Below the pieces are notes generated by a model, which did not search any database, was not told the origin of the DNA, and saw only the letters and a list, made by a program, of their open reading frames with translations. From Camellia lanceoleosa (lineage: Eukaryota > Streptophyta > Magnoliopsida > Ericales > Theaceae), in contig CM045761.1 of the NCBI GenBank assembly GCA_025200525.1, forward strand, positions 96,510,182-96,574,181: a DNA stretch of 64,000 bases. Direction: 5' to 3'. Made by a program: the position numbers and the translations under genes. This document shows, in pieces, positions 1 through 64,000 of this stretch (the first letter of the stretch is position 1; each line of letters opens with the position of its first letter).

Positions 1-1169
1 TGAGTTATAAACCACTAATTTTACACTCTCAAGTGTTTTAATAGCTCAAATTCAAGCTCAAATCACCTCAGCAAGAAGCTCTCTAGGTTTGGTTTAGAGT
101 GTTTAGGAAAAGGCTATGCAAGTAGAAAGGGAGAGAGAGAATTGTAAAGAGAGGAATTTTCCAAAATTATTTCCTCACTCCTAAATGTTTCTCACCTTAA
201 AACAATGAAGGAAAATCATCTATATATAGAAACAGATGAGCCTCAGTCGAAAATATCAAAAAAGGGACAGTTGAAGCTCTGTGGAAACAGTTAGCAAAAA
301 TATCTGGGTTTTACACTAGTGGCCGGCAGGCCAGCAACGGTGGCCGGCAGGCCAGAAATGGTGGCCTGCTGTCCACAAATGGTGATTGCCAGCCACCTGC
401 CGGCCATAAAAAATTTGCTTCCAAGCCCGACTTCAAACGGGTATATCTCCTTTATCCGGACTCGGGTTTAGGTCATTCTTGAGTCTAAATTGAAGCCCCG
501 GAAGTCTAATTTTTAATGGTGGAAGCCTCACATCTAAATTATAAGTGTGCAAAGAGATATTCCTATTTTAGTGAAGGTTGCTCATTTCTATCTTAATCGA
601 ATTGGTGCCTAACTTCCAATGGCCATATCTCCCTCATCCGGAATCGACTTTAGGCTATTATTGAGTCTAAATTGAAGCCCCAGAAGTCTAATTTCCAATG
701 GTAGTGGCCTCATAACTAAATTCTAAGTTCACAAAGAGATATGCCTGATTTAGTGAAGGCTGCTCAGTTCTTTCTTAACAGTTTCAAGCTCAACCTCTTC
801 CCCAACTAGTTTTCTTCCCTCTCCTCCAATTTTCTTCAACTCCAAACCTATAAATAAGATGTTTTTAAAGATTTTCAAAGAGTTCACCTCTCTTCCATTG
901 ATTTCCACTTGGTCCCTGCTTGGTTTACCGAAACATGCAACATTTAACGAAATGCGAGTCTCGACACATCGTAGAAACATTTTCAAAAATATTTTGAAAG
1001 AGAGGGTTTTAAGGTCTACAATAGTTTTGGTCAAAAAGGGATGTAAGGTTGGGATTTAGAAGCTCTTCTTGCTGAAGAAATTGAATATTTGTACAACATA
1101 ACTTTCATCATCGAGTGATCAACCTAAGGCATCGAAATCTTAAGGGCAGTCAAAAATGCTGTGTCTACA
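1..1169 (-). mobile_element. Antisense LTR fragment, cut by window start
   Basis: The right edge ends in gtgtctaca, the reverse complement of the TGTAGACAC start seen in the gag-only element's LTR at 50865. The last 110 bases (hexamer-level matches such as catcatcgagtg and gcagtcaaaaatg) resemble the end of the antisense solo LTR at 33603-37416, so this is the 5' end of a related LTR read on the minus strand. A cluster of ggccggcaggcc motifs lies at 315-410. A 5-base target duplicate (CATAG after 1169) would have to be sought left of the window. Several short ORFs here have no recognisable domain. Confidence 0.7.
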
Positions 1170-2089
1170 CATAGGCTTCGGACAAGTAAAGTCTCTTTGA
1201 CCTCGGCTAGGAGAGGAAAACACTTAACCTAGGTATGCCACACCTCGGCCTATATACGCCACACCTCGGCCTAGATGCGCCACACCTCGACCTAGTTGTA
1301 CCAATCCAGGAACAAGATTGCTAGGTGTTGGCTAAGGTGCACAACAAGGTTGCAAGGTTCAAGAATCAAAGATGTTGGATGCCTAAATGATAAAAATCTC
1401 GGCCTACGTGATACACATCTCGACCAATATGCCAGGGTGAAGGTAGAGGTCAACTAAGGTGGTTCCAAGATGATCCTAGGTGTTGACACTCAATGGCCTA
1501 GGTGTAAGAGGTTCAAAGGTGTGACCTAGGCGTGAGATAGTAAAGATAGATAGCCTAAGTACAACACACAAAGCAAAGAACAAGGCATGCATATAACACT
1601 TAGGCAAAACATAATAACACAAAACCAAACAGGAACCTTTACTCGGCAAAACAAATCAAAGTCTACAGGTGCAACCTTAATAAGACAAAATCATGTAAAT
1701 TCATATGAGCATGACTAAGACAAGAATGAGGGTTGTTATAGTAGATCTACAATAATGGTGAAAATTAGAGGTGATGGTGAGGATCGGAGATGATAAAGAT
1801 GATCAGAAATAATAGAGAAGATCAAAGATGGATTGTGTAGATCGGAGACGGTTTTGTGTAGATCGAAGATGAATTTCTGTAGATTGGAGACGAATTTATG
1901 TAGATCGGAAATAGATTTGTGTATATCGGCAATAGATTTGAGTAGATTGAAAATGGATTTGTGTGGATTTGTGTAGATTGGAGATAGATTTGTGTAGATC
2001 AGAACTGGATTTGTGTAGATTGGAGATAGATTTAGATGGATGATGGTGGTGATAAAGATGGTGTTTGAGGATAAGAGAGAATAAGAGCG

Positions 2090-2133
<44 letters not shown>

Positions 2134-2342
2134 TATAATAAAAAAATATTACACAAAAATATATATATATATATATTTAATACAAACATTATATAGGAGT
2201 ATTTAGACTACTAAATAAGAAATCAATGTGTAATTACAAATATGTGTAATGGAGAAAAACAATGAGTGATGATACCAATAAGTGATAATGTTTAAAGATG
2301 GCAAGTCTTATGATATCTCACATAATTATCCATTTCAATGTT
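1170..2342. other. Spacer with simple tandem repeats, no gene seen
   Basis: Around 1235-1300 a short unit containing cacacctcggcctag recurs about three times. From about 1826 to 2040 a 25-30 base unit built on gtagatcggagatggatttgt recurs about nine times with drift. A GA dinucleotide run occupies about 2092-2128 and an AT run about 2159-2176. No coding potential or transposon end was recognised in the remainder. Confidence 0.6.
1826..2040. repeat. Degenerate ~27-bp minisatellite
   Basis: About nine diverged copies of a unit around gtagatcggagatgga, each followed by tttgtgt. Units differ by point changes and small length differences, so it is an old local tandem array. Confidence 0.7.
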
Positions 2343-4648
2343 TGTAATAACCCTCACCACTGATTACCGATTAATTACCGATCATTGCTAAACTGAGACT
2401 GATTATGATGGATAACCGAAGTAATTGAAATAAATCGCAACTAATTGATTGATCAGTAAATGCATCTCTATTTGACTATCTATTCATATTTTTATGTTTA
2501 AACTGCAAATTAAAGGCCTTATCGGGGGTCGAACCAGAAATTGATTGATGTTTTGAGATCATGGGAATTTATGTGATTTTTGGCATATTTATCTGAAAAG
2601 TGATTTAGTACGATTAAACTAGATTAAAATAAGCTAATTTAAACAAGTTGCACTATTTACGGAATTGCCATGTTAGTGGGCCCTTTATCATAACATATTT
2701 GAGGCCTATTATTCATTCAACAAAGCATTTCATCAGCTCATTCCTTAGACTCAACCGACCAAGAGAGGGAGAGGGAGAGAAATTGAGTTCTATCTTGTGA
2801 ATTGCTTGGAAATTGAAGAAATTGTAGAAGAGATTGCATATTTGAGCTCCCTTCTTGAACTACAAGACTTAAGGTAGATTCATTGTCTTCTTGTTTATGT
2901 TTTGAGTTGATTCTTGCATGGTTTAGAGCAAAGTTGAGTCTAGAGCCAATTTATGGCTCAAATTGTTGTGTTGAAGCTTAATTGTTGCATGCATGTATAT
3001 ATATTGAAGTTTTGAGGTTGTAGTTCATAATTCCTCACATGAATGTCCATGTTTTGAGAATAGATTATGAATTCATCTTGATTTTGTAAGATTTGGCTCT
3101 TTAGAGCATGAAAGTGAAGCTTGAAGGTGGTTTAAACTTATGCATGTCATGGTTGTAGCATGTTCATGAAGTTTGGTTTGAAATTGGATTTAATTGAAAC
3201 ACCCTTGGGCTTTGATTTATCAAATTGATCGTTGAAACATGTAATATTATGGGTTTTGAAGTATTTTCCAGAAAATTAGCCCAAGAGGATCGAAATTTAT
3301 GCATTTATACTTGATTTGAGCTTCGAAGTTCAAATCTGGAAATTCCAGATTTTGGACTCCCGCTCGAGCGGGGAAAGTGGCGCTCGAGCAGAAAATTCGT
3401 GCTCCAGTACTTTGCACTGTTTTGAAGTCCGCTCGAGCGGAAGGATTGACGCTCGAGCGGGACCTTGTGTCTTACGCTCGAGCAGCTATCGAGCGTCTAT
3501 CGAGCGTGATTTTCGAGCATCCAGTACTTTTGCCATGTTTTGCATTACGCTCGAGCGTGGTAAGTGACGCTCGAGCGGAAACCTTTGTTTGCATGTACGC
3601 TCGAGCGGGGAAACCTACGCTCGAGCGGGACCTCTGTTTTCTGAAAATTTTGTGAATGCTTTTAAAGTGCATCTTTGCATCCTCATTCCATCCTAGGCAT
3701 TCTTAGGCCTAGTTTAAGTCATCTTAATGAGGATATAGATGTAGAACACACCGAGGCAAATTAGGGATTTAGTTATTATCCTTCCCAACTGTGTAGCTTA
3801 GTGTGTGTTCAATCTGTAAACTGTGTAGAGTTGGCGACTGGAGACGTGCTCTAGCTTACTATAGCCCAGAACTCTATGAGTAACAACTGTGTGAAGATAT
3901 GTTCAAAAATGATTATCTTTTGAACAATTGAACCGCATCTTTCCATAATTGAATGAATGTATGTCCTATATTCTCGAATCAGACAGGCATCCTTAGCAAT
4001 CACATCGTTATCATTCTGAGATCTTTGTCGGTTCCCTTGTTGGAACCACTACTGTTTACTGATTGATGGCTATCATTAACTGTTCGATCTTTCAAGACCT
4101 ACCGTTTACTATACTGCTATGCTAATGGATGTACCACATATGACTGAATGACTGATATACTGAATTAATGTACTATTTTCATTACTGTAAGGACATTCAT
4201 TCTTAACCTCTTTACGCATTATATTATTCACTGGGCTTTAGCTCACTGTTTATATATATATATATATATGTGTGTAGGTGTTCAGGCACCAGACCAGAGC
4301 TATGAGCGTGGATTAGACTCCTCTTTTTGTCAAGCCAGCCACTGTGCCTCACTGCGAGGTTCCGAACCTGCCAAGCTATGGCTTAGGGGTGTTTTTATTT
4401 CCCTCAGGTTCTGCTTATATTATCGTAGACCGATAACACTGCATCGAATCATAATAGGATTTGGCCCAGATTCAAAGATTGTAAATATTATGCATCTTGT
4501 CTTTGCTTGTGTATATATATATGTCTGAAAAGTCTTTTTTGCATACATCATTGGACATTGCTTATTTATCGTATTGGCTTCCGCCATGCCGGCCTTGGTA
4601 ATCTCAGATTCTTGGCTAAACCCATAGGGGTGGGTTTGGGTCGTAACA
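2343..4648 (+). mobile_element. Solo LTR, 2.3 kb, chromovirus-like
   Basis: Starts TGTAATAACCC and ends GTCGTAACA. It is flanked by a perfect 5-base target-site duplication ATGTT (2338-2342 and 4649-4653), and no internal retroelement sequence follows, so it is a solo LTR left by LTR-LTR recombination. Layout resembles the LTRs at 32152-38063: a CTCGAG palindrome array, then a gctttagctcac stretch near the 3' side. An AT run sits at about 4249-4268. ORFs inside it are by-products of the repeats. Confidence 0.85.
3361..3627. promoter_or_regulatory. Array of CGCTCGAGCG palindromes, 20-bp phased
   Basis: Seven perfect CGCTCGAGCG palindromes (starts 3361, 3430, 3450, 3548, 3568, 3598, 3618) and two CGCTCGAGCA variants (3381, 3475). 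Four pairs are exactly 20 bases apart: 3361/3381, 3430/3450, 3548/3568 and 3598/3618. Half-sites (atcgagcgt, ttcgagcat) lie at 3488-3517. The even two-helical-turn spacing suggests a protein-binding array, but function is inferred only. Confidence 0.6.
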
Positions 4649-4653
4649 ATGTT

Positions 4654-6086
4654 ACTAATGGGTAGATAGATAAACACAGTTCAAGCTCATATTAATAATT
4701 GACAAAATAGATAATAACAGTATCATATAGCAATGAAAGAGTAAGCCCATATGTTTGATATCAAATGTCATTGATGTTACTGATACCAATAGGCAATCTA
4801 AGAGATTTAACAATCATAGCATAAACATTACTTAGAATACCTATTATTGCTCACAATAATTTAAACTAATTATAATCTCATGGAACTAAGGTAATTCCAC
4901 AACTAAGGCATGTCCAACATATAACAGTTCATATGCCTAGAAAATCACGAAATCAATATATTTAGTACAAATTTAAGCATAAGCATGCTTTTCTTTTTCC
5001 CTTTTTTGGCAAGAGTATATTTCTCTTCATTCATCATCAAAGAATATACATTACAAATCATATGATGCATAATTAAATCCATGAATAATCAATCCCTTCC
5101 ATATCTTTGCAATGAAGATGTTAGTTTAAAGGATGTGAGAGAACATATGAAATTTATCACAAGAGCTCAAGAGTGTATTAGGAAACATACCTTTAATTCA
5201 TGAGTTGGAAACTTTTCAGTCTTCAATTTCTTTTCATAAATAAATCATCTCAAAAGGGTTTAACAGATGTGTTTAACAAAATCGCAATCTTCAATTTCCT
5301 TTCATAAATAAATCATCTCAAAAGGGTTTAACAGATGTGTTTAGCAAAATTATTTCTTCCCCTAGGTTGGTGCTTCCTTTTTCTATGGTGATTTTGTGCA
5401 GATATAGTATTCATAAAACAATCACATGAAACATGCAGTATATAAAATGTAATCATATCAAGTTAAATAAGCACATAATAAATGTTATTATATTTCACTC
5501 TCATTTTTTATCATTAATAAAAATAGATAAACTCAAAAGATGAGAAGATTTCAATAGGTGCCATGATCAATTAAGAGTTTATAATGCTATTTTTGGATTT
5601 TTCAAAATGAAACACTTCAAACAAATATTAATTCTCATGAAGAATATTACATCTAATCAATATATTACATTATCAAAATCAAATGTGATTCAAAAAAAAT
5701 AATCAAAGTAATAACAAAAATCACATTCTTTCAAACATAAATGTTAAAAATTAAGCACAAGATATAACATAGTAGTGGATTATTTGTAGTCAACATTTAT
5801 TTTGAGGCATGATCTAAATAATTAATCATATAATAGTGATATTCTACTTCATTCTGTACTTCATGTAGCATGCATGATGTCATTTTTATGCATGATGTAT
5901 TTATGTATGCATAGCATGGCATATCATGACATTCATGTATGAGTTGGAATAATATATTCATATATACATGAGAGTAGAAATTTTATCATCAAATGAAATA
6001 TTTTGAGATTTGGAAACCAACTTTTACCGAAGCTACATATACCAATTATTTATTATTGTTGTTGAATATTGCATGATTATTGTTCA
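4654..6086. other. AT-rich spacer, no gene seen
   Basis: No convincing ORF or transposon end. It holds a direct tandem duplication of about 68 bases (unit starts 5220 and 5288, containing catctcaaaagggtttaac). The left part may be the decayed 3' portion of the copia element whose gag and protease lie just to the right, but I could not recognise integrase, RT or an LTR. Confidence 0.5.
5220..5355. repeat. 68-bp tandem duplication
   Basis: Two head-to-tail copies starting at 5220 and 5288, both reading tcttcaattt, then cataaataaatcatctc and gggtttaacagatgtgttta. They differ at only a few bases, so the duplication is fairly recent relative to its surroundings. Confidence 0.8.
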
Positions 6087-7442
6087 TCCAAGAAGATGTG
6101 GTAAATATTGTCTTCAGTTATACATTTTGAACATCCACTGTCCAATTACCATTTCCTTTTATCGGATTTCACCTTGAAGTACACCTGCAAAACAAATCAA
6201 GCATTCAAATTGGGTACCCATACCTTTTTGGATCCATGAATATTAGTTTCAAAGTTGATTGATTTTGGAACTTATATCTTTTTTATTTTAGCAAAAAAAA
6301 GATTTCTTTTAACATGACATGAAGGTGAAATATGATTTTTTTCTACCACAAAAATGACATGTGAGATGAGAGTATCTAAAACATGCATGAACAAAACTAT
6401 TTTTAAAAGTTTTTCCTTTTGAAAAAGGTTTATATCCAATTACGCCTCTACCAAATGTATAATTTTGACTTTTAAGAATTTTATCCAAAATGCCACTTCC
6501 TTGAGTAAATTTTGAAAATATTTTTCAAATCTTCTATATTTTTGTTCAAAACAACTTTATCCTTTTTTAAAGAATCTTTTTCGATTTTCAAATTATTTGA
6601 GACATTTTGTTTTAAAAATAATTCATCTACTTGCTTTTTCAAAATCTCATTGCCATTTTTAAAAGCCTCAATTTCAAATTTCAAATCAATTGAAGATTTT
6701 TTTAAATTTATATTTTCATTTTTCAAATCCTCATTTTCAAGTTTCAAATCATTTAGTTCCTTTTTCAAAATAGGAGATTCTTTCGATTTTAAAATGTCAT
6801 TTTCTTCTTTTATCTTTGAAAAATATTTTTGTCACACTTCAATTTTATTAGATAAAAATTTATTTTCTTTTATTGAACTTGAAAACATCTTTTTAAGAGC
6901 AATATTTTCAATGTCAAGTTTTAAAATTCATCATGTAATTCATCAAATGTTGATTTTAATTCATCAAAAGAATAAGACTCATTGTTTACCTCATCATCTC
7001 CCAATGCCATAAGGCATAGGTTGGATGCTTCATTGTTCTTGCTTTCCTCACTGGAGCAACATTTATCATCATCTCCATATGTGGATTTTATTTCTTCTAT
7101 GATTCTATTTACTCGAGTCATGCCTTCGTGTGTGACTTCTAATTTTGTCCAAATTTATTTTGTTGTGTCACAAGCACAAATTCTATCATATTCATTAGGA
7201 TCAAGTGCATAATACAAAATATGTTCTACTTTAGCATTTTCTTAAATGCTTCTAATGTCATCCCTATCACATTCCTCTTATGTTTTAGAAACTTTCTTTA
7301 TATCTACGATTTTGGAAGGAATAATTGGACCATTTTTAATAACGTTCCATACCGTGTAGTCTATCCCTTGAATATATATCATCATTCTATTTTTTTGATA
7401 ATTGTATGTGTCACCAGTAAAATATGGAGGGTTGGAAGGTGA
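6087..7442 (-). pseudogene. Ty1/copia gag-protease remnant, minus strand
   Basis: Read leftwards, this is the body of a copia polyprotein. About 7400-7160 encodes the N-terminal gag/UBN2-type region (QGIDYTVWN, LDPNEYDRICACDT, LEVTHEGMTRVN). About 7070-6921 encodes the acidic linker typical of copia gag (CLMALGDDE, SFDELKSTFDELHDEF). 6768-6481 is a Lys/Asn/Leu-rich coiled coil. About 6150-6107 encodes the protease site LDSGCSKCITED preceded by an in-frame stop. The CCHC knuckle region is not evident and integrase/RT are missing. Several stops show it is dead. The first ~13 codons and start lie at 29704-29742 because element 1 inserted between them. Confidence 0.8.
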
Positions 7443-7447
7443 GTGAT
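7443..7447. repeat. Target-site duplicate of element 1 (left)
   Basis: GTGAT here against GTGAC at 29704-29708, one mismatch. Removing one copy plus the element restores the reading frame of the copia gag across the junction, which supports these edges independently. Confidence 0.75.
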
Positions 7448-8244
7448 TGTTGGCACAAAAATTTCAACTAAATTTATGACACGTACAGAGCCTATGATAG
7501 AAAGGTTGTAGGTTATCACCCCCTAAAAAAAGATCAATATGATCTGTTGAAGTACATAAATAAAACGATGTTGTATCTCAACGACGTTATTCAAGATACT
7601 CAAATGACACGTGGAGCCTACAAAAGATGACACCTGTAGAGCCTACAGCAAGGACACCACACAGGATGAAACCCCAAAGATCAATCCGGTTAATCAGATA
7701 TAGGATTAATCAGATAGCGTTATTATTCAAAATTCAAATGATTGAAATTCAAATTGAAGATGAAACATTCCTATCACCTGATGGCCCTCTATAAATATGA
7801 GGACCATCACACAAGATGGGGAATCGGAAAATCAGAAGTAAAAAGATCAGAGAGAGAGAGAAAGAAATTGAGAGCTAAAGAAATCGTTACAAGAAAGAAG
7901 AAGAGAAGCCTAGAGAACTCAAGAGCCTACGCTAATGGCGATGAATAGGTAAAGGGTTCCAAACCCAAGAATTGTATTTTGTATTTGAGGGTTCAAAACC
8001 CATAACAATTTCAATAAAATATTTATTTTTCTTAAATTGTCTTTTGTTGTTTATTTTGTTCTTCATTAATCGGAAGTTTCATTTGTATAAAATGTGTAAT
8101 TAACAATCTGAAATATAGATCAAAAATAAGAACCTGCTATTCAAATAATCAACACTGTTTAGTCCAAAAACTAAACAGTGGACATTTGTAACATAAATTT
8201 TGAAATGTGTTGAAACACTTCATGTTTTAAAATTTGTGTCTACA
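7448..8244 (+). repeat. 5' LTR of element 1
   Basis: Begins TGTTGGCAC, ends TGTCTACA. Matches 28888-29703 along its length with about 35 substitutions and a few small indels; the largest indel (about 14 bases) is near 7740, where the 3' copy has extra sequence. Confidence 0.9.
7790..7797 (+). promoter_or_regulatory. TATA box in 5' LTR
   Basis: TATAAATA in a GC-richer context (ggccctc just upstream), conserved in the 3' LTR at 29244-29251. Likely drives the genomic transcript, placing R/U5 downstream of about 7825. Confidence 0.6.
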
Positions 8245-8249
8245 AATTC

Positions 8250-8267
8250 TGGCATGCCCAGTGGGAC
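8250..8267 (+). other. Primer-binding site of element 1
   Basis: TGGCATGCCCAGTGGGAC starts six bases after the LTR end and begins with the TGG that pairs with tRNA CCA. I did not identify the tRNA with certainty. Confidence 0.65.
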
Positions 8268-8353
8268 TTATTTCTCCTCCCATCTTTTGAAGAACAAAAA
8301 AAATATATATATGTATATAGTTGAAACTTACTGACGTATTCTTTTGTTATAGG

Positions 8354-9487
8354 AATGCTGAAGCAACTGTCAAGAGACAAACCTACACTCCAGTGGTTCT
8401 GAAATCACCAAGGGTAGAGATAGCACCCATCACCTAAGAGGCTCCAGAGCGAATGCTCTTGGCTGTCCCAAAGGTAGAACCAGGGAAATCATGGAAAGAT
8501 GCACTTATTTCCCCTATCACCCAAGGGGCTCTGGAGCGAAAGCTCTTGGCTGTCCCGAAGGTAACTGGTGTGATGAAGAAAGTCACACTTCTCCAGAAAG
8601 CTGAAAGTTTGAGAAAGATTACTGAAGATTATGTGAAAGCGTCGAAGCAATACGCAATTGTGAGGGCCATAGCCCGAACGAAGAGCTTTCTAATTCAGGC
8701 AAAGGAGGCTAATCAGTTTGCAACTACAACTTTTGTTGCAGTTTTAATGGGGAAAACAAAAAATGTTGTGGCCTAACTACTCAAAAGGGTAGAAGACTCT
8801 ATTAAAATTGTGGGGTCTACCCAAAAGAAAGCCTCTGCTGAAAACATGGCCATCATTAGGGCCATTGGAAGGAGGGTAATGACCCAAACTCCTGTTGATG
8901 GAAAAAAGGTCCCTGTTGTTGAAAAAGCAGTTGCGGCCTACAAACCAATAGTTCTGTTCAGAGCACAAAATCGGTCAAACCAAATCTCAGTCAACTCTCA
9001 AGAGCCAAAGGAACACTCGTTGGCTCGACAGGGTTCGAATAAGGAACACCCGTTGGCCCGACAAAATAAGAAACACCCGTTAGCCCAACGGGATTTGAAA
9101 CAACATCAATTGGTCCGCTCTAAAAATGTAGGGACTGCTTTGAAAATTCCTGAGGAATTTGCAAAAACACAAATGGTTCCTTCTATGCCCCTAGGGGCTC
9201 GACTTGATATGTCATCCGGTCCAGTTTTGAAAAGACAAAGGCGAAGAAGAAATAAGGCCTTAAAGAAACTGGAACTAAGAACAATGGCAACAAATGTTAT
9301 AGGAGCTATTGAAAGGGCTTTCTCGAAAGATGAACGCCAAAAACAAATTGAAAGTCCTGTCTTTGTTGGAAAGTCAAACGTGGAGGAGGGTAAGCAACCC
9401 TTGGGAAATGTTTCTACTTTGATTGAACTATCTATGGAGGGAATAAGAAAAGGGCCTGTAACAAGGTCCATAACCCGTAAGGCTTAA
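8354..9487 (+). pseudogene. N-terminal extension of element 1 polyprotein (ORF1-like)
   Basis: This opens the long frame that continues to pol. No known domain is recognised; Ogre-type elements are known to carry an extra region upstream of gag. The protein is basic and low in Cys. It contains a duplicated module ending LLAVPKV (around 8435-8480 and 8515-8562) and four diverged KEHPLARQ-like repeats (about 9006-9115), then a basic run RQRRRRNKALKK. Stops at 8435 (TAA where the sister repeat has CAA, so C to T), 8774 and 9485 break it. No in-frame ATG precedes the first stop; the stretch cttttgttatag before 8353 resembles a 3' splice site, so the true start may be supplied by splicing. Confidence 0.6.
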
Positions 9488-11626
9488 AACAATGCATCGC
9501 AATCAGATGCTTCAAATATGAGTAATGTTGTGGGGGTTGATAATCTTTTATATGAACAAGATGATTCTATCTCGTTTGTTTCAACGAATATTGGAAACAA
9601 TGAATTGAGAGATATCAACAAAGTCGCAGTTATGATGACCGAGGTTGAGAAAGAAGGTGAAAATTCGCAAGTCCAACAAGACCAAGGTCTCAAGGAAAAA
9701 GTGGTAGCTCTACAAGAACAACTTGAGAGAAGAGAACGGGAAATGGCCGCTATGTTGGAGCAAATGCAACAGTTGCAGGCCCAAATGATAGGACTAGGAA
9801 GTGCACCCAAACAAATGACACAACCTGTTATGGGGACATCCGTAGGCATACAAAGTACACTAGCCCCAGGGGGCAATGGTCCTTGTTACTCTGATCTAAC
9901 CAGTGGTGGTATGAATCCAATGCTGATGGTCATGATTGATGATATGGTGAGGAGACAAGTAAAGAAAGTCAAAGAAAAAGATGATGAGAATTTTTGAATA
10001 ATTACAAAACCTTACCTAGCATGGTTAGATGCTGTTCCATTCCCTTCTGGTTTTTCCCAACTAGATTTCAAAATGTTTGATGGAACAGGAGATCCAAGAC
10101 AACATGTGGCTCATTTCCTTTCAAGATGCGGGCCAATAGCCCAGAATGAGGCCCTGTGCCTGCAACTATTTGTCCAATCACTTGAAAGTTCTGCATGTAC
10201 TTGGTATGCTAATCTTCCTGAGGGATAAATCCTAAATTGGCATTCTATAGTGAAGGAGTTTTTCCTTAAACAGTTCTGCAACACACAAAGGCGAGTTGGA
10301 GTACCAGAAGTGATTGAGACCAAGCAACGTGACAATGAGTCTGTTATAGATTTCATTGCAAGATGGTGAGCTTTGACATTTGCTTGTCCTCAAAAGTTTA
10401 CGCAATTAGAATTAATTCGAATGTGCCTCAACAACTTCCGACATGAGCTCTCTACGGCTCTTATGGCTCAAACTTTTGAAGGATTCAATGATCTATGCAC
10501 TAAAGCTCATGATATGGAGCTGCATCTAGCTAAACGAAGGAGGCCTAGGGCCATTGAAAGGGTTGAGTCCTCGATTGCAGCTACAATCGAAACCAGAAAG
10601 AAGGGTCCTGTTGTAGTAGGGGCAAAAAAGCCCAAGGAATTTAAAAAGGTAACTATGAAAGAAAGGTTGGAGAAGAAATATTCTTTCATAGATGATCTGG
10701 TTGAAGACCTATTCGAAGATATGTTGGAGCAAAAGTTGATTGCTCTCCCTGAGGTGAAAAGACCACATGAGGTAGGAAAGACCAATGATCCAAAGTATTG
10801 CCCCTACCATCATTTGATTAGCCATCCGATAAAAGAGTGCTTTGTTTTGAAAGATAAAATTCAAGAACTTTTGGACTCTAAGATTATTAAGCTCCCTTCT
10901 CAAGAGAAAGCATCTGCTAACCCAATCACTATCAACAATGATAATAAAGGAGAATGGGTCGTTTATCAGTTAAAAAGCATGAAGAAAAAACAAAATGCCA
11001 CAATGAAAGCTAGAAGTGTGGTTGATTCAACAACACAAGGGCCAAAAGTTTCCAAAAAGCAAAAAACAAAAGTTTCCAGGAAATAGAAAAAAGCCAAAGT
11101 AAGTAGGAGAAAAGGAAAAAAGAACCCAAAGAAGGAAAAAAGAGAGAAATTGGTCCCTAATGAGCAGTTAGAGCAAGGTCCCCTTGTCCCAATCACATTA
11201 GAGGAATTTCTACCTTCAAAATTTCAATCTGTAGAGTTGCAGACATACTTTGATAAAAGAATGGAGGAAAATTTTACTTTGGCCCCTTGCCTAACCATCA
11301 TTGTTTTAAGTGATAACGAGGAAGATGAGGGTGAAGTTGGTTCAAAAGTTAGGGAAGGAGATTGCATTACATCTCCTATCTGCATATTTGACTCACCAGA
11401 GTATACACCAACTTCTCCAGAATACACACCAGCCTCACCAGAGTATACACCTTCTCCAGAATACACACCAACTTCTCCAGAGTATACACCAGAAGCCTTT
11501 TCTCCAGAGTATTCACCAGTACCACCAATGTACTATCAAAACACTCCAGAATATGTAAGAGGAACAGAACAAGGAGACACTGGGTGTAGGTCCGACTCTG
11601 AGCTTATGAAAAAGGCGAAAAAATGA
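9488..11626 (+). pseudogene. gag: Gag of element 1 (capsid module 1, zinc-finger-like)
   Basis: Structural protein forming the virus-like particle. Same frame as the region upstream. About 9640-9790 is coiled coil (EKVVALQEQLERREREMAAM). About 10015-10500 is a Retrotrans_gag capsid domain (FDGTGDPRQHVAHFL, SLESSACTWYANLP, LMAQTFEGFNDLCTKAHDME). About 10797-10890 is a CPYH-x-H-x-C knuckle variant (YCPYHHLISHPIKECFVLKD). A Lys-rich linker and a YTPTSPE repeat follow. In-frame stops at 9995, 10226, 10367, 11084 and 11624; the one at 10367 is consistent with CGA to TGA. No frameshift seen. Confidence 0.85.
11393..11536 (+). other. RNA polymerase II CTD-like heptad repeat in Gag
   Basis: The frame encodes consecutive units [20 protein letters not shown] (one residue short), YTPTSPE, then YTPEAFSPE and YSPVPPM. 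The consensus YTPTSPE matches the polymerase II C-terminal heptad YSPTSPS at five of seven positions. Codons vary between units (tat/tac, gag/gaa, tct/tca), so this is not a freshly slipped DNA repeat. It lies between the zinc-finger-like motif and the second capsid-like module. Confidence 0.8.
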
Positions 11627-13852
11627 CTACACTTCAATGATGATGAGGTGAATGGCAGGTGTAAGTCGGATGATGAAGTATGGAAGCATTCAAGTAAACA
11701 AGCAAAGTCATCTCAAGTTGAGGATCCTAATGAAGATTGGGAACTTGACTTTTCGCCTGATGGTTTACCATTCACATCCCCAACTAGGACATACGATATA
11801 GAAAGTGTATCAAGTGACCACTTTGACTTTCCTTGTAATGTCATCACTGTGGATGTAAATTTTGAAGAACGAGAAATACATATCATTTGCAATCCAGGTA
11901 ATGATGAGAAAGCAAAAATTGAAGCTAGAAGGGAAACGGAACATCAGGCAAAAGTAACAGTCTCTTTAAAAGATGAGGGTTTTGAAGCCCATCAAAATTT
12001 GAGTATTGAAAGAAATCAAATTTCTAGACACCCTTTCCCTAATTGGGTCGAATGGGTTCAGTTCCCACGAGGATATGCAGTACCTCGTTTTCCTTTATAT
12101 AATGGGACAGGTTGTCCAAGGCGCCATTTGGTTCGTTTCCTTGCACAATGTGGAAACACAGTAAAATGTCAAGCGTTACTTCTACGGCAGTTCGTTCTTT
12201 CTTTGGAAGGATGGGCAGCAGATTGGTACTTCAGACTGCCACCTAATTCAATCCGAGATTGGGACACCATGGCTGAGCGATTCTATAGGACATTTTATAA
12301 AATATGGCCAATAGAAATTGAGATGTCAGAACATTTGGATGATGAAGGTACGTCTTCTCAAACATTTGATTTCATAGAAGGCACAATTGAGGAGAAGATT
12401 GAAACTGTCCTTGATCTTCGAGAGATGGGCACTTGTCGCCCAAGGGATTTGTTCCCTTTATGGGTAGAGCAAACACCATTTCCTGAAGGATACGAACTTC
12501 CAAATTTTGTCCTATATGAGGGGTATAGAGATCCTCAAAGACATATTAGGCGTTTTTTGAAACAGTGTGGGGAAACAGCTCAAAATCAAGCACTTTACCT
12601 AAAACAATTCCCCCTTTCCTTGGAGGGGATCGCCTTTGACTGGTATTACTCCCTCGATAGAGTCGTGGTGCCTAGTTGGGAGGCCATGAAGAATGGTTTT
12701 GAAGAATCTCAATGTTTTTATAGGCGTGACTCCCGGTACCTAAGAAATGGGAGAAGAATGCAGCTTCAGGAAGATAGAGAAGTGACTGATGATGATGATC
12801 ACCCTGCAGCTGGACCGGTTAACATGGTCCAAATAAGTGAGGAAATAAAAGAAGTTGAGGTCAACGAAAAGGTGGTTGCTGAAGTATGCCAGACTTACTT
12901 GACCTACAGGAGGAAATTTCAAAATCCTCAGGACCCTCAAATGTCAGAAGTTCCACAGGTTTTGCTGGAGGAAGAGCAAGTGAAATATGATGTACTAGCT
13001 CATCTAAAGAAAATTCATGCATTCTTGAGCGTATATGATGCACTGAAAATGTCTCTAGAGCTTCAAAAGTCTTTAATATATGCCCTGTCCAAGCCAGAGG
13101 ATTTCCACAAAGAAATCGATGGTAGAAATCAAGAGAAGGCAACTACATGCATGGCTATGGTAACCTTTAGTGACAAAGACATGTGTGCTGAAATGACAGA
13201 CCGTAATCGGCCTTTGTTTATCATTGGGCTTATCCATGATGTGAAAATTTCTCGAATTCTGGTTGATGGAGGATCTGCGGTAAACCTCCTGCCTCGGAGG
13301 GCCTTAAACTTATTAGGGGTTTGAATTTCACAACTTCGCCCAAGTCGTTTGGTTATTCAAGGATTTAATCAGAATGAACAACGCCCAATAGGGAAGATTG
13401 AATTGTGAACCAAGTTTGGGGATATTGAATAAACCACTGAGTTCTTGGTCATTGATGTAGACACCTGTTACAATGCTTTGCTTGGGAGACCATGGATGCA
13501 TAATCATCATGTAGTGCCATCAACTTATCACCAATGTATTAAGTACCCGTTGTCTTCACCCAAAAAAGAAGGGACAATTGTGGCTGGCAATGATCCATTT
13601 GGAGAAGTAGAGGCTTATTATGCTGATGCTCGCTTCTATACAAAGATTTCACAAAGAAAGGGAAAAGATGTAAAAAAGTCTGAAGATACTCCGAATGTCA
13701 AAGACGCTCTAGAGTCTACTCCAGTTTCAACAAAAAGAACTTTTCGATATGTGCCAAAGTCCGAAAAGAAACTGGGAGCAAAGGCTCTAGCCCCAATAAA
13801 TCCAATTTTGGATCTCAAGAGTGAGTTCACATTGCCATTAAGGAGGACATAA
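11627..13852 (+). pseudogene. Extra capsid-like modules and protease of element 1
   Basis: Same frame as gag. Two further capsid-like modules occur at about 12025-12310 (WVEWVQFPRGY, LYNGTGCPRRHLVRFL, SLEGWAADWYFRLP) and about 12440-12720 (WVEQTPFPEGY, GYRDPQRHIRRFL, SLEGIAFDWYYSL), each like the module at 10015. A linker leads to the aspartic protease: ILVDGGSAVNLLP with the catalytic D at 13265, and the later LGRPWMH motif at about 13480. The family usually has D[ST]G; here DGG. The protease cuts the polyprotein during particle maturation. Stops at 13322, about 13406, about 13430 and 13850 break it without shifting frame. Confidence 0.85.
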
Positions 13853-15767
13853 TGCACCTATGTGGAGAAATATAATAAGATTGTGGTCCCTTCTAAAGGA
13901 AAAGGGTTGAAACCCATCATATTCCACTCACTTGGAGATGTTGAACAGAAAGTGAAAGTTGAACAAGTGCCAGAAGAAAACATCTCGAGTTTTGAAAAGC
14001 CTACTTTCAGTGTAGAAATTACACAGATGTCGGTGAAAGTTAGTTTAGATCCTGAAAAAATACCAGAAACAATGACACCCTTTGACTTTGCATTAACACC
14101 TTCGCAGAGGCAGGCTATCCAACAAGGCGGTATTATCACCGCTAGGACAGAAGGGTTAGGCTATCGGGGGGATGAGGAAAAATTTCTAGTAAACATGACT
14201 ATCACTCAAGATGTGTTGGAAGATGTTGACCAAGATGAAGCTCAACTTGCACCAACAGAATTTGAAGCAGGAGGCCAAGCCACCGTGGATGACCTTCGTG
14301 AAATAAATCTAGGTGATGAAGGAGAAAACAAACCAGCCTTCATTAGTGAAAATTTAAAGGAAGAAGAAGCTCGGCAATATATTTCTTTCTTAAGGGAGGA
14401 TCGTGACATATTTGTATGGAACTACAGTGAGATGCCTGGTCTTAATCCAGAGATTGCAGTCCATAAGCTTGCAATTCACCCTGAGAAACGACCAATTAAA
14501 CAGCCTCAAAGGCGAACTCGACCAGAGCTTACAACCCAAATTGAAGCCGAAGTCGACAAGCTTATCAATGCAGGATTCATTAGGGAAGTCCAATATCCAT
14601 CCTGGCTAGCAAACATAGTGCCGGTCAAGAAAAAGAATGGTCAAATAAGGGTCTGCATTGATTTCCGTGATCTCAATGAGGCTTGTCCTAAAGATGACTT
14701 TCCCTTGCCCATCACTGAGCTTCTTGTAGATACAACTACTGGGTATGAAACCTTGTCTTTTATGGATGGATACTCAGGATACAATCAAATCCGAATGGCA
14801 CCTGAAGATGAAGAAATGACTGCATTCAAGACTCCGATAGGAGTCTTTTGCTATAAGGTAATGCCTTTTGGCCTGAAAAATGCTGGGGCCACGTATCAAA
14901 GGGCGATGACTGTAATTTTTGGTGATATGCTACATGACACCATTGAATGCTATATTGATGATCATGTCATCAAGACAAAGGAGAAGGAAAACCATGTGGA
15001 AGATTTGAGAAGAATTTTCGAACATTTGAGGAGATATATACTCAAGATGAACCCACTAAAATGTGCATTTGGAGTTTCCTCAGGAAAATTTCTAGGGTTT
15101 GTGGTTCGAAACAAAGGGATTGAAATTGACCCTACTAAGATTAAAGCCATTGCTGAAATGCCTCCTCTGCAAAATTTAAGGGAATCGAAGGGGTTACAAG
15201 GGAGGTTGGCTTATATCAGAAGATTTATTTCGAACTTGGCTGGTTGATGCGTGGCATTCTCCAGATTGATGAAAAAGGGTGTTCCATTTGAATGGGATCA
15301 ACAGCGCTAAAATGCTTTTAATAGTATTAAGGAGTATCTTTTGAAGCCTCCAGTACTCATAAGGCCAATAAAAGGGAAACCACTCTTGTTGTACATAACA
15401 GCCCTGGATGGTTTGTTAAGGGCACTGTCGGCACAACACAATGAGCATGGGAAAGAAAATGCCTTGTATTACTTGAGTCGTACTCTGGTTAGGGCAGAAG
15501 TCAATTATTCTCCTATCGAAAAGACATGTCTTGCCTTGGTGTTCGCCTTGCAAAAACTAAAGCACTATGTCCTGGAACACGAAGTCAAGTTGATATCAAG
15601 AGCAGACCCCTTGAAATATATACTTTCACGGCCCATACTTTCAGGGAAAATTGCAAAGTGGGCTGTAATTTTCCAACAATTCGCAGTTGAATATGTTCCC
15701 CAAAGAGTTGTAAAGGGGCAAGCTCTAGCAGATTTTTTGGCAGCACATCCTATACCTGATGACTCAC
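13853..15767 (+). pseudogene. pol: Reverse transcriptase and RNase H of element 1
   Basis: After an acidic linker, about 14440-15240 carries the RT: PSWLANIVPVKKKNGQIRVC, DFRDLNEACPKDDFPLP, MDGYSGYNQI, MPFGLKNAGATYQ and the catalytic box YIDDH (YVDD class, both Asp kept). About 15330-15760 is the RT-linked RNase H (ENALYYLSRTL, NYSPIEKTCLAL, ADFLAAHP). RT copies genomic RNA into DNA and RNase H removes the RNA. Stops at 15245 (likely CGA to TGA) and 15308 (likely CAA to TAA) inactivate it. Coding is cut at 15767 by a solo LTR insertion and resumes in frame at 20468. Confidence 0.92.
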
Positions 15768-18700
15768 TGTAGACGTCCCCGTACGCCCCAAGGGGGAGAT
15801 GAGTCCCCCGTTCCGTTCGTTTTGGGCTTACTACAGTTTAGGACTCAAATTGTCACAGTTCTTAATCTGAACCAAAGAGTCCAAATCCGACAAATCGTTT
15901 TGAGAAAACAGATTTTTGAAAGAAGTGCCAAACATGGACTACTTTTCCAGATACAGAGTCGCCACCTAAATATTTTATTTTTGGGAAATTTAGGAAACCC
16001 TGACTCGTTGCCTAAGGCCACGTGTCCGTCATCACCAAAGTTGCCTCGGCTCGGGAACTTGGGTACGATTGGGGAAGGTCACTGGTGAGCACTTCTCGCT
16101 GATCAAAGATCGGCCTCTACTAACCATGATATCTAGTTTTGAAAACATTATGCGTTCTTATTCCGGTTATTAGCCTAGATTTACTATGTGATGTGCACAG
16201 CATACAAGTATAGACCGGGTCGCATGAATTGGAACAAAACACCTCATGTTTGTTTTTGAAAGATGGTTTGCTACTCGCAAGTAAGCTTAAAATGCAGATT
16301 TTGCCACCCTCGGGTGGGCTTAGAAAAGATGGTTTTGCCACTATCTAGTGGGCTTAAAACTCACAGTTAATGATTTGTCCCAATCCAAATAACCCAACCT
16401 TCACCCACAGGCATTCAGGCAGTTATATCACATAAGCAAATAGCCTCATGGTAAGCATGCTATCATGGCAGTCACTCACACACATGCAAGGATGCTAAAG
16501 CATAAAAACTTATCGAGTACTCCAAGTCAAAACAGAAGCTAATTAGAAATCCATGCATGATCCTAACTATACAGAAATGCCTAATGCAACACATGCAAGA
16601 ATGCAACTAAGATAGGCTCGGCTATTCTAAACATGGCATATGGAATGCTACAGTTAACAAGTATTCAACTTGGAATTGAAATACAATGTAGTGAGTTATG
16701 ATGCGCCGAGCCCGGTGCATGCAAAACAGATAAATGAATGCAAACATGCTATCATACTGTATGCTAATTAAAACATGTCCTAATCTAACCATCATAAGCT
16801 GGTAAATAAAAGGGAGAAAGACGTAGGGTTGGAAGACATACATCACACACACGCACACTTATTACAACATTGCCCTCGCACAGAGGGTCCGAATAAATAA
16901 TACAGTCCCAAATGAATAGTTACAGTCCAAATAAATACAAAATCCTAATTAATTAACAAACAAAACTAGGAAAGTTGTAAACTAGCATGCAAGCTAGGGA
17001 CTGCCTCGACTCTGCTCCGGATGATGAATGATGCATGTTCGGGTTGTTTGGCACGGAAATCCATCGCGATGCCCCAATTAGCCTCTGTTTGCAATTGATG
17101 CCGGAATGCTGTGCAAGGCTTTTGAAAGCTGCTGATTTCTGATTTGCTGTAACAGAGAGCAGGAAAGGGGCATATCAATGTATTTTCACATATGTATGCT
17201 TGACTACTCTTCAGGGAGTGTAGTCCTCAATCTTCGTGCCACCAATCACGCATCTCGATGCATGATGACCGAGGAGTCGAGTTGCACGACTTAATATGAA
17301 ATGAATGCACACATAAACACAATAAGACCGAGACTCCATCATGGATAATCCGGAGTGACGGTGACTGGGAATTGAGGCACGTTCCGTTACTCGGAGTACG
17401 AAATGTCCCTCGTTTCCCATGTTCGGGCTAACTCCTACCCCAAACACAATGCAATATGCATGACATGCATGAATGCAATCCTAACATGCAACCTAGCATA
17501 TGCAATGTTATGTAATGGCATACACAATGCACGATGTAACATGGCATACACGATGCTCTAACATACAACCTAGCATACGCAATGCTATGAATTGAAATGG
17601 CATAAGCAATGCATGATGGACTTACACCAACATGAGTGGACCTCACCCACACTCACATCAGTGGCCATTAGATGAAAATGAGACACTCGAGATGCGTGCA
17701 CACATGCACGCAAACCGAGGACCGAACCTAAGGCACGAATGCCACTCTACCAAAGCATGGCAAGGCATGGAATATGGCATAAAAACATGAGAATTTCAGC
17801 ACTAAAATATGATGCTAAACAGCCCCGAAACATGGCAATATGGCACCTGATGCATGAGATGAACCCCAAAACTCAAAACTAGGCATACGCAATGACCTAT
17901 AGCTATACAAAGCATGCATTATTTGATCATGAAGCATGAAGACAGAGTCAAGGAAGTCCCAAAACATGAACTTTCTTAGTTCAAAGCATGGCCAAAAGGT
18001 GCTAGCAAGATGGCCTAAAATAGCATGCGATTTTGACTAGTAAACATGGGTTACATGGCAAGTACATGAAGCAAGTGAGAACTCATCAAACCAGCAAAAA
18101 TAAGTGAATAAAACATGCTAAAATATGGCCAAATAACCATGGAAATGCAGCCAACACATGCACAAATAAGGGGCTCCTTTAGAAGGCATACAAAGGGGTT
18201 ATTAGGCACATACAAGATAGACATGAAGCATGACCAAAAAAATCTAGAAATCAAATATAGTAGTCCCAAAACTCACCAAATTGACCCTAAAATGTGACCT
18301 CAAAGCATGTAAAGAGGGAGGCCTTTGAAAGGCCAAAATGGCCATCAAACAAGTCAAGGTGAGAGGAGGTCATCCCCCTCTGATTTGGAGGCTCAAAACA
18401 GCATCAAAGCCATTGTAAATCCACTGGATTCCAGTGGCTAGAAGGCCAAACAAGGTATGCAACAAGGGCTAGGGTGTAAGTCTCAAAATAAGAGACAATC
18501 GAGCATACAAGGAAGCATGTGACCTCAAATAAGAAAATGTCCTTAATAAAACATGAATATGATGTCAAAACAAGCCTTTTTCCAGTTTATAACAAGTCTC
18601 AAAAATGAACATAAATAGGGCTAATCTATCATGCAAAAATGGCCCTAAAAGAGAGAATAGAGACAAGGGACAGCATCTGGCCCCAAATGGCAAAGAGCCC

Positions 18701-20462
18701 TTCAACAACATTGAAAAAGGGCTCAAAACATGGCATTTTACAGTTTACATCAAGTCTCAAAAATGAACACAAGTGGGGCTAAATCAACATGCAAGAAAAA
18801 GGCCTAAAAGAGGGATAAAGAGGCAAGTGGTAGCAAATGACCTCAAACAGAAAAGAGCCCTTCAACAAAGTTGAAGAGGGGCTCAAAAAAAGACATTTCA
18901 CTGTTTATGACCAAGTCCAAAACAGCTCAAAAATAAGACTAAAATACCATGCAAAAATAGGCCTAAAAGAGAGTTTAAACACAAAGGGTGAGGAGGAGAC
19001 CTCAAATAGAGAAAGACCCTTGATCAAACATGGAGATGAGCTCAAAATGTGACTATTTACATTTTGAGTCGGAGCCCAAAAATGCAAGCAACAAAGGCTA
19101 AAATAGCATGCAAAATAAGGCAAGAAAGAGGGAAAATGGGACTCACCCTTGTAGAACCAAACTTCAACAGCTTTTGGACCAGGTTTGGTGGCTCTCAATC
19201 TCTGAAAATTAGCTTCAAAGGATTGGAATGGAGGATGGAGGTGTGGTGCTATGGGGTGTAGGGTAAATGGTGCAAGGGGCTTAGGGTTTTGAGGGTTGAA
19301 GGATAGAGAGATGGAGAGTTGTATGCAAGGGCTCTCTACAACTTTTGTAACCCTCTAAAATGGAGCTAGGGGGCCTGGTTTTATAGAGGGAGGAGTGGAG
19401 GAAAGGGGGGGAAAATAAAATTCAAATTTCCCCTCCAAAGACCCCCCCGGATACAGGATCTAGGGGGAAAAGGAGGGTGTAGCTGTAAGGAACCAGGTGA
19501 GGGGGTCATGGCCGGCCAGGTTCAGAGGGTTCAGGTGACCGACCGGCCGGCCACCTCCCCTGGCCGGCCGGCCAGGGTCAAAAGGGTCAATGAGAATTAG
19601 TGGCCGGCCACCCCAGAAAAGTGGCCTCCCATGTGTGCACAACACAGCTATGTGGAGAAAAACCAGGAAATGTGACCCAAGAGAGAGAAAAACCCATTTT
19701 TTAGAGGGGTTCAAAAGGGTCAGGAGAGTTGCTGGCCGACCATGCCATATTGGTGGCCTCCCAGGTGTGTACAACACAAATATGTTGTTGAGGGCCAAAG
19801 AAAGTGGCCCGGGAATGGTCAACACCAGCTTTCTAGCGAGGAAAACAGGCGACGGAGAGCGATGAAGGAATAAAGCTGGTCTTCAGAACAATTGCTGGCC
19901 TCCCACCCTTCTACGACCTTCATAACAATGAAAATAAGGTCCCTGCCAAAAATGGACCCAAACCGATGCAAATCGAAGGTTCGGGGGCCGAAGCACGCAG
20001 CCTGGGGCCCCAAAAACTGACTGTTAAGCACCGGAGGTGGCGTTTGACCACGAAGTTGGTCTCTCGAGCCACAGTTTCCCTCAAAAGGGAGGAAATAAGA
20101 TGTGTGCCAAAAATCGGAGCAAACGGAGGTGGTTAAGCAGTCCCGAACCGAGGCACACGGCCGACGGCTCCGAAAATCGGGAACCGGGCTCCAAATGGGA
20201 AAAATGGCCTACGACCACGAAACGTAGCATACGGCCACTGAGAGATGATCTACGAGACCTCTCCCTCCCTTCGAGAAGAGAAAACGGAGAAAACGGGACT
20301 CGGTTCGCAAACTGAGGCAAAGCACAAAAGAATCCGGAAGTCCGGAGGCAAGGCTCGCAGCCGTGACTCCGCAACCTCAAAATGAGCACAATATGCAACA
20401 TCACCGAGCGCTCAGTTGGTGACGTCTGAGTCTTAGGGTCAGTCAAAAATAGGGTGTCTACA
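15768..20462 (-). mobile_element. Antisense solo LTR, 4.7 kb, nested in pol
   Basis: Starts TGTAGACG and ends GTGTCTACA, with a perfect target duplicate CTCAC (15763-15767 and 20463-20467). It is related, in opposite orientation, to the 50865-54313 LTR: shared blocks include gtcgccacctaaatatttt at 15959 (mirrors 54155-54175), the gccctcgcacagagggtccg stretch at 16871 (mirrors 53310-53330) and the gtgtctaca terminus. A GGCCGGCC cluster lies at 19510-19609. No internal element sequence, so it is a solo LTR. Its many small ORFs have no domains. Confidence 0.9.
19510..19609. repeat. Cluster of GGCCGGCC palindromes
   Basis: Five GGCCGGCC octamers within 100 bases: starts 19510, 19545, 19562, 19566 (overlapping) and 19602. 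Related CCGG-rich clusters sit at 315-410, around 34974 and at 51415-51450 in other LTRs of this group. Confidence 0.8.
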
Positions 20463-20467
20463 CTCAC

Positions 20468-21252
20468 CTCTAGTAACTAATTTACCAGATGAAGAAGTTA
20501 TGCAAGTAGAAATTCAGAAAGGATGGGAGATGTATTTTGATAGAGCTTAGAGGAGTCCAGATGACAAGAAGTAAGAAAATCCTAAAAACAATAAAGCTGG
20601 AATTGGAATTGTGTTTGTGACTCCAGACAATGCTATAATCACCCATTCTTTCGCCTTAAGTGAAGGATGCTCCAATAATGAGGTAGAATATGAAGCTGCA
20701 ATTGTTGGATTAGAATTGGTATTACAAATTCCTATTGAAGAACTCTCAATTTATGGAGATTCGGAACTGGTGGTAAAGCAACTCCGTGGAGAATACATTG
20801 TTAAGAAAACAAGTCTTATCCCGTATCATGAAAGGGCTGATCAATTGCTTTCGCAATTTAGGAAAACACATATTTTCCATGTGAAGAGAAGAACAAATGC
20901 TCGAGCTGATTCACTTGCAAGTTTGGCTGCATCATTCACCCTACCAGATAGCAAAACAATTACTATCACGGTAGGTGAAACAAGGGTGTTACAACCTTTA
21001 AAAGAAGTTTCTAACTTGGTTCCAATCTTAGTCGTCACCACGAAAGGAGAAAACGAGGAGGATTGGCGGGAACCATTCATAGCTTACCTCCAACATGGTA
21101 GGCTACCTGAAGATAAAGTAAAAAGAATTAACGTGAGACATAGGGCTACCAAATTCGTCTTGTGGAAAGATGGAACGTTATACAAAAGGTCTTTGGATGG
21201 AATGTACATGAGGTGCATAGCCAAGGAGCGTATTCAAGAGGTAATGGCATAA
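20468..21252 (+). pseudogene. Second, archaeal-type RNase H of element 1
   Basis: Resumes the pol frame after the solo LTR. Motifs are those of the extra RNase H of Tat-lineage elements: CSNNEVEYEAAIVGLELVLQ, IYGDSELVVKQLRGEY, HVKRRTNARADSLASLAASF, giving the acidic catalytic residues E, D and D. The first catalytic strand near 20535-20550 (YFDRA) is followed by stops at 20548 and 20572, and TAA at 21250 separates it from integrase; all are in frame. After removing the LTR and one target duplicate the frame from RNase H continues exactly. Confidence 0.88.
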
Positions 21253-22317
21253 ATACATGCAGGTGTATGTGGGGCACACCAAAGTGGTCCTAAATTACAT
21301 ATGCAGCTAAAACGGTTAGGATACTATTGGCCGACTATGATTGCAGATTGCATAGATTATGCTCGAAGGTGCCAAGTTTGCCAATTTCATGGGAACTTTC
21401 TCCACCAACCCCCAAAGCCTTTACATTTAACAACTTGTTCTTGGCCATTTGCAGCATGGGGTATGGATATTATTGGTCCTTTTGTACCTTCATCTTCAGC
21501 AGGATATCGATACATCCTAGCTGCAATTGATTATTTCTCAAAATGGGCAGAGGTCGTGGCTTTAAAGGATATAAAAAGCATAGTTGTCTCTGAGTTCATT
21601 CGAACCCATATCATTTACAGGTTCGGGATTCTAGAAAGTATCATCATGGATAATGGACAGCCATTCAAGAGTGATGCTTTGAACAAGTTATTTGCCAAGT
21701 ACAAAATCAAAAACAACCATTCATCAAGATATCATGCACCTACCAATGGTTTGGCAGAAGCTTTCAACAAGACATTGTGCAAAATTCTCAAGAAGATAAT
21801 GGATAAGGACAAAAAAGCTTGGCACGAAAAGTTACAAGAAGCTTTGTGGGCTTATCGGACTTTGCACAGAACTCCTACTCAAGCAACCCCTTATTTGTTG
21901 GTTTTTGGAGGAGAAGCAGTGTTACCAATTGAGGTTCAAATACCATCATTGCGAGTGGCAATACAAGAGTCCTTAACAGAAGATGAAAGTGCAAGAGTGA
22001 AGTTGGCTGAGCTGGAGACCCTGGATGAAAGAAGGTTGTATGCTCAACAGAACTTGGAGATCTATCAACAAAGGATGGCAAATGCATTCAATAAAAGAGT
22101 GAGGCTTCGTTCCTTTAAAAAGGGAGACTTGGTACTAATGGTTAGAACACCCATAATAGTCTCACGAAAAACCAAAGGAAAGCTTGAGCCCAAATGGAAA
22201 GGACCTTATGTGATTAAGAAGGTTTATTCTAATGGGGCCAATTTGTTGATAACGATGAATGGTGACAGAATCATTCCCCCAACCAATGCAAGGTTCTTGA
22301 AGAGATATTACCCTTAA
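21253..22317 (+). pseudogene. Integrase of element 1
   Basis: Inserts the cDNA into the genome. The HHCC zinc-binding end is at about 21256-21390 (HAGVCGAHQSG, then CQVCQFHGNF). The catalytic core shows D in WGMDIIGP (21466-21468), D in IIMDNGQPF (21649-21651) and E in NGLAEAFNKT (21757-21759), with 35 residues between the last two, the expected DD35E spacing. The C-terminal part holds KGDLVLMVRTP and LEPKWKGPYVIKKVY, the usual GPY/F module. From 21301 to the TAA at 22315 it is uninterrupted. Only the stop at 21250 separates it from the RNase H. Confidence 0.93.
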
Positions 22318-22326
22318 AAAAGCCTG

Positions 22327-22368
22327 CTAGGTTGAAAACCCGAAAGGGCGGCCTAGGCAAAAGTTAGG
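22327..22368 (+). ncRNA. Conserved hairpin after pol (copy I)
   Basis: Outer stem CTAGG (22327-22331) with CCTAG (22352-22356); inner stem CCC (22339-22341) with GGG (22346-22348) closed by a GAAA tetraloop; single strand ttgaaaa on the 5' side. It is followed by aaaagttagggc. It starts ten bases after the pol stop. Two copies with compensatory changes lie at 57728 and 57923. A cis-acting RNA element is inferred. Confidence 0.65.
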
Positions 22369-22388
22369 GCAAAAAAAAAAAAAAAAGA

Positions 22389-22757
22389 GTCAAATACCAC
22401 CAACGGTATTGTATGTGGTTAAACTGCTAAAATATCCCATCGAAATCTAAGGTGGTAAAACATTGGATACTCCTGGTCCGCAAGAGTATAAACTGTATAT
22501 GGCCAAACAAAAGTCAAATACCCACCAACGGTATTGTATGTGGTTAAACTGCTAAAATATCTCACCGAAATCTAAGGTGGTAAAACATTGGATACTCCTA
22601 GCCCGCAAGAGTATAAACTGTGTACGGCCAACCAAAAGTCAAAAACCACCAACGGTATTGTATGTGGTTAAACTACTAAAATATCCCACCGAAATCTAAG
22701 GTGGTAAAACATTGGATACTCCTGGCCTGCAAGAGTATAAACTGTGAACGGCTAAAA
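22389..22757. repeat. Three ~124-bp tandem repeats after pol
   Basis: Units start at 22389, 22512 and 22638, each containing accaacggtattgtatgtgg, ctaaggtggtaaaacattgg and gcaagagtataaactgt. They differ at a handful of bases. They separate pol from the antisense gene. Confidence 0.85.
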
Positions 22758-22869
22758 TAAGAAAAATCAATTTATTGTATTGAGAAATTTCATATAACAA
22801 ATAAATCTATCACTGAGCGAAATTTCATAAATACATTATGTTCGGATGAATAACAAAATAAAAGTGCAT

Positions 22870-25800
22870 TCATTCATTAAGAGAAGCCTTAACCCTTTCA
22901 AAAGTACGTTCCACAACACTGTGTTGTCCATTCTTCTTCTTGTGTTGGCTCAAAACATTCAGAGCAATTTGCACGTCTTCTTCAAATTTAGAAACACTCT
23001 CGGAAGCTTGTGCAAAATCACACATAAAGGATGCATGTTCCGCTTGGGTGGATGACAATTCCTCTTCAAGTTGTTTGAGTAACTCTTTGGTTTGAATAAT
23101 CCTTTGATTAAGACCCGCAATGTGCTCATCTGACTTGATAATTGAAGCAGACAACTGTTCATGTTCACCAGAAACTTTGTCAAAATGAAGTTTCTTCTCA
23201 TAGTATTGGACCTCAAATTCTGCAGTAGACAAGTTTGAAGAATCTGCAAGTTGGGTTTTCAAAGCAAAGCACCTAAGAAATATCTTCACCTTCTCGTAAA
23301 ATGAGGTGAAGTCTACACCCAAACTCTTCAAAATCATGAAAACGTAGTTTGCTACAACAATCATGCCATTTACATCCGTCATTGATTAGAGAGAAATAGT
23401 AAGACCTTTCTGAATATGGGTAGTTGCTTCATTAGAGGAAGTTCCCAAAAGAAGGCTAGATGGAGCAAAGGGTGCTTCAAGTTTCTCAAATAATTTGTTA
23501 ACCCCATTTGCTTCAAGTAAGTCTACAAGAATTTGGGCCTCTTCCGAGGTATCAGAAGTAATTTCGTCTGTCTCTTCCAATGTGTCAGAAGTACTTTCTG
23601 TGAAAATAGAAGAGATACTCAATGAAAACATAGAAGGTAAAAACAATATATATATATATATATGAATGAAGTATACCTTGGTGTACAGCTTGAAGAGACT
23701 TAGGTGGAGGAGGAGACAAGTTGTGATTCCCATAAGTGGACCACGGATTTTGCAATGTAGCATGATCTAAAGAGAAAAGAGTTCCTTGAGCATGTATACA
23801 TGATGAAATAAAATGAGATACAAGGAATGAATAAGAATACCCTTAAAGGTAGCCAATGGCATATGCGATGCAGCTGGGGAAGTCCGAGGTGCAGTGCCTA
23901 AGAAAATGAGGTGTTAAAAAAAATAAAAATAAAATAAAGAAAGAATTATACCTTTCTCTAATAGCTTGGATGGCTTGTTCGAAGAAGGAGAAGAAAAACT
24001 TACATTTGCTGGGGACAATTTACTCATCTTAGTCGGTGTGCCATCTAAAAGAGGGGTGTGGTCATAAAACTCATCTTCACTCTCGCTACTTCCATTGAGA
24101 GAACAATCAAAAGATTTGGTAGGAGAAGGAATTTCAACACTCTTAATGCGAATACGACCCAAGGCAGTTAATTCATACCCATCTCCCTCAAAGAGTTCTT
24201 GAATCATATTCTCATCTTTATCTTCAAGAAAAGAGTACAAGTATGTGCGAAATTGATCCATTGGGGTTTTGGTCACTACGGTGGGTTGGGAAGTTCCTGT
24301 ACAATCACTGATAGACATAGTCTCTGGAAAAAGCTTTGCGAGACTAGAAAATTGAGGGCCAGAATCTACTTGCTCAAAGCTAAATCTCATTTTAAATTGA
24401 GAATCACACATATCCTCGAAAAGATGAAGTTGATCTGAAACCGAGTAACCAGATCGGGAAGGAGCAATAAGTGGTCGACTATTATCCATTCTCCGAGGTG
24501 ATAATGCTTCCAGAGCAATAGGTGAAGATGATGACCTAGCTCTAGAGTAAGAAGGATTCTTCATCTTTCGGTCTTTAATTGACATATCTAGTTTTCTCTT
24601 GTGTGAAGATTTCGGCTAGGTATGAGTAACATATTAGAGCACAGTAAAGGAAGTTCCCAACCACCAATTGGCATAAGGCATGGTTACGTGAGAAATAGAT
24701 CGGGTGCCTGGTAACTCCAATGAGACTTTTGTACCGCAACGTAACATATGGCGCCAGTTGTAATAAAATTTAGACCATTCAAAGGGCTATCAACAAAATA
24801 CATTAAGCGGTGTATGGCACGCTTGAGCAAACCCAAATTGACGACCGTATCGATTAGGGGAGTACGGTTCAGAAATTAAATTAAATCCCATTTTAAAAGT
24901 TAAAATCCCTTGCCTCAATGATATAAGATAGCCAAGGTGGAAAGGTGATATCCTTCCAGAGTTGACCAGAATGCCTGAAAGGTTCACCTTCATGGGTAAC
25001 AGCCCTAAACTGACACTCCATACAATAAGTTAGGAGAGAGTCCACAAATGGAAATTTATCAATAAAAAAGTGGGCAGCCGATTAGTTTCCAATAAATCCA
25101 AGATATGGCATGAAATGAATATCAGGAATCGGACAGATCGACTGAGGATCCCCATGAGAGTAAGTCTTAACAAAATATAGTGAAATCCATCCAAAAAGGT
25201 AATGCAAAGGACCTGAACATTTTCCTTCCCAGGTGAAGATGATGATGCCACTTTACCAAGAGAATGATAGAGGTACGCAAGGACAGGGATAGCCAAGCTA
25301 AATAAGGTTCCACCGGCCATTTTGGTGGCTACATGAAACGTAGTTGGACGAATTTCCCCAGAATAGTGAGGGAAGACAAATTCGCTAAGCCAGCTCGCCA
25401 AAAAACCAGAAAGATACACATCATCAGGGATTCTATCTTTTCGTTGAAACCACTAATCGAAGTTGGGGATTCGTCAATGAATTTGAAAGTCCAGTGGTTA
25501 AACTTCTTGGATTGAAAAGAGCTGGCATAAATGTTGAAAAGCCCATGGCACGCCTTGGATGTCTAGGACGAATATAAAATGTCATTGGAGGGGGTGAACT
25601 CTTCATAAAACTCGCCACGGATGGAGAGCCCGCTAATGCGATGAAGGTCCCATAAAGAGATCCCAAGTTCGCCGTAAATGGTGTGGAAAGTGTTGGTGTC
25701 GGGTGACCACCGCTCTAAGAATCCTTTCAGCAGGGAGACATTCCTAGCATAAGCAAATTGGGATACATAGATTGCAGCATAAATCCCACACTTCTTCAAA

Positions 25801-26210
25801 ATAGGGGCAAATGTGGAAAAAACGTCATTCAACCAAAAAATCCATATAGGGGATTGCAAATGGGTAAAAATGCCGCGGACATTAAAAGAATTATCCCACT
25901 TCAATTTTTCATGTTTTATTCTCTTAAGAAGAGTATTAAATTCAGAGCAGTCAAGGTCTTCAGAAAATGGACGGAGGATTGAGACAGGAAATGAACTGAT
26001 TGATTTGGAGTGTCCTTTCTCGAGAATCTCACAGCAGTTTCGAATTTTTGTATAGATCAAGTCTTCAGAAGTCGTATGTAAAGGGATATAGGGGTCCAAT
26101 TCGATAGATGACAATAAAGCAGTGATAGGTTTGTGCCGAATTATTTTTGGACCAGATTTATCCAATACATCCCTCTCGTCACGTCAAAGATATTCAAGTG
26201 TCTTTTCCAT
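22870..26210 (-). pseudogene. Antisense Plant Mobile Domain gene with introns
   Basis: Starts at ATG 26210 (MEKTLEY, then a TGA, then DERDVLDKSG). About 26140-24820 encodes a Plant Mobile Domain (PMD, aminotransferase-like): FLERWSPDTNTFHTIYGELG, FLASWLSEFVFP, TFHVATKMAGGTLFSLAIPV, EPYSPNRYGRQFGFAQ. A stop at 25563 and a likely 1-base deletion near 25430 break it. A Ser-rich linker (24585-23952) and a C-terminal coiled coil (23382-22870) follow. Introns with GT-AG ends are visible at 23951-23898, 23840-23767 and 23676-23598; stop at 23386. PMD proteins in plants act in genome/TE silencing and PMD copies are known to ride in Ty3/gypsy elements. Antisense placement protects introns from removal during retrotransposition. 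Confidence 0.75.
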
Positions 26211-26235
26211 GCTTCCTTAAATTAAAAAAAAAATG

Positions 26236-26487
26236 TCATAATATAAAGAAATTGACGAAAGCCCCTTGCCAAGGATTCAAGCCATTGGGGTGACAGACAC
26301 AATCACTGCCAAGGATTCAAGCCATTGGGGTGAAGGACACAATCACTGCCAAGGTTTCAAGCCATTGGGGTGACGGACACATTCACTACCAAGGTTTCAA
26401 GCCATTGGAGTGAAGGACACATTCACTGCCAAGGATTCAATCCATTGGGGTGAAGGACACAATCACTGCCAAGGATTCAAGCCACTT
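26236..26487 (-). promoter_or_regulatory. 40-bp repeat array with CCAAT boxes before antisense gene
   Basis: Five full 40-bp units plus a partial start at 26268, 26308, 26348, 26388, 26428 and 26468 (gccaaggattcaagccattg core). On the minus strand the full units each carry CCAATGG, so at least five CCAAT boxes face the antisense gene. A TATA-like ctttatattatg on the minus strand lies at about 26237-26248, 30-40 bases before the ATG at 26210. Promoter function is inferred from layout. Confidence 0.55.
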
Positions 26488-26519
26488 ATTGCCATTAGTC
26501 TAGGAGGGGCAATGATACC

Positions 26520-28870
26520 TGCAAACAAACTCTGACGCCTTTCGGGTTGCCTGTAAAAGAGGGAAAAAGACATGAAATAATCGTTAACCAAAAAAAAAAG
26601 AAGAGAAATTAGTCATCTTGATTCGTACAATTAAAATTCACTTGCACGAATCACGAAAGGGCAAGACTGATTCGACTTTTAACAAAAAAAAATTGGCCAA
26701 TTGTACAAAGGGCTGCTACTAATACAAAATAAAATAAAAGGTAGCAAGCTTAAAAAAAAAATTAAAAAAAAAAATTGTTCAAAAAACAAATCACAAAAAA
26801 AATCTGCTATACAACATAGCAACAAATAGGTTGCTGCTGTAAAAAAAATGGGATTGTATTTGAAAAAATTTGCTAAATAAATAGATAGTTTGTTCCCCAA
26901 ATGATAGGCAAAGCAACCTGTGTTGGTTGGTTCTATCAAAAGAATATAAAAAGTAAAAAATAAAAAAAAGAAAGAAAAAAATTCTTGCTATTTATAAATA
27001 AAAAAAAAAGGGCTCTTTTGTTTGTATAGGGCAAGGACTTTATTTGGGCTAGTTAAGTTCATGATCTAACAACAAAATATATAAGGGGCAGCAGCTAAAA
27101 GGGGTTGCCGTTTTTTTTTAGATGGTCTTTGTTTGTTAGAGTATTTGGGTCTACCAAAATGGGCTGCCTTTGTTGCCATCATATAAAAAAAAAGTCGGTT
27201 TGGTCTGATGACTAGCAGCAACAAGGAAAAAATAGGGCAGTAGCTAAAAAAAAGGGGCCACAGTTTTTTTTGTTTTAGGCTTGTTGTCTAGCAAAAATGG
27301 GCTCTCTTTATTTCTAGGCCATATTTGCTAATGGCAGCAGGTTATACACAAAGTTCATGGGTTATAAAAAAGGAGAAGAAAATTTCTACTGGAAGGTAAA
27401 AAAAAAGACCAGATTAAACTGTGAAAAAAAAAAGGTCCTTGGGCTCGAAAAAAAAAATGTGCTGGAAAGGCAGTAGGTTTTTTTGTTCAAGTAAAAAAAT
27501 AAAAATAATAAAATAATAAAAAGAAAAGAGGCTACAGCTTTTGTTATGAAATAAGGCAGTAGGTTATTCATCCTTTCAGTAAGGGTCTTTGTTGGGACTA
27601 TTTGAAAGAAAATATTTTATGGAGAAGAAAGCATACCTAATTTAAAGGAGTTTGAAGAGATTCTTTTGTGTCTTCTTTAATGTATAAGAAGAACAACTTT
27701 TGTTGAAAAAAAAAAAAAGAAAGATAATGGCTAGAAAGTTGCTGCTAGAAAGTTGTTGGAAAGATACTAAAACAATGAAGACCTAATATGCAAAGAAAAA
27801 AAGAGAGGCTGCTGGAACAATCTGCTGGGAGAAAAAAAAGCTACAGGAAAAATATATGGGCTGTATCTTTTGTATACTCAAAGAGAAATTGTTGCTGGAA
27901 AGATACTAAAATAATGAAAACCTAATATGCAACACAAAATCTGCAGAGAAAAAAAAGAGGTTGCTGGAAACAATCTGCTGGGAGGAAAAAAAAGTTACAG
28001 GGAAAATATGTGGGCTATATGCATGGATAGGTGTCATATAAGCAAAAATTATTGCTTAAGAAAGGAGGTAGTGTTCTCCTAAAATACTTCAAACAAGCAA
28101 GAGTTTAGGTAGGATTTGAAATACTAAGTAAGAGTTTGTGTAGGATTAGAAATCCTACCAGTGCCAATCTATCCTATTCCATTTAGACAAACTCCTAAAA
28201 TATATATATATATATATGCTGTAAAAAAATCCTAAAAATAATAAGTGGCAAGTTGGAGGCCCACAAAAGAAAAGGCCCAATTAAAAAATAATGGCCTAGA
28301 AAAGGAAAGGTCCATGATGGTCTAGAAAAATCCATGATGGCCTACAAAAAAAAAAATCTATTGTAAGAAAAAAAAAAATGGTGGCAAGTTGGAGGTCCAC
28401 AAAAGAAAAGGCCCAATTAAAAAAATGGTGGCCTAGAAAAAGGAAAGATCCATGATGGTCTAGAAAAATCCATGATGGCCTAGAAAAAAAACTACTATAA
28501 AAAAATGGTGGCAAGTTGGAAGCTCACAAAAAGAAATACCAAATTAAATCTTGGACCTTACTCATGACCCTTCAAAAAAAAAAAAAAAATCAAGTCCATA
28601 AAAAGGACCCATGCAACAAAAGTAAATGGCCCATGGACTATAAAGGGCAATTAGCCCTTTATTTTTTTTAAAAAAAAAAGATCAAGTCCACAAAAAGGAC
28701 CCATGTAACAAAAGTAAAAGGACCCATGAAAAAAAGAGCCGTCAACCCAAAAAAAAAAAAAGAGGCCAGGGACCAAAAGCAAAGAAATAATCCCATCTAA
28801 GACCTAAAGATCATCCAGGTAAAAGTGCCAAATTGTCGTGACTCACACAGTTCAAAAAATTCACTTCTGC
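26520..28870. repeat. A-rich low-complexity region of element 1
   Basis: About 2.3 kb made of A runs and short diverged duplications: ggaaagatactaaaa blocks near 27757 and 27895, ccatgatgg tct/cct blocks at 28311-28480, and caagtccataaaaaggaccc blocks at 28591 and 28683. ORFs here are low complexity. No gene recognised. It is presumably expendable 3' spacer that expanded by slippage. Confidence 0.7.
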
Positions 28871-28871
28871 A

Positions 28872-28887
28872 AGTCAAGAGGGGCATT
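28872..28887 (+). other. Polypurine tract of element 1
   Basis: caagaggggcatt lies directly before the 3' LTR start TGTTGGCAC; this is the expected site for plus-strand priming. Confidence 0.6.
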
Positions 28888-29703
28888 TGTTGGCACATAA
28901 ATTTCAACTAAATTTATGACATGTATAGAGCCTATGATAGGAAGGTTGTAGGTAATCACTCCCTAAAAAATGATCAATATGATCTGTTGAAGTACATAAA
29001 TAAAATGACGTTGTATCTCAACAATGTTATTCAAGATACTCAAATGAAACGTGGAGCCTACGAAAGATGACATCTGTAGAGCCTACAGCAAGGACACCAC
29101 ATAGGATGAAACCCCAAAGATCAATCCGGTTAATCAGATATACGATTAATCATATAGCATTATTATTCAAAATTCAAATGGTGCTATCATTCAATTTGAA
29201 ATTCAAATTGAAGATGAAGCATTCCTATCACCTGATGGCCCTCTATAAATATGAGAACCATCACACAAGACGGGGGATCAGAAAATCAGAAGTAAAAAGA
29301 TCAAAGAGAGAGAGAGAGAAAGAAATTGAGAGCTAAAGAAATTGTTACAAGAAAGAAGAAGAGAAGCCTAGAGAACTCAAGAGCCTACGCTAATGGCAAA
29401 GAATAGGTAAAGGGTTCCAAACCCAAGAATTGTATTTTGTATTTGAGGGTTCAAAACCCATAACAATTTCAATAAAATATTTATTTTTCTTAAATTGTCT
29501 TTTGTTGTTTATTTTGTTCTTCATTAATCAGAGGTTTCATTTGTATAAAATGTGTAATTAACAATCTGAAATACAGATCGGAAATAAGAACCTGCTATTC
29601 AAATAATCAAACATTGTTTAGTCTAAAAACTAAACAATGGACATTTGTAACATAAATTTTGAAATGTGTTGAAACACTTCATGTTTTAAAATTTGTGTCT
29701 ATA
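28888..29703 (+). repeat. 3' LTR of element 1
   Basis: TGTTGGCAC start and TGTCTATA end (the last bases differ from the 5' copy's TCTACA by a C to T change). Contains TATA box 29244-29251. Followed by GTGAC, the right target duplicate. Confidence 0.9.
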
Positions 29704-29802
29704 GTGACCATCAATAATTTATGTTTCTATAATGGTTGTCATTGATCAACTCTAAGACTATTAAGTCAAAAAATAAATAAGAGCCCTTTTTCTGATATCA
29801 AT
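29704..29802 (-). pseudogene. Start of the split copia gag, with primer site
   Basis: Read leftwards: a tRNA-Met-type primer site (ttgatatcaga, complementary positions 29792-29801) directly follows the LTR; ATG is at 29742-29740, and the first ~13 codons (MTTIIET, stop, IIDGH) run to 29704. The frame continues exactly at 7442, where SNPPYFTG-type copia gag sequence follows, once element 1 and one target duplicate are removed. Confidence 0.75.
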
Positions 29803-30734
29803 TGTTATCCTAGGTAGGCAACCCAGAGAGGGATGAATTGAGTTTCTAAATAAATTTCCAAATTAAAAATATTAACCCAAATAAAAAATAAATAAAACTG
29901 CTCAACAATATAAAATAGAGTATTAAAATAAAATGAGCAAAGGAAAGAGAAAGCAAACTCAACGATTTATAGTGGTTCGGTATGCCGGGCCTACGTCCAC
30001 TCTCCAAGTATCCTCTAGAATTTCTCCATTATTCTTCAAATACTAATTACACCACTAGTATCAGGGGTGCTAGTGAACCTTTACAACAAATAACCAATCA
30101 CGATCACTCTAACTAGTTTAGAATCTAGTACTTAGTCACACCTAACCTAAGTGATTTTATCCCAAAAATCACTCACAAAAATATCCATACTAATTTTGAA
30201 TCCAGTGCCTAGTCTCACCTAACCCAAGTGATTTTATCCCGAAAAATCACTCATACAAACTTTCTCTTTTACAAGAATGATATGAAGGGTGTGAAAACCC
30301 TTCTACAATTTTTGTTCAAATTCTCAACAAATTTTCTCATGGAAAACACAACTCAATGAAGCACAATAATATTTTGAGAACAAGTAAATATTACAGATTT
30401 TTCCTTTTCTTCTCTTCTTCACTTCATTATTTTTCTCCAACCAAAATACTTCTATTTATACCTAAAAATATATCTGTTGGAAGACAAACGATTCTTTAGA
30501 TCATGAGGCGACCGAGCGCAAGACGCTCTTCTATTTGACTTTGTATCACGTGGGCACACGGAGAAGACACACGCCAGCTTGAAATTAATGTGTCGCTTTT
30601 GATGAATAGTGTTCTATTAATTTTTTCTCCCCACACTTTATGAATTTCAAATGTTACACAGTAACTTGAATAGTAATTTTTCTATTAAAAAATATATAAT
30701 GCACAGTAAAATTTATTTAAATAATATTTATAAC
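29803..30734 (-). repeat. LTR of the copia element
   Basis: On the plus strand it starts TGTTATCC, adjoining the primer site. Includes the gatttatagtggttcgg motif common in plant copia LTRs. The outer edge is uncertain; ttataaca at about 30727-30734 would complete the inverted ends. No target duplicate was found. Confidence 0.6.
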
Positions 30735-30889
30735 AAATACATCGTACAACATATATTTTAATAAATAATATTTTGTGTCAAAGAATATAAAATATGTATA
30801 TTAAAAAATCACAATTTGTCTCATAATATTTTAGACATCATCAAAATTAAACCACATGATTAACAGTGGTAATTTGAGAGTTATGGGTT

Positions 30890-32151
30890 TGATTTGGATT
30901 GGTTTTAGGAGCATAAAATAGGGGTTTTCAAATAGGTTCATAGGAAATGTTGTGGAGATGGTTATATTGATAGATTGGGTTGAAATATTGAAAATCTCTC
31001 CATTAAATATGCTTTTAAAAGGAATAGATATTTTGTTGGAAATCTTGAAAATGATTGGTTTTGAACTAAGCAAAAAGAGAAAGATATAGAGCTTTTGAAA
31101 TGATAATATGAATATATCTGTTGATGATAAGAGTGAAGTTGAATATGTATTATCACTCCTATATTGGGATTATGAAATTATATCTGTTGCTTGGAGATTT
31201 ATTCTTTGTACAGAGATATCTGTTTTAGGCTATCGATGGAGGATAATTTTGATTGTTGTAAAAATTGTATGAAGATTAGGTTAATTGAAACCAATTACTC
31301 ATGCATCTTGCATTGAATATTGTTTCATATTTATATATTGAAAATATATCATTTTGAGAAAAATTAGTGAATACCTTGATGAATCTAGTTAGGGTGTGTG
31401 ATTGTGGTGTTATCTATATTGGCTTGTGTATCCTTGGTGAAAGTCCAAAAACTCGCACAGTTAAGTTCTGATCCTTCCGGTTAATACCAGTAAAATGGCT
31501 TTGGTAGTGCATGTATAGCCTACTAGCAGACACGTACCTAGAGATTCCAATATTGTGTGTCTACTACCCTGCTTTCTTATTTAAAAAATATTGTTTTACA
31601 AATTGATTTATAATCATGGCATTGCATCATGTTGAAAGAAAAAAGCATAACGTTTTGGTAAATGGCATTCATATGCATTCACCATATGATTTTGTTAAGT
31701 TTCATACAGTGTGTTAAGGTATTTTTTACTAGGTTTTAGCTCATCCTATGTGGAAACCAACTTTCAAGTATTAATGGTATGCCTCCACCAAGGACTTAGC
31801 TAGAGAAGATCTTGGAGTTTAAGGCTCATTCATTTTTGTATTGTAAATATCTTTTGTACAAGCCTCAAGATTTTATTTGTTTTGGGCTTGACCAATTTTT
31901 GTGGTAACCAAGCATCGTCTTGGAAATATGTAGTCATTAAGGTATGAACTTATTTGTATTTTTTTTCATTTCTATATATCACTATATGTCACATGCTATA
32001 TATTCAGAATTTAGGGTTTATGAATGTATAACGCACGTGACACCTTTTGTAATGTTTTCAAGAGAATTAATGAAAGACTGAACCTTTTTATTTTTCACAT
32101 ATTTAGTGTACCTTATGGGATTAACTGTTGTTATATTTTGGGGGCGTTACA
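30890..32151 (+). mobile_element. Truncated chromovirus-type LTR (copy A)
   Basis: Ends GGGGGCGTTACA at 32151. From about 30890 it parallels the LTR at 32960-38063 (shared blocks ggataattttgattgttgt, cctactagcagacacgtacc, ggttttagctcatcctatg). The left part, including the expected CTCGAG array, is missing. 30735-30889 is plain AT-rich sequence. Confidence 0.75.
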
Positions 32152-32408
32152 TACTCTATTTACCTTCTTCAATGTCAAAAAATCTAAATAACCCCTGAGA
32201 TATTGATTCGTGATTATATATAATGATTCTAGTTTAGACCAGCCTCGTTGCTTGTTTTGGATTTGATATTCATTGTCTTAAATGGTTATTCATACCTTTA
32301 TACATCCTAGTCTTGATTGAGTTAGGTTATTTGGATGTCATTGTTGCGTTTGGAACAAGTTCGAAGTTCATTTTTCAAAGGAGATTTTGCCTAGATTTTG
32401 GTCATTTC

Positions 32409-32670
32409 GCTCGAGAAATCCTTTGGTCGCTCGAGCAGTTTTTGAGAACTTCCAGTATATTTGCAGGTTTGCAGAAGTATGGGGAGGGTAGTGTTTTTAG
32501 CTCGAGTGATGTTTCTTGTGCTCGAGCAGTCCTTTTTGTGCTCAAGTGGTTAGTCTCTATCTGCAAAACTTCTGGGAGGGTGTCATTGTGCGCTCGAGCG
32601 GTAACTTTGTTCACTCGAGCAGTCTCACTTATTGTGTTCGGTCGCTCAAACGGTGTTTTGGTTGCTCTAG
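32409..32670. promoter_or_regulatory. Diverged CTCGAG array, 20-bp phased
   Basis: CTCGAG cores at about 32411, 32431, 32501, 32521, 32593 and 32614, and decayed sites ctcaag 32541, ctcaaa and ctctag near 32646/32666. Most neighbours are 20 or 21 bases apart, as in the array at 3361-3627 in a different LTR. Most losses are single-base changes. Confidence 0.6.
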
Positions 32671-33602
32671 CGATCTACACGTATATCAGTCTGAGAAAGC
32701 CACTTTTTAAGTCATTTTTTCTCATCTCACTCTCTCTCTACATTCAAAAAAACCTAGATTTGCTTCCTCTCTCTCTAGAAACCATCTTTAAACTTCAAAT
32801 ACACTATCATCCATTGATCTTTACACCCCAGTCCCTTTGATAAAAAGGTAAAGCACACCTAGAGCTTCATTCTAATTGGAACAAAGTTGATTTTTGGCTT
32901 TGTCGGGGTTTCTTTACACTCTCTCTTGCCTTCTAGCTTTGAGGTAGGGATTTCTCCACACTTTTGTATGGTTTTAACTTGGTTATTTGCTTGTCTAAAC
33001 AATATTGTGATTTGGGGATTTTTAAACAAAATCTAGGATTTTGGTTTAAAAATCAAAAGAGGGTTTTCAAATGGGTTCTTGAATATGATTGTAGGTTTGT
33101 AAATGTGGTTAAGTGTGTGATAAAATGGTGGATTTTATCCTTGGAATTGATTTATAAAGAAAAGAAGATTTTTTCCTAAAATGTGAATATTTGATTTTGT
33201 AAAGAGGAAATGAAAATGATGTTGGGTTTTATGAAATTGAAATGATGATGATAGTAGAGTTGGATATGCATTATTACTCCCATCTTGAAATTTTGAAAAG
33301 TTTAACTTTTTTGGAAATTATCTGTCTATTTAGAGATATCTATTTTAGGCAATTGGTGGAGGATAGCTATGATTGTTGTAGAAATTGTATGAGAATTAGG
33401 AGAATTGAAACTAATTTATCATCCATTTGCATTGAGCATTGTTGCATACTTTACACATTGAAAATGTATATTGCTTTAAGAAAAATGGCTAAATACCTTG
33501 GTGAATCTGGGTAGGGGATGTGGTTGTGATATTATGTTGGCCTGTGTGTCCTTGGTGAAAGTCCAAAAACCCGCGTGATTATGTGCCAAGCCTTCCAGTT
33601 AG

Positions 33603-36600
33603 TGTAGCTGGTTTTCGTGATCCTCGAAGGGTTTAGTCTCCTCAGGTACGATAGCCCTATAGGTTTCACAAGTGTAATGTGAAATAGAAAAAAGAATGAA
33701 AGTCCAAGTTTGGCAAACCTTAGAAAATCCATTTATCATCAGAGATGCCAAAAATGGATTGCATTGCCAGATTTCAAAGTCGCCACCTAAATATTTTTGG
33801 AAAATTTAGAAAAACTCGTGACTCATGCCGAAGGCCACTTGTTCATCATAACCAAAGTGTCTTAGCTTGGGAACTTAGGTATGAGAGGGGAATGTTATAA
33901 ATTGAGCACCCTACTCACCAAATCAAAGATCGGCCTCTACTAATCATGATGTGATTTTTATGGATAATATATGCTCATGTTTTGATTATTATGCTAACTT
34001 ATTATGTGAGGCACACAAGTATAGACTACATCACCCACTTTAGAATGCTTTGATTTCATGTTTGTTTGAAAAAAGGTTTGAATATGTGCTACTTGAAAAA
34101 GTGAGCTCACATGTATACTAATCAAAGTCATTCCAACTTAAGCAAAATAGCCTTTATCCATAGGCATTCAAAGAGGTATTTCAACTAAGCACGTAGCCTC
34201 AAGATGATATGCTTGTCATGGCAACACAAACACACATGTAATATGCTAAAACAAAAGTGCTCACCTAGTACTCCGAAGCAAGCCAAAGAAAAGAATATAG
34301 TTAGAAAAATGCATGATTCTAATATGCAAGTGACTAATGCAACACATACAAGAATGCAACTACTAGGTTCGGCTTATTAACATGCCATATGGATTAACTC
34401 AAGGCATGTGGAAACGTACATTTTCAAGTAAGTAGGAAATGACAATGATATTCAAGAATGATGAACCGAACCTTATATATGCAAAATTGAATACAAACCA
34501 TGATAATGATATGAAACAAAAACATGATGCTATATGCAACCTTTATAAGCATATAAGTAAAAAAGAGAAAGAAATAGGGGTTGGAAAACATACAAATATT
34601 ACAAGTTGGCCCTCGCACAGGAGGGTCCGAATGAATATCCTAATTAACTAATTATTACAACACAATTGAATGAACTAAACTACTTAATTATTACAAATTT
34701 GAATGGAATCAAAGTAACTAATTAACTACAACATATGAATCCAAGAACTATTAATCTAATGGACTCGAAAGAGAGGCGAAGAACCGCATGCGCACAACCG
34801 AGAACATCCTCTGGAAACCTCTCTGTTTGCTGCGTGAAACTGTTCTGTTTGCAGTTAGAAAATTATTCTGTTTTGGCCTCAGATTCTACTCTGTTCTGCC
34901 GTAAAAATACCACTGCCTGTACAAAATAGGAAGCTAGCTAGCCCTGAGAAGTGGTCAGTCATATAGAATGATGGCCGACCGGCCACTATTTCTGGGGAAT
35001 ACCCTGTTACAACAGAGCTAAAACAGAGCAAAAACAGAGTGTTTCCAGGAGATGTTTATCCTCTCTGCCCTTCTCTATCATGAAGATGATCAAGAGAGGA
35101 ATAGATTCTATTCTCAAATCATCAATTATCACAAATTTGTTGCATGATGATCTTAGAAGCGATAGGACAAGAGCTCAATAAAATAAAACAAAAGACAAAC
35201 AATACCTCCTCCATATCATGGAGTTACCTCAGGGAGAGGGTAGACTTGCTTCATGAATCATCACACATTATTGAAATAGTATGCGATGATACAAGACGTA
35301 ATAGGTATAGTATAACGTCTGACTGAATCTAACCAAATTTTATTATCTTTTTACCTATTTTACTCCCATTTTATTAGCCCTTTTTACTTTACCTTTCCAT
35401 TTTCTTATCTTTTTTTCTTTTTTGTCCAAAGGTGATGATTACGTCCACTAAGCGCAAAAGCAATAAAGAGATAGCAAGCATGATTTGACTCAAGAAATGA
35501 GCTTTTCAAGCCCTTTTCTATCGGGAAAATTGCAAAGGAAGAATCAAACTCATTTACAAGCGATAATGAATTCGAAGTCAAACCCGAAACGAGTGATAAT
35601 GACTACAAATCCAAACCCGATAATAAGCTATAATGACTCTTTCCTTTATGATTTCCAAGGGTCTAACTAGAAAATTAGTCCCTTAGAAGTAATGCACCGG
35701 CGATAAAGGGGAGTATTAAACAAAAGATCATACTTAGCATAAAAGAGACGTAATGCCCTAGTAATGAACCTCCGTAGAGATTAAACCATTTAGCATGAGG
35801 GGTCTCTTTCTTATGCCTCGAGTGGTGATCTATTGTTTAGTATAACTTTTAATCAAAAGAAACAAAGAAAGGAGGGAGGTTACAGATTATGAATGAAAAG
35901 ATGGATGGTTGAATATGTATATGAAAGCTATAAGAAATGAAAGAAAAGACTATCAACTCAAATGGATTGGAAGCTATGGCCTACACACCAAATCTATGAG
36001 GACTTACAATAACACAAGTGTAATATTCAAAGCATAAATTAAATACACACTCAAAACAACCCCCAAACTCCAAAAAACAATGGCTAAAACCAAAAGAAAC
36101 AAAATGGAAAAAGGCAAAGCCACAAGCTATGGAACAAGGCCTAAAGAAGGGTGGCTAACCCCTCCCCTCTTTGTGACTTTAAGGGGTTTTTTTCGGATGT
36201 GCTATATGGGCATATTTGATTGGTTGGATTAGAGCATGGGATTGAGATTATTAATCCGTGTGCCCAATTATCCTATTTTTGTTTTAACATTTTGGTTTAG
36301 GATAATTAATCCAACAAATTTGTAGGATTATTAGTAATGGGGTAGGGGTGGGATTATTAATCCAATGGATAATTTATCCCATTAATCCAATTGGATAGTG
36401 AATACCACACTAACTTGATAGGATTATTAATACCTCACTATTAGTCTTGTAAATCAAACATGGCCTATAAGTATACCTTTTGACTTATTGGTTAAAAAAG
36501 TAGAGAAAAAAAAAGATGTATGTTTGGAATAATTTTTTGACTTTTTATGAAAAGATGTGTAATAAAATATTGTAGTAAAATCAAAATGACCATTCTATCC

Positions 36601-37416
36601 TTGTTGACTTTTGACTTTTAAATTTTTGAATTCAAAGGGCAAAATAATTTTGCCCTCTAGACTCCCTCCTCCCAAATAGTATGGACTTTTTGACGTTTTT
36701 AGTAACCTTTTAACTTTTTGGCTTTCCAACCCTAAATCACTTAAAATAACTTTGAAATCAGTATGAAAAGGTAAAGAAAAGAGAGAGAAAAGATTGTAAA
36801 AGAGCTCAAAGTGTACCTCTTGAAAGAGAGAAAAAACTCCTTAGTTAACAAACCACAAACCAAGCACTCTCAAGAAGCAAAAGTTAGATTCAAAAATCTT
36901 AGCAAAAGCTTCAAGTTTAAGCTTAGAAAGTGTATGTGTGGTATATGTATAGTGTATGCATATTGCAAGAGAGGAGAGAGATGTGTTGAACAAGCTATTG
37001 ACTCTTAGAGAAATTTTCTAACCCCAAACCATGAGAGGAGGCCTTGTATTTATAGAAAAACAAGTTCTCACGTCTGAAATATCAGCAAAGGGACAACTGG
37101 TGCAAGGTATGCACATGGGGATAGCTGGCTGCTGTAAAATATCTACTACACTAAACATGGACGACTAGCCATGAAGAGAGACAATCAGCCCAATGAAAAT
37201 GGCCTGCTAGCCATTTGTTGGCCAGCAGTCCTCTGAGGGTTTAGGCTAAAAAACATAAGGTTTTGGTTCAAAGGTGGTATAAGGTTTAGGTTTTAAAGCT
37301 TGAAATCGAAGCCCTTTGCTAAAGAAATTGAACGATTGCACAGCGTAACATTTCATCATCGAGTGTTCAGCGTGAGGCGCCCAAGTCTTAAAAGCAGTCA
37401 AAATGGGGTGTCTACA
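33603..37416 (-). mobile_element. Antisense solo LTR, 3.8 kb, nested in LTR B
   Basis: Starts TGTAG, ends GTGTCTACA, with a perfect target duplicate GTTAG (33598-33602 and 37417-37421). Related to the LTRs at 15768 and 50865: the gtcgccacctaaatatttt block at 33780, aaagatcggcctctactaa at 33922, the ggccctcgcacaggagggtc block at 34608. No internal sequence. Contains a MITE-like insertion at 36205-36468. Confidence 0.9.
36205..36468. mobile_element. MITE-like element inside solo LTR
   Basis: Imperfect inverted ends: ggcatatttgatt at 36209-36221 and aatcaaacatggcc at 36452-36465, bordered by TATA on both sides. Internal sequence is rich in ggattattaatcc. No ORF. Superfamily not assigned. Confidence 0.5.
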
Positions 37417-38066
37417 GTTAGTACCGATAAAAATGACAATTGGTAGTGCTTGTATAGCCTACTGGCAGACACGTACTTATAGATTCCCAGTGCTTGTATT
37501 CACTGCCCTGTTTTCTATTGTAAAAGAAATATTTTTATGAATTGTGATATAAACCTAGCATTGCATGGTTTTGGAAAGAGATATAAAATGTTTACATTCA
37601 CTTTATAGCTTTGTTAAGATTCATACACTATGTTAGAGTATCTCAACTGGGTTTTGGCTCACCCTATGTGGAAAATCATTTTCTGGTGCTGATGATATGC
37701 CTCCGGCAAAGCCGTAGCTTGGGAGGACTAGGAGCCAAGAGCTTCTTTTGTTATTGTTATAATTATTTTTGTAGAAGCCTAGAGATTAAACTGTACTGAG
37801 TTAAAACTCACTTTTGTTGAAACCAAGTATCGTCTTGGAAAATTGTAGCCATTAAGGCATTTATTGATCTATTTAACTTTTATTTCATATTTTAACTTGT
37901 GGCACATGCTATAGTTTTAGGGTTAGGACTTATAAATGTATAACTGCATGTGTTACCTTTTGTACAATGGAATCATATGAATGGAAGATGATTATTTCGG
38001 TACATGTTGTTATTTAATTAATATCGCAAGATGAATTATGGTTATTATTTTCAAGGCGTTACAACT

Positions 38067-38078
38067 TGGTATCAAAGC
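38067..38078 (+). other. tRNA-Met primer-binding site
   Basis: TGGTATCAAAGC, three bases after the LTR end; the canonical form is TGGTATCAGAGC. Confidence 0.8.
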
Positions 38079-38463
38079 TATCGGGTTTGAATACTTTGGG
38101 ATCATGGGATGTGGTTTTTACCACAATGGATTATCTCGCTAGTTTGTGTTAGAAGTAAACCTAGTATGCTATGTCATAACATGCTTATGTGACTAAGTGG
38201 GTATGAGATTTAATTTCTAAGATACTGATTGGGTCTACGAGTTTCTAGAAGTCCTGTTAGAAGAGCACTTGATCGCTCTATTTCTAACTAGAACTCTGGC
38301 AATGTCGCGGAACGAACATTATTTAGAAAGGAAATTCATATATGTTTATGTGACTACGTGCTTATGTGGAGTGAATTAATTATTGTCCACCGTATTAAGA
38401 CGCGAGTGAGTTAGCTTCGGCACATTTGTAAATGTGCTAATATCTTGTGTTACCTTCATTAGG

Positions 38464-39700
38464 ATATCAGGACGTGGACGTAATGGTGGCAGGAGTGGCA
38501 GGCCTAGATGGTAGAAGGTGCTGTTACCGAATGATATTCCAGCATAGGAGGAAGGGGTTTGTCAGGCCCATATGGCCGAACTAGTTGATCAATAGGCCAT
38601 GGGTGCTTTAGCCCATGAAATGGTCGAAGCCTTGCGAGAATCCATGAACATTCTTAGAGCTAAAAATCAAATACAGGCCCATGTTACTAAGACCGGGCTG
38701 TCTTTTCTGAAGAGGGAGTTCTTCCGATTGAATCCAAATGAGTTTTTGGGAGATCCAAAGGAGCCACTGAAGGCGGATGAATGGTTAGAGCAGATGGTGA
38801 AAACGTTCAACATACTTAGCATCAAGGACGATGGGCTGAGGGTGACCTTGGCATCCTTCCAACTGAAGGGAGATGCAGGTCAGTGGTGAAAGTATGTTGC
38901 GTTGATGCATTGGGATGACTTGGGAGGCCTTTGTCAATGCCTCCTAGGATAAGTTTTTGCCTCCCACTGCTAGAAAGAAGTTGAGAGAGCAGTTTTTGAA
39001 GCACAAATAGTTGAATACACTGATTACCGAGTTTGAGGTTGCCTTTACCAATGTATTGAGGTTTGCACAGGAACTCGTGGAAAGGGAGGAACGTCGTTGC
39101 ATTGAGTTTGAGAAAAGATTGAGGATCGGACTTTTTTTTTAAGTAACTGGGTCTATGACTAGGGACTACAGACGCGTTGTGGAGGTAACTGCTCATCTTG
39201 AGACCGTGGTTCAGTTAGAGGATGAGCGGATAAGGGGCTCCAGGTAGAGGAGTTAGGAGGTTCAAGAGGAGACCTAGGACAACCAAAGGTAGAAAGGGTT
39301 CCACCCCACAGCAGTCCCAAGGAGCACAGCCTAGATCCACTTTCTCGGTACAGAGTTCAGGTTCTGAGAGAGGTGGTCATGGAGGGATCACTTATTTCAA
39401 GTGTGGTCAGCTGGGCCATAAGTCTTTAGTTTTCCCACAGAGAAGAGGAGGACAACAGTCTACGCCATCTTTGGCTCGTCCTCAGGGCGTTATGGGAGAG
39501 GGCAACCGCCTACCTATTATCAATGTGGGAAGTTAGGGCATGTGAGAAGATTTTGCCCTCAGTCAGGTAGCACACCTAGCACGTCTGGTATGAGGCAAAC
39601 ACAGAGCCATTAGCCTACACCGTCGGCTTAGGCCTTAAAGGCCAATCAGGGAGCCTTTTTAGCTCAATCAATATATCAAACTTATGCTCCGTAGGGTGAG
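38464..39700 (+). pseudogene. gag: Chromovirus gag remnant
   Basis: 38599-38889 encodes the capsid start (LNPNEFLGDPKEPLKADEWL, LASFQLKGDAGQW) ending in TGA. Downstream, in shifted frames, two zinc-knuckle remnants appear near 39393-39440 (FKCGQLGHKS, outer Cys lost) and 39520-39560 (YQCGKLGHVRRFCP, first Cys lost). Numerous stops and shifts. Placement after a tRNA-Met primer site and before a DTGA protease fits a plant chromovirus. Confidence 0.8.
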
Positions 39701-40630
39701 CAGGTAGAGCAGAGATCCATAGGGCGTATGTGTACTGTTACCACACCAGATTTGTTGCCAGCACCTTCGGTAGTGAAAGGTAACTTCTTGTTGTGTAATT
39801 CTATTGCCAATGTGTTGATTGATACTGGTGCATCCCATTCTTTCATTTCATTTGCATTCACATCAGTATTGGGGTTAGAAATGGCTCAGTTAGCATCTTC
39901 ACTCAGGGTAGAGTCACCTATTGGTGGTGAGATTGTTTTGAACCAGGGGTGTTGGGGTTGTGAGACAGAGGTTGCCAGTCACCGACTTCCTTTTGCTTTT
40001 GTGTTGATTGACATGTCGAGTTTTGATGTCATTTTGGGCATGGATTGGTTGTCTTCTTATCGGGCCATTATAGATTGTTACCGTTTGAGGGTTACAATGT
40101 GTACCTCGAGTGGTGATTATTTTTATTTCTTGGGGGACCAAGTTGATAGAGCCTTGTTGCCAGTGTATGATCTGCGCGGTCAGGGCAAGCTTAGTTTTCT
40201 TCTTGTTACATTTTTGGGTGTTGAGAGTGATGTGGTCCGAGTAGAGTTGTCGAGGGGAGTTTGTGAATACCTGGACGTCTTTCCCAAGGATCTTACTAGT
40301 TTATCACCTCACCGTGAGATTGAGTTCTCTATTGTTTTAGTTTCTGGCATAACAATGATTTCCATGGCACCATATAGATTTGCAACTGCCGAGTTGAGTG
40401 AGTTGAAGATTCAACTCCAAGAATTGTTAGATAAGGATTTTATCTACCCTAGTACTTCATCTTGGGGACCATCGACTCTCTTTGCCAAGAAAAAAGATAG
40501 CATATTATGACTTTGTATTGATTACTAGAAGCTGAACCGATTAACTGTTAAAAACAAGTATGATTGCCTCATATAAATGATTTGTTTGACTAGTTGAAGG
40601 GGTCTTGTTGCTTTTCTAAGATAGACTTAA
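39701..40630 (+). pseudogene. pol: Chromovirus protease and truncated RT
   Basis: 39728-40507 is open. The protease site is LIDTGASHSFIS (about 39818-39850), with the second motif VILGMDWLSSYRA near 40030. The RT start follows: EFSIVLVSG, APYRFATAELSELK, LLDKDFIYPSTSSWGPSTLF. Stops begin at 40508, where LCIDYxKLN and NKYDCLI are still readable. The sequence then jumps at about 40630 into the middle of an LTR, so most of RT, RNase H and integrase are gone. Confidence 0.88.
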
Positions 40631-41513
40631 AAATGGCACGAGGATTAGGTTAATTGAAACCAACTACTCATACATCTTGCATTGAATATTATTTCATACT
40701 TAAACATTGAAAATGTATCGTTTTGCGAAAAAAGGGTGTATACTTTGGTGGATCTGGTTAGAGGGTGTGGTTATGTTAGCCTTGTGTGTCCTTAGTGAAA
40801 GTCTAAAAACCCATGCGGTTAAGTGCCGATCTTTTAGGTTAGTACCGGTAAAATAGCTTGGGTAATGCTTATATAGCCTACTGGTAGGCACGCACGTAAA
40901 GATTCCCAGTGTTTTGTATCCACCGCCCTATTTTTTGATTTAAGAAGTATTTTTTATGAATTGATATACATATAACTAAGGCATTGCATTGTTTTGTTTT
41001 GAAAGAGTATGTATAATGTTTTGGGAAATGACATGCATATGCATTCACCATATGACTTTGTTAAGCATCATACAGTGTGTTAAGGCATTCTCTACTGGGT
41101 TTTAGTTCACCCTATGTGGAAAACAACTTTTAGGTGCTGATGATATGCCTCTACCAAGGACATAACTTGGGAGGACCTTGGAGCCAAGAGCTCCCTTTTG
41201 TTCATTTACGTAAATACTTGTTGTACAAGCCTTGGCTTTATAGATATGGAGTTTAACTCATTTTGTTGTTCCCAAGCATAGACTTGAAAAGACTTAACCA
41301 GTAAGGCATTAACTTATTTATACTTTATTTTGTTCAAATTCATTCATATATGTCATATGCTATAGATTCAAGATCTAAGATTTATGAATGTATACATGCA
41401 TATGTTATCTTTTGAATGGTAAAACAATATCAATGAAAGTTTAATATTACGTAAGTTTCTGCTTTTCTATTGAATATCATGAGATGTGTTGTTATTATTT
41501 TCGGGGTGTTACA
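40631..41513 (+). repeat. Truncated 3' LTR of chromovirus remnant (copy C)
   Basis: Begins abruptly inside the LTR (gattaggttaattgaaacc at about 40642 matches copy A at 31274) and ends GGGGTGTTACA at 41513. The abrupt RT-to-LTR junction implies a deletion that removed both the pol end and the LTR start. Confidence 0.8.
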
Positions 41514-41933
41514 ATATTCTCCAGAAGTTTAGTTTGCAGGTAAAGATATTGGATGATCAAGCGCACAAATGACTGTTGATAGTTAGCAAAATGGCAAACA
41601 AAGAATGCTCAAGATACGGCATGTCAACACAACTCCTCTACACAAGCACAATTTGGGTTGGATTTGCATCTAAACACTCACCGCTCACTGAAACAAAAGA
41701 GCAAATAAAATTACAACTGAAAGGAATTTTGTCAAATGGGATTGCCAATTACAAAAAACCTAACAAATGTAAGCCTAAAGGCATTGTAACTGATTAATGT
41801 ATCATCATTATTTATATGAGAAAGAATATGTATTGTTTATTCTTTTATTTCTGCTTCTACATTTATTGTTATTGAAATGGATTTGATAAATGATATGGTA
41901 ATGAGTTCGGATAATAAAATTTGGGACGTTACA
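41514..41933 (+). mobile_element. Possible LTR end fragment
   Basis: Ends TTGGGACGTTACA at 41933, like the other chromovirus LTR ends. The 73-residue ORF at 41576-41797 has no recognisable domain. Confidence 0.4.
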
Positions 41934-43072
41934 CTTTCTATTATTTTTTCTGCATCTCTATGTTGAAACACAAAATTTCTGTCTCTGTTTTTCTCTGTAT
42001 TGAGTACAAAATTTTATTTGTGTCTCAATCTTTTGCTTTATGTTGAAACATAATTTTCTTTGTGTTTATGTATTTTTATCTGTGTAGAAACACATAATTT
42101 CCTCTTTGTCACTGTGTTTTTTTTTTTTTTTTTGTCTTTGTGTTGCAAAAATTAGAGCGAAATTTTACTAATTTAACTTCATTCGAAGTCAAAAAAAAAT
42201 TCGCTGTGACGTAACAATGAATGCAACAAAATTTTGTGATTTTTTTTTTTACAAATTTTATATTATTCATGGATCTTGTTTGAAAGATCTTGTCAATAGG
42301 ATTTTAAAATTATACACCTTGTTCGTTTGAGAATTTTGAATCCACCTTTCAAAAAATTGAATTTTTTATTTTTCATGTTTTTTTCACTGATTTTTTTAAA
42401 TATTTTAAGCATTTTTTAAAAAAAATTTTTAGATACAACTAACACAAATACGCTTAAAAGTATAATATTTGAGGAAGTTTTTTTTAAAAAAACAATTCAC
42501 TAAATACTAAATACCAAAAATAATATATATTTATATATAAAAATTCAACACATTTTCATATTCTTGTGTATTTATTAATTTTTTTAAATATTTTTTTACA
42601 ACTATTTTACTTTTTAGGTACATATAAGTTATGTGCATCTAAAAAGTTAAAAAAAAAAATCTTAAAATATAATAAAAATTTCACAAAAAAAAATAAATAA
42701 ACAAATACTACAAATCTTTATCCGAAGCCCAACTCAAAAAATAAACAGGCTTAAAGTATTAGCTCAACTAAATTTTATGGCTCAAAACATCTTTCTCAAG
42801 CCTTAAAGAAGTAAACATCCTTCTATTTGGTATGGTTTGGAGTTTGCCTTCTTTGAGTTACTTTTTAGCTTTTTACTTCTTTATTAAGTGAAAAAAGTTA
42901 GGAAAAATTACAATAAGGACTCGTTTGGGAACAAGTTTTTCTTGACTTTATGGCTAAAATATGATGTAAAAAAAAACTAGTATGTTTAAGATGACTTTTT
43001 GATTTTTTACGAAAAGATGTACAAAAAGTAAAGAGAAAATAAAATCTTTGACTTTTTGGTACAGGTTATTGG
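41934..43072. other. AT-rich spacer, no gene seen
   Basis: Homopolymer-rich sequence. At 42984-43016 gactttttgattttttacg and aaaagatgt resemble 36537-36560 in the solo LTR, so both may be pieces of one MITE family. Confidence 0.5.
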
Positions 43073-43300
43073 CACTACTAGAAAAACGAGTATTGGACAC
43101 GGAACCTTTTGCAACGGTTTGAAAATCGTCGCAATTTTTTGCGACGGTAAATGACGCCGTCATCAAATAAAATTTTTTGCTACAAAAACCCAAGACCGTG
43201 GCAAAAAATAGTATTTTACATGACAATCTGTCTTCCATCATTTTTTTTTTTTGTGACACTATTTATTCCTCCGTCGCAAAAAAAATTCTTTTTGCTTCCC
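43073..43300 (+). mobile_element. CACTA transposon terminus
   Basis: CACTACTAGAAAAAC at 43073 is a typical CACTA (En/Spm) terminal inverted repeat. Subterminal motifs follow in both directions: gcgacgg (43140), gacgccgtc (43153), cgtcgcaa (43127 and 43273). No transposase was seen and no matching right end (ctagtagtg) was found before 64000, so the right end is lost or unrecognised. Confidence 0.75.
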
Positions 43301-43349
43301 GCGCCCTTCATCTTTGCCTTGTCTTCCATACCGTTTCAGTATCCACTTT

Positions 43350-43780
43350 TGATATATATATATATATATATAAAACCTGCCTGCCTTCTTCCAGTCATCT
43401 TTTTCCATCTTGGAGCTCCAATAGCATCAGCGTGAGATACCTTCCTCTCTTCTCCTCTCATTTTCTTTCCTATCACACTCGCTCGCACAGACCCTCACAA
43501 TCTCTCTTTCTTGCTCTCACTCTCACTATCGCGTTATCCTCATAGTCTGTTTGTAGCAGCGGTGGCAGTGACTTCCCATCAATTCTCCCTCCAGCATCCA
43601 AGTATCTCTCATTTGTTCTCCTCTGCAGTTCTCTCATCTTTTTCTCTTCTCTTGCCTTCATTGGAATCAAACCCTCTTCATTGGGACCCTAGAAAGTGGT
43701 ATAGAGATTGGAGATTGAGAGAGAGGGGGTTGGAACCCAAGTTATTTACTTATTTTTGATAAGTATCCCTACTCCTTATC
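43350..43780 (+). promoter_or_regulatory. Promoter and leader-like segment
   Basis: An AT run ending tatataaaacc (about 43352-43377) followed by a pyrimidine-rich CT leader (43420-43540) looks like a plant TATA promoter with 5' UTR. An ORF at 43511-43759 is Ser/Leu-rich like a transit peptide but matches no family I know. It could be the captured 5' end of a host gene. Confidence 0.35.
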
Positions 43781-44624
43781 CTCAGTTAAAACTAAACACT
43801 AACTATAATCTGGTCCTTGTGTAGTGTGAATCTGAGAATTTCATTTCAAGTCAGTGTCCTGAAAATAGAAACCTTCTGACCTTTTTTGGGCATGGCTGTG
43901 ACATCCACACTAGTGTGGAAGAAGCTCTAGGATTGAAAACTACCTTGTTTGGCTTTGGCTTCGTTGTTTGACTAGTCAATAATTCTATAGATGCTTGATA
44001 GGGTGTTTTGCTATTTGATCTATTTAGAAAAATGGTGTAGTTTCAATGTATAAGTGAGTTTTTCTCTATTGCAATAGTTGGTTGATCAGCAAAACACTCT
44101 ATGTAGCTTCTTTTTTGCATGGTGAACCTTTTGGTTTTGCTTGGTATATTTGTAAATGGTGGAAATTATGATGAAATGTTTAGATAACACTTTTTTTCCC
44201 CTTCCTCGGCCTGCCTTTTTCTCTCATGTGAATTAGAATGGTTTTACAGTAGTATTGGTATTCTACAATGCTAGTATGTTGGTTTGTACAGATTATCTTG
44301 ACCAGTTTTCTTTCTTCTTACTTCTAATCCCAAGGCGTAACATTTTATATTGCTCTAAATGTTAATTTCAACTCTCATCTTTAGGCTCATGACAGCTTAA
44401 GATTAAGCTTTTTAGGGAAAGTTCCTTCCCCTTGTAAAGAGTCTTGCGCATTGAACATTTATCTGTTGTTGTATGTTTAGATAATCCCTTCAATATTGGG
44501 ATTCTCATATAGATTTATTTCATGTTCACCATGGCTAGGGGATCATTTGTGGGCTTGAATTATGGAAACTACAAATCAGTGTTATGTAATTTGAGAATTT
44601 TTAGTTTCTATGGTTGGTATTTTG
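43781..44624. other. Intron-like sequence, no gene seen
   Basis: T-rich sequence with no ORF or repeat recognised. It continues after the hAT insertion up to about 45960. Confidence 0.4.
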
Positions 44625-45518
44625 TAGGGATGGCAATGGATAACCTATCCTGTGGGTATCTATGGAGAGCCAACCCAAATACATAAGTTTTTCCTATTTT
44701 TTTTGTCTGTCGAGTAGGGTAAGTGATGTTATTTAAATCTCTACCAGGGATGGGTCGGGGATGGCTACCCACTAATTTACCCATATTTTTTTTTTTTTTT
44801 AGGTACAATGAAAAATAATTTCTCCATATGTTTCACTACTCTGTTTAGAAGAGTGTGACTATCGATCAAAAACGCACAATTAACCATAACCAAAACATGG
44901 AAATTGAAAACAAAACTGTACAAAATTTCAATTAAGGTGATCACTAGTTAAGATGAAAATTGAAAAATTCAATCTAAGGTTACTATCAAATCAGAGAGAA
45001 AACGAATAAAACAATTACAAGAGATATTGAAACAAGAAAATTCATTCTATAAATGCAAATCATTTTTTATTTTATTTTTTTAATAAGGAGATGGAAACGA
45101 GAGCAACAACTCACCTTCAGATTATCAAAGATCAATTAATAGAGAAGAGAATGAGATACATAAAATTAAAAAAAAAATTAAAAAAGATGATGGAATTTTT
45201 TTGTAGGAATAGAATTTTTCTAAATAAATTTAAAAAATTCTAAATATACATCAAATTTGACAAGAATAATGTGACAATGTTAATTAATGCGTATTTGATT
45301 TTGTTGTTGAGCTAAATAAAATAAAATAAGATTGAATGTATATTTAGCTTTGGTAAAATAAATATAAAAAAAAAAAAAGGGTCAAGTTTGGTTGGGGAAA
45401 ATCCAAACCCATTAGGAGATGGGGAGGGTAGCACCCATGGGGAATGAGGAAAAAGAATTATAGGGGAATGGAGATGGGGAATTAATATCCATCCCATTAA
45501 CCCCCATTGCCATCTCTA
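44625..45518. mobile_element. Non-autonomous hAT element, 894 bp
   Basis: Terminal inverted repeats TAGGGATGGCAATGG (44625-44639) and its complement CCATTGCCATCTCTA (45504-45518), one mismatch in 15. A perfect 8-base target duplicate GTATTTTG flanks it (44617-44624 and 45519-45526); 8 bases is the hAT hallmark. No transposase coding. Confidence 0.9.
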
Positions 45519-45981
45519 GTATTTTGTTTTTGTGCCCGTGTCACTCATCTCACTATGCATGTTAAAACTTAATCAAGCGTTGGTACTTATTTTATTGGTT
45601 TATCATTAGTGTAGAGTGGGTTCTTTAGCTAGTTTCTTAGTTTTCCAACAAGGATTATCCAAAATTTGATCAAACATCATTCTACTTAGTTCTTTAGTTT
45701 TATTTATCTAATCAGTTTACTTCTTCCAAACGCTGCATAGTTTATTTGATTTGTGTGATGAATGAACATTGGCTATTTCAGTAAGTTTCTTTCTTAGTTG
45801 ATGCCATATGCATTTACTGGTTGTCTAGCAGCAATCATACTTCTTCTATTAACAAACCATCCGTTTGTCAAATGATGCCTAAAATTATTCAATGCTCATA
45901 TGGAAGCTTCGATTACATGACCTGAACTCATTATTTATTTTCTTTGGAAGGTGAGGGCTACATCAGTTACTTGTTTTGCAG

Positions 45982-46600
45982 GAATAACTTCTTCAATTTT
46001 CTCTTCACTACCAAAGAAGAAGCAGGACTTCATTCTTACTTCCGCTGTAAGTCTTCCAAAAAACAAAAAATTGTAATATTGTCAGTACAACAAAGATAAC
46101 TTCATTTGTCCATTTTACCTACAACCCCTTTGTAGGTCAATGCTACTCTGAATGATGAGGTTTCTTCAATCAAATCTGTTGTTTGTCGTGCCATTGGTGT
46201 CATCACATGTTTTCCACAAATTGCTCAGAGGTAATACCGACATATTGTAAACTGTTGAAATCAGTTTCGTACTTACCAAATAGACAGAAATTTATGAGGA
46301 ATTTAAATCATATGGTGCAGAGATCCTTGGTAAATTTATCCATGCTGCTAATATTACTACTAGCGACCCATTGGTCTTGGTAATATTTCTGGTTTCATCT
46401 ATATGTGTGTGCAAATGTGAAATTTACCATTCCTGTACATTTTAAGATTTCTAACTTATGCATGTAAATAATTCATGTTAATAGGTGTGGATTACAACGT
46501 CTTGGGCTTTAGCAAATATATGTGTTGGGCTTTAGCAAATATATGTGACTCTCTCCATCATTGTATTAATGTTGTTACCTCCAAAAGGTGTTTTGTGGGT
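45982..46600 (+). pseudogene. Fragment of a HEAT-repeat protein gene (HEATR6-like)
   Basis: Four exon-like pieces with GT-AG introns: 45982-46046 (SSIFSSLPKKKQDFILTSA), 46136-46230 (VNATLNDEVSSIKSVVCRA and GVITCFPQIAQ), about 46318-46380 (EILGKFIHAANITTSDPLVL) and 46486-46580 (ITTSWALANIC). Together they resemble consecutive HEAT/ARM repeats of the plant HEATR6-like family. A 23-base tandem duplication (46502-46524 and 46525-46547) shifts the frame inside the last exon. The rest of the gene is absent. Family assignment is from memory of conserved motifs. Confidence 0.6.
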
Positions 46601-47566
46601 GAGCTTAAGCTTTATTAGTGTGATTTATCACATATATTTCTTTCGTAGATTTGGATTCAGTTATTTGACTATATATTTCTTTGATGTGTTAGATGTGAAG
46701 GTGGCCTCTCATTTAATTGTACTCTTAATTGAGTGTTCCTTGCGACTGACAAACGGTGACAAGGTAAGCACGTTAAGTTGCCATTTTTTTTCTCTCTTCA
46801 CATTCAGGTATAATGCTTTGCCACCACAAACCAGAATTGTTTATGAAGTACAATTTGGTTTTACTTTTTATTTCTCTCTCTAGCATGCACCTGAATGAAT
46901 TCCATATAGTGGTCTTCTTTTAGATTTTGCTGTTGTGTTTTCATGATTCTTTGGGCTAGGAACAAGAACAATATTTCACACGAATCCATTGACAACTATA
47001 GCCTTAGAAATAATTAGCTTTCTTAGATTTAAATTATGTATGTGATTGTAACAGCCCATCTATTCCAAGGAATGTTAATCCACCTATGAGATTGTTGGAA
47101 AATTGAAAGAAAATGAAAAAAAAAAAAAAAAGAGGTTTCGGGTGGGAAAATGATGGACCATCAAATGAGTGAAGAGATCTGTACACAAAAAAGGATAAGG
47201 GGACTAAGAGTAATACTACAATGCATGAACCAAGTACTTTGACTTCACAATCCAACAATTTTTCTATACTTGATGAATGCACGGTGAAAGATGGGGTTTA
47301 TAAAGGATGTGGCTCTTAGTTGCACGAAGTGGGCCGGTGGTTGGGATGGAACTGCACTGCCATGGTGCACTACTAGGTTGGGAGCGCCTCCGGGAGAGCT
47401 TTGTATTATGTGTATATATAATGTAACATCAAAAATAGAAGATTTTCCTTTTTGTTGGGTTTATTCAAAAACTGATTGGCTTACATATTGAAGCAAGAGT
47501 TCTTACTAATAACATCCTCCCATTGTTGTTCTTATACTACTTCTCTTCTCCTCTTATTGGTAACAG
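46601..47566. other. No gene recognised
   Basis: Contains A and T runs and a gcactactagg at 47369 that is not an inverted CACTA end. It separates the two host-gene fragments. The ORFs at 46545-46883 and 47034-47282 have no domains. Confidence 0.4.
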
Positions 47567-47889
47567 GGGGTTGATATGTTTGGCAAGCGTGTTGGCTTTT
47601 TTAAGTTCAATGCAGATGTGATTGATAAGGCAACAGGAAAAAAGGTATTTCATCAGCCAGATGGTTTCTTCCTTTGGATTTATTTCATTAAGCATCTTAG
47701 TGTTTTGCATCTGAATTTAGATCATGCCCTAGTTCTTTTTTTTGAAATTTTAATTTTTACGTTCTTTCTTTCTACAACTAAAGTTAAACATGCTCAAGTT
47801 CCAGGTATTGTGTTTGCACGTGGGCAGCAATAGCTGTGCTGATCCTTTTAGAGTTAGATGACAAGACGTATGTTGTGCTTATTGAGCAA
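47567..47889 (+). pseudogene. NUDT14: Fragment of a NUDT14-like ADP-sugar diphosphatase gene
   Basis: Two exons. 47567-47644 encodes GVDMFGKRVGFFKFNADVI then DKATGKK and ends at a GT donor. 47798-47889 encodes VPGIVFARG, and after a one-base deletion near 47830, IAVLILLELDDKTYVVLIEQ, ending at a GT donor. These match my recollection of the Nudix hydrolase 14 (ADP-sugar pyrophosphatase) region before the Nudix box. The acceptor before 47798 reads AA instead of AG. The Nudix box and all other exons are missing, so it is a dead fragment. Confidence 0.65.
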
Positions 47890-48054
47890 GTACTGTGTTT
47901 TTGTCTATACATGTATTTTATTTTATATTCTTGATGAAGTATTAGAATTCTTAAAATAAGTATAATTGTTAGTTAATGAGTTAGATAGCAATTCTTAATG
48001 AAGAGTTGCTAAACTTTAGTAAACTTTAGCAATTCTATCATTGAATATAAATAC

Positions 48055-50431
48055 TATAGCGATCCCGATTTTCCCTTCATTTTTTTTTAATTGTATTCCG
48101 AACTCGGTTCCGTAGATGTGTTGTTGTCTTATTCCCGTTTCCATCCTTTACTCTTTGTATATATACAATGTATAGAAGACTAATGCTAATACATTGAATG
48201 TGATGGATTTATTATGAATGAATCTTAGAGATGCATTATGTATCTATTATGAATATGTAAGATACATTAATTTATATAATGAATTCATTAATATAGAGGA
48301 TGCATTATGTATCATGAATGTATGAGATACATTAATCAATTTAATGAAGTTCATTGAATGAATAACTTGAGAGTTTCTCTCTTTAGACTATATCTTCTCT
48401 CTATAAATACATCTAGTTCTAGTGATCTTCTACCCTAGTTCCTTTGTATTGAGTGTGGAGCTTCCCTTGATCTTCATTTTGATCCGAAAAATTGTAGATT
48501 GGAACACATCCGAGTATTTTCATCTTCTTCATTTGGTCTCTCCATTTGAGGTAGGGATTTCTTTGTTTCTTTTCAATGCTCCGTCTATAGATAGACATGT
48601 GGTAATTTTGTATTGCATGAAAATCATATCCATGTTGGATTTGTTTGAAAATCATGAGGGGAACCTGGGGTTGGTTATTTGAGAATGGTTTTGTTATCAT
48701 TGACTGTGGTTTGGACTAATTAGAGAGTAAAATTAGCATGTTATTGTTGAAAGAAGAGAAAGCCCTAAATTATATTTTGATTTGGTAAAATAAAAAGGGT
48801 TTATGGTTGAACAATGTTGGTAAATTTCTATTATTAATATGAGTTGTGTAGAAGGTGTTAACAGTTAAGGGATTAATTATGGTATTGGGGTTATTTTGAA
48901 ATGAACGTATTGAATCAAGTTGGGTTATGGCTTATTATCCATGGAATTGATTTTGTAAAATGAAGAGAATGTAATTGGTTTTGTGAAAAGGGAAAAGTGT
49001 TTTTGGAATAAGTGATGGAACATGTTGACTTAAGAAAATTATGAAAGTTGATCTTGAAAATGGTAAATGGAATGTTAACTCTATGTGAGTCTCGGAAAAT
49101 AAATTTGAGAATTAAACTATTGTATCATGAGTGTTGAATACACACATTTGGGGGTTTTATCCTTACCTATCGTACTAGTGTTGTTGTGGGGTTTAAGGTT
49201 TGCTTGAGAGTTGAGTCTGTCTTATTAGGTGTACTGAATATATGCATCTAGAGGTTTTGTCCTTGGTCATCGGTGGAGGATGACATTGTTGTGTTGAATT
49301 GTGATGTATGCGTTACACATTGTTTGTGTCCTGATGGTTTATGTGTTTGTTTTACACATGTTGGTTATGGCTTGTGGTATTGTGGTTGTTGGTGTGATAT
49401 CTTGCGCTGATAATCAGAGGTACCGTTACCTTCCAGCTAGCGCCTGGAGAACTGTATGCGCTGATAATCTAAGGTACCACACCCTTCCAGCTAGCGCTTG
49501 GTAAAATGGTATGTTGTTGTGAGAAGTGTATTCTTTGGCTTACTACGCACCTAGCTAGTAGAACAAAGTTTTGTTATTATTGTTTCAGTGTATCTGGGAA
49601 CATTGTGGATTGTGTTGGTTACAGTTTTGGAGGGCCGAGTTGCCTCATTGGTTTATCTTATGCATGTGGTTGAGTTGTTATCTCCCTTTATAAAGGTATG
49701 CATATATAGTTATGATAGATTTGGGATTGAACCGAAATGGCTTTTGTCTTTTGGAAGTGTAAAGAAAATCAAACATTTTAGAAATATGTTTTGAAAAGGC
49801 ACATCTGTTGTATGTGTGGAAAATGGAAGATAGTAATGGGCTTAGTGAATCTATTTTCTTAAGTAATTGTTAATGTTATAAAAGATTGGAACGGGGGTTA
49901 ATGACAAGAAAAAAGAAAGATGAATCGCTTATAGCGTTGAATGAAATAGTTGTTTTCGAGAAAAGTTTATATATATATATATTTCTTGTGTAAACTGTCA
50001 CATTATTATTTTAGTACGAGAATGAGTGTTTATGATCATAGCTATCTGTAATGTTGATATTGTTGAGGATCATGTTCAGATCTCTACTGGACTATATGTT
50101 CATCCCACGTTGTTGAATCTTTTTCAGGTGATAGCCAGGATGTGCTACAAGGTTTTGGATCTTCTTATTTGTTGGCCACGGGGCCTCTTTTGTGTTGGCG
50201 GAATGCCATTTATGTAAAAGGGTTATACCCTTCTTCTTGACTTTTAATGATGTAAGCCCAAGGGCAATTTATTTAGTGTACTCATGTTGTATTTACTTGC
50301 ATACGAATGAGAGCAATGTTATTCACTTCTACGAGCTGAATATACGAGTTTATTTCCGCATGTTATCTCTGAAATGGAATTAAGTAAATGAAATTGGTAA
50401 TACTTCGAGTAATAAAAATTGGGGCGTGACA
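48055..50431 (+). mobile_element. Solo LTR, 2.4 kb
   Basis: Starts TATAGCGATCCCG (TG to TA at the first dinucleotide) and ends GGGGCGTGACA, with a perfect target duplicate AATAC (48050-48054 and 50432-50436). Contains a ~54-bp direct repeat at 49404-49502 (gcgctgataatc ... ccagctagcgc). No internal sequence. Confidence 0.8.
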
Positions 50432-50436
50432 AATAC

Positions 50437-50864
50437 GATTAACAAAGAATACCATGAATATCATAGAAATCGGACACATTGAGTGGCCACCGTGAACCTA
50501 CAAATTATGAGACCAATGAGAATCCATATACACCACCACCAGATGATGCGAAAAACTTTCAAACACCTTGAAAACTCATCGTTTGTGAAAACTTGTCATT
50601 TAGTAAATTGTTTTCCAAACCAATTAACTCAATAAAATGGTCAAATGGCGTCGAATATCAACAAAACTTGACATACATGATGAACTAGGCACAAATGACT
50701 TATAGGAGAAAAAGAGACTTGAAACCAATTCTCAATTTTGAATCTAGAGCTTAATTTTCGTTTATGAAAACTTCTTCTTTACAAACTTTTTTTCCGAACC
50801 GGTTGACTCACTAAAATGGTCAAACGGGTTCAGATGTCAACGAAACTTGACGCACACAACATGC
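50437..50864. repeat. Satellite-like ~179-bp repeat, two units
   Basis: The block gtttgtgaaaact ... ccaattaactcaataaaatgg ... caacaaaacttgacataca (50581-50675) recurs as gtttatgaaaact ... ggttgactcactaaaatgg ... caacgaaacttgacgcaca at 50760-50856. Offset is about 179 bases. The gag-only element inserted at its right end. Confidence 0.65.
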
Positions 50865-53800
50865 TGTAGACACCCCATTTTTGACCGCCCTCAAGACTTG
50901 GGCATTACTGATGGTTTGCTCGGTGTTGAGAGATGTGCAGGCCAAAGATTCAATTTCTTCGGCAAGGAGAGAGGCAAACCCTTCAAAACACTTTGTTTAG
51001 GGGTTTGGAGTTGAAGAAAAGAGGAGAGGAGGAGAGAAAATAGGTTGGAGAAGAAGTTCGCCATGAATCCGGGTAGGAGAGAATCGAGCAGCCCTCGCTG
51101 AATCGGGCTTATTCAATTGCATACTTGGAGTTAAGCTATGAGGCCACCATCGTTGGAAAGAAGACTTCCGGGGCTTCACTTTGTACTCAAGAATCTCCCA
51201 AAGCCAAGTCCGGGTGGAGGAGATATGATTGGTTGAAGCTGGGTATCATCCCGGTTGGATCGAGTCTGCGCGGCTTCACGAAAAAGGGCATAACTTTTTG
51301 CACAGGAGGAATTTTGATGCAAGGTTTGCGCCATTGGAAAGCTAACTTCCGGGGCTTCGATTTGCATACCCACCGGCCATTTTTTGACCAAGGAATCATC
51401 CATCGGCACTCTATTTAGCCGACCGGCAGAAAAGAGTGCCGACCGGCACTTTATTTTGGACAATGATCGAATCTTCTGGCCGGTTTGAACCCTTTGCACC
51501 CCCCAAGCTTGGTGCATACCAAATGCCAGCTGGGATGCACAGAACTCGACCCACGTGCATCCATGTGCCCATTTTGCACCCTTTAACCCCATTTTTTGGA
51601 CCCTTTGCTCATGGCTTCTTGAGGAAGCCTTGACCCCTTGTCTTGGCTTCCTCAAGAAGCCTTACCAGCTGTCCAAGCTTCCCTTACAAGCCTTGCACCC
51701 CCTTGACCCTTTTTCTTTAACTTAGCCTCTAAGTTTAGTACTTATACTTGCCTATATAAGCACCTCTCCTCTCCCTTGAGCAAGGGTTGGAGATTTCTAA
51801 GCAAAAACCAGGTTATAGATATATATATATCTAACATATATATCTATAACCATATATCTCTCCCATCCAACCTCAAAAGTCCATTGTTCTTGAGCCATTC
51901 CTTCACCACCACCTAGCACCACCACCACCACTCCATTTCCAACGACTTGGGGGACATTTGCAGAGCTTAGGAGCACCTAAACTTGGATCAAAACCTGCTG
52001 GTTCATTGGTCTACAAGGGTAAGTGTCTATTTCCCCCAAACTAGCATTTTCTTGCATCATTTCTTAGCTCTAGTTGCTTGCACATTTGGGCTCCGACCCA
52101 AACTTCAAATAGTCTTATTTTGGGGTCCTCTTCATGTTTGATTGAGGACCCCTTGCTGTTTGGTGATTGCATCTAGCACCTATCTCTTTACCCCCTTGTA
52201 TGCCACTATTCTTGCATAGTATATTTGGCTGATGTGTGATCTGATTCAGAGCATGATGTAAGCTAAGAATAGGCTTATTTTGAGCCCTTCTTCAACATTG
52301 TTGAAGGGCTCAACATTGTTTGGATGATCCTTATGCTACTCGCTTTGAAATCCTTGTTTTAGCCTCATTTTTGCATGGTTTGTTAGCCTTGTATGCTTAC
52401 TGATTTTGGGGCTGTCTTATACTGAAAATGTGCTTATATTTGGGCTGTCTAGCTTCTGTCTATTCATACCATGTTCATATAATGCATGTTTAGCATAGCT
52501 ATAGGCCATTTCGGAGGCCTAGTTTTGCATTTCGGGAGTGATTCCATGCATCGGGTGTCATTTCGCCTTGTTTCGGGGCTGTTTTGCCCCTTATTTAACT
52601 ACTGAAATTTGTATGTGTTGCATGCCATGCTTGTTGGTTTAGGTTGTGTGCCTAATACATGTTGCATGTTTGCATACTTGCCTTTATGCTCATATTGCAT
52701 ACTTAGCTCACATGTTTAGGTTGCATTTGGCATGCATACCTTGCCTCTTGAATCACCATGATAGAGGTTGGGCCTCTTGTTTGTTTGTGCTTGCATTCCA
52801 TTCCATTGAAAGTTGCTAACTTGGCTTTCGGGCCATCATGCATTGAAATGCGGGATTGATGGCCCGGGGGTCGAGGGCCATGCTCCCTTGAGTCTATTAC
52901 ATGATAGGGAGTGTGTCCGCATACATTTGTCCCAAAATTCCAATGCCATGCTCTGCCGTCATTCTGTCACAAACTGCTCTCCTAGAATTTAGCGCCGACC
53001 AAGCACTCTTTAGTGCCGACCGCAATCTTTTTTGTGCCGATAACTATCAATTGCAAATGTGGTCAAACCCCGCAAGTGTCAAACCCTCCAAACCGGTGGT
53101 GATCTTGAGAATATGTGGAAGGCTTCCCAGACTTTGGCAATTTTGGAGACAGGCAAAGGCAAAACAGAGGCAACAAAGTGGACATCGAGCATGCATCATT
53201 CACAAGATCCGAGGCGACGGGTCAGGCCCCTTTTATTTCACACTTATTTATTCAGTAATTAGAATTTGTAATATTTATTCATTTATTTTGGGACTGTATT
53301 ATTATTTTGGTCCCTCAGAGCGAGGGCAAAATTGTAATAAGTGTGTGTGAGTGGGTGTATGTCTTCCAATCCCCATTTCTTTCTCCCTTTTATTTACCTG
53401 CTTATGTTGGTAGATTAGGGCACATTTAAATCAGCATACCTTATGCAATGCATGTGTGCATTCATGCATTTGTTTACATGCATTCGGGCTCGGTACATCA
53501 TACAAACTGCATCGTACTTTCAATTCCAAATTGAATACGTGATAGTTGTTGCATCTCATGTGCCATATTTAGGGTTAGCCGAGCCTACTCTAGATTACAT
53601 CTCTGCGTGTGATGCATTAGCCACTTAACATGAACTAGGTCATGCATGTTTGCTAACTAGTTTACTGTTTTGGCAGTCTGATGTAAGTTTTATGGCTTTA
53701 GCATATCGCATGCGTGTGAATGTTTACCATGACAGTATGCTTGCCATGCGGCTAAGTGCTTACATGATAAGCTGTTTGAATGCCTGTGGGTGGAGGTTGG

Positions 53801-54313
53801 ATTGCTTGAGTTGGAACAACTCATTGAAATCCGCATTTTAGCCTACTTGCAAGTAGCAAAAGAAAACAACACGTTTTTCGAGACAAAACGGATATGCAAT
53901 GTTTATTTCCAAGTTAGGCAATCTAGTCTATACTTTTGTGTTGTGTGCATCACATAGTAACTCTAGGCTAAACAATTGGGATAAGAACATGTAATGTTTT
54001 CAAAACGGATATCACGGTTAGTAGAGGCGGTCTTGGACGGGCGAAAGAGGTGCTCATAAATGACCTTCCCGATCGTACCAAGCTCGAGCCAAGACCACTT
54101 TGGTGATGGCGGACATGTGGCCTTCGACCGAGTCGTGGTTTCCTAAATTTCCCATTTTAAAATATTTAGGTGGCGACTCAGTCTGGCAAAGCAATCCATG
54201 TTTGGCACTACTTTTCAAAAACTGCTTTTCAAACGATTTGCGGATTTGGACTCTTTGGTTCAGAACTTTTACATCGAGTCCGAATCAGAGCGAAGCCCAC
54301 GGGCGCGTCTACA
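50865..54313 (+). repeat. 5' LTR of gag-only element (3.4 kb)
   Basis: TGTAGACACCCC start, GCGTCTACA end. Related antisense copies are the solo LTRs at 15768 and 33603 and the fragment at 1. Contains the inverted repeat gtgccgaccggcac at 51440-51453. Confidence 0.9.
51753..51760 (+). promoter_or_regulatory. TATA box in 5' LTR
   Basis: TATATAAG followed by a CT-rich stretch; conserved in the 3' LTR at about 62789-62796. The R region and a long U5 (>2.4 kb) would follow. Confidence 0.65.
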
Positions 54314-54318
54314 GTTTC

Positions 54319-54336
54319 TGGCGACTCTGCTGGGGA
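54319..54336 (+). other. tRNA-Arg-type primer-binding site
   Basis: TGGCGACTCTGCTGGGGA starts five bases after the LTR end. It resembles the tRNA-Arg sites known from Ogre elements. Confidence 0.75.
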
Positions 54337-55346
54337 TATAGAGAGCTTGACTCAAACTCGTGATATCCTGTTTTGACTACACTTATGTGTTTCTTTGCAT
54401 TGCATGTGCATTGGTGCGCCTAGGACACCGTGTTGGCCATCTGCTATTCTGGCGGTTTGCGAGGCTTGTCTTGTCAAGGCATGACCATAAGGTCGACCGG
54501 TTATGGCTCGCCAAGATGGGAACACAAACCCCGGTTTTACCGGGGCACCCTTTTCGACCATTCGACCTAGTGCATATTCGGAATCCATAGTGACCATTCC
54601 AAACTAGGACAGGTTGCTTACCCGATATAGGTTGTTTGAAACCGCTGTGTGCGTAGTGAAACCCTAGCTCCTGACAAAATAGGACAGGGAAACCCTACCC
54701 CCAACATAGGGGTGTTTTGGCTCTTTCTACTTGCTATGTGCTTTTAGAGTGTATCTCTACAGGAATGCACATACCAGTTTGCAAGTCTGGGTATCAGGCC
54801 TGAGGGCACCAGTATCAGTGTTTTGAGAATCAGTTATATCTGCGGGTATCAGATTCAGATTTGGGACAGTGATTTCGAACAAAGGATGATCAAATAGAAT
54901 ACTATTCATTGACTTTGCTCATATCCATTCCAGTGAAATTGGGCTGAGATGCTGTCTGTTTTCTCTTTTGCTAGGGTAGTCCCGGAATCATAGCTTCAGA
55001 AGGCTCCGATATCCCTCGGGTACATTGGACTAGTGCTGATAGACTTTGTTAGGTCAGAGATTCAGCTCAAGGGCAATAAATGTTCCTTTGCTAGAGGTAG
55101 AGTAAAAAAAGGGCCAGTTAGGCACGGATCACCAATTCAAATAGCTACGATCAAGGACCTTATCTACCGTGATTGGACGATCGGGCGAGGTCTCGCTTTT
55201 ATCATAAGGATAGATATACCGCATACCGATGGATCAACAGAATCACGCTGGGTGGAGGCAATGATGCGCCGATGCAGAAACTATGAAACTCATGCAAGCA
55301 AGGCGTGTCCCATAAGCGGAATTCTCCAAGCAAAGAAGTCAGAATC
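54337..55346 (+). other. Untranslated leader of gag-only element
   Basis: No domain recognised. The ORF at 55033-55380 (tctaccgtgattgg region) has no family match I know and overlaps the gag start, so it is more likely leader than gene. Confidence 0.45.
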
Positions 55347-56574
55347 ATGGCTCAAGAGTCAACTCATCACCAGTCAATAAAGAAAGCGACGCTGGCTTCA
55401 CAACAAGTTCCTCCCCAAGAGGAGCTCCAAAGACTGGGAGACGCCAAATGTTCAGAAGGTACAGACATTCCAGAGGGCCTCGCCCCCAATTTTACCCAGC
55501 TTATCAAAAACACCCACCAACCTACCGGACTCTCCTTTGAGTTCGAGACGGATCCCACAAAGATCAAGTTGAGCAAGCTTGAAAAGCTATTCAAGAGATC
55601 CCAGGGAGTCAAGACCATCCCTGACATTGAAGATGGATACACGGACACAGCTGTGACATTGCCAGACAGGTTCAAGATGCCTCACATCGACCGTTTTGAC
55701 GGGTCAGGAGATCCCATGGTCCACCTGAGTTTGTTTTCAGATGTTCTGCGCCCGATGGGCTTGACAAGATTACAGAAGCTCTCCCTCTTTAGCAGGACCT
55801 GCCGAGTACCGCGCCATCCTGCACGCCAAATTAGAGGACTCTGAAACGAAGCCGAGGAGATGTCCGAGGCCTTCGCCGCACAATATCCATACAATACCCA
55901 GATCGAGATCACAACCCGTGATCTGGAGACAACCAGGCAAGAGCTGAAAGAGGGCTTCTCTGACTTTGTAACCCGTTGGAGAGCCAAAGCTTCTTCGATG
56001 ACCACCAGGCCGGTCGACAAGGACCAGATACGGATGATTGTGCGCAATCTCCAACCCAGGCTGATGCAGAAGATGATTGTCCTCCCCCTACCCACCTTTG
56101 CAGACCTCCATGAGATTGGGGCACAAATCGAGGATGCTATAAAGGTGGCCTCATTGACCAGAGAAGGAGCACCAGAGGGTGTTTACCCGATTCAATGTGA
56201 CCACCAGTGGTGATGCAACTGCAAGACCTTCTGAAGTGGGCATGGTCACCAACACCACATCACAAAAAGCTACCTCATTCACCGGTGCGTCCGGAAGTAG
56301 CTCACAGAAAACCAAATATCCACCTCGAGTCAAGAGGGTTTTCACCCCACTTCATATGCCTTTGTCAAAGGCTCTAGAGTTCTTAATCCGGAAAGGACAT
56401 CTGAAACCATTGGAACAACAGCCTTTACCTGATCCTCTCCCTCCAAAACATGACCGAACTAAGTACTGCGCGTACCATCAACAAACCGGTCATGAGACCG
56501 ATAGCTGCTTTCGTCTGCGCCATGATGTACAAGATTTGTTTGACAACAACATCATCACCGCACCAGCTCAGTAA
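55347..56574 (+). pseudogene. gag: Degenerate gag of the gag-only element
   Basis: ATG at 55347 (MAQESTHHQ). Frame 1 to 55844 carries a linker and the start of Retrotrans_gag (PHIDRFDGSGDPMVHLSLF, MGLTRLQKLSLF). A short deletion and frameshift near 55795-55860 remove the central capsid motif (GAAxxWY type). Frame 2, 55860-56213, continues the capsid end (MSEAFAAQYPYN, DFVTRWRAKAS, QIRMIVRNLQPRLMQKMIV). Another frameshift near 56180 leads to 56179-56574 with a knuckle variant YCAYHQQTGHETDSCFRL. Ends at TAA 56572. So it is unlikely to make a working Gag. Confidence 0.85.
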
Positions 56575-57727
56575 GGTCTATCGTCACTGGGTCAGTGAAC
56601 TTGGGGGATAATACGATATGATCAGGGGATGAACCACCTGCGAGCAACACTCAGTTTACTCCAGATGTGGCGTTCGACATGCACTGTTTTGAGCAATGTA
56701 CAAATGCTGTTAATTTTGCTTTCTGACTTGGGTATTGGGTCAGTTTTGTTATGTCGCTTTGAGTCTGTCTCCTTATTTTGAGTCAGTCTTTTTATTTCAG
56801 GTCTGTCTTGTTGTATCGAGTCAGTCCTGTTTTGTTGAAGTCAGGTGATTCCGGGAATGTTACCTCGGATATCACTATCTTGTTTTTGTGTTTGTCTTTT
56901 TGCTTTCTTTTGAGTCTGTTTCTGCCAGGGAGCCAGTTACACCAACAAATTTGAATGAGCAGCAGTGATTTTCACACTCTTGTGTTTGCTTCTGCCGTGT
57001 GCCAGTTGTGCCGGAAATTCTAAATAAGATGGCAGTATTTGACTAAGAACTCTGTCTTTTCTGTGCCTTGAAGTCATTGCATTGACCTAAGTTTTTCAAA
57101 ACTTTTTCAAACACTGTGGTGAAAACGAAGAGGAAGGAATTCCTTGGGATTTGCAAAAATTTGATCAATTGAGAAAAAGAGAGGCGTGCTAAGCCCTTAA
57201 TGAATGAAATCATGCTTGTTAGTGTGAGTACTGGGAAGGACCCTAGCTTTGATCCAGATTGGTTCTCAGATCTTTTTCCATGAGCGATTTGTCGCTTTCA
57301 GAAAACTTTCAAAAAAAAAATGTTTTGCGCGGTCCTGCGAAGACATGTGTGGAATCGCTCTTGAGATTGTGCAGCCTAGGATCGCTCTCAGCCTCGAGAC
57401 TCAACCCCTCATTTTCGAACCTTGGATTCAAACTCAAAATGTTCAACGGTTAACTACAACGTGAGGCCTGTGAGACCAGATTTGAAGCAACCCTCGAACA
57501 AGAGGCACCAAAGTCAGATCAAGAAGGTTAGACCTCATCAGAAGAAGCTTGCAAAGCTAGAACAGCAGTACCCTTCGAACTAGGGGCAAAAATGTCAGAC
57601 GTGCCCGAAGAGCTGAAGATGAGTCCTCTTGCGAATCGACAGCCACTCTCCTGGATACGAATGGCATCAAAACCCTAAAAAACACTTGGCATGGACAAAG
57701 CTACACTTTTACCCTTTGAGAGGCTCG
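56575..57727 (+). other. No gene recognised downstream of gag
   Basis: Protease, RT and integrase motifs are absent where pol would be expected. 56745-56840 is repetitive (gagtcagtctt/ttgtt variants). Confidence 0.6.
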
Positions 57728-57770
57728 CTGGGTCGAAAACCCAGAAGGGCGACCCAGGCAAAAGTTAGAG
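57728..57770 (+). ncRNA. Conserved hairpin (copy II)
   Basis: Outer stem CTGGG (57728-57732) with CCCAG (57753-57757); inner CCC (57740-57742) with GGG (57747-57749), loop agaa; then ggcaaaagttagagc. Same geometry as copy I at 22327. Confidence 0.65.
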
Positions 57771-57773
57771 CAA

Positions 57774-57920
57774 AGAAAAATACAAAAAAAATGCAAAAAA
57801 AGAGAAAAGAAAAAAAAGAAGAATGCAAAAAAAAGAAAAGAAAAGACAAGATGAAAAAAAAAAAGAAGAAGAAAAAGGAAAGAAAAGAATAGAAAAAAGA
57901 AAAGAAAGAAGAACAAAGCT
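57774..57920. repeat. A/G-rich low-complexity tract
   Basis: Almost pure A and G (gaaaagaaaaaaaagaag-type). It lies exactly between hairpin copies II and III. The Lys/Glu ORF over it is a by-product. Confidence 0.8.
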
Positions 57921-57922
57921 CG

Positions 57923-57965
57923 CAAGGTCGAAAACCTGCAATAGGCGCCTTGGCAAAAGTTAGAG
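57923..57965 (+). ncRNA. Conserved hairpin (copy III)
   Basis: Outer stem CAAGG (57923-57927) with CCTTG (57948-57952); inner CCT (57935-57937) with AGG (57943-57945); then ggcaaaagttagagc. Both stems keep pairing although bases differ from copies I and II. Confidence 0.65.
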
Positions 57966-57999
57966 CATAAAAAGGAGAGGTTAAATACCCGAGTGTACC

Positions 58000-58052
58000 T
58001 TAACCCCGAACTACGTAAGGCTTGATTCTCATCTTTGGGATACGTAGGCAAC
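58000..58052 (+). other. CTACGT...ACGTAG motif, copy 1
   Basis: cgaactacgtaaggcttgat followed by gggatacgtaggcaac. CTACGT and ACGTAG can pair. A second copy lies at 61716-61768, shortly before the 3' LTR. Confidence 0.5.
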
Positions 58053-58198
58053 TTCATTCTGAAGTCCAGCCCTAAAACACTTCAAATTCAATTGTGTCCA
58101 TGTGATGGTTTTGATCATCTTTGCCTCCTCTGTATCCGAGAATCTGGTTGTGTTCATCGCTCTGAGGACTGACTACAATGCGCTGCGGTGCCATTTAG

Positions 58199-58312
58199 AC
58201 AAGGGGCAACTTTCCGTTGCCATTCAATGCACAGTGGCGCCATTCAAACAAGGGGCAACTTTCCGTTGCCATGCAAAGGTCCTTCGCACAAGGGGCAATT
58301 TTCCATTGCTTA
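58199..58312 (+). repeat. Three repeats each with a GGCAAC/GTTGCC hairpin
   Basis: Units of caaggggcaactttccgttg at about 58199, 58249 and 58289. Stems GGCAAC with GTTGCC around TTTCC in units 1 (58205-58221) and 2 (58254-58270); unit 3 (58294-58310) has GGCAAT with ATTGCT, keeping pairing. Confidence 0.65.
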
Positions 58313-59640
58313 TGGATCCGAGGTTGCGATCTCAAGAGTAGGTTCCAGGCTTGTTGAGCATTGGTACTTGCAAAAATAGTTTTTGAGAATTTTTACTGAG
58401 GTTGACTAATTCTCTCGAAAATTATTTCATCTTTTCCAAAACTGGACCATTTTCTTGGACCCGAAAAAGGAAAATTTTCAGTGCTCACAACCTAACTTGC
58501 GTGATTTTCAAAATCAAAAAGTTGAATAAGCATGTTAATCTAACTCTCATTTTGGTCAAAATTGTGTTTGTAGAAAACCAAAAACAAAAAAATGGTCGAA
58601 ATGATGAACTAGGGGCACAGTTGAGTCAGGTGTTCTGTCTTTTCCCCGTCATCAACATACTTGCCAAGAAGGGCACTCTACCTGCCAGAAGAGGGCACAA
58701 CTGAAGTCAACAGCAAAGGGCTGAAAGCTGTCTCATCCTCCAACCAACGAGGTATCAAGTCAAGTGCGAAGCACGAACTGGACTGGGGCAAGATGTTCCA
58801 CTTCCTCATCTGGACAGATCTAACCACGTCCAAACTCCCCAGCAGAGCATCATCAACCGATGTTAGCTGCAGAGTTGCTACACACCCAGTTGTAACACAA
58901 CCCCTCTGTGGGAGAAACTCACTGTTGTGAACAAAATCTAGCAGAATGCTAGGGGCAAGAGCCCGCAATTTTTTATCTATCCATCAACCACCCAGGGGAG
59001 GGATTGAAAAATAAGAGATTAAAGAATAGAGAGATGTGCGATGAGAAAAAAAAGTGAGCAAAAGGGCTTTTTCAGAAAAACAGAGCTTGAGGGCCGAGTG
59101 ATGTGAGAATCACAAATGAGAAAGGGTGGGAAATAATACCCGGTGAAACAGGCTCCCTGTGCACATTTGAGTCTTGTGTTTTGTTTTGTCTGTTTCGATT
59201 CTTGTTTTGAATCATTTCGAGTGTCAATAGATGTGTTTAGGTTGTTTACCTTTGTTTTTGTTTGTTGAGTCTTTTTCGCTGTGTTCAGTCGTAGGCTCAA
59301 TACCCAGTTAAGAACTCTTTTCTTAATTTCAAAAAATCAAATCATCTTGTGTTCAGAGTGCCGTGCCATTCTCCACATTTGTGCAAACCAGATTCGTTCT
59401 TTTATAAAACCGCAGGGTTCAACCCAGGTCATGTGTGAACAGTAAAACCAGGACCTGTCTGAAGCTATGATGGTTCCGGGCCGCCAAACAAAAGAAAAGA
59501 GGGAAAATTGAAGCATCTGAGTGTGTTTCACCTTCAGCGAATTCCGTGATTGTACTCCGAATGTACCTTTTCAGGCCTTGCCAATGCTACCAAAGTATGA
59601 GTACACCTCTACCTCAAGCTCAAGATCAAGTCTGCTTCAA
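58313..59640 (+). other. No gene recognised
   Basis: Interior of the gag-only element. The short ORFs at 58402-58704, 58661-58930 and 59019-59300 have no domain or supporting context. Confidence 0.5.
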
Positions 59641-59644
59641 GCCA

Positions 59645-61533
59645 GAATAGTGTATCAATCACACCTCATTCCCTTAGTGTATCAATCACACATCGTTCAC
59701 TCAGTGTAGCTAACACACCTTATTTGCCTTAGTGTATCAATCACACTTCATTCACTTTGTGTATCTATCACACACATTCATTTGCTCCACTCAGTGTATC
59801 TAACACACTTCATTTGCCTTCATGTATCAATCACACTTCTCTCATTTTGTATATCTATCGCATACATTTCCATTTTGTGTATCTACCACACACATACTCA
59901 TTTAGTGTATCCATTACACTTCATTCACTCTGTTTACCTCATGTATCTATCACATGTCTACTTTAGTGTATCCATCACACCTCATTTACCTCTGTTTACC
60001 TCATGTATCTATCACATGTTTACTTTAATGTATCCATCACACCTCATTTACTTTCTATTTGCTTCATGTATCTATCACATGTTTACTTAGTGTATCAATC
60101 ACACACTTCATCCTCATTTAGTGTATCAATCACACACTTCATTGCGTTCAGTGTATCAATCACACACTTCATTGCATTCAGTGTATCAATCACACACTTC
60201 ATTTCATTCAGTGTATCAATCACACACTTCATTTCATTCAATGTATCAATCACACACTTCATCCTCATTTAGTGTATCAATCACACACTTCATTTCATTC
60301 AGTGTATCAATCACACACTTCATTGCATTCAGTGTATCAATCACACACTTCATTCACATTCAGTATATCAATCATACTTGTTCACTAAGTGCATCTATCA
60401 CACTTCGTGTTCACCTTTAGTATATCCATCATACTTGTTCACTAAGTGCATCTATCACACTTTGTGTTCACTTTTAGTATATCAATCATACTTGTTCACT
60501 AAGTGCATCTATCACACTTTGTGTTCACATTCAGTATATCCATCATACTTGTTCACTAAGTGCATCTATCACACTTTGTGTTCACATTCAGTATATCAAT
60601 CATATTTGTTCACATAGTGCATCTATCACACTTTGTGTTCACCTTTAGTATATCAATCATACCCATGTTCACATAGTGCATCTATCACACTTTGTGTTCA
60701 CCTTTAGTATATCAATCATACCCATGTTCACTAAGTGCATCTATCACACTTCGTGTACACATTTAGTATATCAATCATACTTGTTCACTAAGTGCATCTA
60801 TCACACTTCGTGTTCACCTTTGGTGTATCCATCACACACCTTTAGTATATCAATCATACTTGTTCACTAAGTGCATCTATCACACTTCGTGTTCTCCTTT
60901 AGTATATCAATCATACTTGTTCACTTAGTGCATCTATCACACTTTGTGTTTGCCTTTTGTGTATCCATCACACTCATTCACTCAGTGCATCTATCACACT
61001 TTGTGTTCACCCTTTGTGTATCCATCACACTGTGCTCACCGCACTCAGCTACTGTATCTATCACATTATGCTTCATGTAGTGTATCTATCACGTGCTTAC
61101 TTTGTGTATCAATCACACACGCTTACTTTGTGTATCAATCACACGCTCGCTTTGTGTATCAATCACACACTTTCTCTTTATGCATCTATCACACTATGCT
61201 CATCTTGTGTATCCATCACACTTTGCTTCATACAGTGTATCCATCACACTGCACTCACCTTGTGTATCCATCACGCTTTGCTTCATAGAGTGCATCCATC
61301 ACACTCGCTTCACTTGGTGTATCTACCACACACGTTCACCTTTTGTATCTATCACATGCTCCCTTTGTGTATCCATCACACACATTCGTTTACATATTCG
61401 CTTAGTGTATCAATCACACTTTATTCATATAGTGTATCCATCACACTCTCTTCACTTTGGTGTATCCATCACACATGTTTGTCCACTTAGTGTATCTATC
61501 ACGTGCTTACTTTGTGTATCTAACGCACAGGTT
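59645..61533. repeat. 1.9-kb minisatellite with higher-order structure
   Basis: Tandem units around gtgtatcaatcacacacttc. 60121-60360 is a homogeneous block with exact 30-bp period. About 60360-60900 has a 57-bp dimeric period (tatatcaatcatacttgttc plus gcatctatcacacttcgtg; phase points 60421, 60478, 60535, 60592). Outer parts are more diverged. All ORFs over it (repeats of SVYQSHTS and the like) are consequences of the repeat. Confidence 0.9.
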
Positions 61534-61715
61534 CATGAGAATTGCATAATTCTCTTACATCCTTTCTGCATGAGATGAAGTTTGGTTCATATCTACTTGC
61601 TTGCATAGCATTCGCTTAAAATGTTGCATTTATTTTGCATAATTGCTTCATCACAGCATCCTTTGCATGATCATAAGTTATGCACTTGCATTGTGCATCA
61701 CTTTGCATCTTGCCC

Positions 61716-61768
61716 CCGAGCTACGCTGGTTTGATTCCTTGCAAAGGGATACGTAGGCAGCCTCCGGG
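61716..61768 (+). other. CTACGT...ACGTAG motif, copy 2
   Basis: cgagctacgctggtttgatt followed by gggatacgtaggcagcc; matches 58000-58052. One stem pair is lost (CTACGC against ACGTAG). Confidence 0.5.
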
Positions 61769-61885
61769 CACAACCATTTATCTATCTATATTTTGTTTGT
61801 TTGTCCAAGTCTTCGGCCTTATCAAAAATGGGTCGTCTCGGGGCTTTGACATTCACTCCCGTCATTGTTATGACTTTCGAGTTCT

Positions 61886-61899
61886 CAAAGAGGGGCAAT
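61886..61899 (+). other. Polypurine tract of gag-only element
   Basis: caaagaggggcaat adjoins the 3' LTR, the expected plus-strand priming site; similar to caagaggggcatt in element 1. Confidence 0.6.
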
Positions 61900-64000
61900 C
61901 AGAGACACCCCATTTTTGACCGCCCTCAAGACTTGGGCATTACTGATGGTTTGCTCGGTGTTGAGAGATGTGCAGGACAAAGATTCAATTTCTTTGGCAA
62001 GGAGAGAGGCAAACCCTTCAAAACACTTTGTTTAGGGGTTTGGAGTTGAAGAAAAGAGGAGAGGAGGGGAGAAAATAGGTTGGAGAAGAAGTTCGCCATG
62101 AATCCGGGTAGGAGAGAATCGAGCAGCCCTCGCTGAATCGGGCTTATTCAATTGCATACTTTGAGTTAAGCTATGAGGCCACCATCGTTGGAAAGAAGAC
62201 TTCCGGGGCTTCACTTTGTACTCAAGAATCTCCCAAAGCCAAGTCCGGGTGGAGGAGATATGATTGGTTGAAGCTGGGTATCATCCCGGTTGGATCGAGT
62301 CTACGCGGCTTCACGAAAAAGGGCATAACTTTTTGCATAGGAGGAATTTTGATGCAAGGTTTGCGCCATTGGAAAGCTAACTTCCGGGGCTTCGATTTTC
62401 ATACCCACCGGCGGTTTTTTGACCAAGGAATCATCCATCGGCACTCTATTTAGCCGACCGGCAGAAAAGAGTGCCGACCGGCACTTTATTTTGGACAATG
62501 ATCGAATCTTCTGGCCGGTTTGAACCCTTTGCACCCCCCAAGCCTGGTGCATACCAGCTGTGCCAGCTGGGATGCACAGAACTCGACCCACGTGCATCCA
62601 TGTGCCCATTTTGCACCCTTTAATCCCATTTTTTGGACCCTTGCTCATGGCTTCTTGAGGAAGCCTTGACCCCTTGTCTTGGCTTCCTCAAGAAGCCTTA
62701 CCAGCTGTCCAAGCTTCCCTTACAAGCCTTGCACCCCCTTGACCCTTTTTCTTTAACTTAGCCTCTAAGTTTAGTGCTTATACTTGCCTATATAAGCACC
62801 TCTCCTCTCCCTTGAGCAAGGGTTGGAGATTTCTAAGCAAAAACCAGGTTATAGATATATATATCTAACATATATATCTATAACCATATATCTCTCCCAT
62901 CCAACCTCCAAAGTCCATTGTTCTTGAGCCATTCCTTCACCACCACCTAGCACCACCACCACCACTCCATTTCCAACGACTTGGGGGACATTTGCAGAGC
63001 TTAGGAGCACCTAAACTTGGATCAAAACCTGCTGGTTCATTGGTCTACAAGGGTAAGTGTCTATTTCCCCCAAACTAGCATTTTCTTGCATCATTTCTTA
63101 GCTCTAGTTGCTTGCACATTTGGGCTCCGACCCAAACTTCAAATAGTCTTATTTTGGGGTCCTCTTCATGTTTGATTGAGGACCCCTTGCTGTTTGGTGA
63201 TTGCATCTAGCACCTATCTCTTTACCCCCTTGTATGCCACTATTCTTGCATAGTATATTTGGCTGATGTGTGATCTGATTCAGAGCATGATGTAAGCTAA
63301 GAATAGGCTTATTTTGAGCCCTTCTTCAACATTGTTGAAGGGCTCAACATTGTTTGGATGATCCTTATGCTACTCGCTTTGAAATCCTTGTTTTAGCCTC
63401 ATTTTTGCATGGTTTGTTAGCCTTGTATGCTTACTGATTTTGGGGCTGTCTTATACTGAAAATGTTCTTATATTTGGGCTTTCTAGCTGCTGTCTATTCA
63501 TACCATGTTCATATAATGCATGTTTAGCATAGCTATAGGCCATTTCGGAGGCCTAGTTTTGCATTTCGGGAGTGATTCCATGCATCGGGTGTCATTTCGC
63601 CTTGTTTCGGGGCTGTTTTGCCCCTTATTTAACTACTGAAATTTGTATGTGTTGCATGCCATGCTTGTTGGTTTAGGTTGTGTGCCTAATACATGTTGCA
63701 TGTTTGCATACTTGCCTTTATGCTCATATTGCATACTTAGCTCACATGTTTAGGTTGCATTTGGCATGCATACCTTGCCTCTTGAATCACCATGATAGAG
63801 GTTGGGCCTCTTGTTTGTTTGTGCTTGCATTCCATTCCATTGAAAGTTGCTAACTTGGCTTTCGGGCCATCATGCATTGAAATGCGGGATTGATGGCCCG
63901 GGGGTCGAGGGCCATGCTCCCTTGAGTCTATTACATGATAGGGAGTGTGTCCGTGCATACATTTGTCCCAAAATTCCAATGCCATGCTCTCTTTGCCATT
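61900..64000 (+). repeat. 3' LTR of gag-only element, cut by window end
   Basis: cagagacaccccatttttg here against tgtagacaccccatttttg at 50865; the first bases are mutated. It then matches the 5' LTR nearly base for base. At the last ~13 bases (ctctttgccatt against ctgccgtcattc) the copies diverge, indicating an indel. Confidence 0.9.

Follow-up and report, generated by a model that had tools for sequence, protein, structure and literature searches.

To our knowledge it is unsettled how plant LTR retrotransposons, with their very long RNAs and multi-kilobase 3' UTRs, export their full-length RNA and escape decay. The ENE elements of plant transposons form a triple helix with poly(A) through a U-rich internal loop flanked by stems. 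Among retroviruses, the cited accounts, in the parts available to us, describe an MPMV CTE of 162 bp (PMC11379458); a hairpin direct repeat (DR) for export, present as two copies flanking src in RSV and as one copy in the 3' UTR of ALV (PMC9143442); and an RSV stability element (RSE), CU-rich, located after gag and ranging from a minimal 155 nt to 400 nt (PMC5580461, PMC9143442).

We have analysed a 64,000-nt stretch of Camellia lanceoleosa DNA on contig CM045761.1 (the window), and the genome searched for relatives was a single one, the 3.0 Gb genome of the same plant. The window holds three copies of a conserved 49-nt sequence that is predicted to fold as a three-stem RNA hairpin, one in a retrotransposon with pol (element 1) and two in a pol-less element (Table 1). 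Like the MPMV CTE and the RSV/ALV DR, the hairpin would act in cis from a place close to the 3' end of an unspliced RNA and work without a viral protein, here in one to three copies after pol. Its host, however, is a plant, and it has 49 nt against the 162 bp of the CTE; we claim no sequence relation, and a role in export is proposed by analogy. In families A and B it shares with the RSE a position directly past a stop codon with a very long 3' UTR behind it, but it differs from the RSE in being purine-rich, short, located after pol, repeated, and kept in an element that has no pol. An ENE was considered as well, given that both are structured RNAs in plant transposon transcripts and that an A-rich tract lies behind copy I; it was rejected because the hairpin has no U-rich internal loop, the longest U run being 2 in each of copies I, II and III.

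With its RT, RNase H and integrase, and a long region between pol and the 3' LTR that carries antisense ORFs and a tandem array, element 1 resembles the Retand/Tat elements of a 2025 survey (PMC11963269), whose main text, in the part available to us, does not use the words 'hairpin', 'stem' or 'secondary structure'. The antisense TRP28 domain was absent from the three antisense ORFs of element 1 tested (E ≤ 0.01), and we therefore call the element Tat-like rather than Retand; one antisense ORF has a PMD domain (PF10536, E 1.5e-12).

Table 1. Features of the two retrotransposons and their hairpins, in window positions.
Feature	Position	Strand	Remarks
Element 1, 5' LTR	7447..8242	+	93.5% identical to 28887-29701
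Element 1, pol 3' end, integrase P0001	21301..22317	+	rve E 9.7e-10
Hairpin copy I, class A	22322..22370	+	GCCT/GGGC outer stem, CTAGG/CCTAG middle stem plus extension, AAAA bulge
Tandem array, period 124, three copies	22381..22756	+	follows copy I and its A tract immediately
Element 1, 3' LTR	28887..29701	+	93.5% identical to 5' LTR
Pol-less element, 5' LTR	50868..52954	+	98.8% identical to 61903-63990
Pol-less element, possible gag	55287..56571	+	three open pieces, separated by a stop and a frame change
Hairpin copy II, first of pol-less element	57723..57771	+	GCTC/GAGC, CTGGG/CCCAG, CCC/GGG, loop AGAA
A/G-rich linker between copies II and III	57772..57917	+	poorly conserved: mean pairwise identity 0.578 (hairpins II and III, 0.974 and 0.933)
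Hairpin copy III, second of pol-less element	57918..57966	+	GCTC/GAGC, CAAGG/CCTTG, CCT/AGG, loop GCAAT
Third conserved block, after copy III	58011..58047	+	predicted hairpin CTACGTA...TACGTAG; part of conservation maximum
Pol-less element, 3' LTR	61903..63990	+	at window end

The hairpin and its predicted fold

An earlier note on this DNA had described a two-stem fold at 22327-22368, 57728-57770 and 57923-57965. Both stems are present at all three places, but a 4-bp outer stem had been missed (GCCT/GGGC in copy I, GCTC/GAGC in copies II and III); it belongs to the lowest-energy fold of all three copies and brings each of them to 49 nt. A covariance model that includes relatives identical or nearly identical to copies I-III recovered exactly these three from the window (E 1.8e-24, 5.8e-22 and 1.1e-20; next best E 0.34). 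The fold was said to begin ten bases past the pol stop of element 1 (TAA at 22315-22317), and the middle stem of copy I does start at the tenth base, the outer stem following the stop after 4 nt; the rest of copy I comprises a CCC/GGG inner stem, a GAAA loop and the 3' strand GCAAAAGTTA. The 7-nt bulge of that first description is better taken as partly helix, with 2-3 more pairs: among 94 distinct copies, pairing of columns 12-13 with the junction is kept in 87 and 90, and a four-A bulge remains, while the pair next outward is kept in 57/70 and broken in class B1. The predicted fold leaves two constant strands unpaired, the AAAA bulge and the GCAAAAGTTA strand. The loops vary by class (GAAA, AGAA or GCAAN), and loop and junction lengths differ between copies; none of these loops is palindromic in the way that kissing-loop dimerisation would suggest. 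Written out, the unpaired strands of the predicted hairpin are AAAA and GCAAAAGUUA.

Further copies were sought by the letters of the bulge and tail in the window and 88 loci, and scored on 12 pairs. Among the matches listed, 135 of 687 score 9-12, including one background match at 9, and 552 of 687 score 0-8, mostly background together with some decayed copies carrying indels (four of them, in loci L002 and L003, score 6-8). Thermodynamic stability was dropped as evidence, since the folding-energy z-scores of seven copies are mostly unremarkable (-0.97, -3.15 and -0.29 for copies I, II and III; -0.89, -0.72, 0.19 and -0.64 for four others); the evidence for the hairpin is conservation and covariation. 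Rfam gave no match in the window, the five hits around copy I lying far below gathering scores, and no tRNA was found there.

Conservation of pairing and of place

Five hairpin classes, all from one genome, were compared. The commonest pair is a standard one in 60/60 cells (12 pairs in five classes), and compensatory changes are present in the outer, middle and inner stems: between classes, P1.3 changes C-G/U-A, P2.2 U-A/A-U, P2.3 A-U/G-C and P3.3 C-G/U-A, the last three bearing out the earlier claim of compensation at stem positions 2 and 3 and in the inner stem. Within the outer and middle stems, 95.6% of 846 cells are paired, against at most 66.8% in slid controls, both partners are altered in 79 cells, where shuffles give 29.7, and three paired double changes set the classes apart. 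Neither the count of doubly changed pairs (4) nor that of additional pair types (13) exceeds what shuffles give (439 and 337 of 500), and covariation inside family A alone shows no excess over shuffles either (117 of 500); the double changes reduce to few independent events, about four class-level substitutions. With a model trained on family A only, structure adds 25.9 bits for copy II and 23.9 bits for copy III, both held out, and 15.5 bits for copy I, which is of the training class. Compensatory changes that keep the stems between classes, together with conservation above the surroundings, are what would be expected of a selected structured RNA.

The five-base-loop pattern alone has 3786 exact matches in the genome, where the reversed control has none. 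In agreement with the fixed place downstream of pol that had been predicted, the hairpin lies at most 160 nt from the integrase end in 45 of the 50 integrase matches compared (score threshold 50; shuffled flanks reach at most 23), and in 32 of those 45 the best match stands exactly 4 nt past the stop. In families A and B it starts 3-4 nt past the pol stop, and elements carry from one to three copies, in tandem. Eight loci of the hairpin-2 type, picked from the pattern matches, comprise one of the pol-less type and seven of family B, in which hairpin 1 stands at the end of an integrase relative, preceded in 5/7 by a TGA at a distance of exactly 3 nt. Because family B, with pol present, carries the same hairpin pair as copies II and III, the loss of pol does not make these two copies independent of pol-bearing elements.

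Comparison of four A and three B copies gives 47% amino acid identity in the integrase C-terminus, 32% identity at its third codon positions and 83% in the hairpin. The third positions are nearly saturated, so that A and B look like long-diverged families sharing one hairpin, with the reservation that recombined 3' regions could inflate their apparent age. Family C, the third integrase family, has the motif in 0/4 loci, and its integrase is slightly nearer to that of family A (53%) than is that of B. Two observations named in advance as counting against the motif were each seen in part: it is absent from family C but carried by A and B, and single copies show stem changes without compensation (4.4% of the outer and middle cells are unpaired). 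Relatives were found neither among viral contigs (pattern and integrase searches) nor among contigs of prokaryote genomes (integrase search); the translated family B 3' UTR frame had none in the protein database, and a literature search with short motif strings of the hairpin returned only unrelated papers.

The pol-less element had been called a gag-only element that lost pol and kept two copies. Both copies are indeed kept, and RT, RNase H and two integrases have no match inside it at E ≤ 1, but its gag is weakly supported: the middle piece matches Retrotrans_gag and Gag_p24_C below cut-off (E 0.039 and 0.025), and the other two have no Pfam match. The gag of element 1 had no match in the pol-less interior, another search giving one 26-residue match (E 0.015). 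Thirty loci, selected by copy II from 40 matches and including the element in the window itself (L063), were taken for the pol-less family, and all 30 have copy III. Across 31 pol-less copies the identity is 0.933 in hairpin III and 0.967 in the block that follows, against 0.78-0.85 in the flanks; the level of hairpin III is reached by 50 of 1922 other comparison windows, and hairpin III with the following block forms the conservation maxima over 2.1 kb of the element. Compared with four family B copies, the hairpins of the pol-less element score 0.84-0.90 and the sequence upstream about 0.3-0.55.

As to coding potential, stops close all three frames of the hairpin in 49 of 57 GAAA-loop copies, and a coding role was rejected for this class on that ground. 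In the other classes one or two frames are mostly free of stops; the pol frame runs into TGA within copy I and into TAG within the B1 copies, and an open frame kept across homologues was not found.

Possible roles of the hairpin

The proposal of the earlier note, a cis-acting RNA under selection, has good support from sequence comparison: the fixed place after pol, the A/B hairpin identity, the conservation peaks in the pol-less family, the pairing in classes unseen by the model, and the closing of all frames in most family A copies. With respect to what the RNA may do, we tentatively favour, at somewhat less than an even chance, a cis-acting host-factor site for exporting or protecting full-length RNA, placed just past the pol stop in two families and twice in a pol-less derivative. 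The hairpin would act as RNA and in cis; a conserved host protein, rather than Gag, would read the AAAA bulge and the GCAAAAGTTA strand; and the bound factor may promote nuclear export and stability of the unspliced full-length RNA, as the CTE of retroviruses and the direct repeats of RSV do. In families A and B the hairpin is located as CTE/DR-type elements are, past the last sense ORF and in one or more copies. A host reader in place of Gag is weakly suggested, since the gag of element 1 is unmatched in the pol-less element while the hairpin is kept there; the argument leans on the weakly identified gag of that element.

Considerably more doubtful is the wider proposition of a constitutive RNA export element in plants, a host-bound modular hairpin standing in tandem after pol in Tat-type elements across flowering plants, lost in some lineages and kept by pol-less parasites. 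With a length of 49 nt and thousands of copies in one genome, the element lends itself to cloning, to breaking and re-pairing of its stems and to pull-down of its partner, which makes the question of RNA export and decay directly testable. It is also a marker by which Tat-like families and their non-autonomous derivatives could be classified.

Among the alternatives the best survivor, which we nevertheless consider unlikely, is that the hairpin shields a transcript with a very long 3' UTR (in element 1, about 6.6 kb from the pol stop to the 3' LTR) from nonsense-mediated decay, as the RSE does directly after the gag stop (PMC5580461, as far as available to us). The 3-4 nt spacing seen in families A and B is consistent with this. 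The available part of PMC6277124 points both ways: a structured readthrough element just past the stop stabilises a decay-sensitive reporter in N. benthamiana, but a 2-nt change making a stable hairpin after the TCV stop abolished resistance. Moreover, the RSE is CU-rich and the hairpin is not. In the pol-less family a stop triplet stands 3 nt before copy II in 31/31 copies (29 TGA, 2 TAA), although it sits inside the query by which these copies were picked; this is compatible with a stop-linked function. In 5/31 copies that stop closes an open frame of 64-88 codons, but in 17/31 the frame is of 15 codons or fewer, and the possible gag pieces of the window copy stop about 1.15 kb upstream of copy II, and yet hairpin III is conserved. 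The retained stop triplet and the weak gag speak slightly for this shield and against the host-factor export site.

We think it more unlikely still that the hairpin is a packaging signal, bound by Gag to bring genomic RNA into particles, with the pol-less element packaged by a helper. The tandem copies and the presence of copy III in every pol-less locus (chosen, as noted, by copy II) would fit, but the hairpin is kept between elements with no detectable gag match, the pol-less gag being weakly identified, whereas a Gag-read signal should follow its Gag; furthermore, it lies after pol and not in the leader.

That there is no RNA function at all, the hairpin being a short conserved tract passed between families by template switching and its pairing a by-product, seems improbable. 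It would account for A and B sharing what C does not have, and for the chance level of covariation in family A. Against this, 17% of the hairpin differs between A and B1, with paired outer-stem changes among the differences, so that any exchange between them must be old; hairpin III is near the peak of conservation in the pol-less family, and the classes are parted by three paired double changes.

A cap-independent translation enhancer, pairing with the 5' end, is very improbable: some plant-virus enhancers are located like the hairpin, at the start of the 3' UTR, but its loops, differing from class to class, offer no single conserved pairing loop. Least credible of all is a role in promoting readthrough of the stop codon, or a coding role of the hairpin itself, for although its distance from the stop resembles that of readthrough structures, some frames are open outside the GAAA-loop class, and one frame with at least 60 codons upstream enters copy II in 20/31 pol-less copies, the closed frames of the GAAA-loop class and the stops met by the pol frame speak against it, and the varying loop and junction lengths shift the frame.

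Host elements and predicted fold

All three hairpin copies described in the earlier note are present where it placed them, on the + strand, which is the sense strand of pol, and three is exactly the number in the window (next best model match, E 0.34). Aligned over 57 columns, they have long constant blocks in common and the same architecture is the lowest-energy structure in each. The two-stem fold proposed for them had nevertheless missed an outer stem, GCCT/GGGC in copy I and GCTC/GAGC in II and III in these folds. What had been called a 7-nt bulge comprises two or three further pairs and an AAAA bulge, because columns 12 and 13 pair with the junction in 87 and 90 of 94 distinct copies; the third extension pair is kept in 57/70 and broken in class B1 (C.A). 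Apart from copy II, none has an exceptional folding energy.

Features of the window
Feature	Position	Remarks
Hairpin copies I, II, III	22322-22370; 57723-57771; 57918-57966	49 nt each
Element 1 LTRs	7447-8242; 28887-29701	
Element 1 genes		gag, RT, RNase H, integrase (rve E 9.7e-10)
Gag-like stretch, 5' of element 1 gag	9998-10336	32-38% aa identity to that gag (E 7e-16 and 2e-14); possible partial duplication
Probable insertion, element 1	about 15250-20600	parts match 53287-54264, inverted, 78-82% identity
Antisense ORF, element 1	25563-26165 (-)	plant mobile domain PF10536, E 1.5e-12; pol to 3' LTR
Tandem array, element 1		3' of copy I
Pol-less element LTRs	start 50868 and 61903	
Second conserved predicted hairpin	58011-58047	3' of copy III; CTACG...CGTAG with inner stem
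Its recurrence	61721-61756	about 150 nt 5' of pol-less 3' LTR; lowest-energy fold differs
Three short GGGGCAACTTTCCGTTGCC-type repeats	58203-58310	self-complementary GGCAAC/GTTGCC

Element 1, which carries copy I, resembles Tat/Retand elements, as portrayed in PMC11963269, in its gene set, antisense ORFs and tandem array, and by these features it appears Tat/Retand-like, with no TRP28 domain found in three of its antisense ORFs at E <= 0.01. The gap of about 5.4 kb separating its RT and RNase H frames looks like an insertion. The interior of the second element, the carrier of copies II and III, gave no match at E <= 1 to RT, RNase H, both integrases or the element 1 gag, in agreement with the claimed loss of pol; its description as "gag-only" is less secure, the gag itself being weakly recognised (Retrotrans_gag E 0.039, below the cut-off). 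In this pol-less family a frame with at least 60 upstream codons runs into copy II in 20/31 copies and holds residues similar to the integrase end; it is probably a relic of pol.

Position relative to pol

In the genome searched (3.0 Gb, 790 contigs), the element 1 integrase (P0001) gave 86586 candidates, 119 scored and 121 matches, of which we examined 50 loci: the 30 best and 20 picked from the rest, mainly divergent. The fixed place downstream of pol was upheld, with a hairpin at most 160 nt from the integrase end in 45/50. The best hairpin match begins exactly 4 nt past the stop in 32 loci and 2 nt past it in one, while in 12 it is a copy 67-109 nt past the stop. The five remaining loci are L021, whose hairpin is truncated (score 46; E 1.1e-10 in the model search), and four of a third integrase family, C, with no hairpin model match. 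After the pol stop these four (L039-L042) share a short stretch, GCTC...GAGC, with the outer-stem letters and a 10-nt loop, which may be chance or a reduced hairpin form.

Loci of family A, that of element 1, have one (26 loci), two (17) or three (3) hairpins (46 loci, of two lengths). In L011, L012, L017 and L054-L056, tandem hairpins with A-rich linkers lie 63-102 nt apart, which suggests either repeated selection on copy number or replication slippage.

A five-base-loop pattern of 31 places has 3786 exact matches genome-wide (reversed control, 0). Of eight loci taken from these, seven (L001-L007) belong to the pol-bearing family B: an integrase relative ends at hairpin 1, hairpin 2 lies downstream, and a TGA stands 3 nt 5' of hairpin 1 in 5/7, the triplet being altered in 2/7. 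The remaining locus, L008, lacks an integrase and belongs with the pol-less type. All 137 integrase matches scored for family B, from 83668 candidates, are at least 92% identical, so the family is large and young.

Covariation and constraint

Rows were picked by bulge and tail letters, blind to pairing; removing 53 duplicates and 3 background rows from 150 left 94. Pairing holds in 95.6% of the 846 cells that make up the outer and middle stems, against at most 66.8% for slid partners, and 79 cells are altered on both sides, against 29.7 in shuffles. The compensatory changes claimed earlier are supported by the covariation score (0.337 versus 0.192 in shuffles, reached by 0/500), but neither pairs with any both-side change (4; 439/500) nor further pair types (13; 337/500) exceed shuffles. 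Independent covariation events are few, and family A alone gives no excess (117/500), as expected of mutations in dead copies. Across the five classes (A with its GAAA loop, B1, B2 and the two pol-less hairpins) the commonest pair is standard in 60/60 cells, at 12 pairs each. In the pol-less family, hairpin III has U.G as its third inner pair in 10 distinct copies, U-A in 10 and C-G in 4, and is paired there in all 24.

A covariance model from family A only (R2; 34 of 39 distinct rows, after exclusion of five that carry indels or a shifted register) was compared with its sequence-only counterpart (R3). The held-out copies II and III scored 62.3 versus 36.4 and 49.0 versus 25.1 bits, and copy I, of the training class, 83.6 versus 68.1; the gain is larger in the held-out copies, and pairing is therefore kept where the sequence has altered.

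Comparison of families A and B gives 47% identity over the last ~100 residues of integrase and 32%, close to saturation, at third codon positions, whereas the hairpin reaches 83% and identity declines within about 30 nt downstream. The pol-less element compares with four B copies at 0.84-0.90 in the hairpins, up to 0.91 in the block after copy III and roughly 0.3-0.55 upstream; the linkers do not align. Among 31 pol-less copies, hairpin III (0.933) and the next block (0.967) are the conservation maxima across 2.1 kb (flanks 0.78-0.85, linker 0.578); outside the query, 50 of 1922 windows equal or exceed hairpin III, and the five best begin at 57984-58009. Hairpin II (0.974) lies inside the copy-picking query and hence is no independent test.

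A coding role in family A was rejected, 49/57 GAAA-loop copies being closed in all three frames; in the other classes one or two frames are open in most copies.

Possible roles and neighbouring repeats

The place after pol in 45/50 loci, the 83% identity against 32% at third positions and the pol-less maxima support the proposal of a selected cis-acting RNA. Since the hairpin is retained under apparent constraint in the pol-less family, it probably serves the RNA and not pol. Our leading, still tentative, reading is an export or protection element, which would act on the element's own RNA via a factor conserved in the host. In its place past the last sense ORF, its tandem copies and its hairpin form it is similar to the MPMV CTE and to the direct repeats of RSV and ALV (PMC9143442, PMC11379458).

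A stop-linked NMD shield, with precedent in PMC5580461 and PMC6277124, is consistent with families A and B. It may also apply to the pol-less family, where a stop triplet 3 nt 5' of copy II is retained in 31/31 copies, but a frame of at least 60 codons ends at that triplet in just 5/31. We consider this role less likely than the leading reading. Packaging seems somewhat less probable again. Because the hairpin is common to elements between whose gags no similarity was detected, a host-conserved reader may, rather weakly, be favoured over Gag, the pol-less gag being poorly recognised.

Rfam holds no match for the hairpin, and such an element was not described in the titles and abstract openings searched, which covered few subscription papers. 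Cis-acting retroelement RNAs are known as a kind; the present architecture and place appear new.

In the family B loci L090 and L001, a relative of the second predicted hairpin lies 3' of hairpin 2, and GGGGCAACTTTCCGTTGCC-type repeats also occur in the 3' UTRs.
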